In this document: positions 1 through 64,000 of the stretch, one piece after another | Layout: the number at the start of each line of letters is the position of its first letter | How positions within the stretch are numbered: the first letter of the stretch is position 1 | DNA from: Isoetes taiwanensis | Lineage: Eukaryota > Streptophyta > Lycopodiopsida > Isoetales > Isoetaceae | Length of the DNA: 64,000 bases | Assembly: GCA_021234155.1 (NCBI GenBank) | Contig: JAJEKV010000054.1 | Location: forward strand, 9,196,655 to 9,260,654 | Direction of reading: 5' to 3' | The notes under the pieces: model-generated | What the model was told of the DNA's origin: nothing | What the model saw: only the letters and a program-made list of their open reading frames with translations | Databases searched by the model: none | Made by a program: the position numbers and the translations under genes

Positions 1-781
1 GCTTCAACACGTTTTGGAGCATTAAACAACCACCTTTCAAATTGTTACTAGGCCCCGCAACGTCGGGCACCATAACTAGTTATCCTTTATTTCCATATAA
101 GTAAATGTCTTTGGGTTGCAATAGGGCAAGCTAGGGGCAAGAGTTGCAGAGGATCAAAGATACGACGTGTTGTTTAGATTTGTGTTGAAAATAATCGTTG
201 TTGTATAAGTTGAGATATCCATTTAATATTTAGAAGTTTGGCCTTATATTATTTATCAAATCCTAAGAGGAAATTATGAGGGATTCATTTAATATTCAGG
301 CAGTTTTTATGTCCATAGAACCCAAACGGGTTATGGGATGGGTATATACAAAGGGCAAGGGACTAAGCCCAGCCCCAAATACAGTCGGGGCATAAAGCTC
401 GAACACAGACATAATACAATACCTATACATATAACTAAATGCCGCCCAGTCAAGTGTTCTAGGACCACCTATCCCGAACAATAGCTGCTTCCCCTCTATA
501 AACTGCCCATTTTTGTTGTAGTTGTGCTTCCCTGGCTTTACATAATTTTTCGCATTGTCAAAACAGTTCCATATGGAGAATGAATGAATAAATATAATTT
601 TATCGCCTACGAAGATCAGGTGGCCTGTATGACCCAAACAAAGAGGGCAACAAACATATTAATGTTAGGATCAAGAAATCCTCACCTAGAAGGGTTTTGG
701 AGGGAAAAGTTTAGCAGTAATAAGCATATTGAGAAATTGTAGAATGATGTAGTAGGGTACATTTTAATGTCGTGTCGGAGT
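1..781. other. left edge, no gene recognised
   Basis: AT-rich sequence. The minus strand of 296-637 holds a 113-codon open frame with a rather protein-like composition (several Trp, Tyr, Gly-Pro), but I recognise no family, see no splice partner and cannot exclude chance. It could be a fragment of a degraded gene or transposon. Confidence 0.3.
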
Positions 782-1110
782 TCATATCTGCTTGTGCAAA
801 TCCATGATCTTTTCAAGGTATGATCCCAGTAATCCCATTGAGACTGTGTCTAATAGCAAATGTAGCTCCTGATTAGGTGGGACTAACTTAACATAGCGTA
901 TAGTTGAATGCCAGACAATTCTGAAGCGGGTAGCGTTCATCCTCAATAGCTCCCTATTGTCGGCACTGACAGAACCTGTCCTCGCAGGCCTCTCAAATCC
1001 ATTTGCATGTCTTAATTCAGAGGCGATGCGCACTTGTGCAAATTGAAGTTATCACTCTGTGCTTCTTCATGGGCAAATGCGCACGCAGGTAGAGTTGTGG
1101 ACCTCACGCA
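782..1110 (-). mobile_element. LINE 3'-end relic (second, diverged copy)
   Basis: The minus-strand open frame at 782-1033 and the bases up to about 1110 repeat the 3' end of the LINE at 1440-2890. Both contain the same run reading CTGTGCTTCTTCATGGGCAA on the plus strand (near 1057 and 1749), and both encode the same C-terminal pattern: a region around RxGxV, then ReLLRMxA, then GSYLexixDL. It is shorter and more diverged, so it is either an older insertion or a partial tandem duplication of the LINE tail. Confidence 0.6.
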
Positions 1111-1439
1111 AGCACAAGATTGATCTGCTGCAAGTAGTGTGGCATTTTGGCCAAGGTTTTCCTTAAGGAAAATCTATGGGTGGCTAAGTTTATATGTGGT
1201 GAATTATGTCTTTTAGAGGTACTGGAGTTTCTTGTTTAATATGAGGTATAACATAGCATCTAAGGAAGGAAGGAAGGTTCTTTTATCGTCCGCGGAGGCC
1301 AATCGGCCTATGGGACCCAAATTACACGGGTGCAGCAAGCCTGTTGCTACCGGATTAACCCCCCGCCCCTTAGGAAGGAAAAATCGTCGCAGCAACAAGC
1401 CTGCTGGCAGCTGTACAAATATATATACATACATGAATT

Positions 1440-2890
1440 CCCGGCACCTCAGATAGGCGCCTGGGAGCAGAGGTGAGTCCGCAGATCCAAAACCTCCTGG
1501 AGGTAGGAGCCAAGGGATCGAACTGACGGCGTACTGAGTAGCTCGTGCAGGGGCAGACCAGGTCGCACCAAGAGAATGTAGTGAGCCCGAATCTGACTAT
1601 AGGCTGGACAGCTCTGGAAGGCATGGCTCTCATCCTCAACAACTCCCAGCGGGCAACACTGACAAAGCCTGTCCTGGCGCGGCTCTCCAACCCACCGACC
1701 CGTCTCAAGCCAAAGATGGTGGGCCCTAGTTCGAATGGACGCGATGATCCTGTGCTTCTTCATGGGCAACTGAGAACGCAGGTAAAACTGTGGGCCTCGA
1801 ACTAGGGTGGAGTTTATGTGATGTTTGTAGTGTGCCACCTTTACCTGTTCCAGAGCATGGTGGTCCCAGAGCTTCCCCAGGAAACAAGAGTCCAAGTACC
1901 CCCTCAGCCTATCCCGGCTATCCCTCTGGGCACACTGGACGCACCTACGCGTCTACGTTCCAGCGTGCCAGCCACTGGGCTCTCTTGTCCTTCCAACAAG
2001 CCCTGAGTCATTGCGGACTCATCGCCACAGCGTAAGCCAAGTGCGGGAGCCGAGTGTCGCCTATGCTGGCCACCGAAATAAACAATGTGTCTATCGAGGG
2101 CCGCATGCCGCGGGGGGCATGAATCTGCTCTCGCAACAAGATCTGATATGGAACTGAGGGCTTAACCCCAAGTGCCCGCGTCAAAAATGCCTTCTGGACC
2201 TGCTCTAAGTCATTCCAAGTCGCCAAAGACACCACTGGGCCCCACACCTCGACCCCATACAGAAGAACTGGCTCCACCAGTGCCCGGAACAAATGTGACT
2301 GGTGGCCCCTACCATACAAGCTACGCCTGCAGGACTATTGTTTTGCATTTGCGTAGCGCCTTCCAACCTGCGGTCACCCGAAGGCGAATGGATGCATCCC
2401 AATACATTGAGGACGGAAATTCCACCCCCAGGTACTTGTAGCTGGGTGTGACCTCTACCATCTGCCCCTGATAAGTGAGTGCCGGAGGTGCTGGATGGCG
2501 TGAGGAGGATATGAGGACCCCTTAGTCTTGGCCAGGTTGACACGCATGTCCGTCGCCTGGCAGAATGTGTCCAGGGCATCTAGGTGTGCATGCATGCCCT
2601 CTAGTGTATGGGCCAAGAGGTCCACATCATCCGCATAGATGAGCTGCCGGATGACCTGGTGCAAGAGCTGTATACCGTCCCCCCCATTGGCAGCAAGCCA
2701 GGCTTCCAACTGGTCAATGTAAAGTCCAAAGTGTGTGGGTGAGAGAGGACAACCTTGCTTAACTCCAATGCTACTGGCAAATGACTGTCCTTCCGGTTGC
2801 ATGCGCTCGCGGCACTCTCGCAGATACCAGACAACAAGGCTCAAGCAGATCCATAGGGAGCGGATGATGGTGCAATCTAAAGCCCACAAC
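1440..2890 (-). mobile_element. 5'-truncated LINE (non-LTR retrotransposon)
   Basis: Reading the minus strand from about 2890 to 1440, the sequence begins inside the reverse transcriptase domain and runs to the C-terminal zinc-binding region, the usual shape of a LINE copy truncated at its 5' end during reverse transcription. The 5' boundary is placed where RT similarity ends near 2870; upstream sequence is AT-rich and unrelated. No clear poly-A tail or target-site duplication was found, so the 3' edge is approximate. Confidence 0.75.
1449..2870 (-). pseudogene. LINE reverse transcriptase and zinc-finger region, frameshifted
   Basis: Three minus-strand open segments in different frames are successive parts of one LINE ORF2. 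Segment 2455-2870 carries the RT motifs GVKQGCPLSP and IYADDVDLLAHT, the latter the catalytic YADD box, followed by MRVNLAKTK. Segment 2008-2455 carries the thumb and connection region, including LLYGVEVWGP. Segment 1449-1895 carries a terminal cysteine-histidine motif, CQCCPLGVVEDESHAFQSC, typical of the plant zf-RVT region. The frame changes between segments show at least two indels, so no intact enzyme is made. The endonuclease domain and ORF1 are missing. Confidence 0.8.
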
Positions 2891-2970
2891 TTTTTTACAG
2901 GTGGAATGATTTGAAAATAGATATAATGAAAAATAAAAGCATGTTTATTATTGTGTTTTATCTTCAAAGA

Positions 2971-3869
2971 GGCAAATTTTATAACTATAAGTAATACTCA
3001 ACATAAACTAGAATCCCTTTGAGCATAAACTATTCAACAAATGCTAGCCAGATCAAGATTTATAGAAGGTTGTAAACAAAGATATACAATATGTTATACT
3101 CAATATGGACCAACTCTTCAACATATTCTGAATAAAAACTCATAATTGATAGAAAAATTATGTAACAATACCTGAGTCATTCAACTCAATGGATTCCATC
3201 CCGTGGATTCAACATGAGCCAATTCTGCAATACTTTCGATTGTTGATGCACAACCATTACAAGAGCAAACACTTGAAATATTCCTAGTTCAAATATGACC
3301 TTACCTAAGAGTTAACAAACTCTTTGCATCAGCTGAACACGAAAGGATCATAATGTTAGCTCTATTTTAATGTTCGGAAATATTTGGAAGCTTGCACAAG
3401 AACTACAACAAAAATATGTATTTATAAACTATATTCGATGTAGTTTAATACCCAACTATTGTAGGGACACTTCGGGGACATTTATTAAAGAAGTACAAAA
3501 GATGTATTGCATCACAAGATTTGTACATCATTTGATAACTTCCTTTCATGTGCACAACTATAGAACTTGTTTACAAGTTATAGAATTATAATTGATCTCA
3601 TGCAGTTTACCAATATAAGTAGATCCATCACATGTATAAACGCTCAATCTAAATTTTGAAATGTGCATCCTATCATTGTGAAGCCCCGATGGGCAAAGAG
3701 AATGTGCAGATGACTGAGGGTGTCCCCATTACAGCAAAATTGGGTTTTGGAAAATGAAAGTGCACCATATACAATTAGGATCTAAGGGCTAGATTCCACT
3801 ATCGGCAATGGCACTTGGGAACAAATTCTCACACCGTAGCGGCAATTAGTTCAAAAATTTAAAAAAAAT
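2971..3869. other. no gene seen
   Basis: About 900 bp of AT-rich sequence between the LINE relic and the short LTR. Open frames are short and without recognisable motifs. I see no tRNA, repeat array or terminal-repeat structure here. Confidence 0.5.
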
Positions 3870-4043
3870 TGTTAGAGTATGATGATGACTGTGCATGCTG
3901 AGTCATCACTTGTTGCTGACATGGCACTCTATATTAGCCATAGTCACGCCTCATTCTGTGGAGTTCACTCTCTAGGAGCTAGTAGGTGCTTACGCTTCTG
4001 TCCTTGTCTTTCCTCCATCCTTCAGGATTTCCTCAGGCTATCA
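3870..4043 (+). repeat. short LTR of a Copia-type element
   Basis: A 174-bp segment starting TGTTAGAG and ending CTATCA (TG...CA termini) lies directly before a 12-base tRNA-iMet primer-binding site. That junction fixes the 3' boundary; the 5' boundary is the nearest upstream TG and is less certain. The length is in the range of small or miniature LTR elements. I could not find a matching second LTR in the window. Confidence 0.55.
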
Positions 4044-4055
4044 TGGTATCAGAGC
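4044..4055 (+). promoter_or_regulatory. primer-binding site, tRNA-iMet type
   Basis: TGGTATCAGAGC is the classic plant Copia primer-binding site, complementary to the 3' end of initiator tRNA-Met. It follows the LTR terminal CA with no spacer. The same motif occurs on the minus strand at 58871-58882 beside another LTR. Confidence 0.8.
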
Positions 4056-4618
4056 CTATCTGAAGGGGGAGGTTAGCATGTCGATCACGGTTGATCTTCA
4101 AAATTCTCAGTGAGTTTTTTGATTTGGAAGCTAAGCTCTCAAAGGCTTGGTCAGTTTGACACAGATTTTATGAGAAATCTTGGTATAGATGTTCTAAGAA
4201 ATCTGGTGTGGATTGAACCAGTGAAACTCGAGTCAATTTCTTGGCAAGATTTCTTGCAAGATCAATTGGCTGCAAAGGAGCAAAGCTCTGAATGAGCGTT
4301 TGCTGCATTGTGTGGATTTGGTGCGGATCTACACCACAAGGTTGAAGAAGGATCGGTCGGTTTGCTCGGATCTGGAGCTTGCCGGAGCGGATCTTGTCGG
4401 ATTTGTGGCATATGGCAAATCGACAGTAATCGGAAAAATATTGCATGCCAGAGTTATTTTTTTTTGGGGTGAAAAAAAAAAATTTGCATGCCGCAGTTAT
4501 TTTTGGCTGGGTGAATCCTTTGCGGATTTGGTCGGATAGGGCCACACTTGGAGGAACGGCACCGAATTTAGAACTTGGAGCCCGATTTGGCTCTGGATTT
4601 GGTTGGATCTGGCTTTTG

Positions 4619-4937
4619 CGGCACACTTCTTGCCGGATCTCAAGTTTCTTTGTCTTGGGATCTCAAGTTTGGGCTAGGATCTGGGCTTTATGGGCAGTTG
4701 GCTCAAGATTTGCATCTTTTGTTTGGGAGGACTTATAGTTTTTGCTAGCATTTGTGCAATTATTTGCACGGTTATTGATGCACACTTCTTGCCGGATCTC
4801 AAGTTTGCTGTGCCGGATCTCAAGTTTGGGCTAGGATCTGGGCTTTATGGGCAGTTGGCTCAAGATTTGCATCTTTTGTTTGGGAGGACTTATAGTTTTT
4901 GCTAGCATTTGTGCAATTATTTGCACGGTTATTGATA
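4619..4937 (+). repeat. ~159-bp tandem duplication in the leader of the Copia-like element
   Basis: Two near-identical copies of about 159 bp lie head to tail. Each begins near CACACTTCTTGCCGGATCTC (about 4622 and 4781) and ends in GCACGGTTATTGAT. The near-identity points to a recent duplication. It lies between the primer-binding site and the gag-like ORF at 4970. Confidence 0.8.
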
Positions 4938-4969
4938 ATCAAAAGCACATAGATCAATAGTAGGACTGT

Positions 4970-6292
4970 ATGCTGGGTGGATCTATGGACCTCTACGGGC
5001 AGATGCCATCAGCATATGATTGGGCTTCATTTGAGTTCTTAGCGCATGAAAATTATTCTAGCTGGCAAATTTTCATGCATAAGCTTCTTTACTCCTATGG
5101 ACAGGAACATTTGGATATTGTTCTTGGGAAGCATACACGGTTAGATGCAGAAGACAAGCACAAGTTTGATGCAGTAGATGAAATTGCTTTGAGCACTATT
5201 CGCTTGGCAATTGATAAAGAAATACATCCTTGGGTATTAGATGTGTTCTCTAGTTCTAAGGAACTATGGGATTCCTTGCAGTTTAAATTTGAAATAGATG
5301 CAGTTATGGCAACCATGATAGCTGACACAGATGTTCATCAAGAAGATATTCTGATACATTTCCCCAATGATGATTATAAAATTGTGGAAAACCTTGGAGA
5401 AGCGCAAGCTGCACGGATCAAACACGAGCATACTATGTCCAATGAAGATAATGTTCACGATATTAGTCCATCTTCTATGATCCAAACTTCATTCGACATA
5501 GCAGATTATGCTGTAACAGAGATGCTCTTGGAGTCTTCATCACTATATATTGCTCCTGTACCTGCTCTGCAGGGTGCACTGATTCAGGATATTTGCAATG
5601 AGATAGAAGACAAGCACATGGTAGTCTCATGTGAATGGAGTGCTGATTTTTCTGAACAAGATATACTTTCTGATCTTATCATGGACACAGCTCCTGATGT
5701 ACCTCTAGGGTATATACGAGCTGCATGTTTTGAAAATGACCACAAGCTTACATTGCAAAGTGCTTCAGATGCTCTCACTAGTTTATGTCTCCTAGAAGAT
5801 CATGTACAGCAAGGTCAAAATAATTCATATATGGAAACAGTTGCACCTACAGACTTAGAACAAGACCAAGATGTTATAGTTGAATCTGAACAAGATGATT
5901 TGCATGTGGCTTGTCTGCATGAGCATAGGGATGAAATATTTGAGCATCAAGCGTATACTGCAGATTTCAAAGATGAGTTGGTTCTTCAACTTCCTTGGAT
6001 GGATATATATGAGCAGAATGCTGTTTTTAGTTCCATAATCACCAAGGTTAGTAAACATGAAGTCGATTTTCCACTTTATATTCATCTACATATTCCATTT
6101 GCTTGCACACATGATGGGAAGGTGGAGGATCATTCTAACTTGGATGACTGTTTGGGGTATATTTCTTACCCTGGTATTGGAGGATTCACCAATAGGCTAA
6201 AGGTAAATTACAGATGCTTGCATGTGAGAAAATCTATGGCATCTGCTCTCTACTTGGCAGGAATCCAGCCTACGGCAATTATCATAATCTAA
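4970..6292 (+). CDS. Copia gag-like protein with an unrecognised acidic C-terminal part
   Basis: A 440-codon open frame, the longest clean ORF in the first 15 kb. Residues ~15-110 have the layout of Copia gag N-terminal (UBN2-like) domains: an NYSSWQIFMHKLLYSYG core (substrate-loop Trp region), then ALSTIRLAIDKEIHPWV and a SSKELWDSL motif. After that the protein loses gag character. Residues ~115-440 are rich in Asp, Glu and His; I see no CCHC zinc knuckle, protease DTG/DSG or integrase. The LTR and tRNA-Met primer site ~930 bp upstream support its being the gag of a non-autonomous LTR element. The start ATG at 4970 is the first in frame, but an earlier near-frame start after the duplicated leader cannot be excluded. 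The C-terminal half may be captured host sequence or simply diverged. Confidence 0.55.
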   Translation: MLGGSMDLYGQMPSAYDWASFEFLAHENYSSWQIFMHKLLYSYGQEHLDIVLGKHTRLDAEDKHKFDAVDEIALSTIRLAIDKEIHPWVLDVFSSSKELWDSLQFKFEIDAVMATMIADTDVHQEDILIHFPNDDYKIVENLGEAQAARIKHEHTMSNEDNVHDISPSSMIQTSFDIADYAVTEMLLESSSLYIAPVPALQGALIQDICNEIEDKHMVVSCEWSADFSEQDILSDLIMDTAPDVPLGYIRAACFENDHKLTLQSASDALTSLCLLEDHVQQGQNNSYMETVAPTDLEQDQDVIVESEQDDLHVACLHEHRDEIFEHQAYTADFKDELVLQLPWMDIYEQNAVFSSIITKVSKHEVDFPLYIHLHIPFACTHDGKVEDHSNLDDCLGYISYPGIGGFTNRLKVNYRCLHVRKSMASALYLAGIQPTAIIII

Positions 6293-7610
6293 AAGTTACG
6301 GCAGTGCTCCCCTGATAGTTAACCGAGTGTTTTGCAACTACATGTGAGAGTTTTCAGTTTTGAAGGCAGCGTTTTGCTAAGTGCTAACTGGGGTAGTGGA
6401 ATCATCGTCGAAGCTTCAAATTTGAGATGCCATCAAAGGATTGGTGTTCAGTTAATCGACACGCCCATAACTGTGCCAGTGGAATCTCAGCCTAAGACTC
6501 CTGACCTGAAACCAATGGAAGAAGACAAAGAAGTTCGAATCTGCCGAATCGTTGCAAGAAGGCATTGTGAGGGGACCTTTGAGTTTTTAGGGAAGCTTTT
6601 ACTTCCAAAGAATTTGAAGTTGCCTTTACGACATCAGGTGGAGGGAAATTCAGTTTTTTGTCTTCACTTGAGATGGCAAAAAGCAAGGTTCTGTTACAGC
6701 CTAATAATGGGGAGGCCTTTGAATGGGTGGATAGATGGGACCCAACACAATTCAAAGGGCTGCTTCTTCCCTACCTAAAGGGCAAATTTCATGTCCATCA
6801 CAATTGCTTTTCAGGCAAATTTCTTGTCCATTTTGCAGAATTCATGATACAATAAGATCTTTAACTCTATAATCTTAAACCACATCTCAAAAAGTAACCA
6901 TGATCTAGCCATTGTCTTGATAATCTCCCAAACCAGATCATATGAGTTTTTACATAATTTGAGGAAAAGGCACAGCAATGAGCTGCAACATCGTTGAAGC
7001 TGTATACTTGGCCTTATCTATTCTAACCAATCAATCCTTCTGCAATACACATTCTTCCAAAAGATCTTCAATTTTCAACTTTGATTGCCGGCATGCAGAA
7101 AAGACTATCCTGCCATCTCCAGATCCTGGATGGCCAGACTTTAATGGTTGCTCGCTTCCTCAAGCTTCAAAAATATGTTAGGATCTGATTCATCCATTTA
7201 AAATACCTTCAAGACTCCTACATGGATAATTTCTCGCCCTATACCCTGAGATCATGGATATCAAGGGGCTGGTTAACCTGCTCATCTTCAATAATTCTAT
7301 CAACTAAATGTTGGCTCATAGGTTTGGCAGGAGAAAAAAGGAGAGCACCAATGGAATAATTTGCTTCTTTATTTGGCAATCTCTTTCATTTGTTTCGACT
7401 CAATTAGTGGGAGGACGTGCATGTGTATGTCCTAATGTGATTCTCATATGTACAATATGCTCCATCTGCCAGCGGTATGTCCGTAACACGGGGCAAACTT
7501 TGACAGCTAAATACAACTAGATTGGCAATCAGAGTAAGAAATGGGATGTACTATAATTATACAGGATATGAATGAGCTCCATCGTGTGGGAAACTCGTGT
7601 ATACAAGAAG
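6293..7610. other. probable internal or flanking sequence of the LTR element; no firm gene
   Basis: A 148-codon plus-strand frame at 6332-6778 starts just after the gag-like ORF. It has no motif I recognise and could be a continuation of the element's coding region after a frameshift. The remainder is AT-rich with short frames. No pol motifs and no 3' LTR were found before the coiled-coil gene, so the element appears non-autonomous or truncated. Confidence 0.35.
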
Positions 7611-9747
7611 CTATCCATTTTTTATTACAACCTTACCATCATCTTGGGTTACTTCATCTTTCACATCCTGCTCCCTATGGACTTCAGCTGCTTCCTCCAC
7701 CATTCTTTCATCCAAAAACGTTCCATCTTGAAATCTCAATCTATGATATTCTATAACTTCATGAAGAAACCGATTCTCTCTAGCATAACTCGCATTCTCT
7801 TGAGCAAGTCGAGATTTTTCTGCAACAAGAGTCTCTAATTGCGCTCTCACCTTATGAATGAAACAAGGCAAATGGTTAATTCCACAAATGAAGACATGAG
7901 AGAGACATCTACCTACAGCTGAATATGACAATGTGCAAATACGGAAACTCCTTATACCACTTGTCAAAATTTGCCATTAAATACAAGATTGCTACATGGA
8001 AAAGTAAGCCAAAATTGAAACATATAATAATCACCAAAACTCATGACCTACAATTGACACCTTTACATGGTTAGAATGCCATGAAAATGTTAGTCCCATG
8101 GGCAGAATTATACTGCATCATAATATGATTAGCAACCTACCAGATCATCTTCCCCGTGCCGAATACCATCTGCCAAGGATTCCCTTAGCTTTCTGTTTTC
8201 TTCTTCTAGTTGTAAGCACCTGGCATCCATAAATGCTAAATTCTTTTTTGCAGATTTCAGCTCCCGTTGGAGGAGCTTCACCTTTTCGGCCATTGCCATT
8301 GCTACCTATTGCATTAATCAGTTACTTAGAGCTAATTTCTTAGACACGCAAACAAAATCATCAATGCCTTCATCAGAAGCATATTTCATACAAATCAAAC
8401 TAAAAGCATAGAAAAGAAGATGCAGGAACATGACCACCTTACGTCGCGGGAAGCCTTCAGCTGAGTATCACTATCCAATTCCACCATTCTCTGGTAACAG
8501 TTTGAAGAATTCAAATTATCTGCCTCCTTCACCGATATCTTACTATCTGGTATGACACCCTTGGTGTCTGAAGCAATAAGGTTCAGTCCCTCCTAGAAAG
8601 AACATTATTGTTAAATCAGATTACATTGTGACCATGTGCTCAACATGGTAACTGGATTGTGGATGAATGGCAATACAGTGGAAACGCACCTCAATGGCAT
8701 TGCCGAGTGTTCCACTGATGAGGGATAAGGACGAAGCAATTGTGCCGCGTCCTTTCTGTGATGGAGTTCCCTGCAGTTTTTGCTTCGAATTTTGTGATGG
8801 CCGTGAAAGCTGCATAATGGATAAATTATTAACATCAACCTGCTCTGCATTGGCACAGCATCAAAAGGCTAAGAGTGTAGGCTACAAACATGTTGCTTTG
8901 TTAATGCACTTTGTAGATGCTTCTCATCACCTGCATCGTCTTTGGTCCACACTGATTCTTGTGGAATGCCATCTTCTAGCAAAATTTCTTTTGCTTTTTT
9001 TGCAAAACTACCCCAGAATCCTGGTTCCCATTTTTTCAAATCCATGCAAGGAAGTGCTCTACAGGCCTCCACCGCTGCAACACAGCATGGTATCATAGCT
9101 TAGAAAAACGAAACTTTAAGAAATCAACAAAAAATACATAAGGTAACAGAAAGAGAACAGAACATAACTGACAAGACAAGAACATGATTATTACAGGAAA
9201 GGACATGATTCACAAATACGTTCACTCTAGTAACAATATCCTAAAAGCAAATGCTCCAGATGATCAAGAGATCAAAAAGGCAATTGTACTCTTATGTCTG
9301 TCACGGATAAGATGATCAACTAGTGGTAGTTGCAGGCCATGGCAGAGTTATAAGCACCAAGCTATCTTTTGAGAAAAAAGGGCCTCTTGTCATTAATTTC
9401 AATAATTAGAGAAGCGTATAAAGTATAATGCTAGTTGATGGTTTAAAATCGCATTAATTTCACCAATTTAAGATTTTCCCCAAATTCACAACAGCAGATA
9501 GGAACACTTACTTGTCTCATGACATCATCAAGATTAATCGTAATGTAACTAAACATACTTGGGTCATTCTAAAGTGTATTCTACCTCGAAATTTGCATGC
9601 ATATCATGTCCATAACTTAAACTCGGGATTCATCTTAAAATATGATGATAAGTAAGATAGGGAATGCAACTTCTTACCTGATTCGAACAAAGCTACCGAT
9701 AAATGTATACAGTCATCCAACTGTAACAAGGACAGATCGGCCGGCAT
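7611..9747 (-). CDS. plant coiled-coil protein of unknown function, six exons, 307 aa
   Basis: Modelled on the minus strand as exons 9747-9678, 9074-8931, 8844-8690, 8592-8443, 8305-8141 and 7850-7611. All five introns have GT-AG ends, the exon phases fit throughout (924 nt, stop TAG), and an in-frame TGA lies just before the ATG at 9747, which fixes the start. The N-terminal ~60 residues contain a conserved-looking block with [20 protein letters not shown]. The middle is Ser/Asn-rich. Residues ~176-270 form a long coiled coil, with the cores [32 protein letters not shown] and [14 protein letters not shown]. The tail is acidic. From memory this coiled-coil layout resembles a plant-specific family annotated as unknown or spindle-pole-like; I give no symbol. 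No signal peptide or membrane segment is seen, so an intracellular scaffold or adaptor role is an inference. No frame-breaking lesion is visible, so the gene looks functional. Confidence 0.82.
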
Positions 9748-12700
9748 CGAACTTCAATAAATGCTCCGAAGATACAACGATTCCGATTTGGGGGAATGGG
9801 GATGGAGAGCGCATTCCCAAGCCTCAGATTTGGTAAGGCGGAGCTTGGGGCCGGCTCAAGGTAAAGAATAGCAGGCACGTTGGACCTCCATATACCTTTT
9901 ACCAATTCACCCTCTTTAAGACATTATTTTTACCCGGTCCATATTGAGGCATCAAAATGTTTGCACACAGTTTCACTACCTTCGTATATATTCGTTATAT
10001 GGCATAATCCTGGACGCAAAGATCAAAAGTCTCAGTTTCTAATGGTTTGCAAATTGTATCGGTTGAAAAGTTGCTATAATTAGGATTTTTTGCAAGGAAC
10101 CATTAGATATTTGTGTGTTTTTTTTAGATCAAAATTATAGGCTTGGTATTTTTTGGATGGGCAAGGGATTTTCTCATGGCATGCGTGTCAAGCATGGCTG
10201 GATTCTTGAGAACTTCCATTCCGGTAAGGTGCTTCTTAATCCTATCTATTTGGTCTGGTGTCGGTGGTGTTTTGTGTTTGTTTTGGCTGTGGAGTCTACC
10301 CAACCCTGCGCCTCTGTGGCTTTTGTCCATTGTGGTTCTATTCTGGTTTTTTGTGAAGATGTCGGTACCTCTACCTGGTAAGGGCAGTTGCAGCGATTTG
10401 GCTTGTCAGTGGCTTAGGAGATTTGGTTCTGTCTAGGTATGTTCCTTGTCTTTACAAAATTTGTTTGCAGACGGGTTTCTAGAGGAAGAAAGGCCTGACT
10501 AGTGGAAATTGCAAGGCCTGATATGTTCCTTCCAAACTAGTCCCTAGTTTTGGCATGTCCTCCTCTGATCCTATTGAAGCTCCCAATCCCTTTAATGAAA
10601 GCCCCACATTTCCTATGCATGTGACTCTTGAGCCGATGTGCAGATCTTGGAGATTGAACATCTTCTGAATGTGGATGGTCTCTATGACAAGCTATCTGCC
10701 TTTGTCGGTCAGCTTTGTAATACCATGGGAAATATAAATTGTTGTGTAGATTTGTGGTTCACCTGCATAGATACGGGTGGGAGGCATCCAATTGTCAGTT
10801 AGGTTATAATCACGAGAGCAGCTCTTAGTAGAGCTAGGGCTGTCGTGCATAGGAACATGAGAAGATATGATATGCTTTGGCACTCTTGTATGAATGGACA
10901 TATGAACTAAATTGATGGTTTTGGTTGATCTGTTGATAATGTGTTTTGATTTATGTTTTTGGTTTGCTGGTTTTTGGGTTGGAACTTGTGGTGGCGAGGT
11001 GATGGCACCACTACAGTATGATTATGCTTTGGATGTGTGATGGCAGGTGATAATGCCACCACACTTATGGTTGATGTGTCGTGTTCTGTATCATGAAGAA
11101 CTCCTATGTTTTTATGATACTGTTAATGTGACCTATAAAAGATGTAGGGTCTGTGGTTTTACTGGATAGCTGCAGATGGTACTGGATGACGATGAAATCA
11201 AACTTTGGAATATCGAGTTAAGACGCCAGGTATGTAAAAATGTGTTGGCAATACTTGGGTTTGATTCCCAAGGACCTTATTCAACTCCATTCCTTTGTGT
11301 AGAGTAAGATTCAAGTTCATACAAAGTGTTAAGTAGCAACTCATTGCAATTGTGTCGGACAAGATGTTAGATAGCAATTGATGTCTTTGGAACCTGCTAA
11401 GTGTGTTTACCATTTATATTCTGTTCAGAGTGTACTATACGAAGAAGGTACATGCGAGTGTACTATGTGAGCATATCCATATTGTATTCGTGTATTAATT
11501 TAGTTGAACCATTGTGTATTCATAGCATAAGTTTGTTTTTTTGGCGTATTTTTATACTCTTGGTATTCTGGAATTAGGGTTTCTACGACAGTGGTTGGGA
11601 TTTAATTTCAAGAGGAATATTCCAGTTTAAAGCTGGCCCGAAGGGCCACGATTTAGCCACAAGGACTTAAGATGACACCATTGGACAACAAAAGTTTCCC
11701 ATAAATTGACATGAATTCGGTCATTCAATGAAAAAGCCCAGGAATGTGCCGTAGTGTGCCCAATGTGAGGGGATTGACGAGCCCCCTCGTGGATCCACCT
11801 TCCCCTCCACCAGGGCAATTGTCACCACGTACTGCGGCATGTTGCATCCACCATGGTGGGTAGGGGCCCACTACCGAGGGGCATAGAGCCCTGCGACCAC
11901 ACAAGGTTGACAGGTATCGAGGTCGTGCCATTCCCCCTCCGCGCCTCACCAATACTCCATACGCAGCATCCACTTCCCTTTGAGCTTCCCTTATCTAGGT
12001 ACCGAGGGTCAAATGGCCAAGCTTTGTGGCTAATTTTTGCCCAAATTCATCCAACCACCTATCTTTCTTGTGAATAGCATTTGATTACGGACTGCAATTA
12101 AGAGGATCAGACCACTTTATATCCAATTCACATCACTTCTCAGCACTAATTTCTCCAATTAACAGCAAAAGAAGCTACGGGCAAATCATGTGGTGGTGGA
12201 ATTGTTTGTATAAGACAATCCCAAGACATGAAGTCCCTAAATCTTCTAGTGCTAATGTGCCAAGTATAAGTGCCTGCCATTGATTTGCTGAGCGAGAGGT
12301 ATTCCTATGTCCTTTTCTCATAGTAGTTTGTGACGTCATTCTTGCCTGAGCAGTCTGTCATGCATGCCAGGGAGTCTACCATGGTCTTCACCAAAGTTTA
12401 CTGGCCATGAAGGATGGGAAGAAGACAATGGCACAAGCAAGGATGAAGGAAAGGGAAAACATGAAGAGAGATGATGCTTAAATGTTGAGGACTTCAAGAC
12501 TAAGCTTGCACATCTCGTTGAGCAGATAGATTCCTCAGCGCCCCGCATTGCTGAAAAAGCAGCTGGCTCAAGAGAGGCAACACATTTCAAGCATGGAATT
12601 TTGCATGCATCCATTTGATAGTTGCTTTGACCTTGCATAGTTGAATGCTGCCAGGCTAGTCAGACATTAGAAGCTCCAAACTAATCTTGCCACGACATCT

Positions 12701-13440
12701 AATAGGCTCGACATCTGCTCCAAACTATAGAATGCTTTGATTAGGAAGGAAATATTTCTCAACTCCATACATGTGTCTTGGAGATGGATAGTAAGATCTA
12801 CTGAACTGTCAAACAACTTCCATGGATAGTCAAATCCAGCATGTTCAAGCCTTGAAAGACATGATCAATACTTCGGAAAGGCTAATTTTTCCAAAAATAC
12901 TAACATAGTAACCAGGCCTTTAAGATTGGAGGAAAGCTCCTCAAGTTAGGATCTTGCAATGCGAGAACTGGAAAAGACAGTAGCTTTGCAAATGTAAAGG
13001 ACTTCATGCTGATGCACATGCTATGCAAATGCACATAAGCTTATTATGTTGAATGCTAATATTAACCTTGCAGCCAATTGCCTAAGCAACTATTACTCAA
13101 TAGGGGAGCAAAAATTGTGAAATTCCCGTATAGAGCAGAGCATGTGAGACATATGTTGCAGAGTCTTGCATGCATTTGAGACTGCAGAAAAGCGAGTCTA
13201 TCAAAGTCTAGCTCAGCCAAGCAACAAATCCACTCAACATTAAGTTTGGAATCTCTATCTGACGCTTTTGTCCTGGACATTCCATGCAATCTAAATATTT
13301 ATTTAGTAAATAGCAAGGCAGTATCGAGTGCGGTATTAGTAGTATGACATAGCAAGAGGTATGCCAAAGATAGTTTGTTGATCACAACCATTAAGGCATC
13401 GTGGCCCCTTTTGTTATAACCTCCACAGCATCAAGAATGC
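9748..13440. other. intergenic, no gene recognised
   Basis: The first few hundred bases probably contain the 5' UTR and promoter of the minus-strand coiled-coil gene. A GC-richer patch at about 11640-12000 stands out from the AT-rich surroundings and may be an old transposon fragment, but it has no terminal repeats or coding motifs that I can see. Short frames near 10115-10436 and 12336-12638 look like chance. Confidence 0.4.
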
Positions 13441-14200
13441 CCAAGAGTACCAATTCCTCTAGAATTTGGAGTTGCTCCACCTTTGTTTCCTGAATTAGCT
13501 AGCGTTCGCAGATGTATTGATCAATCTGCTTCTTCCTCCTGAAATAGTAGTAACTACTTGAAATCTTGAAATAAGTTTTCATAAACCCTACATGATAATC
13601 GATCTGGCTATCATGCATATCATGGATAACAAGTTTTCTTACTCCAGATGATTCAGGCACAAACAACTTAGCTTTAAAGTATAGGAGTTTGCCTTCCTTC
13701 GTAAAATGTTTGAAGGTCCTTTCTCCTTGTCCGTTCTTGATGCTTTACGTAGCCTAACTCATTGTTCCTTGAACTCTTTACTTGTTGTTAAAGTCTCTTT
13801 GATTTTCTTTCCAAACTCGCTTGCAAGAGTTGAACCTGTGTTGCAATGAATTCTTGTCAAGGAATGACATGGTATGGTGGTGTCATCAACCACATTAAGC
13901 TTTCCTGACTTATTTGTTATCTTGAAATCATACTCTTCAAGAAATTTCATCCATCTTCTTCACCTCAGATTGAGGTGTGATTGCATAAAGATGTATTAGG
14001 CTCTGTAATCAGTATAAGTAAAATCCACATCCTCTTCTTTGATTCTAATTTGATGATATCCAGATCTCAAGTTGATCTTGGAGAAGAACTTTGCTCCTTG
14101 AAGTTGGTCCATCAGATCAAGGGCCATTGTTTGCAAGAATGAGCATCAACTTCTCTGTAAATACCGGATAACATCAAATATGTTTTTAGAATTCAAATGC
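13440..14200 (-). pseudogene. degraded Ty3/gypsy pol relic (RT and RNase H pieces)
   Basis: The minus strand at ~14040-14160 encodes the Ty3 RT block [20 protein letters not shown]. At 13759-13950 it encodes an RNase H end, FLEEYDFKITNKSGKLNVVDD, close to the usual EYDFxIxYxxGxxNxVADAL form. The catalytic part between them is missing or scrambled and stops are frequent. This is an old internally deleted copy with no LTRs seen. Confidence 0.75.
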
Positions 14201-14317
14201 TATTTACTTTTTGAAGTACTTTACTAAGGCACTTTCAATCAACTCATGACCTCAATCTTAAGCTCCATTTAACAAACATCATACCCAATAGTACTTCTTG
14301 AATCGGGTGTCAAAGAT

Positions 14318-15390
14318 TCAGGAGGTGAATGTTAGAGAAGGACAACAAAAATTATCCATAAAGAGAGGGGTATAATTTGGCACCTCAATCTTCTCGCCAT
14401 TTTCATCTTTTAATTGGTCATCCACAAACTTGTCCACCGCTTCACACATCAAATCCCATGTTTCATCATCTAAGTAAACAAAGTAACTCAATCCCTGATG
14501 TTCTTTGTTGGATGGATAGTTTGTTTGGCATATATTAGTAAGGTGGACTATTGTTTCTGTTAAGTGAACACAAATTTCTATATTGAAATTGGGGCGGCCA
14601 TCCAATTTGTTGACTCATAATAGAGCGGTTTGAAGGATAAGGTAAGAACGGACTAACCTTATAAGGCTTTGTAAGTGCTTTTCTTTGTAGTCGCTTATCT
14701 GGCTTCCCACAGAACGCCCACTAGTGGCGCAGTTGTTGAATTTTCTCCATGTACACATTCTTATGGATGGTATTCTTTGTAATGTCATCTGGCTGATGTT
14801 CATATAATATTTAGTAGGTCTGCTAGTACCCTCTTTCTTTTTGTATAAAAAAATTGAACATGCATGAAACTTTTGTCTTTTTGGTAGCGTCTTATTTGCT
14901 TGGAATATCAGTATATTTGCAACATGTGTCAATTCAAAACTTGGCACCTTCAAGATCATCAACTTCCTTCCAATTAAGAGCCATCCCAGTAGTTGGATTA
15001 AATGGTACCACATCCACACATGGAGAGCACATTTGAATATTTGTGAATGAGTCATGCAATCTCCTCACATGCTCGACACTTATCACCTCGTACGTCATGT
15101 TTGTCGGAGTTTTATGCATTAAATAATATCAATGACAATTTCATTATAATTGTCAAGTGGAAACATCCTTTCCCTTGAAGCAAAAGCGACTTGACAGCTC
15201 GAAGGCAGGTGGTGTGGCTGAGCTTTAAAAGAACTACCTTGTCTCCCCCTTTTTTATTCTTTCCCTCCCTTTTTTTCTCCAGGAGGATCATAGCTATTTC
15301 TCTGCCCTTTTTCGTTCTTTTACTGCTAGACCTTTCCACTTGCCCTTGCCCTTGACCTGGACCTCTTATATAAAGAATCCTCATTCTCAC
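14318..15390 (-). pseudogene. unassigned coding-like minus-strand region, frameshifted
   Basis: Consecutive minus-strand open frames at 15390-15112, 15119-14934, 15055-14615 and 14605-14318 overlap or abut in different frames, as expected for one old coding region broken by indels. Recognisable segments include VISVEHVRRLHDSFTNIQMC and CVDVVPFNPTTGMALNWKEV, and an acidic piece, YFVYLDDETWDLMCEAVDKF. I do not recognise a family. It follows the Ty3 relic in the same orientation and may be part of a transposon or a dead host gene. Confidence 0.3.
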
Positions 15391-16269
15391 TTTGTGTCTT
15401 ACTCTCCCTGGCTATAGCATGAATGCCTTTGTGTTCTAGCGACAAACAACTTTTTTTTAGTGTTAAATGCAGAATCCACTCCCCAAGACTTGTTGTGGCT
15501 TTTTTACAGTTTCTAGCTATATCATCAACCTAGCTACCTTTTAGAGTGCCTATTTTCTCATGTTCACTCTTTGTATGGTATCCTTGCACTACTATGCGTC
15601 ATTGTAGGTAGCCTCTTTCTATGACACTTATTGTATAAAGTCTTGAAACATGTTTGCTTGTGATCCAAAGGCGAGTACTTGACATTGATAAACCCCATCA
15701 ATAATATCATCTTCCTCAGCCATATCTCCTTCGATCCTTCTCTAAGAGCTAGCTAGCTCCCTTCAGAATAGCAGACTGTGCCGAGTTTGCAATGTTTAAC
15801 AACATCAGTGACGGGTCAAAATTTTATAGAGGAATCTGATACACCAGAAAGATCTTGTTAACAACATCTTCTATAATACAACCTAATCTTACCCTCCTTT
15901 TCCAACTTGTACATGTCAGTCAGAAGAAATGCCATGGTTCTACTGCAATAAAAATAAAAAAGCTCATTCCTAGGATGGAGACATCATTTATGCTATATTT
16001 TATGTGCTTGTCTCCCTTTTGTAATCGTTGGTGCTCTCTAGCTTCTTTCTGAAATGCCCTACCTTGGATGCTCCTTCTTCTTTCAATCTCTTTCATTTGA
16101 GTTAAGTTCTACTGCTCCTACCAGAGGTTCAGGTTTCGTTGGTTTTAGTAGGATTGGTGCTTCAGAGTCACTAGATCGCGTTCAGAGTCCCATGTCTCTT
16201 GTCTTCGCTTTAATAATAGCTTAGGTATCGATACATATGGTGTAAGGGTTTTTGGCTTGAGAATTCTGG
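15391..16269. other. no gene seen; left flank of the giant Ty3 element
   Basis: AT-rich sequence with short frames only. The five bases before the LTR (TCTGG, 16265-16269) nearly match the five after the far LTR (TCTGC, 38799-38803), a candidate target-site duplication with one mismatch. Confidence 0.5.
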
Positions 16270-16838
16270 TGTTTGGGGTCTGGGTTCGGGAACTCCTGCA
16301 AGACAGCCCTCTGTGAGGACCCGTGGATCTAACAGGAGAGTCCGGGGGACTATGTCACGCGGGATTTGCAAGAAAAGAACAAGAAGAAGAAAACGAAACA
16401 GAAAAGAAAAATGAGAGGAAAATGATAAGCTTCCTTGATATCAATGATGAACATACATGAGCTCTCGCAATCGAGAGAAGACTGAAGAGAGACAAGACTC
16501 AAAACTCATCTAGCCCTCATATGCTAGCTCTACTCATATATATAGTACAATGGCCTCTGGCCCAATATAGACACTCTGACTGATCTCGGTGCCGACTCCT
16601 GGAAGGAGGCCTGTTTTGCAGGAATGTTGGCGGTGCCTCTTGAAATGCCTAGAATCACGCTGACGCTGACGCGGGCGGTGACGGCCCATCACTTGTCTGA
16701 GCGGCGCCTCTTGATAGGCTGCTGCTTGGTCTTCTGCGGGGCCTTGGATGGCTGACCCGTGGTTGGATCATGGATCCTTGAGCTTGACCTGGTCCGTCAG
16801 ATGCATGAATAGTCCTGCATCAGAGGCACAGACTAACA
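16270..16838 (-). repeat. 3' LTR of the giant Ty3 element
   Basis: 569 bp, plus-strand termini TGTTTGG...CTAACA. It matches 38229-38798 almost base for base. Its outer (left) flank differs from that of the other copy. A TATA-like run (CATATATATAGTAC near 16536 on the plus strand) lies within it. Confidence 0.93.
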
Positions 16839-16848
16839 CTCCCCCACC
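16839..16848 (-). promoter_or_regulatory. polypurine tract
   Basis: On the minus strand GGTGGGGGAG abuts the first base of the 3' LTR (TGTTAGTC). This is the expected place and composition for the plus-strand primer of an LTR element and confirms that the element runs on the minus strand. Confidence 0.75.
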
Positions 16849-17015
16849 AAACAACACTCCGGGTGAAGAAAAAGGAGGAAGTGTCTCCGAGGGCTGAAGC
16901 CCTCGGTCCTGAAAGTGATCCTCGGGGGAGTGAGGACGGGCACCATTATGGTAATCGCTAATGAGATCTGGCGTTTTTTGAAGAGCAGGAGGAGTGTTGA
17001 GCCCAAGGGCGGGGA

Positions 17016-18300
17016 TCAGCCAATGAGAAAATGAGAGCGCACCATGTCTTCAAGGGCCGCATGGGCTTTAAGAAACAAACCGGCACTCCATGAGGAGGTG
17101 AAAACCGGAGACCGAAAGCACCGACGCCGGCATTCGGATTGGCAAAAAAAAGATGGGCCGATTTGAGGAGTCGACGGGGAGGCTCTTGAGAGCAAAGACA
17201 CTAAACCCGGCCGGGCGGTGGGTGGATCAAGGGTCGGGGGAGGTGGCAAAGATGTCGCAAGAAGGTGTCGAGGCCATAAATGGCATCCTCGGGTCGTTGC
17301 CAACCACGCACATTGGCAATATAGATCCAGGTTTCAGTAGTGTCTAAGGTGGCATTATCCTCCCAAGCCGGATCGCGACGAGGCCGGGGGATCCCACCGA
17401 GATCCGGCCGAGATTTGAGGCGAGTGGATCCCGCTGCGGGCCATCCATGACCTTGGTCCAAGGGAAGACGCCAATCAGAAGTAAGAAACCCGGGGTGGAG
17501 GGGCACCCGGCAGAAGCATCGAGAGGGAGCGGTGCCCTGGGGCTGCTTGAGCCCGCTCGCCCGAATTCACCGACAAGGGCAGGATCTAGAGCCTTGCACC
17601 AACGATCCCACTCGGAAGCGAGGAGCCGAGAGTAAAACAGAGGGCTATCCCAACCCGTGGGAACTGTCTTGCTATCCAGAAGAGCACGCAGTTGATTGTA
17701 ACCGGCCAGTGGCTGCATGTAAACTTGTGCAAAGGGAAGATCCTCGGGATGTCCCAGATACTTCCTTATTTGTTGCAAATACCAGCTTGCCGGAGAGGCA
17801 AATGATGAGCAAGCTCCGAGATGTATTCTTGATGAAGAGCATGTGTCCGGGTCATGATTAGGCAGATAGGGGTTGTTATCCAAAAGCAACCATTGAAGTG
17901 TGGGGTCACCCTGAAAGTTCTGATGTGGCCCATCTCGAAATTTGTCCTGTGTATCTGCCAGATAGAAATCATGAAAAATGTATGCCATTGGCTGAACAAC
18001 TCGAAGGTGATCATATCCCGGATCGCCACGTTGAATGAGATCAAAGACTAAAAGGGCACAAAATAAACCTTTGTCTTCAAAGAGAGTTCAGGCCAGATCC
18101 GAAGAAAATCCTGCGTCTAGTGGGAACATCAACGAGACCATCAGCCGTATGCCACTTGGGGAAGAAAGAGGTGGCGGCGGGCCACCACATAGTCGATAAC
18201 TGGAAGGAATAGGGTAGTCAACAGGCAGGTTGAGAGCAATGGTAATGTAGCCTTCAAGTTTTGTGCGAGCGCGCATCGGCCAGGCCCGAATAGTTTGCAC
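17016..18300 (-). pseudogene. continuation of the extra ORF region, broken
   Basis: Overlapping minus-strand frames at 18300-18088, 17988-17344 and 17506-17201 give protein-like, Pro- and Trp-containing sequence (for example SWYLQQIRKYLGHPEDLPFA and ASEWDRWCKALDP). They look like one coding region with shifts. It follows the 445-codon extra ORF in the same direction and may once have been its downstream part. No family is recognised. Confidence 0.4.
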
Positions 18301-18487
18301 TAGTCGTTGTTCGAGGTCACGGATCCCGTGGTCCTTTTCTAATAGGGGCGTGTCCGGTCACGGACCCGTTCGGAGAAGTGTTAACTGTGTGAGGAGGCTT
18401 GCCGGGGGCATTGAGTCGGCACGGCAATCTCAGCGTCATCAAGAAGTTTACATTTTTGAACCTCCGTAAGCTGATCTTGGAGGGATG

Positions 18488-19825
18488 TTAGTTTGAGAAG
18501 TCTGCGTGGAGAGCCGAGCCGTCAAAGAGGCAATGGGCGGCCACGCCAGTAAGGTGTTGAACTTGAGTACTGTAATTTTCACAAAGCTCGGAGTACAAAG
18601 CGTTGAGTTTAGCAATATCTTTCTCCTTGTCACTAAGGAGGGTGTCTTTGGACTTGTGTTGCTCCAATAAGGCCTGAAGTTCGGATTGAAGCTGAGCCTG
18701 TTGATCTGCAAGTAGGCTGGTCTGATCCTGTGCACTTTTGAGATCTATGCGGGCCTGTAAGAGAGCCCCATGCTTTTCTTGAAGTTGGGCTTCCAAAGTT
18801 TGAACTTGTGCGATTGCGACTTGAAGGTTACTGTCCAACCGATCCGAGGGCCGTCGAGGGCGGTGAACCCCATTCATAAGAGCTTCTTGGGATTCTTGTA
18901 ACTTGAGAACAAGGCGGCTTGAGCATCCTAGCGATCTCGATACAACAAATGACGAGGGTCTTTGTGGTGGTGGAGCCAGCTGTTGCCTTGTTTGTGACGT
19001 TTGGGACACATGATGAGAACTAGAGTGCTTGGTTTCTGTAGAGGAGGAGGAGACAGTGACATGCGTGTGTTGAAGGTTGACATGACCAGAAGAAGAAGGG
19101 CGTGAAGTGCCAACGTGATGAGTCTTAGGAAGGGACTGCTGAGTGGAATTTTGAGAATGAGAGTTTGTGGGAGGAAAGTAATGACAGATGAGGGCTTGAA
19201 GATGGCCTCCCACGGAAGTTTCAGAGGGAGAAGTGGCAGCCCGAAGACGGTCTACTTCTTGGAGAAGACGGTAGAACAGCAATTGGGGCCAATCAATGTG
19301 GTGGGTTGAGCGAGTAGCAGTGACTACGATATTATAGAAAGGTTTATTGATATGGGTGTTCTTGATAGAATACCCAAGGTACTTGCGCCACAGAAACTTA
19401 ACAAAAATTTCATGGGGCTTGTCAATATTTGTGAGGCGATGCACGTTTGCATGATAAGCAGGTGCACCAAACTCAGTGACATCAAGATCCTGTATGGCAG
19501 ACCAAGATAAACAAGGGGTTTGCAAAGGAATATGGAATACCTCAGAAATCAGGTGTTGAGTCAGCGAAATGGTGGTGCCATCGACCACTGTGGTGTATCC
19601 ATGCGGGCTGTTGACGATGTTAGCGATGAACTGCTTCAACTGGTCAGGATTTGGAGCCGGAAGTTCCATTTGAGAGAATTCGTAGAGTTTCGCGCGTTCT
19701 GCGACTGCACGATTCGGGCCAACAAGGGCTTCACGGAAAGTGGGCGTCAAGAAAGAGACAGACTCGAAAAGAGCCAGTTCCCTGGGAGCAGTAGCTTGAA
19801 GTGTAGGAAATTTTGGTGCAGCCAT
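18488..19825 (-). CDS. extra ORF between pol and 3' LTR, possible plant transposon-protein domain
   Basis: An uninterrupted 445-codon frame in the same orientation as gag-pol. Residues ~20-215 look globular, with SFLTPTFREALVGPNRAVAE near the start and LISEVFHIPLQTPCLSW and FLWRKYLGYSIKNTHINKPF later. This pattern of a short domain followed by a coiled coil is like the 'putative plant transposon protein' domain carried by some large plant Ty3 elements, an assignment from memory that needs a profile search. Residues ~220-300 are Ser/His/Gln-rich and low complexity. Residues ~330-430 form a heptad-type coiled coil (LEAQLQEKHGALLQARIDLK and neighbours). It has no integrase, RT or zinc motif. Its survival as a long open frame while gag and pol are broken is notable. 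The ATG at 19825 is the first in frame. Confidence 0.6.
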   Translation of the reverse strand: MAAPKFPTLQATAPRELALFESVSFLTPTFREALVGPNRAVAERAKLYEFSQMELPAPNPDQLKQFIANIVNSPHGYTTVVDGTTISLTQHLISEVFHIPLQTPCLSWSAIQDLDVTEFGAPAYHANVHRLTNIDKPHEIFVKFLWRKYLGYSIKNTHINKPFYNIVVTATRSTHHIDWPQLLFYRLLQEVDRLRAATSPSETSVGGHLQALICHYFPPTNSHSQNSTQQSLPKTHHVGTSRPSSSGHVNLQHTHVTVSSSSTETKHSSSHHVSQTSQTRQQLAPPPQRPSSFVVSRSLGCSSRLVLKLQESQEALMNGVHRPRRPSDRLDSNLQVAIAQVQTLEAQLQEKHGALLQARIDLKSAQDQTSLLADQQAQLQSELQALLEQHKSKDTLLSDKEKDIAKLNALYSELCENYSTQVQHLTGVAAHCLFDGSALHADFSN

Positions 19826-20039
19826 GGCAAAGATTGGCGGAAAAGAACAGTGATTCCAAGCACACTCACCCCGGTTTTTGGTCCACTGTTGAAAACATCA
19901 GTTTTGGTAGGTCTACATGTCCTGTTTTCAAAGAATCCTACATGTGGATTTGTGAAGGTATGGTTTTGTTCGATAATGGTGTTCTTTTTTCAGTGGACTA
20001 AAACATCCACTGTTGTTTTGTAGTTTCTTCTATTGTGAC

Positions 20040-20560
20040 ATGTCATTTTATAATACAATCCACTGTAGGAAAGAGTACTTGAATTTCTACATGTCTAATA
20101 ATTCTATTGTCACATGTCTTTATAGATGTAGGAAAGAATATTTGATTCTCTACATGTCCTATACTTCCATTCACATGTCTTTATAGTAGTAGGACAGAGT
20201 ACTTTATTTGCTAAGGCATTGTAGGAAAGAATACATGAATTACGACATGTGTAATACTTCTATTGTCACATGTCTTTATAGAAGTCGGAAAGAATACTTG
20301 ATTCTCTACATGTCATATGCTTCCATGTCACATGTCTTTATAGTAGTAGGACGATGAGTACTTTATTTGCTAAGGCATTGTAGGAAAGAATACATGAATT
20401 ATGACATGTGTAATACTTCTATTCTCACATGTCTTTATAGAAGTAGGAAAGAGTACTTGATTCTCTACATGTCCTATCCTTCCATATCGGGTCTTTATAG
20501 TGGTAGGACAGAGTACTTGATTTGCTACATGTGATGCGTGCACGATCACATGTTCTTATA
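20040..20560. repeat. ~157-bp tandem repeat upstream of the extra ORF
   Basis: CTTTATAGAxGTxGGAAAGA recurs at about 20118, 20274 and 20433 (spacing 156 and 159), each unit built from ~52-bp submonomers carrying CACATGTCTTTATAG, TAGGAAAGAGTACTTGATT and CTACATGTCCTAT. Three higher-order units fill ~520 bp. It lies ~200 bp upstream of the extra ORF's start on the minus strand, between that ORF and the satellite. Confidence 0.8.
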
Positions 20561-20624
20561 CTAGTATTCCATGTAACACAAGTTACTTCAACTACTTCAA
20601 TTACTTAACACCTATTTTTGCATA

Positions 20625-22130
20625 ACGTGGGCACCAACATGCCAAGGTGGCTCTACCATGCCACCTAGGCTCAAACATGCCAAGGTGGCTCCAACATGCC
20701 ACCTAGGCTCCAACATGACAAAATGGCTCAAACATGCCACCCAGGCTCCAACGTGCTCAAACATGCCACGCAGCTCCAACATGCCACCTATGCTCCAACT
20801 TGCCAAGGTGGCTCAAATATGCCACGGGCTCCCAACATGCCACCTAGGCTCCAACATTCCTAGGTGGCTCAAACATGCCACATAGGCTCAAACATGCCAT
20901 GCGGGGCTCACTTAAACTCCAACATGCCAAGGTGGCTCCAACATGCCACCTAGGCTCAAACATGCCAAGGTGGCTCAAACATGCCACCTAGGCTCCCCAA
21001 CATGCCACCTAGGCTCAAACATGCCGTGGCTCAAACATGCCAAGGTGGGCTCAAACATGCCACCTAGGCTCCAACATGCCACCTAGGCTCAAACATGCCA
21101 AGGTGGCTCAAACATGCCACGTGGGCCTCCACCATGCCACCTAGCCTCCAACATGCCAAGGTGGCTCACAACATGCCACCTAGGGCTTAAAATATGCCAA
21201 GTTGGCTCAAACATGCCACCTAGGCTCCAACATGCCACCGTGGCTCTAACCACGCCACCTAGGCTCAAACATGCCATGGGCTCCAACATGCCCGTGCCAA
21301 GGTGGCTCCAACATGCCACCTAGGCTCCAACATGCTCAAACATGCCACGCTGGGCTCTAACATGCCACCTATGCTCCAACTTGTCAAGGTGGCTCAAATA
21401 TGCCACGTGGGCTCCAACATGCCAAGGTGGCTCAAGCATGCCACCTGAGGGCTCCAACATGCCACCTAGGCTCCCAACATGGCAAGGTGGCTCAAACATG
21501 CCCACGTGGTCTCCAACATGCCACCTAGGCTCCAATATGCCAAGGTGGCTCCAACATGCCAAGGTGGCTCAAACATGCCACCCAGGCTCCAACGTGCTCA
21601 AACATGCCAAGGTGGCTCAAACATGCCGTGGGCTCCAACATGCCAAGGTGGCTCAAACATGCCACCTAGGCTCAAACATGCCAAGGTGGCTCAAACATGC
21701 CACCTAGGGTCGCGAACATGACAAAATGGCTCAAACATGCCACCTAGGCTCCAACGTGCTCAAACATGCCACGCGGGCTCCAACATACCACCTATGCTCC
21801 AACTTGCCAAGGTGGCTCAAATATGCCACGCGTGGGCTCCAACATGCCACCTAGGCTCCAACATTCCTAGGTGGCTCCAAACATGCCATCTAGGCTCCAA
21901 CATGCCACCCGGGGCTCAAACATGCCGGTGGCTCAAACATGCCAAGGTGGGCTCAAACATGCCACCTAGGCTCCAACATGCCAAGGTGGCTCAAACATGC
22001 CGTGGACTCCATAATGCCCGTGGGCTCCAACATGCCAAGGTGGCTCCAACATGCCATGCAGGGCTCCAACATGCCAAGGTGGCTCGGGCATGCCACCTAG
22101 TCTCAAGCATGCCACCTAGGCACCCCAAGT
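20625..22130 (+). repeat. ~19-20-bp satellite array, first block
   Basis: A tandem array of about 75 short monomers of two main types, CAACATGCCACCTAGGCTC and AACATGCCAAGGTGGCTC, interspersed irregularly with CGTGGG and CATGCGGG variants. Long open frames across it (repeating His-Ala-Lys-Val, Cys-His-Leu-Gly-Ser) are artefacts of the period and not genes. Core words CCACCTAGG and CCAAGGTGG contain palindromic CCTAGG and CCWWGG. Confidence 0.92.
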
Positions 22131-22265
22131 GGTGACATGGCATGCCAAAGCAAGGTCAAGTTTTGACTAGGCCAAAAAAAAACCAAAGATGTCCATCTTT
22201 GGTCTTTTCATTGGGTGATGTTGGCAAGTTTTAGGTGACATGGCTAGATGATGGTGACATGGACC
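22131..22265 (+). repeat. inverted junction segment, left arm
   Basis: About 135 bp beginning GTGGTGACATGGCATGCC with GTTTTGACTAGGCC and AAGATGTCCATCTTTGGTC inside. It recurs in inverted orientation at 26105-26245 and 27921-28045, each time next to satellite sequence. The pair 22131-22265 and 26105-26245 faces inward around the 3.8-kb tandem-repeat core. Confidence 0.85.
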
Positions 22266-22299
22266 TTGGATGTCTTTGCAAACAAGGCGGGGCACCTTT

Positions 22300-25190
22300 G
22301 GCCCCTTTCTTGTGAAGGGGAGTCTTGAAAGGTATATATGCTGGTGCATTTTCTTTTTTGCGTATCGTCATCTTGCACATCCACCGCCAAGATTTCACCT
22401 TTTTGAGACCGGATTTTTATCGTGCTTTTCTTTGTGTTTATGCTCAGGAAATTCATAATTAATGCATGGGGGGGGAAAAATCCTGGTTTTCAACCAGCCA
22501 GCTGGCTTGCCAAGTGGCCCGGAGAGTATAGGAAAATCCCACCATTATTTCGGATGAGTTTTAGACCCTCGATTTTTTATTGGGATGGCCGGCGTTGGCC
22601 CGACAAGGTTTAGACACGTTTTCGATTTTGGGGCATGGAGGAGGCCCGGTTGGCGATCCGACCTGCATGGCGTCGTCCGGAATCCATGCGAAATTACCCT
22701 ATGGGACAAGTTCCACGGCGAGTTTTCCTGGGGGATCAATCACTTACCCCTCACTAGGAGGTATGCAAACATCCACCTCCATGCCAATTGACTACAAGTG
22801 TGTAGTAAGCGACCTACTTTGGCATTTCTTGAGAGGGGGGTGGTCTTCGCCCCTAAACTTGGTCCCCTAGGTAATGGGGATGTTCGGGTCCATTGGCGGA
22901 GCCAGGTTCGATTTCGGTGAGTGAGGGTCCGGCCAGATCCTTAGCCCCGACTTGGACTAGCAACTGCGAGAACAAGATACTTGGGGTTCACCACGAGGCC
23001 CCTGGTAGAAGATTGAAGTGAGAATAGCAGCACTAGGACTGCTAGGTGGTATACATGAGACCACGGAGAAGCAAAGCTAGCTCCACTACCTAGTAGGGCC
23101 GTTAAGGCAGTGGTCTTCGGAAGGGGGTTGGCTCGGGCTTCGTCTCATGCCTCGCTTGTGCTTCCATTGCGGTGCATTTTCTCTTGCGTGTCGCGGCGTC
23201 ATCTTTGCACATCACATAAGATTTCACCTTTTTTGAGACCGAATTTTTATACATTGCTTTTCTTTGTGTTTATGCTCAGGAAATTCATAATTAATGCATG
23301 GGGCGGGGAAAAATCCTGGTTTTCAGCCGGCTGGCTTGCCAAGTGGCCCCGAGAGTATAGGAAAATCCCGGTATTTCGGATGAGTTTTAGACCCTCGATT
23401 TTTTATTGTGATGGCCACCGTTGGCCTTGGCGGGGGGTTTAGACCACGTTTTTGATTTTGGGGCATGGAGGAGGCCCGGTTGGCGATCCGACCTCGCCCG
23501 TCGTCCGGAACAATGAAATTACCCTAGGGGACAAGTTCCACGGCGAGTTTTCCTGGGGGATCAATCACTTACCCCTCACTGGGAGGTATTGGCATCCACC
23601 TCCATGCCAATTGACTACAAGTGTGTAGTAAGCGACCTACTTTGGCGTTTCTTGGGAGGGGGTGGTCTTCTGCCACGAAACTTGGTCCCCTAGGTAATGG
23701 GGATGTTAGGGTCCATTGGCGGAGCCAGTTCGGTTCCGAGTGGGGGTCCAGCCCGTCCCTCGGCCCCGGCTTGGATTAGCCCACGCAAGAACAAGATACT
23801 TGGGGTTCACCACGAGGCCTGGTAGAAGATTGAAGTGACAATAGGAGCACTAGGACTGCTAGGTGGTATACATGTGACCACCGGAGAAGAAAAGCTAGCT
23901 CCACTTCTCCGGTGGGGCATTCACCAGGCCGGTGGCCTCGAGAAAGGGGTTGGCTGGGAAGCTCGTCTCATGCCTCTGCTTGTGCTTCTATTTCGGTGCA
24001 TTTTTCTCTTGCGTGTGCAGCGTCATGTTGCATATCTGCCAAGATTTCACCTTTTTGAGACCGGATTTTTTATCGTGTTTTTTGTGTTTATGCTTCCGGA
24101 AATTCATAATTAATGCATGGGGCGGGGAAAAATCCTGGTTTTCAGCCAGCTGGCTTGCCAAGTGGCCCCGAGTATAAAGGCAAATCCCGGTATTTTGAGG
24201 GTGAGCTTTAGACCCTCGATTTTTGATTGGGATGGCCAGTTGGCCAGCGGCGAGTTTAGACCACGTTTTTCGATTTTGGGGCATGGAGGCCCGGTTGGCG
24301 ATCCGACCTCTCCACATCAAAATGCGGAAGCCAAAATTACCCTAGAGGACAAGTTCCACTACCCGGTTTTTCAGGGGGATCAATCACTTACCCCCACTAG
24401 GAGGTATTGACATCCACCTCCATGCCAATTGACTACAAGTGTGTAGTAAAGCGACCTACTTTGGCGTTTCTTGGAGGGGGTGGTCTTACGCCTTACGAAA
24501 CTTGGTCTCCTAGGTAATGGGGATGTTCGGGTCCATTGGCGAGCCCGGTTCTCGATTCGGTGGGGGTCCGGCCCGTCCTCATTGACTTGGACTAGCCTGC
24601 GAGAACAAGATACTTGGGGTCACCACGAGAATACGATAGAAGATCGAAAGTGAGAATAGCAGCACTAGGGACTGCTGGGTGGTATACATGTGACCCGCGG
24701 AGAAGCAAAGCTAGCTCCAGCGCCCGATGGGGCGTTACCAGGCCGGTGGCCTCGGGAAGGGGTTGGCTCGAGGCTTCGTCTCATGCCTCTGCTTGTGCTT
24801 CTATTGCGGTGCATTTTTCTCTTGCGTGTGCGGCGTCATGCACATCCATGCCAAGATTTCACCTTTTTCGAGACCGGATTTTTATCATTGCTTTTCTTTG
24901 TGTTTATGATCCGAGAAATTCATGATTAATGCATGGGGCGGGGAAAAATCATGGTTTTCAGCCAGCTGGCTTGCCAAGTGGCCCCGGCGTCTGAGGAAAA
25001 TCCCGGTATTTCGGGTGAGATTTAGACCCTCGATTTTTGATTGGGATGGCCACCGTTGGCCACGGCGGGGTTTAGACCACGTTTTTGATTTTGGGGCATG
25101 GAGGAGGCCCCGGTTGGCGATCCGACCTCTCCATGTCATCACGGAGCGAAATTACCCTAGGGGACAAGTTCCACGGCCCTCTTGATCAGA
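22300..25190 (+). repeat. 812-829-bp tandem repeat, four units
   Basis: AGATTTCACCTTTTTGAGAC starts at 22390, 23219, 24042 and 24854 (the second and fourth with one change), spacings 829, 823 and 812. Each unit contains TTCATAATTAATGCATGGG (TTCATGATTAATGCATGGG in the fourth), a GACCCTCGATTTTT block and ATTGACTACAAGTGTGTAG (not in the last). Open frames within are repeated copies of one another and show no domain. Confidence 0.9.
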
Positions 25191-26040
25191 GGAGCATCCC
25201 CAGAATGTAAACCCTATCAAACCCTAGGGTTTGCTAGGGTTTACATCTCAGCGTCAAGGCAGGAGACTAACACATCGAAACTTTGCATGGAGTTCTCTGT
25301 GTATGCTCACGGGGACCATGCGGGAGATGGGGTCAAATCCCCTAGCGGCATGCTTTTCCGGAACTCCCTTCTTTGGAAAGGGGCTTGTGAAGGGAGTCTC
25401 AGAAAGGTATCTTTTTGCTTTGGGAAATTTGGCTCTGTCTCCCGGTGCCATGAGGGTAATCCGGCCACGGGTATTCCGCGTCGGATCCACGGGCCCCCAC
25501 GGGTCGCCGGGCATCCCGAATGTAAACCCTATCAAACCCTAGGGTTTGCTAGGGTTTACATCTCAGCGATCAAGGCGGAGACTCACACATCGAAACTTTG
25601 CATGGAGTTCTCGTGTATGCTCGGGGACCATGCGGGAGATGGGGTCGAATCCCCCTGCCCCAGCGACATGCTTTTCGAGACTCCTTCTTTGGAAAGGGGC
25701 TTGTGAAGGGGAGTCTCGAAAAGGTATCTTTGCGCCGGGGAAATTTGGCTCTGTCTCCCGGTGCCATGAGGGTAATCCAAAGACGGGTATTCCGTGGGAT
25801 CACGGGCCCTCACGGGTCATCGGACATCCCAGAATGTAAACCCTATCAAACCCTAGGGTTTGCTGGGGTTTACATCTCAGCGTCAAGGCGGAGACTCACA
25901 CATCAGAAACTTTGCATGGAGTTCTCATTGTGGTATGCTCTGAGGGACCATGCTTTGGGAGATGGGGTCGAATCCCCTAGCGCCCAACATGATGATCGGA
26001 CTCCCCTTCTTTGGAAAGGGGCTTGTAGAGTTCTCCAAGA
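25190..26040 (+). repeat. ~314-bp tandem repeat, three units, each with a telomere-motif palindrome
   Basis: Units start at 25206, 25521 and 25835 (spacing 315 and 314). Each begins with a 40-bp near-perfect palindrome built from AAACCCTA and TAGGGTTT, then a ~270-bp body with CTTTGCATGGAGTTCTC and TTGGAAAGGGGCTTGTGAAG. The body shares CTTGTGAAGGGGAGTCT with 22314-22330, tying it to the neighbouring 820-bp repeat. Confidence 0.9.
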
Positions 26041-26104
26041 TCCTTCTATTCTATCCCTTGCCAAACTCCTCTACAAAAATTTCAAAGGTTATCATATTTC
26101 TTGC

Positions 26105-26245
26105 ATAAAGTCCTAGTCGTCACCACCATCTAGCCATGTCACCCAAAATTTGCCAACATCACCCAATGAAAAGACCAAAGATGGACATCTTTTCATTTTG
26201 GCCTAGTCAAAACTTGGCCTTGCTTACTTGACATGCCATGTCACC
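26105..26245 (-). repeat. inverted junction segment, right arm
   Basis: Reverse-complement copy of 22131-22265 (about 85-90% by eye), containing AAAGATGGACATCTTT and GCCTAGTCAAAACTTGGCC. It passes directly into satellite monomers in the inverted sense. Confidence 0.85.
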
Positions 26246-27920
26246 ACTTGAAGTGCCTAGGTGGCATGCTTGAGCCTAGGTGGCATGCACGAGCCACCTT
26301 TGCATGTTGGAACCTGGGTGGCATGTTGGAGCCTCATTGGCATATGGAGCCACATTGACATGTTTGAGCTTGGCTCCAACATGCCAAGGTGGCTCCAACA
26401 TGCCACCTAGGCTCCAACATGCCACCTATGCTTCAAACATGCCACGTGGGCTCCAACATGCCACCTAGCATGCCACCCAGGCTCCAACATGCCACACGGG
26501 CTCCAACATGCCGCGTGAGGCTCCAACATGCCACATAGGCTCTAACATGCCAAGTTGGCTCCAGCGTGCCACCTAGGCTCCAACATGCCACCTAGCATGC
26601 CACCTAGGCTCCAACATGCCACCTAGACTCCAACATGCCACACAGGCTCCAATATGCCGCGTGAGCTCCCACATGCCACCTAGGCTCCAACATGCCACCA
26701 CGCTCCAACATGCCACATGGGCTCCAACATGCGACCCTAGCATGCCCACGGGCTCCAACATGCCACGTGAGCTCTAACATGCCACCTAGGCTCCAACATG
26801 TCAGGTGGCTCCAACATGCCACCTAGGCTCCAACATGCCAAGGTGGCTCCAACATGCCACCTAGGCTCCAACATGCCACCTACGGCTCCAAAGATGCCCC
26901 GTGGGCTCCAACATGCCACCTAGCATGCCACCTGAGGCTTCAACATGCCACGGGCTCCAACATGCCGCGTGAGCTCCAACATGCCACATAGGCTCCAACA
27001 TGCCAGGTTGGCTCCAACGTGCCACCTAGGCTCAAGCATGCCAAGGTGGCTCAAATATGCCACCTAGGCTCCAACATGCCACCAAGGCTTCAACATGCCA
27101 CGTAGGCTCCAACATGCCACCTAGGCTCCAACATGCCAAGGTTGGCTCCAACATGCCACCTAGGCTCCAACGTGCTCAAACATGCCAAGGTGGCTCAAAC
27201 ATGCCACGTGGCTCCAACATGCCATGTGGGCTCCAACATGCCAAGGTGGCTCAAACATGCCACCTAAGCTCAAACATGCCAAGGTGGCTCCCACATGCCA
27301 AGGTGGCTCCAACATGCCACCTAGGCTCGAACATGCCACCTAGGCTCAAACATGCCAAGGTGGCTCAAACATGCCACCTAGGCTCAAACGTGACAAAATG
27401 GCTCAAACATGCCACCTAGGCTCAAACGTGCTCAAACATGCCATGCTGGCTCCAACATGCCACCTATGCTCCAACTTGCCAAGGTGGCTCAAATATGCCA
27501 CGTGGGCTCCAACATGCCACCTAGGCTCCAACATACCTAGGTGGCTCAAACATGCCACCTAGGCTCAAACATGCCATGCATGCTCACTTAGGCTCCAACA
27601 TGCCACCTAGGCCCCAAACATGCCAGGTAGCTCAAACATGCCACCTAGGCCCCAACATGCCACCTAGGTGTTTGAGCCACCCGCAACATTGGAGCCCACG
27701 TGGCATGGTTGAGCCACCTTGGCATGTTGGAGCCCGGTGGCGTATTGGACCTAGGTGGCATGTTTGAGCTTCCTTGGCATGTTGGATCCTAAATGGCATG
27801 TTTGAGCCATATTGGCATGTTGGATGCCACGTGGCATGGTTGAGCCACCTTGGCGTGTTAGAGCCAAGGTGGCATATTTTGAGCCTAGGTGGCATGTTTG
27901 GGCCACCTGGCATGTTGCCG
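26246..27920. repeat. ~19-20-bp satellite array, second block with orientation switches
   Basis: Same monomers as the first block. From 26246 to ~26350 they run inverted (GCCTAGGTGGCATGCTTGAG), from ~26370 to 27665 forward, and from ~27666 to 27920 inverted again. The switch at ~27665 makes a local palindrome. Open frames across it are period artefacts. Confidence 0.9.
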
Positions 27921-28045
27921 TGCCATGTCACCCAAATTTGCCAACGTCCCCACGAAAAAACCAAAGATGTACATCGTTTCATTAGTGGCCTAGTCAAAAC
28001 TTGACCTTGCTTACTTAGCATGCCATGTCACCAATTGGAGGTCAC
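27921..28045 (-). repeat. third copy of the inverted junction segment
   Basis: Contains AACCAAAGATGTACATCG in place of the palindromic GATGTCCATC core, and GGCCTAGTCAAAACTTGACC. It is in the same inverted sense as 26105-26245 and closes the satellite domain on the right. Confidence 0.8.
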
Positions 28046-31000
28046 ATCATCTTTTCCATGCTCTTTGCTTGTATTGCAAGTGTAACGACATCAAGATCCC
28101 ATTATACCTCTAGCATTTATTTCCTATGGGTTTGTAGGCGACTTTATAAACAATGTTTCAAGGGTTATCAGGAGAATCGTTTTAGAAGTACAAAGGACCA
28201 AGGATTGATCATATCATGGCCTACAAGTTTACCTTGTATTATATATGGCGCCGTATTATTGGACATGCATATAACCTTCTCATATTCATTTCCTTTCCTC
28301 CTAGTTTGTTGAAGTGTTACAGGTTAGAAGCTCTCAATTTGGACTCACGAGATTCAACAACTCAAAAATTTAACAACTCCTTCACGAGTCGTCCATGTGA
28401 ATCAAAACAGGGGAAATGGAATTTCGTTCCATTATATGACTTAAGAAACTCGAAGTCCTAAGGGATAGGGCAATTGGGGGATTCTTAACTCCTTGTGGAT
28501 GGAATTCAACTATTGAAAATGGGTGAAAATAATCGTACCCTAGTTTTGATGATTCTTTCGCATGGTATTCCTTCCAGCGGAATCACCAATTAAGAAATTA
28601 CGTAGATGGAATCATTTGCCCAAACTATGCAGTAACACAGTAATTACGCATTTTGAGGGAAATTTCTTACCCTCTGAATGAATCCATAGGCACTCGAGCA
28701 GGTTTTTGGTTTGCATGGATGACCTCCTCTAATCCATCTTATTCTGACCCTCATACAAGTCATCCGAACCAACCTGGAGCTCAATCGACTGAGATATTCA
28801 TGCTCAAAGATTTGAGCAAAAACGCGAAAAAGGAATACCATGCGATGTAATCACCAAAACCCGGGGCGGATTATTTTCATCCCTTGAGAGTGTAAGCATG
28901 GGAATGCCCATGGCGACATGGCCATTAAGGTGCGAGCAACATTTGAATTGCAAAGTACATTATAGCTAAATGGGAGTTGGAGTTAGAATGTCTAGGAAAA
29001 AATAAAATAAAAATACTAATAGGGGCTATATTTTCCTTAGGATGAAAAACAACTTATTTTTTATACATGCATAGTAATTTGTCATTTTATTCAGCGGTAA
29101 AGATGAGCGGCGAGGATCTTGATCCACATCCTATGATTTTATTGGCTCGATAATTAATGGTTAGATTAAAGGCAGCCGAGATCAGCGTCACGGATCTTGA
29201 TCCCTCTCCTTTAATCTTATTGGCTTAGAGTAAAGGCACATTTAACCCTTGTAATTTTCCCGCCTAAGTTTTGTGCTTTTGTGCCCCTTTTACCTAGTTT
29301 TTGCCTCTGCGACTACAATTTTGAAGAAACACAGATCGGCCTTCGCATGGCTATGGCGATGGCGCTTTAATTTGGACTTCGCGGCTATGTAACCGCATGG
29401 CTATGGCGATGGCGCTTCCAGCAATCGTAGTGGCGCTGGCGCTGGACTTTTCTCCAGCTATGGCCGTAGCATCTGGTAGCTCTTCCTCAGATTCTACCTT
29501 TCTTGTTGCTTTTGATTTTTTTTGTTTCAAATCAATCACAAGATCTTGCTATTTATTTGAAACAGGGATTGTGATAGTCGTTGTGGCGCTGAGCGGTAGC
29601 CCTAAAAGAGCCAAGGCAGATCGGATCACGGCTTGCAAGATCTTTCTATGACGAGGTTTGGTAGAAAAACTCATCTAACAACAATCGATACAAAATAATT
29701 GTTCTAACTTGGCATGGCGAATTTTTCTTAGCGGATGGTCAATTTGTTCTATTGTGTGAATGGCGGTGGCTTCAAATATGGCTGTGGCTTTGGTTATCAA
29801 ACATATAAATTTTACGGATGCGCATATGGGCAGAAAATCTGCATACATTACGTGCTATGGCAATAAAAACCCTCTCCGGATGTGCGGTTGGGATAATATT
29901 TTGAAACTAGGTTTCAAGGCAATGATAAAGCTTCGATGAAGCAAACACATTTGGATAAGATTTCGGATAAGGTAGTAGCGGACGAAAATATGATGATGGT
30001 ATGTGCCCAATCAATCATGTTGTTGTAGCGGATGGATCTCTATTATAGCGGATGGATCTCTATTATGAAGCTTGTTAAATCTGGAAAAGAAAAGGGTTTC
30101 CTTGTGGCAAAATTATATAGGTAAAGGGTCTTCAAGAGCCCAAACAATTTGATACGCCATTCTATTATTAAATATTCTTGTTTATCTTTGATGAATCATT
30201 TGTAGCCATTTGTTTATCTTTGATGAATCAATAACATGGATCGAGTTGTTCTAAAATGAGCCTTCATGATTTGCGTAGTTTTAGTGGCCTATTCTTGCAA
30301 CTGCAATAACCAATGTTTAATAAAACTGCGCTTTTGCAATAACCAATGTTTAATAAGCGGGCCGCACATTTATTTCTTCTTAAACAATGTATGCCCGTGT
30401 TAATATATCATTAGCTAGGATAGCTAGGATAGGAGATATATTAGAAATGTGTTTTTTCTATGCGTTGTAATGGTGCATTTTTAATTTTGAAAGTATGCCA
30501 CGTGTTAATATTCTATTTGCTAAAATGCATATTAGCTTTTAAATCATAATATATTAACTTTTAAATTGTGGTCTATAATAATTTTTTTTTAATGTGTGCC
30601 ACGTGTCAACATTTGATTTGTTAGAAGATATATTATAAACAATACTTTATTTTTCCTACGTGTAGTAATAATGCTTTATTATTTAAAAAGTATGCCATGT
30701 GTCCATATTTGATTAGCTAGAATAATGTTTTATTATTTAAAAAGTATGCCACGTGTCAATATCTCATTAGTTAAATAACCACATTAGAAATTTACGTTTT
30801 TTCTACATGTTATAATATTACTTTTTATATGTCCTTATTTTAGGAAAACAATAGCTAAATTTCAATAACATATGTAGTGTTTTATAAATTAAAAAAAAGG
30901 CCATGCGTGATTTTTTTAATTTTGCAAAAACAACACTTGAAACGACGTGTCGTTATTGAGGAAAAGAACAGTTGAAAACATCATATTTCTATTTCCTACG

Positions 31001-32230
31001 TGTTCTTTTCTTTGTAGTCCTTTATTTCTAGTGTTGTAATTTAATTTTTCAGGTGTAGTAAAATTAAAACCTATGCGTGCGATTTTGCATGGTTCCACAA
31101 AAAACAACATCGAAGGAAAAAAGTACACGTTGACAAAAATTCACAAAAACTATGTTAATTTTTTCAGCGTGGAATTTTCCCGCCAAAAAACCACCTTGTC
31201 TCTTTTGTGCAAATCCGGATAAAAGCGACCCCGCGTGGACTTTTGGGACCATTTGGTGTTGTTTTGGCATAAAACAACACCTCAGTACAAGTAAAAACAA
31301 GCGTGGTCCAAAAATTGGGGTCGGTGTGAAGGCAGAGGACGAAGCAAAGAAGCGAGGACGAAGGCGCCAGAGAGACGAAAAAGGTTTAGGGGCGCCGCAA
31401 AGATGGGGAAGGGGCATGATAAGGGCTAAGCTGCAACCGTGGATGGTGCCAGTGTCGAGGAAGGATGCTAAGGGGCGATTGAGAGGCAAAAATTTGGCTA
31501 AGTCCCCAAACAACAAAGGGAGAAGCAATGAACGGTGGAGATGAGGCGGAGAGAATGAGGGGATGTGACAGTGGGCAAAGGACACACATTAATGTCCGAC
31601 GGGCGTGAAAAGAAGAAATGGCATTCAACTTTGGTAACTTCGAAGTGGGATATCATTAAAAGGAATGTGTCAAGGTACCATGGCTAGATATGCTACGGGA
31701 GAAAAGATTCTCATTTTAGAAAAAAACCTTGCATTGCAAAACACGTTGGCGATTGTTGTGATTGGTCCACATCGACAAGGAGTTCCTCGCTTGGCTATAT
31801 AAGACTAACCGAGTGAAGCAAAGGTATCCGATGGCGCCAAAGATGGTCGCCGCCGGGTTTGAACGAGGACCGCACTATGCCCACGTAACCGCCGGGAGTG
31901 GATTACCCGCAAGATGAATTGGCCGACCTCTCGGCGCCGCCACAATCGTGGCGTGAGAATGGACGGCTGGTGTGCGGGATGGTCAACATCCCGACCAAGA
32001 CCAACGGATGGAGGTGGTTCGCACCTTTTGGGATCCCTGAAGCGTAACCTCCTCTACCACCTCCTCCAAGATCACCTGCCCGAACCCGGGAGTAGAGGGT
32101 TTTTCCTCTTAGGTTTTAGTAGATGGGGCTCTGAGCCCATTTTTGTATATAGGGCGGTGCCCATATTTTAATTAGATGGGCCGTGCCGCATTTTGTAAAA
32201 ATATCCACTATAATATAAGATGCCGCCTTT
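28046..32230. other. AT-rich spacer of the giant element with short repeats; no gene assigned
   Basis: This lies downstream of pol on the minus strand. It contains many small direct duplications, for example AGCGGATGGATCTCTATTAT twice at ~30026-30065 and CATGGCTATGGCGATGGCGC twice at ~29347-29416. A plus-strand promoter-like pair occurs at about 31760-31800 (GATTGGTCC then GGCTATATAAGAC), followed by a very short frame. The 130-codon plus-strand frame at 31152-31544 has no recognised domain. Confidence 0.45.
30390..30790 (+). repeat. degenerate repeat with CACGTG cores
   Basis: Variants of TATGCCACGTGTCAATATTT followed by GATTAGCTAG recur at about 30390, 30493, 30596, 30691 and 30744. Spacing is ~50-105 bp and identity moderate. 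CACGTG is the plant G-box core, but no gene is nearby to regulate except the element itself. Confidence 0.6.
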
Positions 32231-35200
32231 CTAGTCACTGTGGTGTTTGCTTCTTGAACTCAGACCGTTTTGTTGATTGTCGCTTTTACGGTGATGAAAT
32301 GTTTTGAGGCTAAAACCATTAACCAATGTAGGTAATGGAGTGCCATCTAACTCAGCCGGTTGGAAAACGCCGGGTCGAACCACTTGAATAATGTGATAAG
32401 GCCCAAGCCAATGAAACTTAAGTTTGCGGGAAAATTTTTGTACACGGAATCATAAAGAAGAACCAAATCGCCTTCTTTGAATGTTTTGTCTTGGACATTT
32501 GTCATGTAAAGATTTTTGCAACTATTTGTCCATGAAGGACTCGAATATAAGCATCCCTTCTAAGTTCATCCAACTATTTCCAACCGATAGACCCTTTCTT
32601 TGAGTGCGCGGTGGATTATTGGTAGTAGCTAGTTGAAAAGCGGAGTGTTGGAAGGATGTATTCAAAGCGGCATGAGAGCTTCGACCATAAACCAATTTGA
32701 AAGGAGTGTGTCCCCAGAGCAATTTTGAAACAAGTATTGTAGGCCCACGACAAAGTAGGAAGTTTTGTTTGCCGGTTTGTGCGTGAAGCGTCACAAATTT
32801 TCTTGAATGGTGACCGAGTTTTGTTGGTGCTTTTGCCAAACCATTACCTTGAGGATAGTAAGGTGTGCTCTTGTGATGATGTATCGGGGAGATAATCCGC
32901 CGGTTCCTTGATGGTATGATTGATAAAGTGGACACCACGATCAGCGACCAGCTCTCAGGGGCAGCCGAGGCAGCGTGATGATTTGTTGATAAAGGACCCG
33001 GCCGTGTTTGCTGCAGGTGTTATGCGGAAGTCACGCAAGCTTCCGCCCATTTAGTAAGCGAGTCGGTGAGAACGAATAGGACGTAACGCACGCGTGTGCC
33101 GCAGAGGGTCGATGGGTCCCACAAAATCCATTCCCATTTCTTTGAAGGGAAGCGGCGTGGCAACCGGCGCCAAGGGAAGAGCCGCCACGGGCGCCACCGC
33201 CCCACACGCCGGCAAGCATCACACGCGGGCGCGGGCGTGAGCGTCTTTGAAGAGCGTGGGCCAAAAATACCAAGCAAGAAGGATTTTTGCGTCGTGGTGT
33301 CACCATGAAAATGACCACCACCTAGCCCTTGATGAGCCTCTCGAACAATATCACGGTACTTCATGAGGTAGAAACACAGTCGCCGAAGGATGGTGTCCTT
33401 ACCCTTTTGTAGAGATGTCCCGCAACCATGGTGTAGTCACGGACCTGCGTGAGGAGAAATTGATGTCGACGGGATTGCCGCTTGGAGAGAGGCGTCGCCT
33501 TACGGTGGGAGAGCACCGTGAGGAAGTAACGCTGAAAATCATGGAACCAATGTGGTGTTGCCGTGACTAAAAAAAGAGCCGAGCATCGGGAAAGGCGCCT
33601 CGAGACTCAGTTGAGGGATCATCTGCGGTGTATGCGTGAAAGATAATCCGGGGACGACATGAGATTTTTGCCGCCTTATGAAGCGATTTCAAAAAGGGCA
33701 AATTCTTGAGAAGAAGGACCCAACGAGCAATGCGGCCCGTGGGCGTGGACTTGTTGATCAGATAAAGGAGTGCTTGGTGGTCCACAAAGAACTTGATTTG
33801 ACTTCCCAAAAGGTAGTGAGGGAAGCGTTGAACACAGAAAATGAGACCCAAAGCTTCACGCCTGCGGGCGGAATAGTTGCGCCAATGAAATTGAGTTTTC
33901 GGCTGGCGTATCGATTTGGTTTGTCAGTGTGCGCATCATATTCTTGCGAAAGAACAGCTCCAATAGCAAACGCCGAGACATCGACATGAACATGAAAGGG
34001 TTTGTCCCATTGAGGAGGAACAAGAACCGGGGCCTGAGTAAGCAAAAGCTTCAACTGTTGGAAAGCAGCATCCGCCTGGGAATTCCAAGCCCAGGTGGAT
34101 TCGTCACCCGTGAGTTTATGAATGGGATCTGCAATGGCTGCTAGTCCAGGAATGAAGGTGGAGTAATAATTGACCTTACCCAGGAAAGAGCGTGTCTCCT
34201 TGATATTGGCTGGTGCTTGAGCCTTGAGCACACAACTGATTTTGGCAGGATCGGTGGTGATACCTGCTTTGCTGACAACGTGGCCTAACAGAACTCCTGA
34301 GGTGACGCAAAAGGTGCATTTCTCAGGATTGAGACTAATGCCTGACTCATCACATTTCTGGAAGACGAGTTCCAATTTATCCAAATGGTCACCATGGAAT
34401 CAGAGGCGAGAAATCATCTTGAAAAATTTGTAAGAAGGGATTTTCCTTCATGAAATCATGAAAAACTGAGAGCATGATGCGTTGAAATGTGGATGGAGAG
34501 TTTGATAAGCCAAAAGGAACCACCTTGTAGGCAAAAGTGCCCCACGGGGTGGTGAAAGTAGTCTTGAGTTGATCAGATTCTTTGATTGAGATCTGATTGT
34601 AGCCAGAAAAACCATCCATGAAGGAGTACATCTCATGTCCAAATGACCTCTTCGAACCACGGTTACGTGAAGGAAGTGAAAAATGATCACGCCCCGTGGC
34701 TTTGATTGAGTTTTCGGTAGTCCACATGAATACCGGATCTTACCATTGTGTTTGAGTGCAATGACAATAGGGCTCACCCATTCAGAATGTTTGACCTCAT
34801 AGATCAAACCTGCAGCAAGGAGCTTGTCAATTTCTGCCTTGACGCGATCACGGTAGTTGGGGTTGAGCCGGTACTGTCGTTGCTAAACTGGACGTGCATC
34901 AGACTTGGTAGGAATGGTGAGTTCCCCAAGCTTTTGTTGATGCCGAAGATCTCTGTAGCTCGGTAAAATGTGTTTGAATTTTTTAAGCGGTGGACGCCCC
35001 TGATACGATAAGGGGTAGGAAGATTGGCAAACAATGCGCGACAAAGCTAATTGTTGCCCACGCCCACGATCACCGACTTCGTGGAGTCTGAATATGAGGT
35101 ATCACTTCTGTGTCCTGGACAATATGTGCAGGTGGTTGAAGCATAACAGGATGCGTGGCACTCTGCGTGGTGAAAAAGAGAGGTTGCTGAGTTTCATCCA

Positions 35201-35940
35201 GCAGAGGTTGCTTCATGACAGCGGCGTGGGGACAGCGAAGTTGCGGGGAGGTTCAAGATTCGCAAAGTGATCAACACGTTGGATTCTATTGCAAGGAGCC
35301 AGGTAAAGGGTCAAAAACAAAGCGCCCACAACCGGTCCCCGATCAAGAGTCATTTCTCCCAAGGATCGATATGGCCGGGTAGGATGACGAGGCGCACTTC
35401 GCGGTGGAGCCTGAACGCGTGATAAATATTCCCGAGCTTCCCTTTAATCTGTGGTCCGAGAGAGAGGGTTCAGCATGTTCAACGTAAATGATCTTGCCCG
35501 CTTGTAAGTCCATGGTGGCATTGAGGTGACCATCGTGATGACCAACCGATCCGCGGGCCCAAGAATGGATACTCTTGGCTCGGCGGAGAAAAGGTCGGCC
35601 AACCAACATTTCATAATCACCAGGATCTTCTCCATCCTTCCAAACTCCAAATTCCATTGGGAATCGGAGTTCACCAATGTTGATGTGAAGAAGAGGCGTG
35701 ACGCCTTGAGGTCTGGTGATATGGCCATTAGCAAACTTGATGTCATATGGGGAGCCCGAAAAGAGTTGTTTGATGCCCATTTGTTTCAAGGAGTTTATCC
35801 GTGATGAGATTGACTGCGCTACCTCCGTCTATTTGTACATGGTTGACTTGCTGGTTACCCACCGTGGCATGGACCGTGGGTGTAGAGGTAATGACCCCAA
35901 CTAAAACGGTTGGGGAGTGGTAATCGGTCCTTGAGAGCAA
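32231..35940 (-). pseudogene. Ty3 pol: protease, RT, RNase H, integrase, frameshifted
   Basis: Minus-strand order from 35940. The protease has an active-site-like VQIDGGSAVNLIT and a C-terminal YEMLVGRPFLRRAKSI. RT follows with YSFMDGFSGYNQISIKESDQ, PFGLSNSPSTFQRIM and a FQDDF box in place of the usual YVDDI/L. The RT connection and RNase H include FLGKVNYYSTFIPGLA and FHVHVDVSAFAIGAVLSQEY. The integrase has an HHCC-like zinc region, LTDSLTKWAEA around the first Asp, STPYYPQGNGLA, and a C-terminal GDLVLLYDSVYKNFP module. The minus-strand stop TAG is at 32233-32231. The frame changes several times (for example near 35750, 34400 and 33400), so the enzyme is not made intact from this copy. No chromodomain is seen after integrase. 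Confidence 0.85.
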
Positions 35941-38181
35941 GACAGAGTTTCAAAATGGTTGCCAAGCTTAAGGGAATTTTGATCTTAGCGAGCTCCTCTT
36001 GGAGTTCTAGAGGCACATGAGAAAAAGGATCTGCTGGTTCCACGGGTGCTGGAGTGCGTGGTAGTGAAGCAGCAACTTCTTTGAGTAAGTCAACCTCTGC
36101 AGCAATATTGGGATATGTCTGAGAGCGTGGAGGTTGAGATGTGGAAGGTGTATCATGTCGTTGTTGAGCCCTGGTGGTGGCATGAACATTTGCTAGCGTG
36201 CGGCCTTCAGCAGCTTGCATGAGATTCAAAATGCTTTGGCGAACTTTAGGCATGACATGTGGCATGAGTTTCTCCAAGTCAGGTGCAAAATGAACCTTTT
36301 TTTCTTCCTCATGAGGAATGGTGTCAACTGCAAAGGCAGATTGCGTGCCATTTGGAATAATGGTCAAGGGACGTGATGCCCTGGTCTGGCGTGAAACCAA
36401 ACCTACCCAATTTGATGGCTGGACTGGAGGATTAAGTGCCTGAAAAATTTCCTCCTGTGCTTGTTGATCCAGCGGAGGGTGATTTGCGGGAGCTGGTTGA
36501 TAGCGTGATTGCTGAGGCGCTCTTGGTGGCTTCTTAAGAACTGGTCTCGGGCCTTGTTTGCCATTAGCAATCCAGAGTTGGTAAGCCGTGAGGCGGACTG
36601 ATGTGGTCTGATTGGTGCCAGGAAGCTGTACCTGAACTTGTGGAAGTTGAGGACACGCCGTGGTGGTATGACCCCATTCTTGACAGTGGTAACACTGAGC
36701 TTTTGAAGGATCAAAAGGAGGACGTGGGTTTGGTCCCCGTTGTTGCTCCTGTTGCGGATAAAGTGGAGTTGGTTGCGCCTGAAGTGGTGGCTGCTGATAG
36801 TGCGATTGTTGCTGAGGTGTGGTTTGCACTTGATAAACAAGTTTGTTGCGGAATGGTGTAGGATGAGTGCGAGTGCACTCTTCCGTGGCATGATTGCACA
36901 TGTTGCAGCGCTTGCAATGAGGTGGGCCATTGGTGGAGTTGCATTCATTCGCCAAATGGCCTTGGTATTTGCAAATATGGCACCAGATCTGACTGCGCTG
37001 TGGATTAGCGTGTTGAGGCTGGACAGCCGTCTGTGGAACCATGACAGGTGGAATGAAAGGGAGCTCTTGAAGAGCCACGCCACGGGAGGAAACATTGACT
37101 GAGTGATTGACGAGGTCGATAGCCTGCTCCAAAGTCTTGGGACGCAGGTATTCAGTCATGAGTCGAATAGCTGGAGGAAGTCCTTGGAGAAACCAGACCA
37201 AAATCTGGCTCTGTGTTGGGTACTCCTTGAGCTTACTTAGCAGAATGTGAAGTCGATCCGCAAAATCCCGGGCAGACTCCGTGGGCTCTTGTTGAAGTTC
37301 ATTGAGTTGCTTGAGATGAAGTTGATCATCATCCGTGGTCCCGTAATGAGAAAGAAAAGCAGTTCGCATCTCGGACCAATCTTGTTTCCAGTGGCTTTTG
37401 TTGGACATGAGCCATTGATGAGGAGAACCACGCAGGGTGGTAGAAAAGATGTGGAATTTCAGTTGAGGTTGCGCATGACCATTTAGGACAGCTAGAGCCT
37501 CAAATTCTTCCATGTGGGCCCGAAAGCACTTTGGTCTAAGGGTTTGCCTTCGTGTTGCCAAAGGTGGGATAAGCCGGCCAGAGTCCAAAAGGTAGATGTG
37601 AAAGTGCTTGGCTGGACAGGAACAGTATAGTGAGGATATTGAGGTTGAGTTTGAGGTGGCATGGTGCCTGAAGGACCCTGATGAAGGGGTGACTGCGGTT
37701 GAGGAACTGAAGGTACCTGAGCATTGGTTTTGAGATCTGTAAGGTTGTAAACAGGAAGTGCAGTGGGAAAGGTAGGGAAAGGAAATTCTTGGGGAGGCGC
37801 AAAAGAGACTTGTGGATATCCCTGCCCACCCGGGGGAGATGATGGTTGTGAAGGAAGAGGCGTATGGCCTGAAGAGTGATGGATGTAGGCATGTTCAGGG
37901 GTATGAAAGTACGGTTGAGAAGGTTGAGCCTGATAGAGCTCCTGATAGTGATGAGGAGACTGAGGCTGTGAGCAATGTTTGCACGCTTGAGGTGGGGAAT
38001 TTGGACGAGACATGACACGAGGGGTGGGTGGCGCCGACTGAGCCCTAGACCGAATGTGGCCTCCCTCAATGTCATAAGTAGATCCATACATGTCGCGAAC
38101 AGTTTCCCGACGCTGATGGCGCTCCAAGCGAGATGCCGTCTGAGAAAGGAGTTCTTCTGGCGTGAAGTTTCGGACAGACAT
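35855..38181 (-). pseudogene. Ty3 gag with three CCHC zinc knuckles, one frameshift
   Basis: The reading frame opens at ATG 38181, 30 bp after the primer-binding site, and runs 229 codons to 37492; the protein continues in another frame from about 37530 to 35855. The N-terminal third is Pro/Gln/Ser-rich. The capsid-like (retrotransposon gag) domain includes FRAHMEEFEALAVLNGHAQP, SEMRTAFLSHYGT and SARDFADRLHILLSKL. Three CX2CX4HX4C knuckles follow: CHICKYQGHLANEC, CKRCNMCNHATEEC and CYHCQEWGHTTTAC. A single shift near 37530 separates the two halves. Three knuckles is more than the one or two usual for Ty3 gag. Confidence 0.85.
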
Positions 38182-38210
38182 GGCGACAGAAGAAAGTAGG
38201 ATTGAATCAG

Positions 38211-38227
38211 ACCCGGCAGCGGCGACA
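38211..38227 (-). promoter_or_regulatory. primer-binding site of the giant Ty3 element
   Basis: Directly after the 5' LTR the minus strand reads TGTCGCCGCTGCCGGGT. This resembles the tRNA-Asp-type primer site used by some large plant Ty3 elements, with a few mismatches. The tRNA assignment is from memory and tentative; the position is secure. Confidence 0.6.
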
Positions 38228-38228
38228 G

Positions 38229-38798
38229 TGTTTGGGGTCTGGGTTCGGGAACTCCTGCAAGACAGCCCTCTGTGAGGACCCGTGGATCTAACAGGAGAGT
38301 CCGGGGGACTATGTCACGCGGGATTTGCAAGAAAAGAACAAGAAGAAGAAAACGAAACAGAAAAGAAAAATGAGAGGAAAATGATAAGCTTCCTTGATAT
38401 CAATGATGAACATACATGAGCTCTCGCAATCGAGAGAAGACTGAAGAGAGACAAGACTCAAAACTCATCTAGCCCTCATATGCTAGCTCTACTCATATAT
38501 ATAGTACAATGGCCTCTGGCCCAATATAGACACTCTGACTGATCTCGGTGCCGACTCCTGGAAGGAGGCCTGTTTTGCAGGAATGTTGGCGGTGCCTCTT
38601 GAAATGCCTAGAATCACGCTGACGCTGACGCGGGCGGTGACGGCCCATCACTTGTCTGAGCGGCGCCTCTTGATAGGCTGCTGCTTGGTCTTCTGCGGGG
38701 CCTTGGATGGCTGACCCGTGGTTGACTGCGGATCCTTGAGCTTGACCTGGTCCGTCGTATGCATGAATAGTCCTGTACCAGGAGGCACAGGACTAACA
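38229..38798 (-). repeat. 5' LTR of the giant Ty3 element
   Basis: 570 bp, matching 16270-16838 with a few differences clustered at the outer end (for example GTACCAGGAGGCACAGG against GCATCAGAGGCACAG). Minus-strand termini TGTTAGTCC and CCCCAAACA. Confidence 0.93.
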
Positions 38799-40050
38799 TC
38801 TGCTATGTCATATGGTCAGGTGCTAAAGCATATACATCTTGATTTTCAGTTGTAAAGTTGGATCGATGTATGTTGTGGTGTATTATTTTTTGATTTAGCA
38901 TGCAATAGCTTGGTTATACTACGTTGATTTCACCTAGGTAAACGTTTTGGACAAATGTTGAAGAATGGAAATGTACCTTCTTCGAAACAGAGCTCGAAGT
39001 TGAGACTTTATTATACTAATCGTGATCGTTTAAATGTTAAGCTTCTCATCGTCTATCAGGAGGCTCCTACTGCTTTGCCGATTTCACTACATAGCCAGAG
39101 GAAGCAAGTTGCTACTAGCTCCCATTCTCTGTGCCTCCCACTTGTCACCCTCGTGTTCCTCATGCCATTGCATTACCTGATGTGCCAATCAATCGGACCT
39201 TTGTTATCTCAGTTGGTCCACTTCCTTTGATGGTGTCTTCCACATGAGTCTTGCTCCTTATGGTTTGACTTCTTCTTTGTCTAGTCTATCTTGCATTGTT
39301 CCCTCTAGGTTTGCTTCTTCTATTCTAGTTCATATTGTTTCTCCAATTACGACATGCCCCTCTACTGGTTATAGCCATTCCTTACCAAACAGTGAGTTGT
39401 GCGGCCCCTGTATTTTCCTTCTCATGCAGTACGTCCATCTGTTGATTTCAGTTTTTTTATGTCTATGATGCGTTTTGCAACCTCTATATTTTTTCCACCT
39501 ATGTTGGGCACTTATGTTCTGGTTAGCCAGCCATTGCCTACCATGGCGTCATCTTGGTCCTCCTTAGAGATTATACCACACTCATTTGCTTACTTTAAAT
39601 TTTACAGCTGCAGATGTCACGATTCAGAAGCACCAGTCTTCTCTTATTAGTAATGCATCTATTCATGAGCAGATTGAGGTTTTCAGACAAGAGATGTGGG
39701 AATATGCTTTGTGTTGGGAGTCTTTACGACATCAAATATGAGATTTTTTGTGCAATATGGGCCATATTTTATGAGTTCAATGCTTGCTTGATGTCATCAT
39801 GTCCCGGTATCTCAGATGCTGTGCTCTTGATTATTGAGGAAGGAATAAAGGTCACCGCTTCGCAACAAATGAAACTCTTAATCATAGACGATCGAGAGGG
39901 TTATGATATTGCATTAGATTTTGACGATCATGTTAGCCCTGCTTTATCTGCTGATGATTCTCATAGTTTAAAATTGGTTTAGTAGATGCTCTGGAATTGC
40001 CGCTCACCTTTCATCAGACCAGTTGGTTCATCTGCTAGCTTTGCCTCCCC
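38799..40050 (+). other. coding-like plus-strand remnant, possibly a LINE ORF1/ORF2 boundary
   Basis: Several plus-strand frames (38955-39230, 39244-39468, 39614-39982) overlap with shifts. At 39986 a frame opens with MLWNCRSPF, which looks like the start of a LINE ORF2 endonuclease (WNCRG-type). The sequence is then cut at ~40050 by the poly-T end of the opposite-strand LINE. Support is weak and no other endonuclease motif remains. Confidence 0.25.
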
Positions 40051-42442
40051 TTTTTCATTTTTTTTTGTAAGAGTAGATTTTTTCATTAATTAGAAAAAGT
40101 TATACAAGCCATATAACAATCTGCTAAGTGAGCAGAGAGGTATAGAAGTGGGAGATGACATCATAAGACAAAAAACGTTATCAACAAAGGTAACCAAAAG
40201 TTGATTCCCTTAAACTTAGTTTGTAGTTAATGTACACTTAGAAGGTGTCCAATAGCTGCATATCCCCTTGACTTTATTGTCTGCTACTATACTAGGCAAG
40301 TGACCAGTCTACAAGAACCTGTAAAAGCAAAACCAAAATACCAACCATGATCTCAATTTGATGAGGAGCAAAATTAAATTTGGCCAGGATTATATGAGGA
40401 TGAAGCTAGGAGAAGTTAATGGATTTCTATGGAAGTCGGATCTAGTCAGCCAACTGAACATCAAAACAGTCATTGTAGTGTCTGTAGAATTCCCTAGTCG
40501 AGCCATGAATATATCTTTTGTGCTCAGAGCTATTTTGGATGAAGAGTGATGATATGCTTTCTTTTGCCATGAGGAGGAGGAATGTACCATAAAGATCTGC
40601 CAAAAGCTTGTGACTGTAGTACATCTCTCTGTATGTGCTCAGCTGTCTCTCAGTCATACTGAAATATGCCATGTAAAGGAATTCAAACAAATAATACATC
40701 TGAACCACTTCCTTGCAGTAGATTCTTACCCATTCTGCTTCTCTTGGTCTAGATCTTTCAATTTCTTGTATAAATTCATCTGTGGCAGCACAAAGTTCTC
40801 GCAGAGTGAGATGCTTTCCTATGCTTTTTGGCTAGTAGAGAGAAGCCTCATAACTATCCAGATCAGTGTCGAACTTATGTGTTCCCTGACCCTTAAGGAA
40901 GTCCAGATATTCTGTCATAGTCAGAGAAGGGTGCATTAGAATCAATAATATTTTAATTAGATATGAAAGTATCAAATGAGCCCCCGTAAAGTCCAATTGG
41001 GTCCCAATTCCGTTGTAGTTCTCCTCGTGCTTTCTTTTGTGAGCAGTAGCAATGGATTCAATATCAAGATAACAATGCATTTTTATCCAGAAAATGGAAA
41101 AAGACTTGGCACTATAAATAACTCTATTTTTTTCTTTCCATATGTTCCATAAAACAGTATACACTAGTATTTGCAAAAGTATCACCTTGTTGCAGGAAGG
41201 AAAGAATGTTATTTATGCCCCTATAGTGCAGATATCTATAAAAAATGCCAGAGAACCATGACTAGAATGGTATAAGTTTTGGGCAAAGAAAAATGTGTTC
41301 CATAGATTCCTCCTGCAAATAACCAGAATGGCATATTGGAGAAACATCCATTCTTTTAGATAAAGACAGTAGATTAGTCAAACTTTTTTGAGCAAAAAAC
41401 CAAATGAAGAAACTGATCTTAAGGGTACAATAGGGATTCCATATGTTGCTAAAGAGAGAGAGAATTCCTGTATCAGGTAAAGACCATTTATGAATGGCTT
41501 TAACAGGAGCATCCACTTGACTAAGAATGGAATAAATCTCACTTACCTTGTAGATGTGTTTACCATTCAGTGCCCATCCCAAGGGACTATTATCAGCAGA
41601 GTAATTTATGAATGAAGCAAGGATGTTTTTGAAATGAGCATATAACTTTTTGTCACTAGAAGTGCCTCTAATAATAGATTTCAAGGATGTCCAGGAGGTA
41701 AAGGAATTGTTATCTCTATAAAGGTCTTCAATTCTCAGAATTCCTTTCTCAGCCCATTTGTTACAGATTTTGGGATGCTTGATGGCTAGCACCTTAAAGT
41801 GTGATGATTTTGGAAAATAGGAGACCAGAAGAGATTGGTATTTATAGTAGCATCAGTCATCTTGACACTTTGAAAGCAAGTTTGAACTTTATTCCAAGCC
41901 ATAATCAGATTATACATCAAAGGGGAGGAGTTTTAAGCAGGGTGCAGATGCACAAAGGCAGATTCAGGTAGGCAATGCTTAATTGAAGGATGGCCTGAGG
42001 GGTAGGAGGAATTTAACCAGTAATTAATAAACTTGGAGGCAGGAGATGCATTCCCAGTGAGAGATCTCCATATGTACTTCTCAGCTAAAGAACAAGCCTG
42101 GACATGCAAATTCTTACAACCTAGATCCCCAAAATTTTTTGGCCTAGAAACCGTGCTCCAATTAACTAAGTGAGAACCACTCCAGATGAAGTTCCTGATG
42201 ATTTTCTCCAGATCAGCATAGATAGATCTAGGGGCAATTAGAGCAGAATAGTACACATGAGTAGAGGTCAACACAGAGTTTGCAATCAAAGTTCTACCAG
42301 CAAAAGATAAGCAGCTCCTATAATTATTCAACTTCTTTTTTATTCTCTTCATAATAGGATTCCATAGATCTTCAAGACTCGGATTGAGAGAAAGAGGCAT
42401 CCCAAGCAAATTAAAGGCTTGCACGGTACTGAGAACAAGTAC

Positions 42443-42459
42443 GTCACAGATAGAGGTTT
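42443..42459. repeat. 17-bp target-site duplication, left
   Basis: GTCACAGATAGAGGTTT, repeated exactly at 42987-43003 and flanking the poly-A retrocopy. When one copy and the insert are removed the LINE reading continues, which confirms the insertion. Confidence 0.95.
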
Positions 42460-42986
42460 TTTTTTTTTTTTTTTTTTTTTTGTAGAAACGGCAGTGGTAT
42501 TATATTACATGTAATACATAGTAATACAAAAAAGAACAGAGTGAAACTCTGTTATAGGGGCCACAACTTGGCCTGACTCTCCAGAGGAGGAAAATTCAGC
42601 TAAAATGAAACACTGTTTAAAGGATTAAAAACAAGATAACCAAAATTATAGTTTTAAGCAAGACACTGAAAGAGATGGTTCAGTTGAGCACTATCTGCTA
42701 TTGCCTCATTCGTCAATAACTCCATCAAGAGTTATAATTGCAAAGGCATGATCTGTGTACTTGAAGAGCAGATTATCGAGTTCAATCGCCCCATATGCAG
42801 AGGAATCGAGAATGTAGAGAATCCACGACTCTCTTGCCCCTTCGCAGATGCCAAGTTTCTCTTCAAAATATGGTTTGAGCTCCTGCTTGAACTGCCAAAT
42901 ATCCTCGTCCATCAAAACCCGCTTCAGAGTTTGGATCATGATAGTTTCAGTCTTGACCCATAGAAGAGCTTCCAAAACCTCCTGGT
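42460..42986 (-). pseudogene. retroposed, poly-A-tailed transcript copy inside the LINE
   Basis: 527 bp bounded by a perfect 17-bp direct repeat, with a ~22-base poly-T at its left end (poly-A on the minus strand). On the minus strand it holds an open 3' coding end of about 90 codons (42975-42706, containing DEDIWQFKQELKPYFEEKLG and ESWILYILDSSAYGAIEL), a stop, then ~240 bp resembling a 3' UTR and the tail. This is the structure of a 5'-truncated processed pseudogene moved by LINE enzymes. I do not recognise the parent protein. The alternative is the tail of another LINE or SINE family, but no RT or tRNA-like sequence is seen. The still-open frame and perfect duplication suggest a recent event. 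Confidence 0.8.
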
Positions 42987-43003
42987 GTCACAGATAGAGG
43001 TTT
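42987..43003. repeat. 17-bp target-site duplication, right
   Basis: Exact second copy of GTCACAGATAGAGGTTT. The retrocopy's 5' (truncated) end abuts it. Confidence 0.95.
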
Positions 43004-44085
43004 GACTAATATCTCCAATAATTTTACTCTTTGCAAGATTTAGATGAACTTCAGAGGCTACAAAGAACTGTTTAATTAAATCAAGGAAGATATTAATGTT
43101 ATAAGAGTAGATTGAAAATGATCAACACATCTAGTAAGCATCTTTGCAACCGCAATAAATAAATAAGGAGTCAAAGGACAGCCTTGTCTCACCCCCTTAG
43201 CAAGAGGGGAAAAATTGGTTGTGGAGCCACTGTGTCAATGAAGTCCCATTTAACAGTATCAAAAGCTCTTTTAAAATATAGCTTGAGAAGGACACAAGTC
43301 TGCTTAGATGTTTTGTTCCAATGAAGTCCCTCCATAGCAGTTATATAGTTATCAAGGATAACTCTCTTCGGCAGGAAAGCAGGTTGTTTGTGAGTGATAA
43401 TTTTCTGCAAAAAAGGTTGGACTCTTTGAGCAATTATCTTAGCACAAAGCTTGTAGGTAGCATTAGTTACGGAAATTGGCCTCCATTCAGCAAAGGAACT
43501 CGGATTTTCCACCTTAGGCACTAAAGCAATAAATCCAGTAGAGATAGAGGGATGGAAGTAGTTTGAGTTCCAAAAGCCATGAACAAGACCAATCAAATAT
43601 AACTTAATTGTATTCCAGAGGTGGAGATAGAACTTTGGTGGAAATCCATCAGGTCCATCCCTTTACTAAAGCTCGTAAAAGTATTAAAATTCATCTTCAA
43701 TTGGGATACTAGCAAGGGATGCATCTATAGCATCAACTGGAGTGGGCAGGATATTATCCAACTGAGAGATGAAACTATCTTTACTTATCACATCATTTGC
43801 AGTAAGAACAGAGTTGGCAAAAAGAGAGGCATAATTCTCATAAAAAAAAATTTGATGTCAGAATTGGAGCTAAGAGTACTACCTGAGTCAGTCTTAACCT
43901 AAGCAATTCAGTTCTTGAGAAGCCTATTCCTTGCACCCCTAAAGAAAAACTTGGAGCTGCCATAGTCCATTTCACTATTATATTTGATTTTGCACTTAAT
44001 TGCTGCACACTTGGCCTCCCTCTCTTCTATGTTTTTCAGATGACTCTCTAACTTTTCATTAGGGCAGATTTGGGATCTCAAAATG

Positions 44086-44583
44086 GCTCATAACTTGGAT
44101 GCTAGAATTCCACGTCATGTTTCTCGCAACCAATGAGGTTTGCGCATGTTTCAAAGTCAGTATTAGTAGGCAAGTAGAGGAAGGAGCAGGCTACTTGGCA
44201 TCTACATGATGGAATTTCATAGGACATGTTTGCTCATTGATTGCAACCACATTAATGGCCCGCATTTTTTGGAGATCATAATGGCTACTTTATCTGCCTA
44301 CTGTGCACATGCCCACATGCACCAACCACCTGATCAAATTTTGGCGCCAAGATTTCTATTGTTCACTCTAGCACCGCTATGTGCATCCTCTCCGCCTTCA
44401 CTCTTCATTTGGAATCTATGTCTCTAGTAGTGTCTGTGTTTTTGCCCCATTTACAGAACACTCAAGGTCTAAGAAGTGGGAGGTTATGTCTCCATAGGTT
44501 TATGGGTGAGTATGTTTTACCATCAACAGGCGGGCATAGAGTTAAGCGATAAGGGCGAGGCGATGTGCGGACAAGCAAACATA
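44086..44583. other. no gene seen
   Basis: About 500 bp between the LINE and the CACTA-like element, with short frames only. Confidence 0.5.
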
Positions 44584-47032
44584 CACAACGAAAAAAGTGC
44601 CTAAATCCCCTGGAAAATCCCCCATTGAGGAACCGGGGGACTTGAGAGCAACGGGTTATTTTCTTTGCAATGGAGAATTTTGGAATAAAAGGGTATATAC
44701 TATGGGGGGAAATTACTGGAAACAGGGGATTCTTGAACAAAAAGGGTGTATCCTAATGGGGGAAATTAGTAGCTACGAGGGAAAATTAGTAGAAACAGAG
44801 GATTCTTGTACAAAAAGGGTATATCCTAATGGGGGGAATTAAAAGAAATAGGGAATTGCAAATGCACATCGTGGTATTTTCAAGAAAGAGAGATTGGGAT
44901 GAAGGGGAATTTGCAGATGGATTGGGGTATTCTTAAGAAAGAGGGATTGGTCCAAAACGGGGATTACTATGTAACAGAGGATTATTTATGAATATTAGAG
45001 TATTTTCAAATAAAAGAGGGAATTGCAAAAAAAAAAGGGTATTGCAATCAATTTCAAGCAAAAAGTAGTTACCAATAAAAAGGGTATTTTCAATAAAAAA
45101 ATTTTATGGTTGTATATATTTCAAGCCAGCTTGTATTTTCAAGCCAGTTTTGCCTCCGCGTGGCAACCAATTGGATGAAGACCTTTTTTTTTTCTCTTTA
45201 TGTTTCTCTTCGACGATGGCGGCCGGCTGCCTAAAGCAGCGTGTTTTTCTTCGGCGCTCGGGTAAAACTCGATGGCGCTGGCATTTTTTCTTAAAAATCT
45301 TTGCTCTTCATTTGACATTTTACTTATATAGATTTCAAGATTTGGAATGTTTTGTCGATTTCTTGCTCCCGGAAGGTAAATCACCTTGCTGCTTTGTTTC
45401 TTTCTTGATCTTTTGGTTTTTTTGCTTGCTTCTAATGTTCTACAATCTTGTCAAGCTCTATTTGCTCATTTTGGCGATTTACTCTTGTCAGAATGTTTTT
45501 ACCTTAGCCTCGGTTGGTTTTGCATTTTTATTTGCGAAGTTTTTTCAGGCGCTGCCATTCCGCTTATGGAGTCAGATCTGCAACTCAAAGCTTGGATTCG
45601 ACTTTACTTAGGCTTGGCTACGCTCCCTCATTCCAACGTCTTGCTGTGATCATTTCTTTTTCGCTAAGAGTCTGCCTTAGTCTTTTATTTTCTTAGTCTT
45701 AATGAGTGTTACGGGTTTCTTTTGTATTTTCTTACAAAGCTTTGCAGGTTTGTGAGGGTTTTTGGTTGATTTTTCCTTGTGCGATGCATGGCAGAAGCAA
45801 AGGCTTTTTCTTTGATAGTAGGCGTTGCTTTTTCTTTGACAGTAGGCGGGGCGGTAAAATTTTGGTGCTCCATGATCCTATGCCTTTTTCACTTTAATTC
45901 TTCCACAGCAAATGATGTCTGGAATTCCGGCAAAGCATTCTGTTGAAATGTTGACTCTATTCTTAGAGTTTCAGATGACGGATCCAACTCCAGATCGTTA
46001 ATGCAGATTCTAAAATAGTATGGTCCATCAGAGGAAATGTTTTGGCTCTTGAATTGACATAATCGGGTGTTTTATGGCAGAGTTTTGATCACTCAAATGA
46101 TATTTGGTTGCCGGGACAGATTCTAAAATAGGACATACAACTTGCAGCGGCCAATTCAAGCTATTCTGAAAAATATTCTTTGTTTGTGGAGCCTGCAAGC
46201 GTGGTGCTCTATTCAACCTATTCAGATCTCCCTGTTGCCCCATTGGGTTTATACATTTGAAGCCCAGACTTCAAATTATAGCTGGGCAATGCTGAAATAT
46301 TCATGTGATTTATCCTATTTGGCTTGTTGTGTGTCTACTGGCTCAGCTCAGCTCCTATTGTTGACAAGACAAATAGAATATGAAGTAAGTTTAGGAAGTT
46401 TAACTATGATTTTTAAAGACGAGTTCAGGAAATAGCTGTGTAGATGATACTTGGATGCTATGAAATACTTTTGTACTGGAACTGATTCTTTTGTAATGAA
46501 AAATAACTTTTAACTGTAAATATAGATGTGAAATGTAAGTTTAGAATCCGAATACCAAATTTGGGTGAGCGGCCCATAAAATATATGGAACCAAGTTGCT
46601 CAAAAATAGTTATCAGTGAAACATACACTATAGGGGATGAGAAAAAGGGGATTATGGCAACAAATGAGGAAAGAGGGCATTTTAGCTGAATGTAGTAGCA
46701 GGGTATTATTTTTGAAAGGGGGGATTATAGTCGCAGGGTATTATTTTTAGAAAGGGGGATTTATGGTAAAATGTAACATGGTATTATCTTACAAATAAAG
46801 AAAAGGGGGATTATGGTTAGATCTAAGAGGGTATTATTTTAGAAACGGGAAAAGGGGAGTTTATGGCAAATGTAACAGGGTAATATCTTACAAATGAGGA
46901 AAAGGGGTATTATGGCCAAATACCCCGATTCCAATTTTTCACTTTATACCCCGTTATTCTACTGAAAAGGGGGATTCTGTAGGCAATTTTGCGGGGTATT
47001 TCTTGGGGTATTAGAGCACTTTTTTCATTGTG
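44584..47032. mobile_element. CACTA-like DNA transposon, non-autonomous, 2.45 kb
   Basis: The left end reads CACAACGAAAAAAGTGC and the reverse complement of the right end reads CACAATGAAAAAAGTGC. Similarity continues, with gaps, for ~35 bp. A 3-bp ATA flanks both ends, the target-duplication size of CACTA elements. Inside each end lie ~400-500 bp of degenerate subterminal repeats (GGGGATT, GGGTATT and GGGGGAAATTA words at 44630-45080 and 46620-47010), also a CACTA trait because transposase binds such arrays. No transposase is encoded. The outermost bases are CACAA, not CACTA. Central sequence (45150-46440) may be unrelated filler or captured DNA. Confidence 0.7.
45150..46440 (+). other. core of the CACTA-like element, unassigned frames
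   Basis: A 153-codon plus-strand frame (45150-45611) is very rich in Phe, Leu and Cys. An internal ATG at 45216 begins MAAGCLKQRVFLRRSGK and a GT donor-like site follows LLPEG near 45375, so a captured exon is possible. A 97-codon frame at 46142-46435 follows. Neither matches a family I know, and hydrophobic composition may only reflect T-richness. Confidence 0.3.
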
Positions 47033-47385
47033 ATATATTACATGCCATGTTCTTAATTACTATCTAAATTTTCATTTTGAGGTTTTCCTACTTTTCAATT
47101 CTGCCCATTCATCGTATTGCTCCCTGCCATTCATTCTTAACGATCCAATGCCCGATCTATATCTCTGGTTGCATCCATCATTTCTCCTAATACTCCTACA
47201 TTTCATCACTTACAAAAAAATGAAGGCATGACGGTGGAAGGATATGTATCCATCTAGGCTCGTGGGTGAGAATGTTATTCTTAACGAGGAGTGACCATGG
47301 AGTTACATCGTCAAAGTGACATTCATACGCAATGAATAGGTAGAAGTATAGGCTTCAAAATAAATGCTATGGATAGTATATTGCA

Positions 47386-47435
47386 AAAAGGGGGGGTGGG
47401 GGAGGGGGTGGGGGTGGGGGGGGGGGGAGGGGATT
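47386..47435 (+). repeat. G-rich tract
   Basis: About 45 bases almost entirely G with single A and T interruptions, giving more than four G-runs of four or longer. It lies between the CACTA-like element and the hairpin array. Confidence 0.9.
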
Positions 47436-47479
47436 TTCAAGAGGAGGATATTTGCAAATTTGCACCCCCAATAATACAT

Positions 47480-49347
47480 GGATCACACCATGCAAAAATG
47501 CATATGCACTTTGTAAATGTGCAGTGAGATTTCGCGTCATGTGATCCTGGCTTCTCTCTTCTATTCTATTCTATTCTTGATTTATATTCACTCACTGAAT
47601 CAATTATTTTTCTTTGGGCTATGTTTATCAGATGTCGATGATTGAGACTAGGGAAAAGCGTCACTAGCATTCTTGTTGTCTAACATGTGGACATAAGGGA
47701 CATGCTTTTCCAAGCTATACATTCAAGGCAATGGGCATCTAATTTTACATTGTGAAGTTGTGGCAGCCGAGCTTGAAAGTCGTCCCATGACCTCTTTTAA
47801 GTGAATTGTGCAAGCCTCAAAGTTATGAGAATGATGCTCTTGCAATGAAGAAGTGTTTGATAAGATGTGCAGCCAGGGATGTACAAAATATTTGCTTCGT
47901 TAGAGGTGTTTATTAATGCCACGACACAAAAGCTCCAAAGACATAATGTGTAAAATGTTGCATTCGTGAGCCTTTGGGTCAGTTAAAAAAGTGTCACATA
48001 TGGAAAGATTGTTGGCTTTGATAAAATAACATAAAAATCTTATTTAATAAAGCTTTGGTTGTTGGTAAAGTGTTGGTTTATTTATTAAGTATTTTGTATT
48101 TTGCTTTTGTGACCCTCTTTGAAAAAATTTAATTCATAAAACATAATATAACTTACAATGATACATATGTTATATGCAAATGGGAGACCATTGATGAGGG
48201 ACTTGATGTTATTAGTGGATCACACCATGCAAATCTAGTGTATTCTAACTTTTTAGCATATACATAATTCGCTTGGTGTGATCTTTTTGGAAAAAAATGA
48301 CTTCCAATAGTAAAATTACTTTGATTATCTTTTATAAACGAAATATATATGTTCTTATTTTAAGTAAAGTGTGGGTATGTGACGTGCTCATTTATTAAAG
48401 TACTTGCACTTGGGGTGATAAAGTATTTTAGATGCAAATAGGAAGGTGTACTTGTGTTTAACTTTAAATTGACAACAAGTAAGAAAGCGTAACACCATGC
48501 AAAATTATTGTGTTCCATTTTTTTTGCATATGTATTATCCGCTTGGTGTGATCTTTTTTTTAAAAAGATATGCTCTTTGAAAGTGGCTAATAACTTTATG
48601 TACTTGGGGTGGTAAAGCAGTAAATAAAGGGGTATTTGTGTTTAATTTTAATTTGACAAAGAATAAGAAAGTGGATCACACCATGCGAATCTAGTGTGTT
48701 CCATTTTTTTTGCATAAGTACTATTCGCTTGATGTGATCCTTCCTGAAAAAGGATATGCTCTTTGAAAAGGGCTAATAACTTATGTACTTGAGGGTGATA
48801 ATGTATTTTAGATGCAAATAGGAATGGGTACTTGTGTTTAATTTTAATTTGACAACAAATAAGAAAGCGGATCACGCCATGTGAATTTAGTGTGGCCCTT
48901 TTTTTTTTTGCATATGTATTATTCGCTTGGTGTGATCCATCTTGAAAAAAACAGCTTTCAAGTAAAATGAAAGAAAAAAATATTTTATTTAAAGTGTAGT
49001 GTTGGTTTATTAAGAAGGTGTTTGCTATTTGAAATAGGTTTGGAACTTCACATGCAAATGGGAGGCTATTGAATGGGTATTTGTATTTATATTATATTTA
49101 AGTTAACAACAAACAAAAAAGTAGGTCACACCATACAACTTTGCTATGTTTTATCTTGATGTTATGTTATACAGAAATAACATTAAAATCTGTTTTAAAG
49201 TAAAGTGTAAGTAAGAGACTATTTGCTAACCTTAAGTTGTAAGTTCAATATTTGTATTTCTATTTACTTTTTTACGGAAGGATCACACCATGCGAATTTC
49301 TTATGTGCAATTATTTTTGCACATAAAGATTTTGCGTCGTACGATCC
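47480..49347. repeat. array of ~68-bp hairpins in ~190-bp spaced units
   Basis: Seven copies of a segment beginning GGATCACACCATGCGAAT. In at least six it is closed by the reverse-complement-like ATTCGCTTGGTGTGATCC (degenerate in the first and last) about 68 bp later, so each can fold into a hairpin. Copies start near 47480, 48217, 48489, 48673, 48869, 49124 (right arm lost) and 49280. In the last copy the inner arms CTTATGTGCA and TGCACATAAAG also pair. Spacers of ~120 bp between copies are related, with GACAACAAATAAGAAAG just before several hairpins. No coding frame is present. Confidence 0.82.
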
Positions 49348-50179
49348 TCTTTAAACAAGGATGGCTTTGACGTGCAATGTTCATAAGTTTTATGAATGGT
49401 TAATGTCACATATCATATTTTCTCAAAAAATGGTCATTGAATGGATAATAAGTCAAAGAGTTCTTCTACTTTAATATAGCAATGAATTTTTAAAGGAATC
49501 TATTGTGAAAATTAGTCAAAGACTTCTTGTATGAGGTATCTAAACACAAACACCATAACTTTTGTACTTCATGAATGTATGAACCCTTTGCGTTGCAAAG
49601 TATAACATCATTTATTAGCATCTTCACGGACATTTCCCCTTCTTTAAAGGGGTACTTCTTTGATCGATGCTATTCCGTTGATCTCCTCGTCTTCAACACA
49701 ATAAGTTCTTTTGGCATAGCTATTAATCATATCTCCATTCTGTCATATAGAGTTGGTGGCTATTTTTCCTCCACCCCTTTCAGTGCTTCTATGAAAAAAG
49801 CTACCTTGGGTGCTTGTGGGATTTCTCCATGCCTTGTTCACTCCATAACTGTCCCATTGCTAAAAAAAACCAAGTGCATGCGCCCTAGAAGGTGCATGCA
49901 CCTAGGGGCTTCCACAAACCTCTTTGCATCTTGTTCTTTGAGATGTATTTGAAGAAAATAGAGCTATGATAGCAATCTAGTCTAGACAATTCAAAGATAA
50001 AATTGAATGTCTATACAAGCCACATAATTTACTCAACAACAATAATGCAATGATCTTTCAATATCAACTATAATGCAATGGTCTTCATATTTAAAGATTT
50101 GATGATAAATCTCGAACCATTGTATTGCTACAGTAATAATAACACTGTAGCTAAGGTATTGACTTAGCTACTGTAGCAG
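49348..50179. other. no gene recognised
   Basis: A 125-codon plus-strand frame at 49575-49952 is rich in Ser, Ile and Phe and has no motif I know. The rest is AT-rich. Confidence 0.4.
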
Positions 50180-50613
50180 TGCTGACCAATCTTGAACAGC
50201 CCAAGCAATTCCCGAATCGCCTTGGGAACACCTGCAAATCAATCATACATAGCCGAATACCACATTAGATCCTTCTTTCATATTTAAGATCAGGTTCCGG
50301 CCGCTATGGCGAGCCGAATGATCCCCTGTGGCAGGAACAAGCAAGTTTCCATTTTTACAAGGCTAATTCCCTCCAGAACAAAATATCCCACATTCAATGG
50401 TCTCTCTAAATGATGCCCCCCTTTTTTAATATATTGAACCATCATGCAACTTTAGGTTTAAACCTTCAACCATATATCTTTCTTCAACTTAGGTAACCTC
50501 GACCTTTTCAACCTAGATCTTAATCAACTAGGTCATAATAATCCAATTTGGTTGGTACTTTGTTTGCAGAAGTTCTCACAGCTCTGATGATTATAACATG
50601 ATCAATTTTCACA
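50180..50613 (-). repeat. 3' LTR of the truncated Copia element
   Basis: It begins on the minus strand with TGTGAAAATTGATC right after the purine tract GAAGGGGGAA (plus-strand 50614-50623). The far end is set at the minus-strand GGTCAGCA (plus TGCTGACC at 50180), the first convincing CA; it is uncertain by a few bases because there is no second LTR for comparison. Confidence 0.65.
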
Positions 50614-51321
50614 TTCCCCCTTCATGTTATAATCATATCAAAGAGTTTAACTCTGTCAGCTTTACTTCATGCAAGTTTATGAAGACACAGTTGTTCCCCC
50701 TGCACATTGTAATCCCTGCACTGAATTTTCTTCTTCAACTCTGTGAACTTTCCTTCAGACAGAGCTTTTGTTAAGATGTCAGCTAACTGTATTGCAGTGT
50801 TCACATATACAAGTTTGACAACATTTTTCTTCACAACTTCTCTAATGAAATGCAACTCTAATTCTATGTGTTTAGTTCTTTCATGAAGAACTGGATCTCT
50901 GGTCATAGCAATACAACTGGTGCTATCACAATATAATTCAGTAGCCTTGGATTGATTATAACCAAGCTCAAATAGAAGCCTTCTCTCCCATATTAATTCT
51001 TCGGTAGCTAAAGCTACTGAGGCATATTCAGCTTCAGCACTAGACATGGCTATTGCATTCTGTTTTTTGCACTTCCATGCAACTGGAGCTCCTCCCAAAA
51101 ATGTTAAATAACCTGAGGTAGATTTCCTTGTGTCAATATCCCCTCCCCAATCTGCATCACAGTAAGCATTCAGTTGCATGTTCTCTGTACTATATTTAAT
51201 TCCATCATTCATTGTACCTTAAAGGTACCTTAATACTCTTTTAGCTGCTATCCAATGATCCCTCCCTGGATCATTGTTATACCTGCTCAACATATTGACT
51301 GCATAGGCTATATCTGGACGT

Positions 51322-51329
51322 GTGCAGTT
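51322..51329. repeat. 8-bp target-site duplication, left
   Basis: GTGCAGTT, identical to 52370-52377. It lies in the Copia codons for Asn-Cys-Thr, which are duplicated on both sides of the insert. Confidence 0.9.
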
Positions 51330-52369
51330 CATGGTTACCCGGAACCGGAACGGGAACCGGAACGACACCCCAAAAACTGGAACCGGAACGGGAACACTTC
51401 GGAACGGGAACATCCAACTTTGAAAAAAAATAAATTTTGAAATCAGATTTGGCGTTCCCATGGGCTAATTAACCTATTGAACTAGTTTTCAAGTTTAAAA
51501 TGTCAAAGGGTGATGTATAATAATGGCCAAATGGAAATAAGACTTTACCGTATTACATTCTGTTATAAATATATGAAAAAACATTAGATAATTTGTGTTT
51601 CATGACAAATATTTCTTCAAAATCAAATCATCATCATAAAGAGCAATTTTACTGTCATAGCAAATGTTTATATGGCATGACAGCTTTAAAACATACTCAT
51701 AGTAAAATAAAGTAGCATCTTATGATATAAAGCATCAACAAAAAGTATTTTTCAAACAATAATTTTATGGCAATGCTATTAAAAGTAGTAGCACTAACTA
51801 ATCGATTCACGAGGGAAGAAGATGCTAATACGATGACATCATTAGTATCACCATTACCTTCTTCAACATCACTTTCTTTGTCCTTACAATGTTCGGCATC
51901 ATTGTCATTGTCATTGTCGTTATCATCTTCACATGCTTACATGCCTTGGTATATATCATAGAGGTTTAAGTATGCATTGTTGCGTTGAATTTTATAATGC
52001 CGCCGCTCCTTTATGGCCCGATCTGCATGGATCTTAATCGAATTCTTTAGAGAGATGGTTGTGTCTCAGCCAAATAGAAACAGATAGAGAAGAGTCTGCC
52101 TTATTACGAATAAGAAAGGAGCAAAAAAAAGTTCGAGATTTCCAAAAATAACAGGGAAAATAAAAAAAAAATTGTGAAAAAAAGGGCAAAAAATATTTGA
52201 TAGTTGGGAACAACGTTCTCAACTTACCGGAACATTCTTGGAACGCCGTTCCGAGTAGCATGCACATTTGGAACGGGAACAAAAGTTCCTTTAAGGCGTG
52301 GCATGCCCCGAACAATGTCCCCGGAACGGGATCATTGTTGTTCTAACGCCGCTCCCGTTAGGAACTATG
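51330..52369. mobile_element. hAT-like non-autonomous DNA transposon
   Basis: 1040 bp with 8-bp target duplications. Left end CATGGTTACCCGG; right end, reverse complemented, CATAGTTCCTAACGG: short imperfect terminal inverted repeats beginning CA, as in hAT elements. Within ~100-150 bp of each end lie many copies of GGAACCGGAACGG or AACGGGAAC, a subterminal array. The minus strand near 51780-51960 has an acidic run and LASSLVNRLVSATTF that could be a transposase C-terminal trace, but nothing firm. It is inserted in the same reading region of the Copia pol and therefore younger than that element. Confidence 0.82.
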
Positions 52370-52377
52370 GTGCAGTT
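52370..52377. repeat. 8-bp target-site duplication, right
   Basis: GTGCAGTT, identical to the left copy. Copia RT coding resumes immediately beyond it on the higher-coordinate side. Confidence 0.9.
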
Positions 52378-54610
52378 TGCTACATAGGATAGACATCCTA
52401 TTAGTGATATGTATGGTATATTTTGCATTTCTTCCCTTTCTTCTGTTTTAGGACTCATTTTTGCAGTCCTGGCACAATTGGAGTTTTAGAGATATTGCAA
52501 TTCCTCATATTAAATTTATCAAGCATGCCTTCTATCTGACCCTTTTGAGTGAGTGTTAATATTTTATTCAATCTGTCTCTGTGCACCTCAATTCCCAAAA
52601 ATTTCCTCAGCTCGCCTGGATCTGACATCTTAAATTTATTGTTCAGAACATTTTTGCAATGCTCCAAAACTTTAACTCCATTTGAAATCATTATGTTGTC
52701 ATCAACATAAAGTGCAATTATACACCATTCATCCCCTGCCACATATTTATAGAGATTACCATCATTCTGAAGCTTAACAAAATTTTGTTCTCTAAGATAA
52801 GATTCTATACATTTGTACCATTCCCTTGGAGATTGCTTGAGGCCATACACTGCTCTTTTTAACTTCTAGACCTTTCCAATTTCTACTTCAAAACCTGCTG
52901 GTTGTCTCATATAAATTTCCTCTTCAAGTTTTGCATTTAGAAAGGCTGTGTTTACATCCATATGATGTATCTCCATGTTTGATGCATTAGCAATGGCAAG
53001 AAGTATTCTTATGCTATTCATTTTCACAAGGGATGAAAATGTTTCTTCATAATCTTGGCCATACCTTTGTGAAAAACCTTGAGCAACTAGACGTGCCTTG
53101 AACTTTGGAGTTTTCCCATCTGTCCCTGTCTTAATCTTATACAGCCATTTGCTTCCTACAATATTCCTGTCATTTGGTGCATCTACTAATTCATATGTGT
53201 CAGTTCTATGAAAAGAACTCATTTCTTCTTTCATAGCTTGCAACAACTGTTTGCTATTAGCAGAAACAATAGCTTCTCCATATGTTTTTGGAACTGAGAT
53301 ATCTAGGTGCATTAAAATTTCAAACAGTCCAATAATCTCACCTTCATTATCCCTGAGCCTTTTGCTTTTGCCCAAGTCATCCCTTCCAAATTTGTCATAG
53401 TTGGTTATGCCTTCATCTTGAATTATCTCAGCTTCTGTTCTTTTCTTCTTTCTCACTTGGCTGACTTGCTTTTCTCCTTGTTGATCACCTAGGTCTTCAA
53501 TCTGCACATGCTCAAGATGATCATTAGGGTTAGGCAATACTTGTTTAATGTTTAAATCTTCTTCATCATCTGTATCAACAACCATTGTAGGCTTGTCCAA
53601 TTTTTTTTCGATCTGCACTCTTTTGGTAACCCTGCATTTATCCATATTTTCATGACTGTTGATTCTAGGCAGAATTTTATAAAATTGTTCCTCATCAAAC
53701 AGCACATCCCTACTTATTATAATCTTTCTCTTGCTTGGATCATATAACCTATAAGCTTTAGATTGCTGATCATATCCTACCAAGTAGGTTATGTAGGCCC
53801 TATCATCAAGTTTTTTTCTCAGTTCCTCAGGAACATGTACATATGCTAAGCAACCATAGGCTTTTAATCTGGAGTAATCAGGTTTTTTTGAAGACCATAA
53901 AGTCAAGGGAATTTCTCCTTTAATGCTTATAGAGGGCAACGGGTTTTGCACAAACACTGTTGTTTTGATAGCCTCTTCCCAAAGGAAGTTTGGTAATCCA
54001 GAGTACTTGAGCATGCTTCTAACTGCATTGAGTATAGTTCTATTCCTCCTCTCAGCAATCCCATTTTGTTGAGGGGAGAACCTGCATGTCAACTGCCTTT
54101 TGATGCCAAGTTCATTGCAATAACTCTTAAATTCATTTGATAAGAATTCACCTCCCCTATCTGTACGTAGGCATTTGACCTTTCTTCCAGTTTCTAACTA
54201 TACCTCATTCACAAAGTGTCTAAATTCTTGAAGTGCCAGATCCTTTGTACTCAAACAGTAAACCTTTGCCATCCTGCTAAAGTCATCTACAAAAGTTATA
54301 AAATATCTCTTCCCTGATAGGCTGGTTACATTTAATGGCCCACACAAGTCAGAATGAATTAAGTCCAATACTCCTTTTGCTCTTTTTAATGATTTCTTGA
54401 AAGGCGGCCTTGTATGCTTGCCTAGGATGCATCCTGCACATTTAAACTTCTCCTCCTTAATTTCAGATGTTTCAATCAGAGACCAAGCAAATTTTGCATT
54501 CTCCAATTGTCTGATCTGATCCTTGCTGTGCAAACGGCAGACGCTGCCTTCTTGCTGGGTGCTACCTTGCCCCAGATTTATACACGTGTCGTGCTCACAT
54601 CCCCAATTTT

Positions 54611-56019
54611 AAGAAGCAAGGCCCCTGCTTTTGTGGGACGAAGGAATCTTGCCACCAATAATTATATATGTTAGATATACATGGATATTAACCATCTCAC
54701 TAATACATCATCTATGGCTCAACATCTACATATACAATTTGTTAAGAAATACTTGAAGTTAATGACTTGCACGGAAGTCTTGGGGTTGGGGGAATATAAT
54801 AGTTTGTTTTAAGGGTCTATGATGATATGCTATTTGGGGTGCATTTATGGGTATAACATTGCATATAGCCAATTAAATGGTACGTAAAGCCAATGCATGG
54901 CTAGACCACCTCCATGAAATGCTGAATTGTATTGGTTGTTAACATATTGAAACCCTTCATGAGATGCCGAATAATGCCATCATATGTAGGAATGGTGATG
55001 GGATGCCATCATTGAAGCAAAATATGAAGTTAATGAAGTCCATAAGTTGTTTGTACATATATTTTGTTGAGGAGGTAGATGACCGGCAATGTTAAGACCT
55101 GTGTTGAAAAACTCGTTGCTTATCATTATCGTGCAGTACACGAGCACAAAGTCTCACTATGTTGTTTCCTTTAAAGTCTAAAAATATGTAAGATTACAAT
55201 AGTAGTGTTTAATGACTTTAAAAGATGATTTTTGTGTTATTGAACTACCATGTAGGAATGCATGATGTCTTGTACGATGTCGACAAAGTTGTCATAAGCA
55301 AAATGAGAACGATAATGACTTAAAGGTGGACTGATAATGAGTTATTGTAGACAATAATAGTTGCAAAGCGTAGATGCTTCTTGGATTTTTATTTTGGAAT
55401 AGACCAAATATTTTATGCTCAAAATAGCCCTTTAAGTTGCATTTAACACACATCATTGAACATTTATAGTGCTCAAAATAGCCCTTTTTATTACGCTCAA
55501 TATTTGTTACACTCGATGTATGTTTCAATATTGGTGGGCTTTTAACAGTCATTGATATGTCCCAATATTAGTGGTCTTTGACAACCATTGATAATATGAA
55601 AGCTTGCTTGTAGACTAGAGAATATAATAGAGTTTTTATGGCGTATAGGCCTATCGGAGATCCCATAAGCCTATGAGATCTTTCTCTCTAGGCCTAATCT
55701 TCAGTAAGTTTATGTGCAAGATAAATATGGCATTTATGGCATTTATGCATTGAGCAATTTCTTGCATTGCCAACATGCAAAGAAAAAGCTCAAATCAGGC
55801 TTTAGCAGTGATAAGTTATGTTGAGGATATTGACAAAAGCAAAAGAGTCATCAAATAACATTGATATAAATCAAACTGTGTTGCATAACAATCTGAAAAA
55901 CCTTGTAATGAATACATGCCATGAGCTGCTCTTTAGAAGGCAAATGATCTATTGCAAAGTTGTCATTAGAAGAACAACGCGTGCCTTTCTAGATCTAGAA
56001 GCTAAATTGAGGAGATAGC
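54611..56019. other. no gene recognised
   Basis: AT-rich sequence. A short stretch near 55800-56018 may belong to the plus-strand Copia relic that follows, but only weakly. Confidence 0.5.
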
Positions 56020-56421
56020 TACGGTTAAACGAACCAAAACATATGATTGCCTGAAAGAATATGGTAGGCAACAAATGGATCCATAAAATTAAGCAAGGCA
56101 CAGATGGAAAATCACCAAAATATAAGGCAAGACTTGTGACACAAGTGTTTTCGCAGAAAAAGGTGTAGATCATGATGAAACCTTCTCGACTATAGTAAAG
56201 CTCATGGTTCTGGCAATAGCAAATGCTTTAGACCTAGAGTTGCATCACATGGATGTCAGTACTGCATTTATAAATGCCGAGTTAGATGAAGAGATATACA
56301 TGAAACAAGCAACTAGTTATGAAGTAGGGGATAATTGGTTTGGAAATTAAACCAAGCTATCTATGGCTTAAAGCAGGCACCAAGACAGTAATATAAGTGT
56401 ATGGATTCTTTCCTGAAGTAA

Positions 56422-56645
56422 TAAGATAGATAGATAGTAGTTTTAACGTCACGCCACTAGGCAGCATCCAACTGGACATGTGACCACACACCACACTACA
56501 TTGCTTGGTTGGGCCCTGCCCCCAACCACCTTACATTGCGTCTGTTGGGATTTGACCCCCAACAGTACCGAGTGCGATTCTGGGCGATCTCGAACTCGAG
56601 ACCACATTGCTAAGGAACTAGTGTGTTACCACTAGACCAAGCAGA
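56422..56645 (-). mobile_element. tRNA-derived SINE
   Basis: On the minus strand the head reads CTTGGTCTAGTGGTAACAC, a clear Pol III A box (TGGTCTAGTGG), with a B box GAGTTCGAGATC ~35 bp later. The body runs to GTTAAAAC and ends in a (CTAT)n tail at 56422-56436. Total ~224 bp, a usual SINE size. It splits Copia coding sequence. No clear target duplication was found. Confidence 0.75.
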
Positions 56646-56779
56646 TTACTAGCTGAGCTTGGCATTAGGAAAACTAACCCTACAAGAACATACAGTGATA
56701 GTTCCAGTTGTATTGCTATGGCCAAGAATTTTATCATGCATGAGAGGACAAAGCACATAGAAATTGAAATGCACTTTGT

Positions 56780-56781
<2 letters not shown>

Positions 56782-56862
<81 letters not shown>
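56782..56862 (+). repeat. (GATA)n microsatellite
   Basis: About 20 uninterrupted GATA units inside Copia RNase H sequence. GTAAG occurs on both sides and the flanking codons join correctly when the array is removed, so the array is an insertion. Confidence 0.95.
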
Positions 56863-57016
56863 TAAGAGAAATGATAGATCGGGGATTAATCCAGCTAGAA
56901 TTTGTAAGTACAGGCTTGCAACGCATAGACATATTCATTAAAGCTTTAGTGGAGAAGAAATTTGTTCAGCTGAGGAAATTGATTGGTTGCACAGGTTATA
57001 TTACATGAAAGGAGGA

Positions 57017-57432
57017 TGTTAAATATTAATGTCATATGCAATATTCAATGGTTCACTGGTTAATATGCTTATAGAAAGAGATGATTTGGCTAAGGGATCG
57101 AATGGCTGAATGACAAACAACCAAGAAAAAAATAGCAAGTATTGGATACTTCAAATGGTACGTCTTGGAGATGCATTGGGAACCGATCAACAAAAGGAAG
57201 CCATGAAGTAAGAAAGAAGGTCAGATTTGTAGAAGATCATGCCGCGAAGCAAGAAGGAAGTCGGATTTGCATAAACTGGCAGTGTGCTTGGGCTATTGAA
57301 GACTAGGGAAGTGAATAAATGAATTTGCAATTGTGTAGAATGCACAATGGTCAGATCAATGTATTTGAACAGTGATTTTGAGTCATAGTTCCAATTCTTC
57401 TAAAGCATTTATTTATTCTAGCATTTGTCTAC
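57017..57432 (+). repeat. 3' LTR of the plus-strand Copia relic
   Basis: ~416 bp starting TGTTAAATATTAATG just after a purine tract and ending ATTTGTCTAC(G). It is a reverse-complement match, ~90% by eye, to 58884-59284. Confidence 0.88.
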
Positions 57433-58870
57433 GGGAATGGGCTTAAGCTTTAACATTTGTAACTCCATTTGCTAGAGATCAAATCTTGACTATTGCTAAC
57501 CAAACACAGTATTGGCAGACCACTTTTTAGATTGCTACTACATAATATTATTAATTTTGTGTTTTGCCTTATTGCCATAGGTCCTTGATGTTTCGGATTT
57601 GATTGCTCTGCAACAGGTCATGAAGACGAGATAGAAGGCTGCCTATCTTTTAAGTATAGGAATATTTTTAGGATTGAGTAAGCTTATTTATATTAATAAG
57701 AGCAATTTATTGAACCTAGATGTCTATATATGGTATAGTTTGAATAAAGGTATTAAATTATCGGCGAAGATAACAGAATTTAATAGTAGCAAGCACTATA
57801 TTTGACATACAACAGAGGGTTATATATACAATCTTATTGTGTGCAGTTTTAATGTATAAGCTAATGCATAAGTTGTCAATAGAAAACCTCTTTAATAATG
57901 TCTTGGAGAAAAGGGGAGCGCATAAGAATTTCTTTAGTAAGCCTGAATGAGGGTAATCCCTTTGTTGCGACGTGGATAGCAAAAAATCCCCTTCCTAGCA
58001 ATACAACATGGAAATTGGGTCCCATTTTTTGTCGGAAGAGGAATTTTGTGCTGCCACATGGCATATCCCTACAATCCAGAATGTAAATTGGGAAGCCAAT
58101 TTCGTGCAGAGCAAAAGTTATAGGTTACAACCGGTTAGAGCATTACCACTGGTTAGAGCACTACCACTGTGGGATTTGAACCGACAAATACGAGAAAGTA
58201 TTGTGGTAAAAATCTGGCTATGGCATCATCAAAATGAAGTCCCAAACTTCTTGGGAGCAAATGAAAACTTTAAGAATAAAAAGCAACCAACAAATGAATG
58301 TTGGCTTCCAGGCAAAAAATCTGCTAAAAAGCAGTGGGATTAAGAACAAAATACCTACATATAATAGAATAAGTATCGACAAGTTTTGTTGCCATTGCTG
58401 GAGCTTCTAAGGTCTATGCAGATGACAAAACAGAGAAGTAGAAACCTCGAGCATGAAGCTCCTTTTTATCTGTGCTTCTGATCAAGGGCATGAATGGTTG
58501 CATGGCTCCTACTCTCGCATGCCCATTACATGGCCACAACCCTCTATTATAACTATAAAGCTGAGAGACTAAGCTGGCTTCGTTCGACCGTGGAATGACA
58601 AAAGTGTCGAATGAAGAACAAAAGATTTACAGATCTGAAACAAAAGCACAAAAAAACTGCAGCGAAAACACTGGGTTAAGCAAGAAATGAAATAAATTAA
58701 AAGAAATGAAGGGAATCTGGCAGCTACATATCTAGAAAGAAAGCAGAAGTGAAGAAGCTCGAAAGAACCTAGAGAGAAGCGGTTTATCTTTCCATACCTG
58801 GAAACCAGGTTCTCCTTCATATTGTGTTCAACAAGGATGCTCCAAATCGTGTTGCCATGTTAAGCGTATA
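57433..58870. other. unassigned; part may be the leader of a minus-strand Copia copy
   Basis: Sequence just below 58870 should be the 5' leader of the element whose LTR and primer site lie at 58871-59284, but no gag or pol follows. A motif at ~58136-58190 (two copies of GGTTAGAGCA with a nearby GGATTTGAACC) is tRNA-like but in the wrong order for a tRNA gene. Confidence 0.4.
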
Positions 58871-58882
58871 GCTCTGATACCA
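58871..58882 (-). promoter_or_regulatory. primer-binding site, tRNA-iMet type
   Basis: The minus strand reads TGGTATCAGAGC one base after the LTR end. This marks 58884-59284 as a 5' LTR in minus orientation. Confidence 0.85.
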
Positions 58883-58883
58883 G

Positions 58884-59284
58884 TGTAGACAAATGCTAGA
58901 ATAAATAGATGCACTAGAAGAATTAGAACTATGATTCAAAATCTGTTCAAATATATTGATCTGACCATTGTGCATTCTACACAATTGCAAATTCATTTAT
59001 TCACTTGCCTAGTCTTCGATAGCCCAAGCACAATGCTAGTTTCCTTCTTGCTTCACGGCATGATCTTATACAAATCCGACCTTCCTTCTTGCTTTATGGC
59101 TTCCTTCTGCTGATCAGTTCCCAATGCATCTCCAAGACGTACCCATTTGAAGTATCCAATACTTGCTATTTTTTCCTTAGTTGTTTGTCATTCAGGCATT
59201 CGACCCCTTAGCCAAATCATCTCTTTCTATAAGCATATTAACCAGTGAACCATTGAATATTGCATACGACAGTAATATTTAACA
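58884..59284 (-). repeat. 5' LTR of a minus-strand Copia copy (same family as 57017-57432)
   Basis: 401 bp with minus-strand termini TGTTAAATATTAC and TTTGTCTACA. It matches the plus-strand relic's LTR closely in inverted orientation. The internal region that follows lacks recognisable gag-pol, so the element is truncated or deleted. Confidence 0.88.
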
Positions 59285-59680
59285 ACAAAAACTATTTAGT
59301 ACTTCAGTATGGAAACTTCAGGTTTATGTAGGTCTGAGTTACAGTATAAGAAATGATGAAATGAAGTTCTCACATGTAATGCTTTAGGGAACCCCGTGGA
59401 AAGTGAGTTCATATTGCCTAATATGCTGAAAATGACATCTTAACATGAATATAACATATCTAAGTACTGCTATGAAAATATGGACATTATGACATTTCAC
59501 TTCCTGGATGGCACATTTTGAAAACTTCTCCTGGATGTACATCTTGAATCTCCACAGCATGACACAGGAAGACGTTTCTGTGACATCCAACTGGTAATAA
59601 AAGGCATACTTATCTGACCTATCTTGCTTTTTTAAGCAATTTGCTCCTTGCGCAACTGATAAGCCTGCAATTAACAAGTT

Positions 59681-59790
59681 AGAATAGAATAGAATAGAAT
59701 AGAATAGAATAGAATAGAATAGAATAGAATAGAATAGAATAGAATAGAACAGAATAGAACAGAATAGAATAGAATAGAATAGAGTAGAGA
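59681..59790 (+). repeat. (AGAAT)n microsatellite
   Basis: About 20 pentamer units with a few AGAAC variants. No gene overlaps it; open frames across it are artefacts. Confidence 0.95.
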
Positions 59791-61363
59791 ATCTAATTTA
59801 TTGCAACTTTTTTCAAATTTTATTATTGTATATTTAAGACAATGCAATCTCCTGACAGTTTGAATGTTTGAATCTTCATGCAACTGTTTTATAAAATATT
59901 CCATGACAATGTAACTTTGAGCTTTTGTTTGCATTGAATGGGAAACAATGGGTAGAAAATTGAGCTGCTTACCTAGAGAGATAGATGGTATGTAATTGCT
60001 CAAAGAAATGTTGCAATGGGATGCTTTTTATATTGATAAGCAAAAGAGAATGAGTCACACTTGCATGCAAACAAAATTTATGCATGTTAAATAGAAACAA
60101 AGAAATGAAGGCAGCTATCATTCATTCAAAATATGGAGAGAAGTTCGCTTTTTCAGAAAAAACAATTGCACATGCAAATAGCTCAAATGGGTATCTCGTT
60201 GATGTCAATGGCTGGATGCCACAAATCCGAGCTGGATTAGAATGTTGTAGTGCAACCTCATCCTTTCTACCTAGGAGACTTTCGATTAACTTTTAAACAA
60301 CATACTTTCGATTAACTTTTAAACAACAGAAATTCTTGATTTATTTGCGTCACACTTAGTTTATAAAAGAAACATTATATGGACACAAATTCTTGATTCT
60401 ATTTGCGTCACACTACATTATATGGAACCCATAGGTATGATGTTGACATTGGATAAGCAGATGCTATTTAACAATTTAGAAACATATTGGGAGCTTTACG
60501 TCGTGTCTCTGCTTGTTATCCTTAATAATTGGTATTAAGGCCTAACTCCATTTCAACTTGTGTTGCACTACTTTGTCGTATCTCTTGTTGCAAGAAACTT
60601 TTTCTTTGAAGACGACAAAGAAATTATTTGGCATATAGTTGTGTTGTAAGCAATGCCCTATTGGATTTTGCAACGATCGAAATGCCAGTTGTTGGAGGAA
60701 GCTAATATAAATTTTATCAATGGTTGCAAAGAAACTAGTCCTAACAACCCATTTTGAGCGATGAGTTGAATTGAAAATTCAACTAATATTGTTTCTATCA
60801 TGCAAACAAATAATTCTAGTCTGCAAACTATTATTGTAGCACCAAAACGCCAATTGGAGCAAAGTATCTGAGCACGACAGAGATGGGACCCTAAAAAGTA
60901 ATGAGAAAAGAGGGATGGCTTTCGAAGATGCCTTTCTTATGTGGTGGGCAGCCCAGTTGAATATTCATCCTCTGCTGTACAATGCATTTAAGAAGCCACA
61001 TGCTTTAGCACTTGATTAGGCTTTTGTATAGTCCAGAAATTGCATGTGCTAAGCGGTTTTGTTTAGATTTGTTTAGCATGACACAGATCAACAGGTGCTG
61101 CAAAACGTCGTCCAGCCCCTTTTCTGCGATGACCTGTGCAAAAATTTACAGTCTAGAAATTCATATTATTTTGTTGCCATTCTGTTGCTCTGTTTTGCCT
61201 ACTTCCATGCCTCTCTTTCGGCCTTTTTTGGGGGTTTGTCTTTTGTGCCCTATGTTCCGGCTATGGCAACCCCATGTTAGCTGGCAGAATTTTCCAGACT
61301 GATTATAGCCTTGCTTCTCAAGGCTAGATCTAGAAAGGAGTACAGTGGTCGAAAGCTTCAAAA
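59791..61363. other. intergenic; upstream region of the XTH gene
   Basis: AT-rich sequence with small direct duplications (CTTTCGATTAACTTTTAAAC at ~60280 and ~60306). The final few hundred bases should hold the XTH promoter and 5' UTR; I see no decisive TATA box. Confidence 0.45.
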
Positions 61364-62655
61364 ATGGTAGAAGCTGACACTAAATTTGGCATGGCTTCTT
61401 TGAAACAGCGCCTATCTGGTGCATCTGGATCTCTGAATGCTGTGTCATTTACCAAGAAATTGGTTGTTGCAGCTGTGATCGTTGTTTCTTTGCTTGCCCT
61501 AGTAATTGGGCTTTCTGTTGGCCTCACCAGAAAGGTTTCTTCGCGAAGAAAGGAGGAAAATGGCAGATTTGATCATAATTATGCCATTACATGGGCCCCT
61601 GATCATGTTAAACTCCTTGATGATGGCCATGTGGTACAATTAGCACTAGACCAAACATCAGGTACGATGATAGGAAACTTATCTAGATACTCTGTTAAGT
61701 GATTTCCAAGTTCAAATTCAAATGCACATTTGCAGGGTAATATGCTTATATAGATACTCAGGTGATATACAAGTTGAAATTGAAATTCTTGGAAATGCAC
61801 ATCTGCAGGGTCAGGTTTTGGATCTAAGAATAAGTATTTGTATGGCAACTTGGGGATGCAACTTAAACTTGTATCCAACAACTCAGCTGGAACAGTTACT
61901 GCGTTTTATGTAAGTATGCATTCTATGAAGAGAGCAGAATCTTGCCAAAATTTCTAAAACAGAAAGGACATGCTTGCAATGCAGATGTCTTCTTTAACAG
62001 ATGATAGAAGTGAATTTGATTATGAATTCCTAGGCAATGTATCAGGCCAGCCTTACATACTTCAAACCAATATATATGTAAATGGGGTAGGGAACCGTGA
62101 AGAACGTATATTTCTATGGTTTGATCCTACAGCAGATTTCCACACATACACTGTTCGTTGGAACGAACATCAGTTAACGTAAGTTTCATCTTAATAGCAA
62201 GCAAGCAGACATACTGATGAGCTTTGCCTCTAACTTAAGTTGATGATTCACATTTGTTGTGCAGATTTCTTGTTGATGATATACCAATTCGAGTTTACAG
62301 AAACAACAGTGGTTTAGGTATTCCATATCCCTATGAGCAGCCAGTGGGGATTTATTCAAGCATATGGAATGGCGATCAATGGGCCACCCGCGGCGGACTT
62401 GACAAAGTTAACTGGACATATGCTCCCTTCATAGCTTCTTACAGGAATTTTGAAATTAGTGGCTGCCAGTGGACAGGTTTCTTAGAAAACTGTCTATCTC
62501 ACAAGGGCTGGTGGAATGATGGAAAATATCACTATCTAGATCAGCAACAAATGGAAAAGTTGAACTGGGTGAAGCAGAATTACATGATCTATAATTATTG
62601 CACCGACACGAAAAGATTTTCACCCTTGCCCTCAGAATGTGGTGCTAACCCATGA
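61364..62655 (+). CDS. XTH: xyloglucan endotransglucosylase/hydrolase, four exons, 327 aa, N-terminal membrane segment
   Basis: XTHs (GH16) cut and rejoin xyloglucan chains in the plant cell wall. Exons 61364-61661, 61809-61909, 61985-62178 and 62265-62655 join with GT-AG introns in consistent phase (984 nt). Family motifs in order: [26 protein letters not shown] with [20 protein letters not shown] in exon 2, the active site [10 protein letters not shown] (residues 141-150) with catalytic Glu143, Asp145 and Glu147, the N-glycosylation site Asn151-Val-Ser, [45 protein letters not shown], and the XET C-terminal domain with [17 protein letters not shown]. Most XTHs start with a short signal peptide; here ~32 residues precede a hydrophobic stretch (residues 33-54) flanked by Lys/Arg, so it may be a type II signal anchor. 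The first Met is used; Met10 is an alternative. Usual active-site Asp is Ser142 and Ile is Phe144. Confidence 0.93.
61700..61812 (+). repeat. partial duplication of the XTH intron 1 acceptor
   Basis: Two similar ~70-bp segments precede exon 2: both contain AAGTT(C/G)AAATT and end AAATGCACATYTGCAGGGT, at ~61736 and ~61810. The downstream AG is the one that keeps the reading frame; the upstream AG would add 71 bases and shift the frame. Confidence 0.7.
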
Positions 62656-62909
62656 TAGAACTTCAACTTGACAAACATAACTTCCAGAGTGTAGTATGTA
62701 ATTAATAGTTACGAGGCTTAGATATCAGCAGCAATTGATTGGCAAATGAAACAAGAGTGATTTTTTGAACCCAGTGCCACCAGTTTTCTGGAGAATAAAT
62801 TGACAGCTTAAAGCTTGATGTAATGCTCAATGTATAAGCATTATAGACTAGTCCACAATACCTCAAAAATGTTTCATCGCGAACATTACAGAGCCCGTTG
62901 AAGTATAGT

Positions 62910-63043
62910 ACTTCAACTGTCTACTCTGGATATATTTGCTGCTAAAATGTATTCAAACAATTCTTTAGGCCATGGGACTTCAACTGTCTACTCTGGATAT
63001 ATTTGCTGCTAAAATGTATTCAAACAATTCTTTAGGCCACCCA
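62910..63043 (+). repeat. 67-bp tandem duplication
   Basis: ACTTCAACTGTCTACTCTGG begins at 62910 and again at 62977; the copies are essentially identical through AATTCTTTAGGCCA. A recent event in or just after the XTH 3' UTR. Confidence 0.95.
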
Positions 63044-63228
63044 TGGATGTGAAAAATACAAGAAAATATAAAGGCACAAATGGCACACAAATGGTTTAAT
63101 TATGCTCTTTAGAATGGTAACTATACCATAGGCAACTAGATTGAGCGTTTCCTTATTAAAATTCCATTCATTAGGGGAGCGTGGCCACCTATTGTGCGCC
63201 TCCCATCGGCACACGTGGAAAACCCATT

Positions 63229-63326
63229 ACGGGTGGAAAACCCATTATGGATTTTTTAGGGCTCCGATTAATAAGGTACGGGTGGAAAATCCATTATGGG
63301 TTTTTTAGGGCTCCGATTAATAAGGT
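63229..63326 (+). repeat. 49-bp tandem duplication
   Basis: ACGGGTGGAAAAYCCATTAT with TTTTTTAGGGCTCCGATTAA following begins at 63229 and at 63278, with two substitutions between copies. Confidence 0.95.
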
Positions 63327-63852
63327 TGCGCACAGGAAGGTGGAGGCTTTTATCACAACCAATCGCCATAGCTTGCTCGGCGTTAGGTATGTCTTCTGGA
63401 GCCATCCGTTAGCTCAAATCAAGCACATAATGCTGCTTCAAAGTCACAGCTTCTATACGAGAGGCCATATCCGGCATCACATGCAGAGGATTCGTAGACA
63501 ATTACTTCACTTCTAGCTGCACGGTCACATTCATAGGAGCTGCTTCATCGGGGCACTTTTTATTGCAGTAGACCATACCATAGTTGCTGCCATGCTAACT
63601 CCAGCTGACACAGTTTTTTCTGCAAGCCTCTCACATAGATCAGTGGCAGCATTCTTAAAGGCAATACTTCATTTCGTTTTTTCTTGCTGGTAATAATTCT
63701 TGCAACTTTATTTCATACTGTAGGTATTAATTCTTTGTAGCTTTGTCTGATGCTCTATTTTGTGTCCATGTTTTGTGTCCATGTTGAAAGTCTTTAAACC
63801 CATTTCTTGGTATTAAGTCATCTTTAATCCATTTGACAATGTTGATATGCTC

Positions 63853-64000
63853 TTGCAGCTTGTTCCTAGGCAAGATTCACCAGACCAAGACTTATTGCTT
63901 CCTGACCGTATGCCAACATAAAAGGAGTAGCTTTCGTGGTGACCTTATGTGCTATTCTATAAGCCCCATATAATAACCTCTTATCCTAGTCAGTGTGGTT
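63853..64000 (-). pseudogene. Ty3/gypsy integrase fragment running off the right edge
   Basis: The minus strand encodes LLYGAYRIAHKVTTKATPFM followed by LAYGQEAI, the conserved integrase stretch near AYRTxxKxxTxxTPFxLVYGxEA. A frame change or stop follows (LVNLA, stop). The rest of the element should lie beyond 64000. Confidence 0.8.

Follow-up and report, generated by a model that had tools for sequence, protein, structure and literature searches.

The 22.5-kb span at positions 16270-38798 of the window (the whole 64,000-nucleotide stretch of Isoetes taiwanensis DNA analysed here) is almost certainly the product of two insertions: an 11-kb Ty3 element and, within it, a later 11.5-kb DNA transposon that carries satellites. 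The preliminary description had treated the whole span as one insertion, but positions 19861-31328 are a second element. This nesting is supported by the empty site in sister copies, by the ends and 3-bp target duplications of the inserted block, and by the independent dispersal of the transposon family. Because the transposon lies inside the Ty3 element and sister copies lack it, we infer that it arrived after the Ty3 insertion. In the order of events we propose, a Ty3 retrotransposon of about 11.06 kb (LTR, gag, pol, one extra sense ORF, LTR) would have landed first; an 11,468-bp CACTA-like DNA transposon would then have entered the stretch that separates pol from the extra ORF, landing 35 bp before the likely first ATG of the latter and duplicating AAG, and the satellite spacer would be its cargo. 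The transposon probably moved by cut and paste, with the transposase supplied by another element.

The comparison was made in the window's own genome (1.66 Gb), where six other full-length Ty3 copies were drawn from the best 40 of 4791 LTR candidates; a same-strand LTR pair on C1040 (L019 and L023), 45.7 kb apart, was left out of this set. Positions 19861-31328 were absent from all six copies fetched. The break in copies L033, L035, L037, and L039 falls precisely at 19860/31329, with 3 bp of overlap; L031 and L042 are likewise devoid of the block and show small indels where its flanks meet. We read the empty-site sequence directly in sister copies, and AAG is single there. Moreover, the 19860/31329 junction was uninterrupted in 40/40 scored places, the query's own included, these being the best 40 of 2023 candidates, a choice that favours unbroken sites. 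Once the insert is subtracted, the Ty3 element is computed at 11,058 bp, of which 3.9 kb separates pol from the 3' LTR; sister copies without large inserts measure 11,073, 11,081, and 11,117 bp.

The nested transposon (19861-31328) is bounded by the target-site duplication AAG at 19858-19860 and 31329-31331. Its ends are imperfect inverted repeats that match at 17 of 21 positions in the window; the end motif is CACACT in the family and CACACC at the window's right end. In 35 aligned columns this right end departs from a sequence that six family copies share without a difference. That departure, the imperfect inverted ends, and the 4/5 match of the bases flanking the Ty3 LTRs are points against the nesting. 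The preliminary description had itself named terminal repeats and target duplications around an element inside the spacer as grounds against its reading, and such an element is what we found. Perfect 3-bp duplications flank the window insert, member C1037b, which sits at a different site inside another Ty3 copy (ACA), and 8/8 members with paired ends elsewhere (ATT, ATG, TGA, AGC, TCA, TCC, AAT, and ACA). The last 8.1 kb of the insert has a 92% match in member C932, which lies on a different contig, and C932, C960, and C256 have the same architecture as the window transposon. Nine of the ten members sized range from 8.6 to 13.6 kb, and no ORF longer than 193 aa was present in the five members examined. 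Member C919 (20.2 kb) was considered as an autonomous copy and rejected, as its 704-aa ORF is Ty3 pol. Our first scan for nested ends within the window had returned 20007..30974 with a 7-bp duplication, AAAACAT (1/60 shuffles reached its score), which sister copies disproved; this rejected call is a warning against naming ends without empty sites.

Beyond mere resemblance, the transposon probably belongs to the CACTA superfamily. The 3-bp target duplication expected of CACTA elements was found in 10/10 members, and the inverted ends start with the pentamer CACAC instead of CACTA. Pfam detected no transposase in two ORFs of the window insert, one ORF crossing the insert edge, or nine ORFs of C1037b. 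Transposase_21 is plentiful in the genome, with at least 167 matches when the best 150 of 2311 candidates were scored, and three transposase loci (L070-L072, 10 kb each) contained neither the family ends nor any similarity to the insert. That the nested DNA transposon comes from another superfamily with 3-bp duplications, for example PIF/Harbinger, is unlikely: the length of the duplication and the departure from the CACTA pentamer would suit it, but PIF/Harbinger elements use a TWA-type target, which the ten duplications (AAG, ACA, and those of the eight paired members) do not fit. Against it stand also the 3-bp duplications, near-end repeats, and internal satellite arrays published for CACTA elements, according to the portions of those reports available to us (PMC8978399, PMC2613891). 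A bolder proposal, to which we give slightly less than an even chance, is that a large, apparently protein-less CACTA-like family has recently multiplied while carrying ready-made satellite arrays, seeding minisatellites at many sites, retrotransposons included, and that its CACAC ends mark an unusual CACTA branch.

The satellites and tandem repeats reported earlier between pol and the 3' LTR were borne out, as five arrays extend from 20064 to 27916. At the left end of the transposon there is an AT-rich 159-bp x 3 array (20064-20527), with a 157-bp x 3 array in C256, followed by the 19/38-bp minisatellite array A (20630-22114), with 19-bp arrays in C960, C932, and C256. Next come a tandem repeat of about 820 bp in 3.4 copies (22343-25192), aligned in C932 and partly in C960 and C256, and a 314-bp repeat in 2.6 copies (25199-26026), which among the three members scanned has a counterpart in C932 only (312 bp x 2.5). 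Repeat scans of the window also delimited minisatellite array B (26262-27916), which includes two inverted stretches, 26262-26369 and 27692-27916. Rfam gave 0 matches. The arrays are the cargo of the transposon family, which is hereby documented as a disperser of tandem arrays.

The long gap between pol and the 3' LTR is real, the last integrase piece ending at 32231, and the preliminary description had left a choice between a giant element and growth after insertion. There is next to no chance that the element represents a giant Ty3 lineage whose replicating RNA includes a 15-kb satellite spacer. Its LTRs, about 98% identical, do lie outside all other parts, and two reports describe, in their accessible parts, plant Ty3 elements of large size whose tandem arrays precede the 3' LTR (PMC6317226, PMC11963269), but the block occurs in 0/6 of the other full-length copies fetched and is present at other sites, bounded by ends and duplications of its own. 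The genome-wide LTR search had been suggested as a way to see whether full-length copies share the satellite spacer, and none of the six fetched from it does. Growth in place after the Ty3 insertion, by satellite expansion or segmental duplication, is equally remote, for tandem repeats do make up most of 20064-27916 but the exact boundaries, the inverted ends, the 3-bp duplication, and the 92% match of the last 8.1 kb to C932 on another contig speak against it. Of the two original options, growth after insertion stands, in the form of one transposon insertion, and the giant falls with the 0/6 copies and the 40/40 empty sites. A candidate giant LTR retrotransposon is thereby removed, and the unoccupied site in sister copies is the kind of evidence that decides such cases.

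The Ty3 element that hosts the transposon lies on the minus strand, its 5' LTR being the right-hand one (38229-38798, 570 bp), with the primer site just inside it; the 3' LTR (16270-16838, 569 bp) was identified by its identity to the other LTR and by the LTR search of the genome. The LTRs had been called nearly identical, which holds at 98.1% over 572 aligned columns, but the differences are not evenly spread: 479/479 columns are identical, followed by 80/93 in the end stretch. We compared 33 further LTR rows, leaving out L001 and L002 as duplicates of the window LTRs, and took as 3' LTRs the 14 that are followed by a polypurine-like block. By a count made by eye, more than three columns of the end stretch were changed in 9/14 of these vs 2/19 of the other LTRs. 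Since the differences are clustered in this way and concentrated in 3' LTRs, we dropped LTR-based dating. In the C1040 pair, the polypurine block follows L019 on the side away from L023. The primer site and polypurine tract are in place as first described: TGTCGCCGCTGCCGGG, conserved in several copies and presumably resembling tRNA-Asp, comes just after the 5' LTR, and GGTGGGGGAG (element strand; 16839-16848, minus strand), read directly, adjoins the 3' LTR. ARAGORN found no tRNA in the window. The flanking bases, TCTGG and TCTGC, match at 4/5 positions, and the six other copies all have a perfect 5-bp duplication.

LTRs, polypurine tract, gag, and then RT, RNase H, and integrase occur in the order expected of Ty3. 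On the minus strand, gag (35855-38181) has a frame broken in its N-terminal part (pieces 37495-38313 and 35858-37894), and Pfam Retrotrans_gag matches within 35858-37894 (2.3e-12); copy L044 has an open gag-protease frame of 942 aa. The pol remnants (32231-35949, minus strand) are frameshifted and split over many frames. Dense 1-bp indels mark 16759-19860 and 31168-38228 and may reflect either decay or errors of the assembly consensus. The RT and RNase H pieces exceed the Pfam cut-off (RVT_1, RT_RNaseH, RT_RNaseH_2); the protease, known by its motif, and the integrase have no piece in the window at that cut-off and were located by alignment to L035 and L037, where Integrase_H2C2 is above it. 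The reported order of gag and pol stands, with a broken pol. The additional ORF placed in the spacer does exist (17344-19825, minus strand, sense to pol; main pieces 18488-19825 and 17344-18087, frame broken), but it lies outside the insert and belongs to the Ty3 family, occurring in other copies. It is open for 817 aa in L042, and substitutions between the window and L042 fall 81:70:175 by codon position, a coding-type pattern. It matched no Pfam family at its cut-off, PDB sequence searches gave weak matches (best E 0.045 and 0.12), and IMG/VR scans with this ORF and with RT-RNase H returned no relatives.

CACTA (En/Spm) elements, among them satellite-carrying Chenopodium elements and the 20.5-kb soybean Tgmt*, share with our family, as far as the consulted sections describe them, the 3-bp duplication, short inverted ends starting with CAC, repeats near the ends that are partly inverted, and internal tandem arrays (PMC8978399, PMC7320549, PMC2613891). 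In Chenopodium, satellite DNA has already been linked to CACTA transposons, according to the sections consulted (PMC7320549, PMC8978399). Unlike CACTA, the window family ends in CACAC, has ORFs of at most 193 aa (five members), and showed no end-linked transposase in three loci. As for the host, a Pfam search for a second RNase H (the aRH of the Tat clade, Ogre/Retand), which a divergent domain could escape, found none at E up to 0.1 in open frames after the protease (L044), before RT (L033), in the RNase H-integrase gap (L035, L037), and after the integrase (L037). No chromodomain, as in chromoviruses, was found in the 322-aa frame past the integrase end of L037, where a weak SH3_Tf2-1 match stayed below the cut-off. 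OTA-type plant Ty3 elements (Athila, Tat, Ogre, Retand) have in common with the host the extra ORF between pol and the 3' LTR and a length of about 11 kb. In Retand, the available text gives a pol-3' LTR range of 2.9-6.6 kb, vs 3.9 kb here without the insert, and antisense TRP28 ORFs, whereas the extra ORF here is sense and has no Pfam family (PMC11963269). The window element is a case of ordinary nesting, in a Ty3 of common size.

The Ty3 element lies on the minus strand, where the 5′ LTR (38229-38798) is followed by a primer-site-like stretch, gag and a disrupted pol whose end is at 32231; 15,392 bp then separate pol from the 3′ LTR (16270-16838). Both the near-identical LTRs (98.1% across 572 columns) and the roughly 15 kb between pol and the 3′ LTR are thus as the preliminary description had them. 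Pfam matches over the cut-off were obtained for gag, RT and RNase H of the window; its integrase pieces gave none above it, and were located through alignment to Ty3 copies whose Integrase_H2C2 passes the cut-off. As had been proposed, we searched the species' own genome (1.66 Gb) with the LTR and listed full-length copies. Among the 40 best of 4791 candidates, which were scored, we found seven same-strand LTR pairs less than 30 kb apart, one of them the window's, and the other six were fetched and aligned to the window. None of the six carries 19861-31328, the alignments ending at 19854-19861 and restarting at 31329-31347. The break is exact (19860/31329, with a 3-bp overlap) in L033, L035, L037 and L039, and the same block is missing, with small indels at the join, in L031 and L042. 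At the window junctions the sequence runs ..CCAAG/CACACTCACCCC...GGTCGGTGTG/AAGGC.., while clean empty copies read ..CCAAGGC... When the native empty site of L035 was used as query, all 40 scored places (the best 40 of 2023 candidates, the query itself being one, under best-first scoring that favors unbroken places) were unbroken across at least 280 of 281 query bases. Of the two explanations offered earlier, growth of the spacer after insertion survives insofar as a block was added to an ordinary Ty3 element, but that block belongs to a mobile family with 3-bp duplications; a giant element of which the satellite spacer is a part is not supported, all six copies lacking the block. Without the insert and one duplication, the Ty3 element computes to 11,058 bp. 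Its two flanking 5-mers mismatch at one base, and the 5-bp target duplications are perfect in all six other copies. Two of these hold insertions elsewhere: one of 2.1 kb with inverted ends CTTGGTTCGGGAAATTT (L031, 2241-4398), and one of 13 kb in pol (L042 5209 to L043 8323) that bears, close to each end, a direct repeat of about 1.5-1.6 kb, the two being 89% identical.

The insert belongs to a mobile family of its own. Searches of the same genome with its right end and its left 203 bp each gave 40 scored hits, the best of 1085 and 1036 candidates, respectively; all the left-end hits were 100% identical, and none of those listed is the window's own left end. The two lists pair up, one contig and strand per pair, in eight elements, whose lengths range from 8,617 to 11,597 bp except for one that reaches 20,194 bp, and all eight have perfect 3-bp duplications. 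The longest contains a 704-aa Ty3 pol (L069, 61-2172), a reverse nest. Counting the window's insert as the ninth, a tenth member, C1037b (13,596 bp; duplication ACA), sits inside another Ty3 copy at a site other than the window's; it closely resembles the window insert only over 711 bp at the left end, with patchy resemblance elsewhere. The final 8.1 kb of the window insert has a 92% match in the member C932. A 19-bp minisatellite is common to C932 and two further members, C960 and C256; the 820-bp repeat sequence can be aligned in all three, though only in part for C960 and C256, and a 312-bp array was detected in C932 alone among them. A segment is repeated within the transposon at the edges of minisatellite arrays (22023-22258, 26119-26351 and 27922-28040), the latter two copies being inverted relative to the first. 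Five family members have no ORF longer than 193 aa, and Pfam detected no transposase in two ORFs of the window insert, one crossing its edge and nine of C1037b. The genome has many Transposase_21 genes, and the family's ends were not found in the 10 kb fetched at each of three transposase loci (L070-L072). Taken together, these results indicate that the family behaves in the manner of a non-autonomous CACTA element, of which, given the CACAC terminus, it may or may not be a formal member.

The extra ORF between pol and the 3′ LTR (17344-19825, minus strand) is sense-oriented and open over 817 aa in L042. Compared with five other copies, its differences are always biased to codon position 3 (81:70:175 for the window), so this gene was under selection. 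The same bias is seen when gag-protease is compared, and RT-RNase H comparisons of L033 have none (29:25:27 against C952 and 18:18:19 against C1037a, two further Ty3 copies). The extra ORF gave weak coiled-coil matches only. Since neither a second RNase H nor a chromodomain was found by Pfam in the open frames scanned in Ty3 copies, neither Tat nor chromovirus is supported, judged by the lineage features given in PMC6317226.

Some results fit this picture less well, the one-base difference between the flanking 5-mers among them. The window's LTR differences cluster at the U3 end, and about 80 bp there (16759-16838, 38719-38798) are variable, by eye, in 9 of 14 3′ LTRs vs. 2 of 19 other LTRs. 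Internal regions of the Ty3 copies are far more divergent from one another than their LTRs, and only one of 49 indel runs between the extra ORFs of the window and L042 has a multiple-of-three length. At the transposon's right end (31168-31328), about 66 bases are as in six mutually identical family copies before the window diverges abruptly, with 35 differing columns overall. Any of three causes would fit, namely a consensus of patchy quality, gene conversion or decay, and the same doubt attaches to taking the identity of the left ends as the sign of a recent burst. The empty-site evidence is unaffected.

The nest lies in a transposon-rich region: an RVT_1 piece (43189-43662) and RVT_2 copia remnants (50667-54197) were detected on its right side. 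The structure itself is unexceptional, one element nested in another and each of a known kind. Large plant LTR elements whose expanded non-coding regions hold tandem arrays (PMC6317226, PMC6431247) and satellite arrays within CACTA elements (PMC8978399, PMC7320549) are already known, and the 3,921 bp computed between pol and the 3′ LTR without the insert falls within the 2.9-6.6 kb that PMC11963269 gives for Retand.
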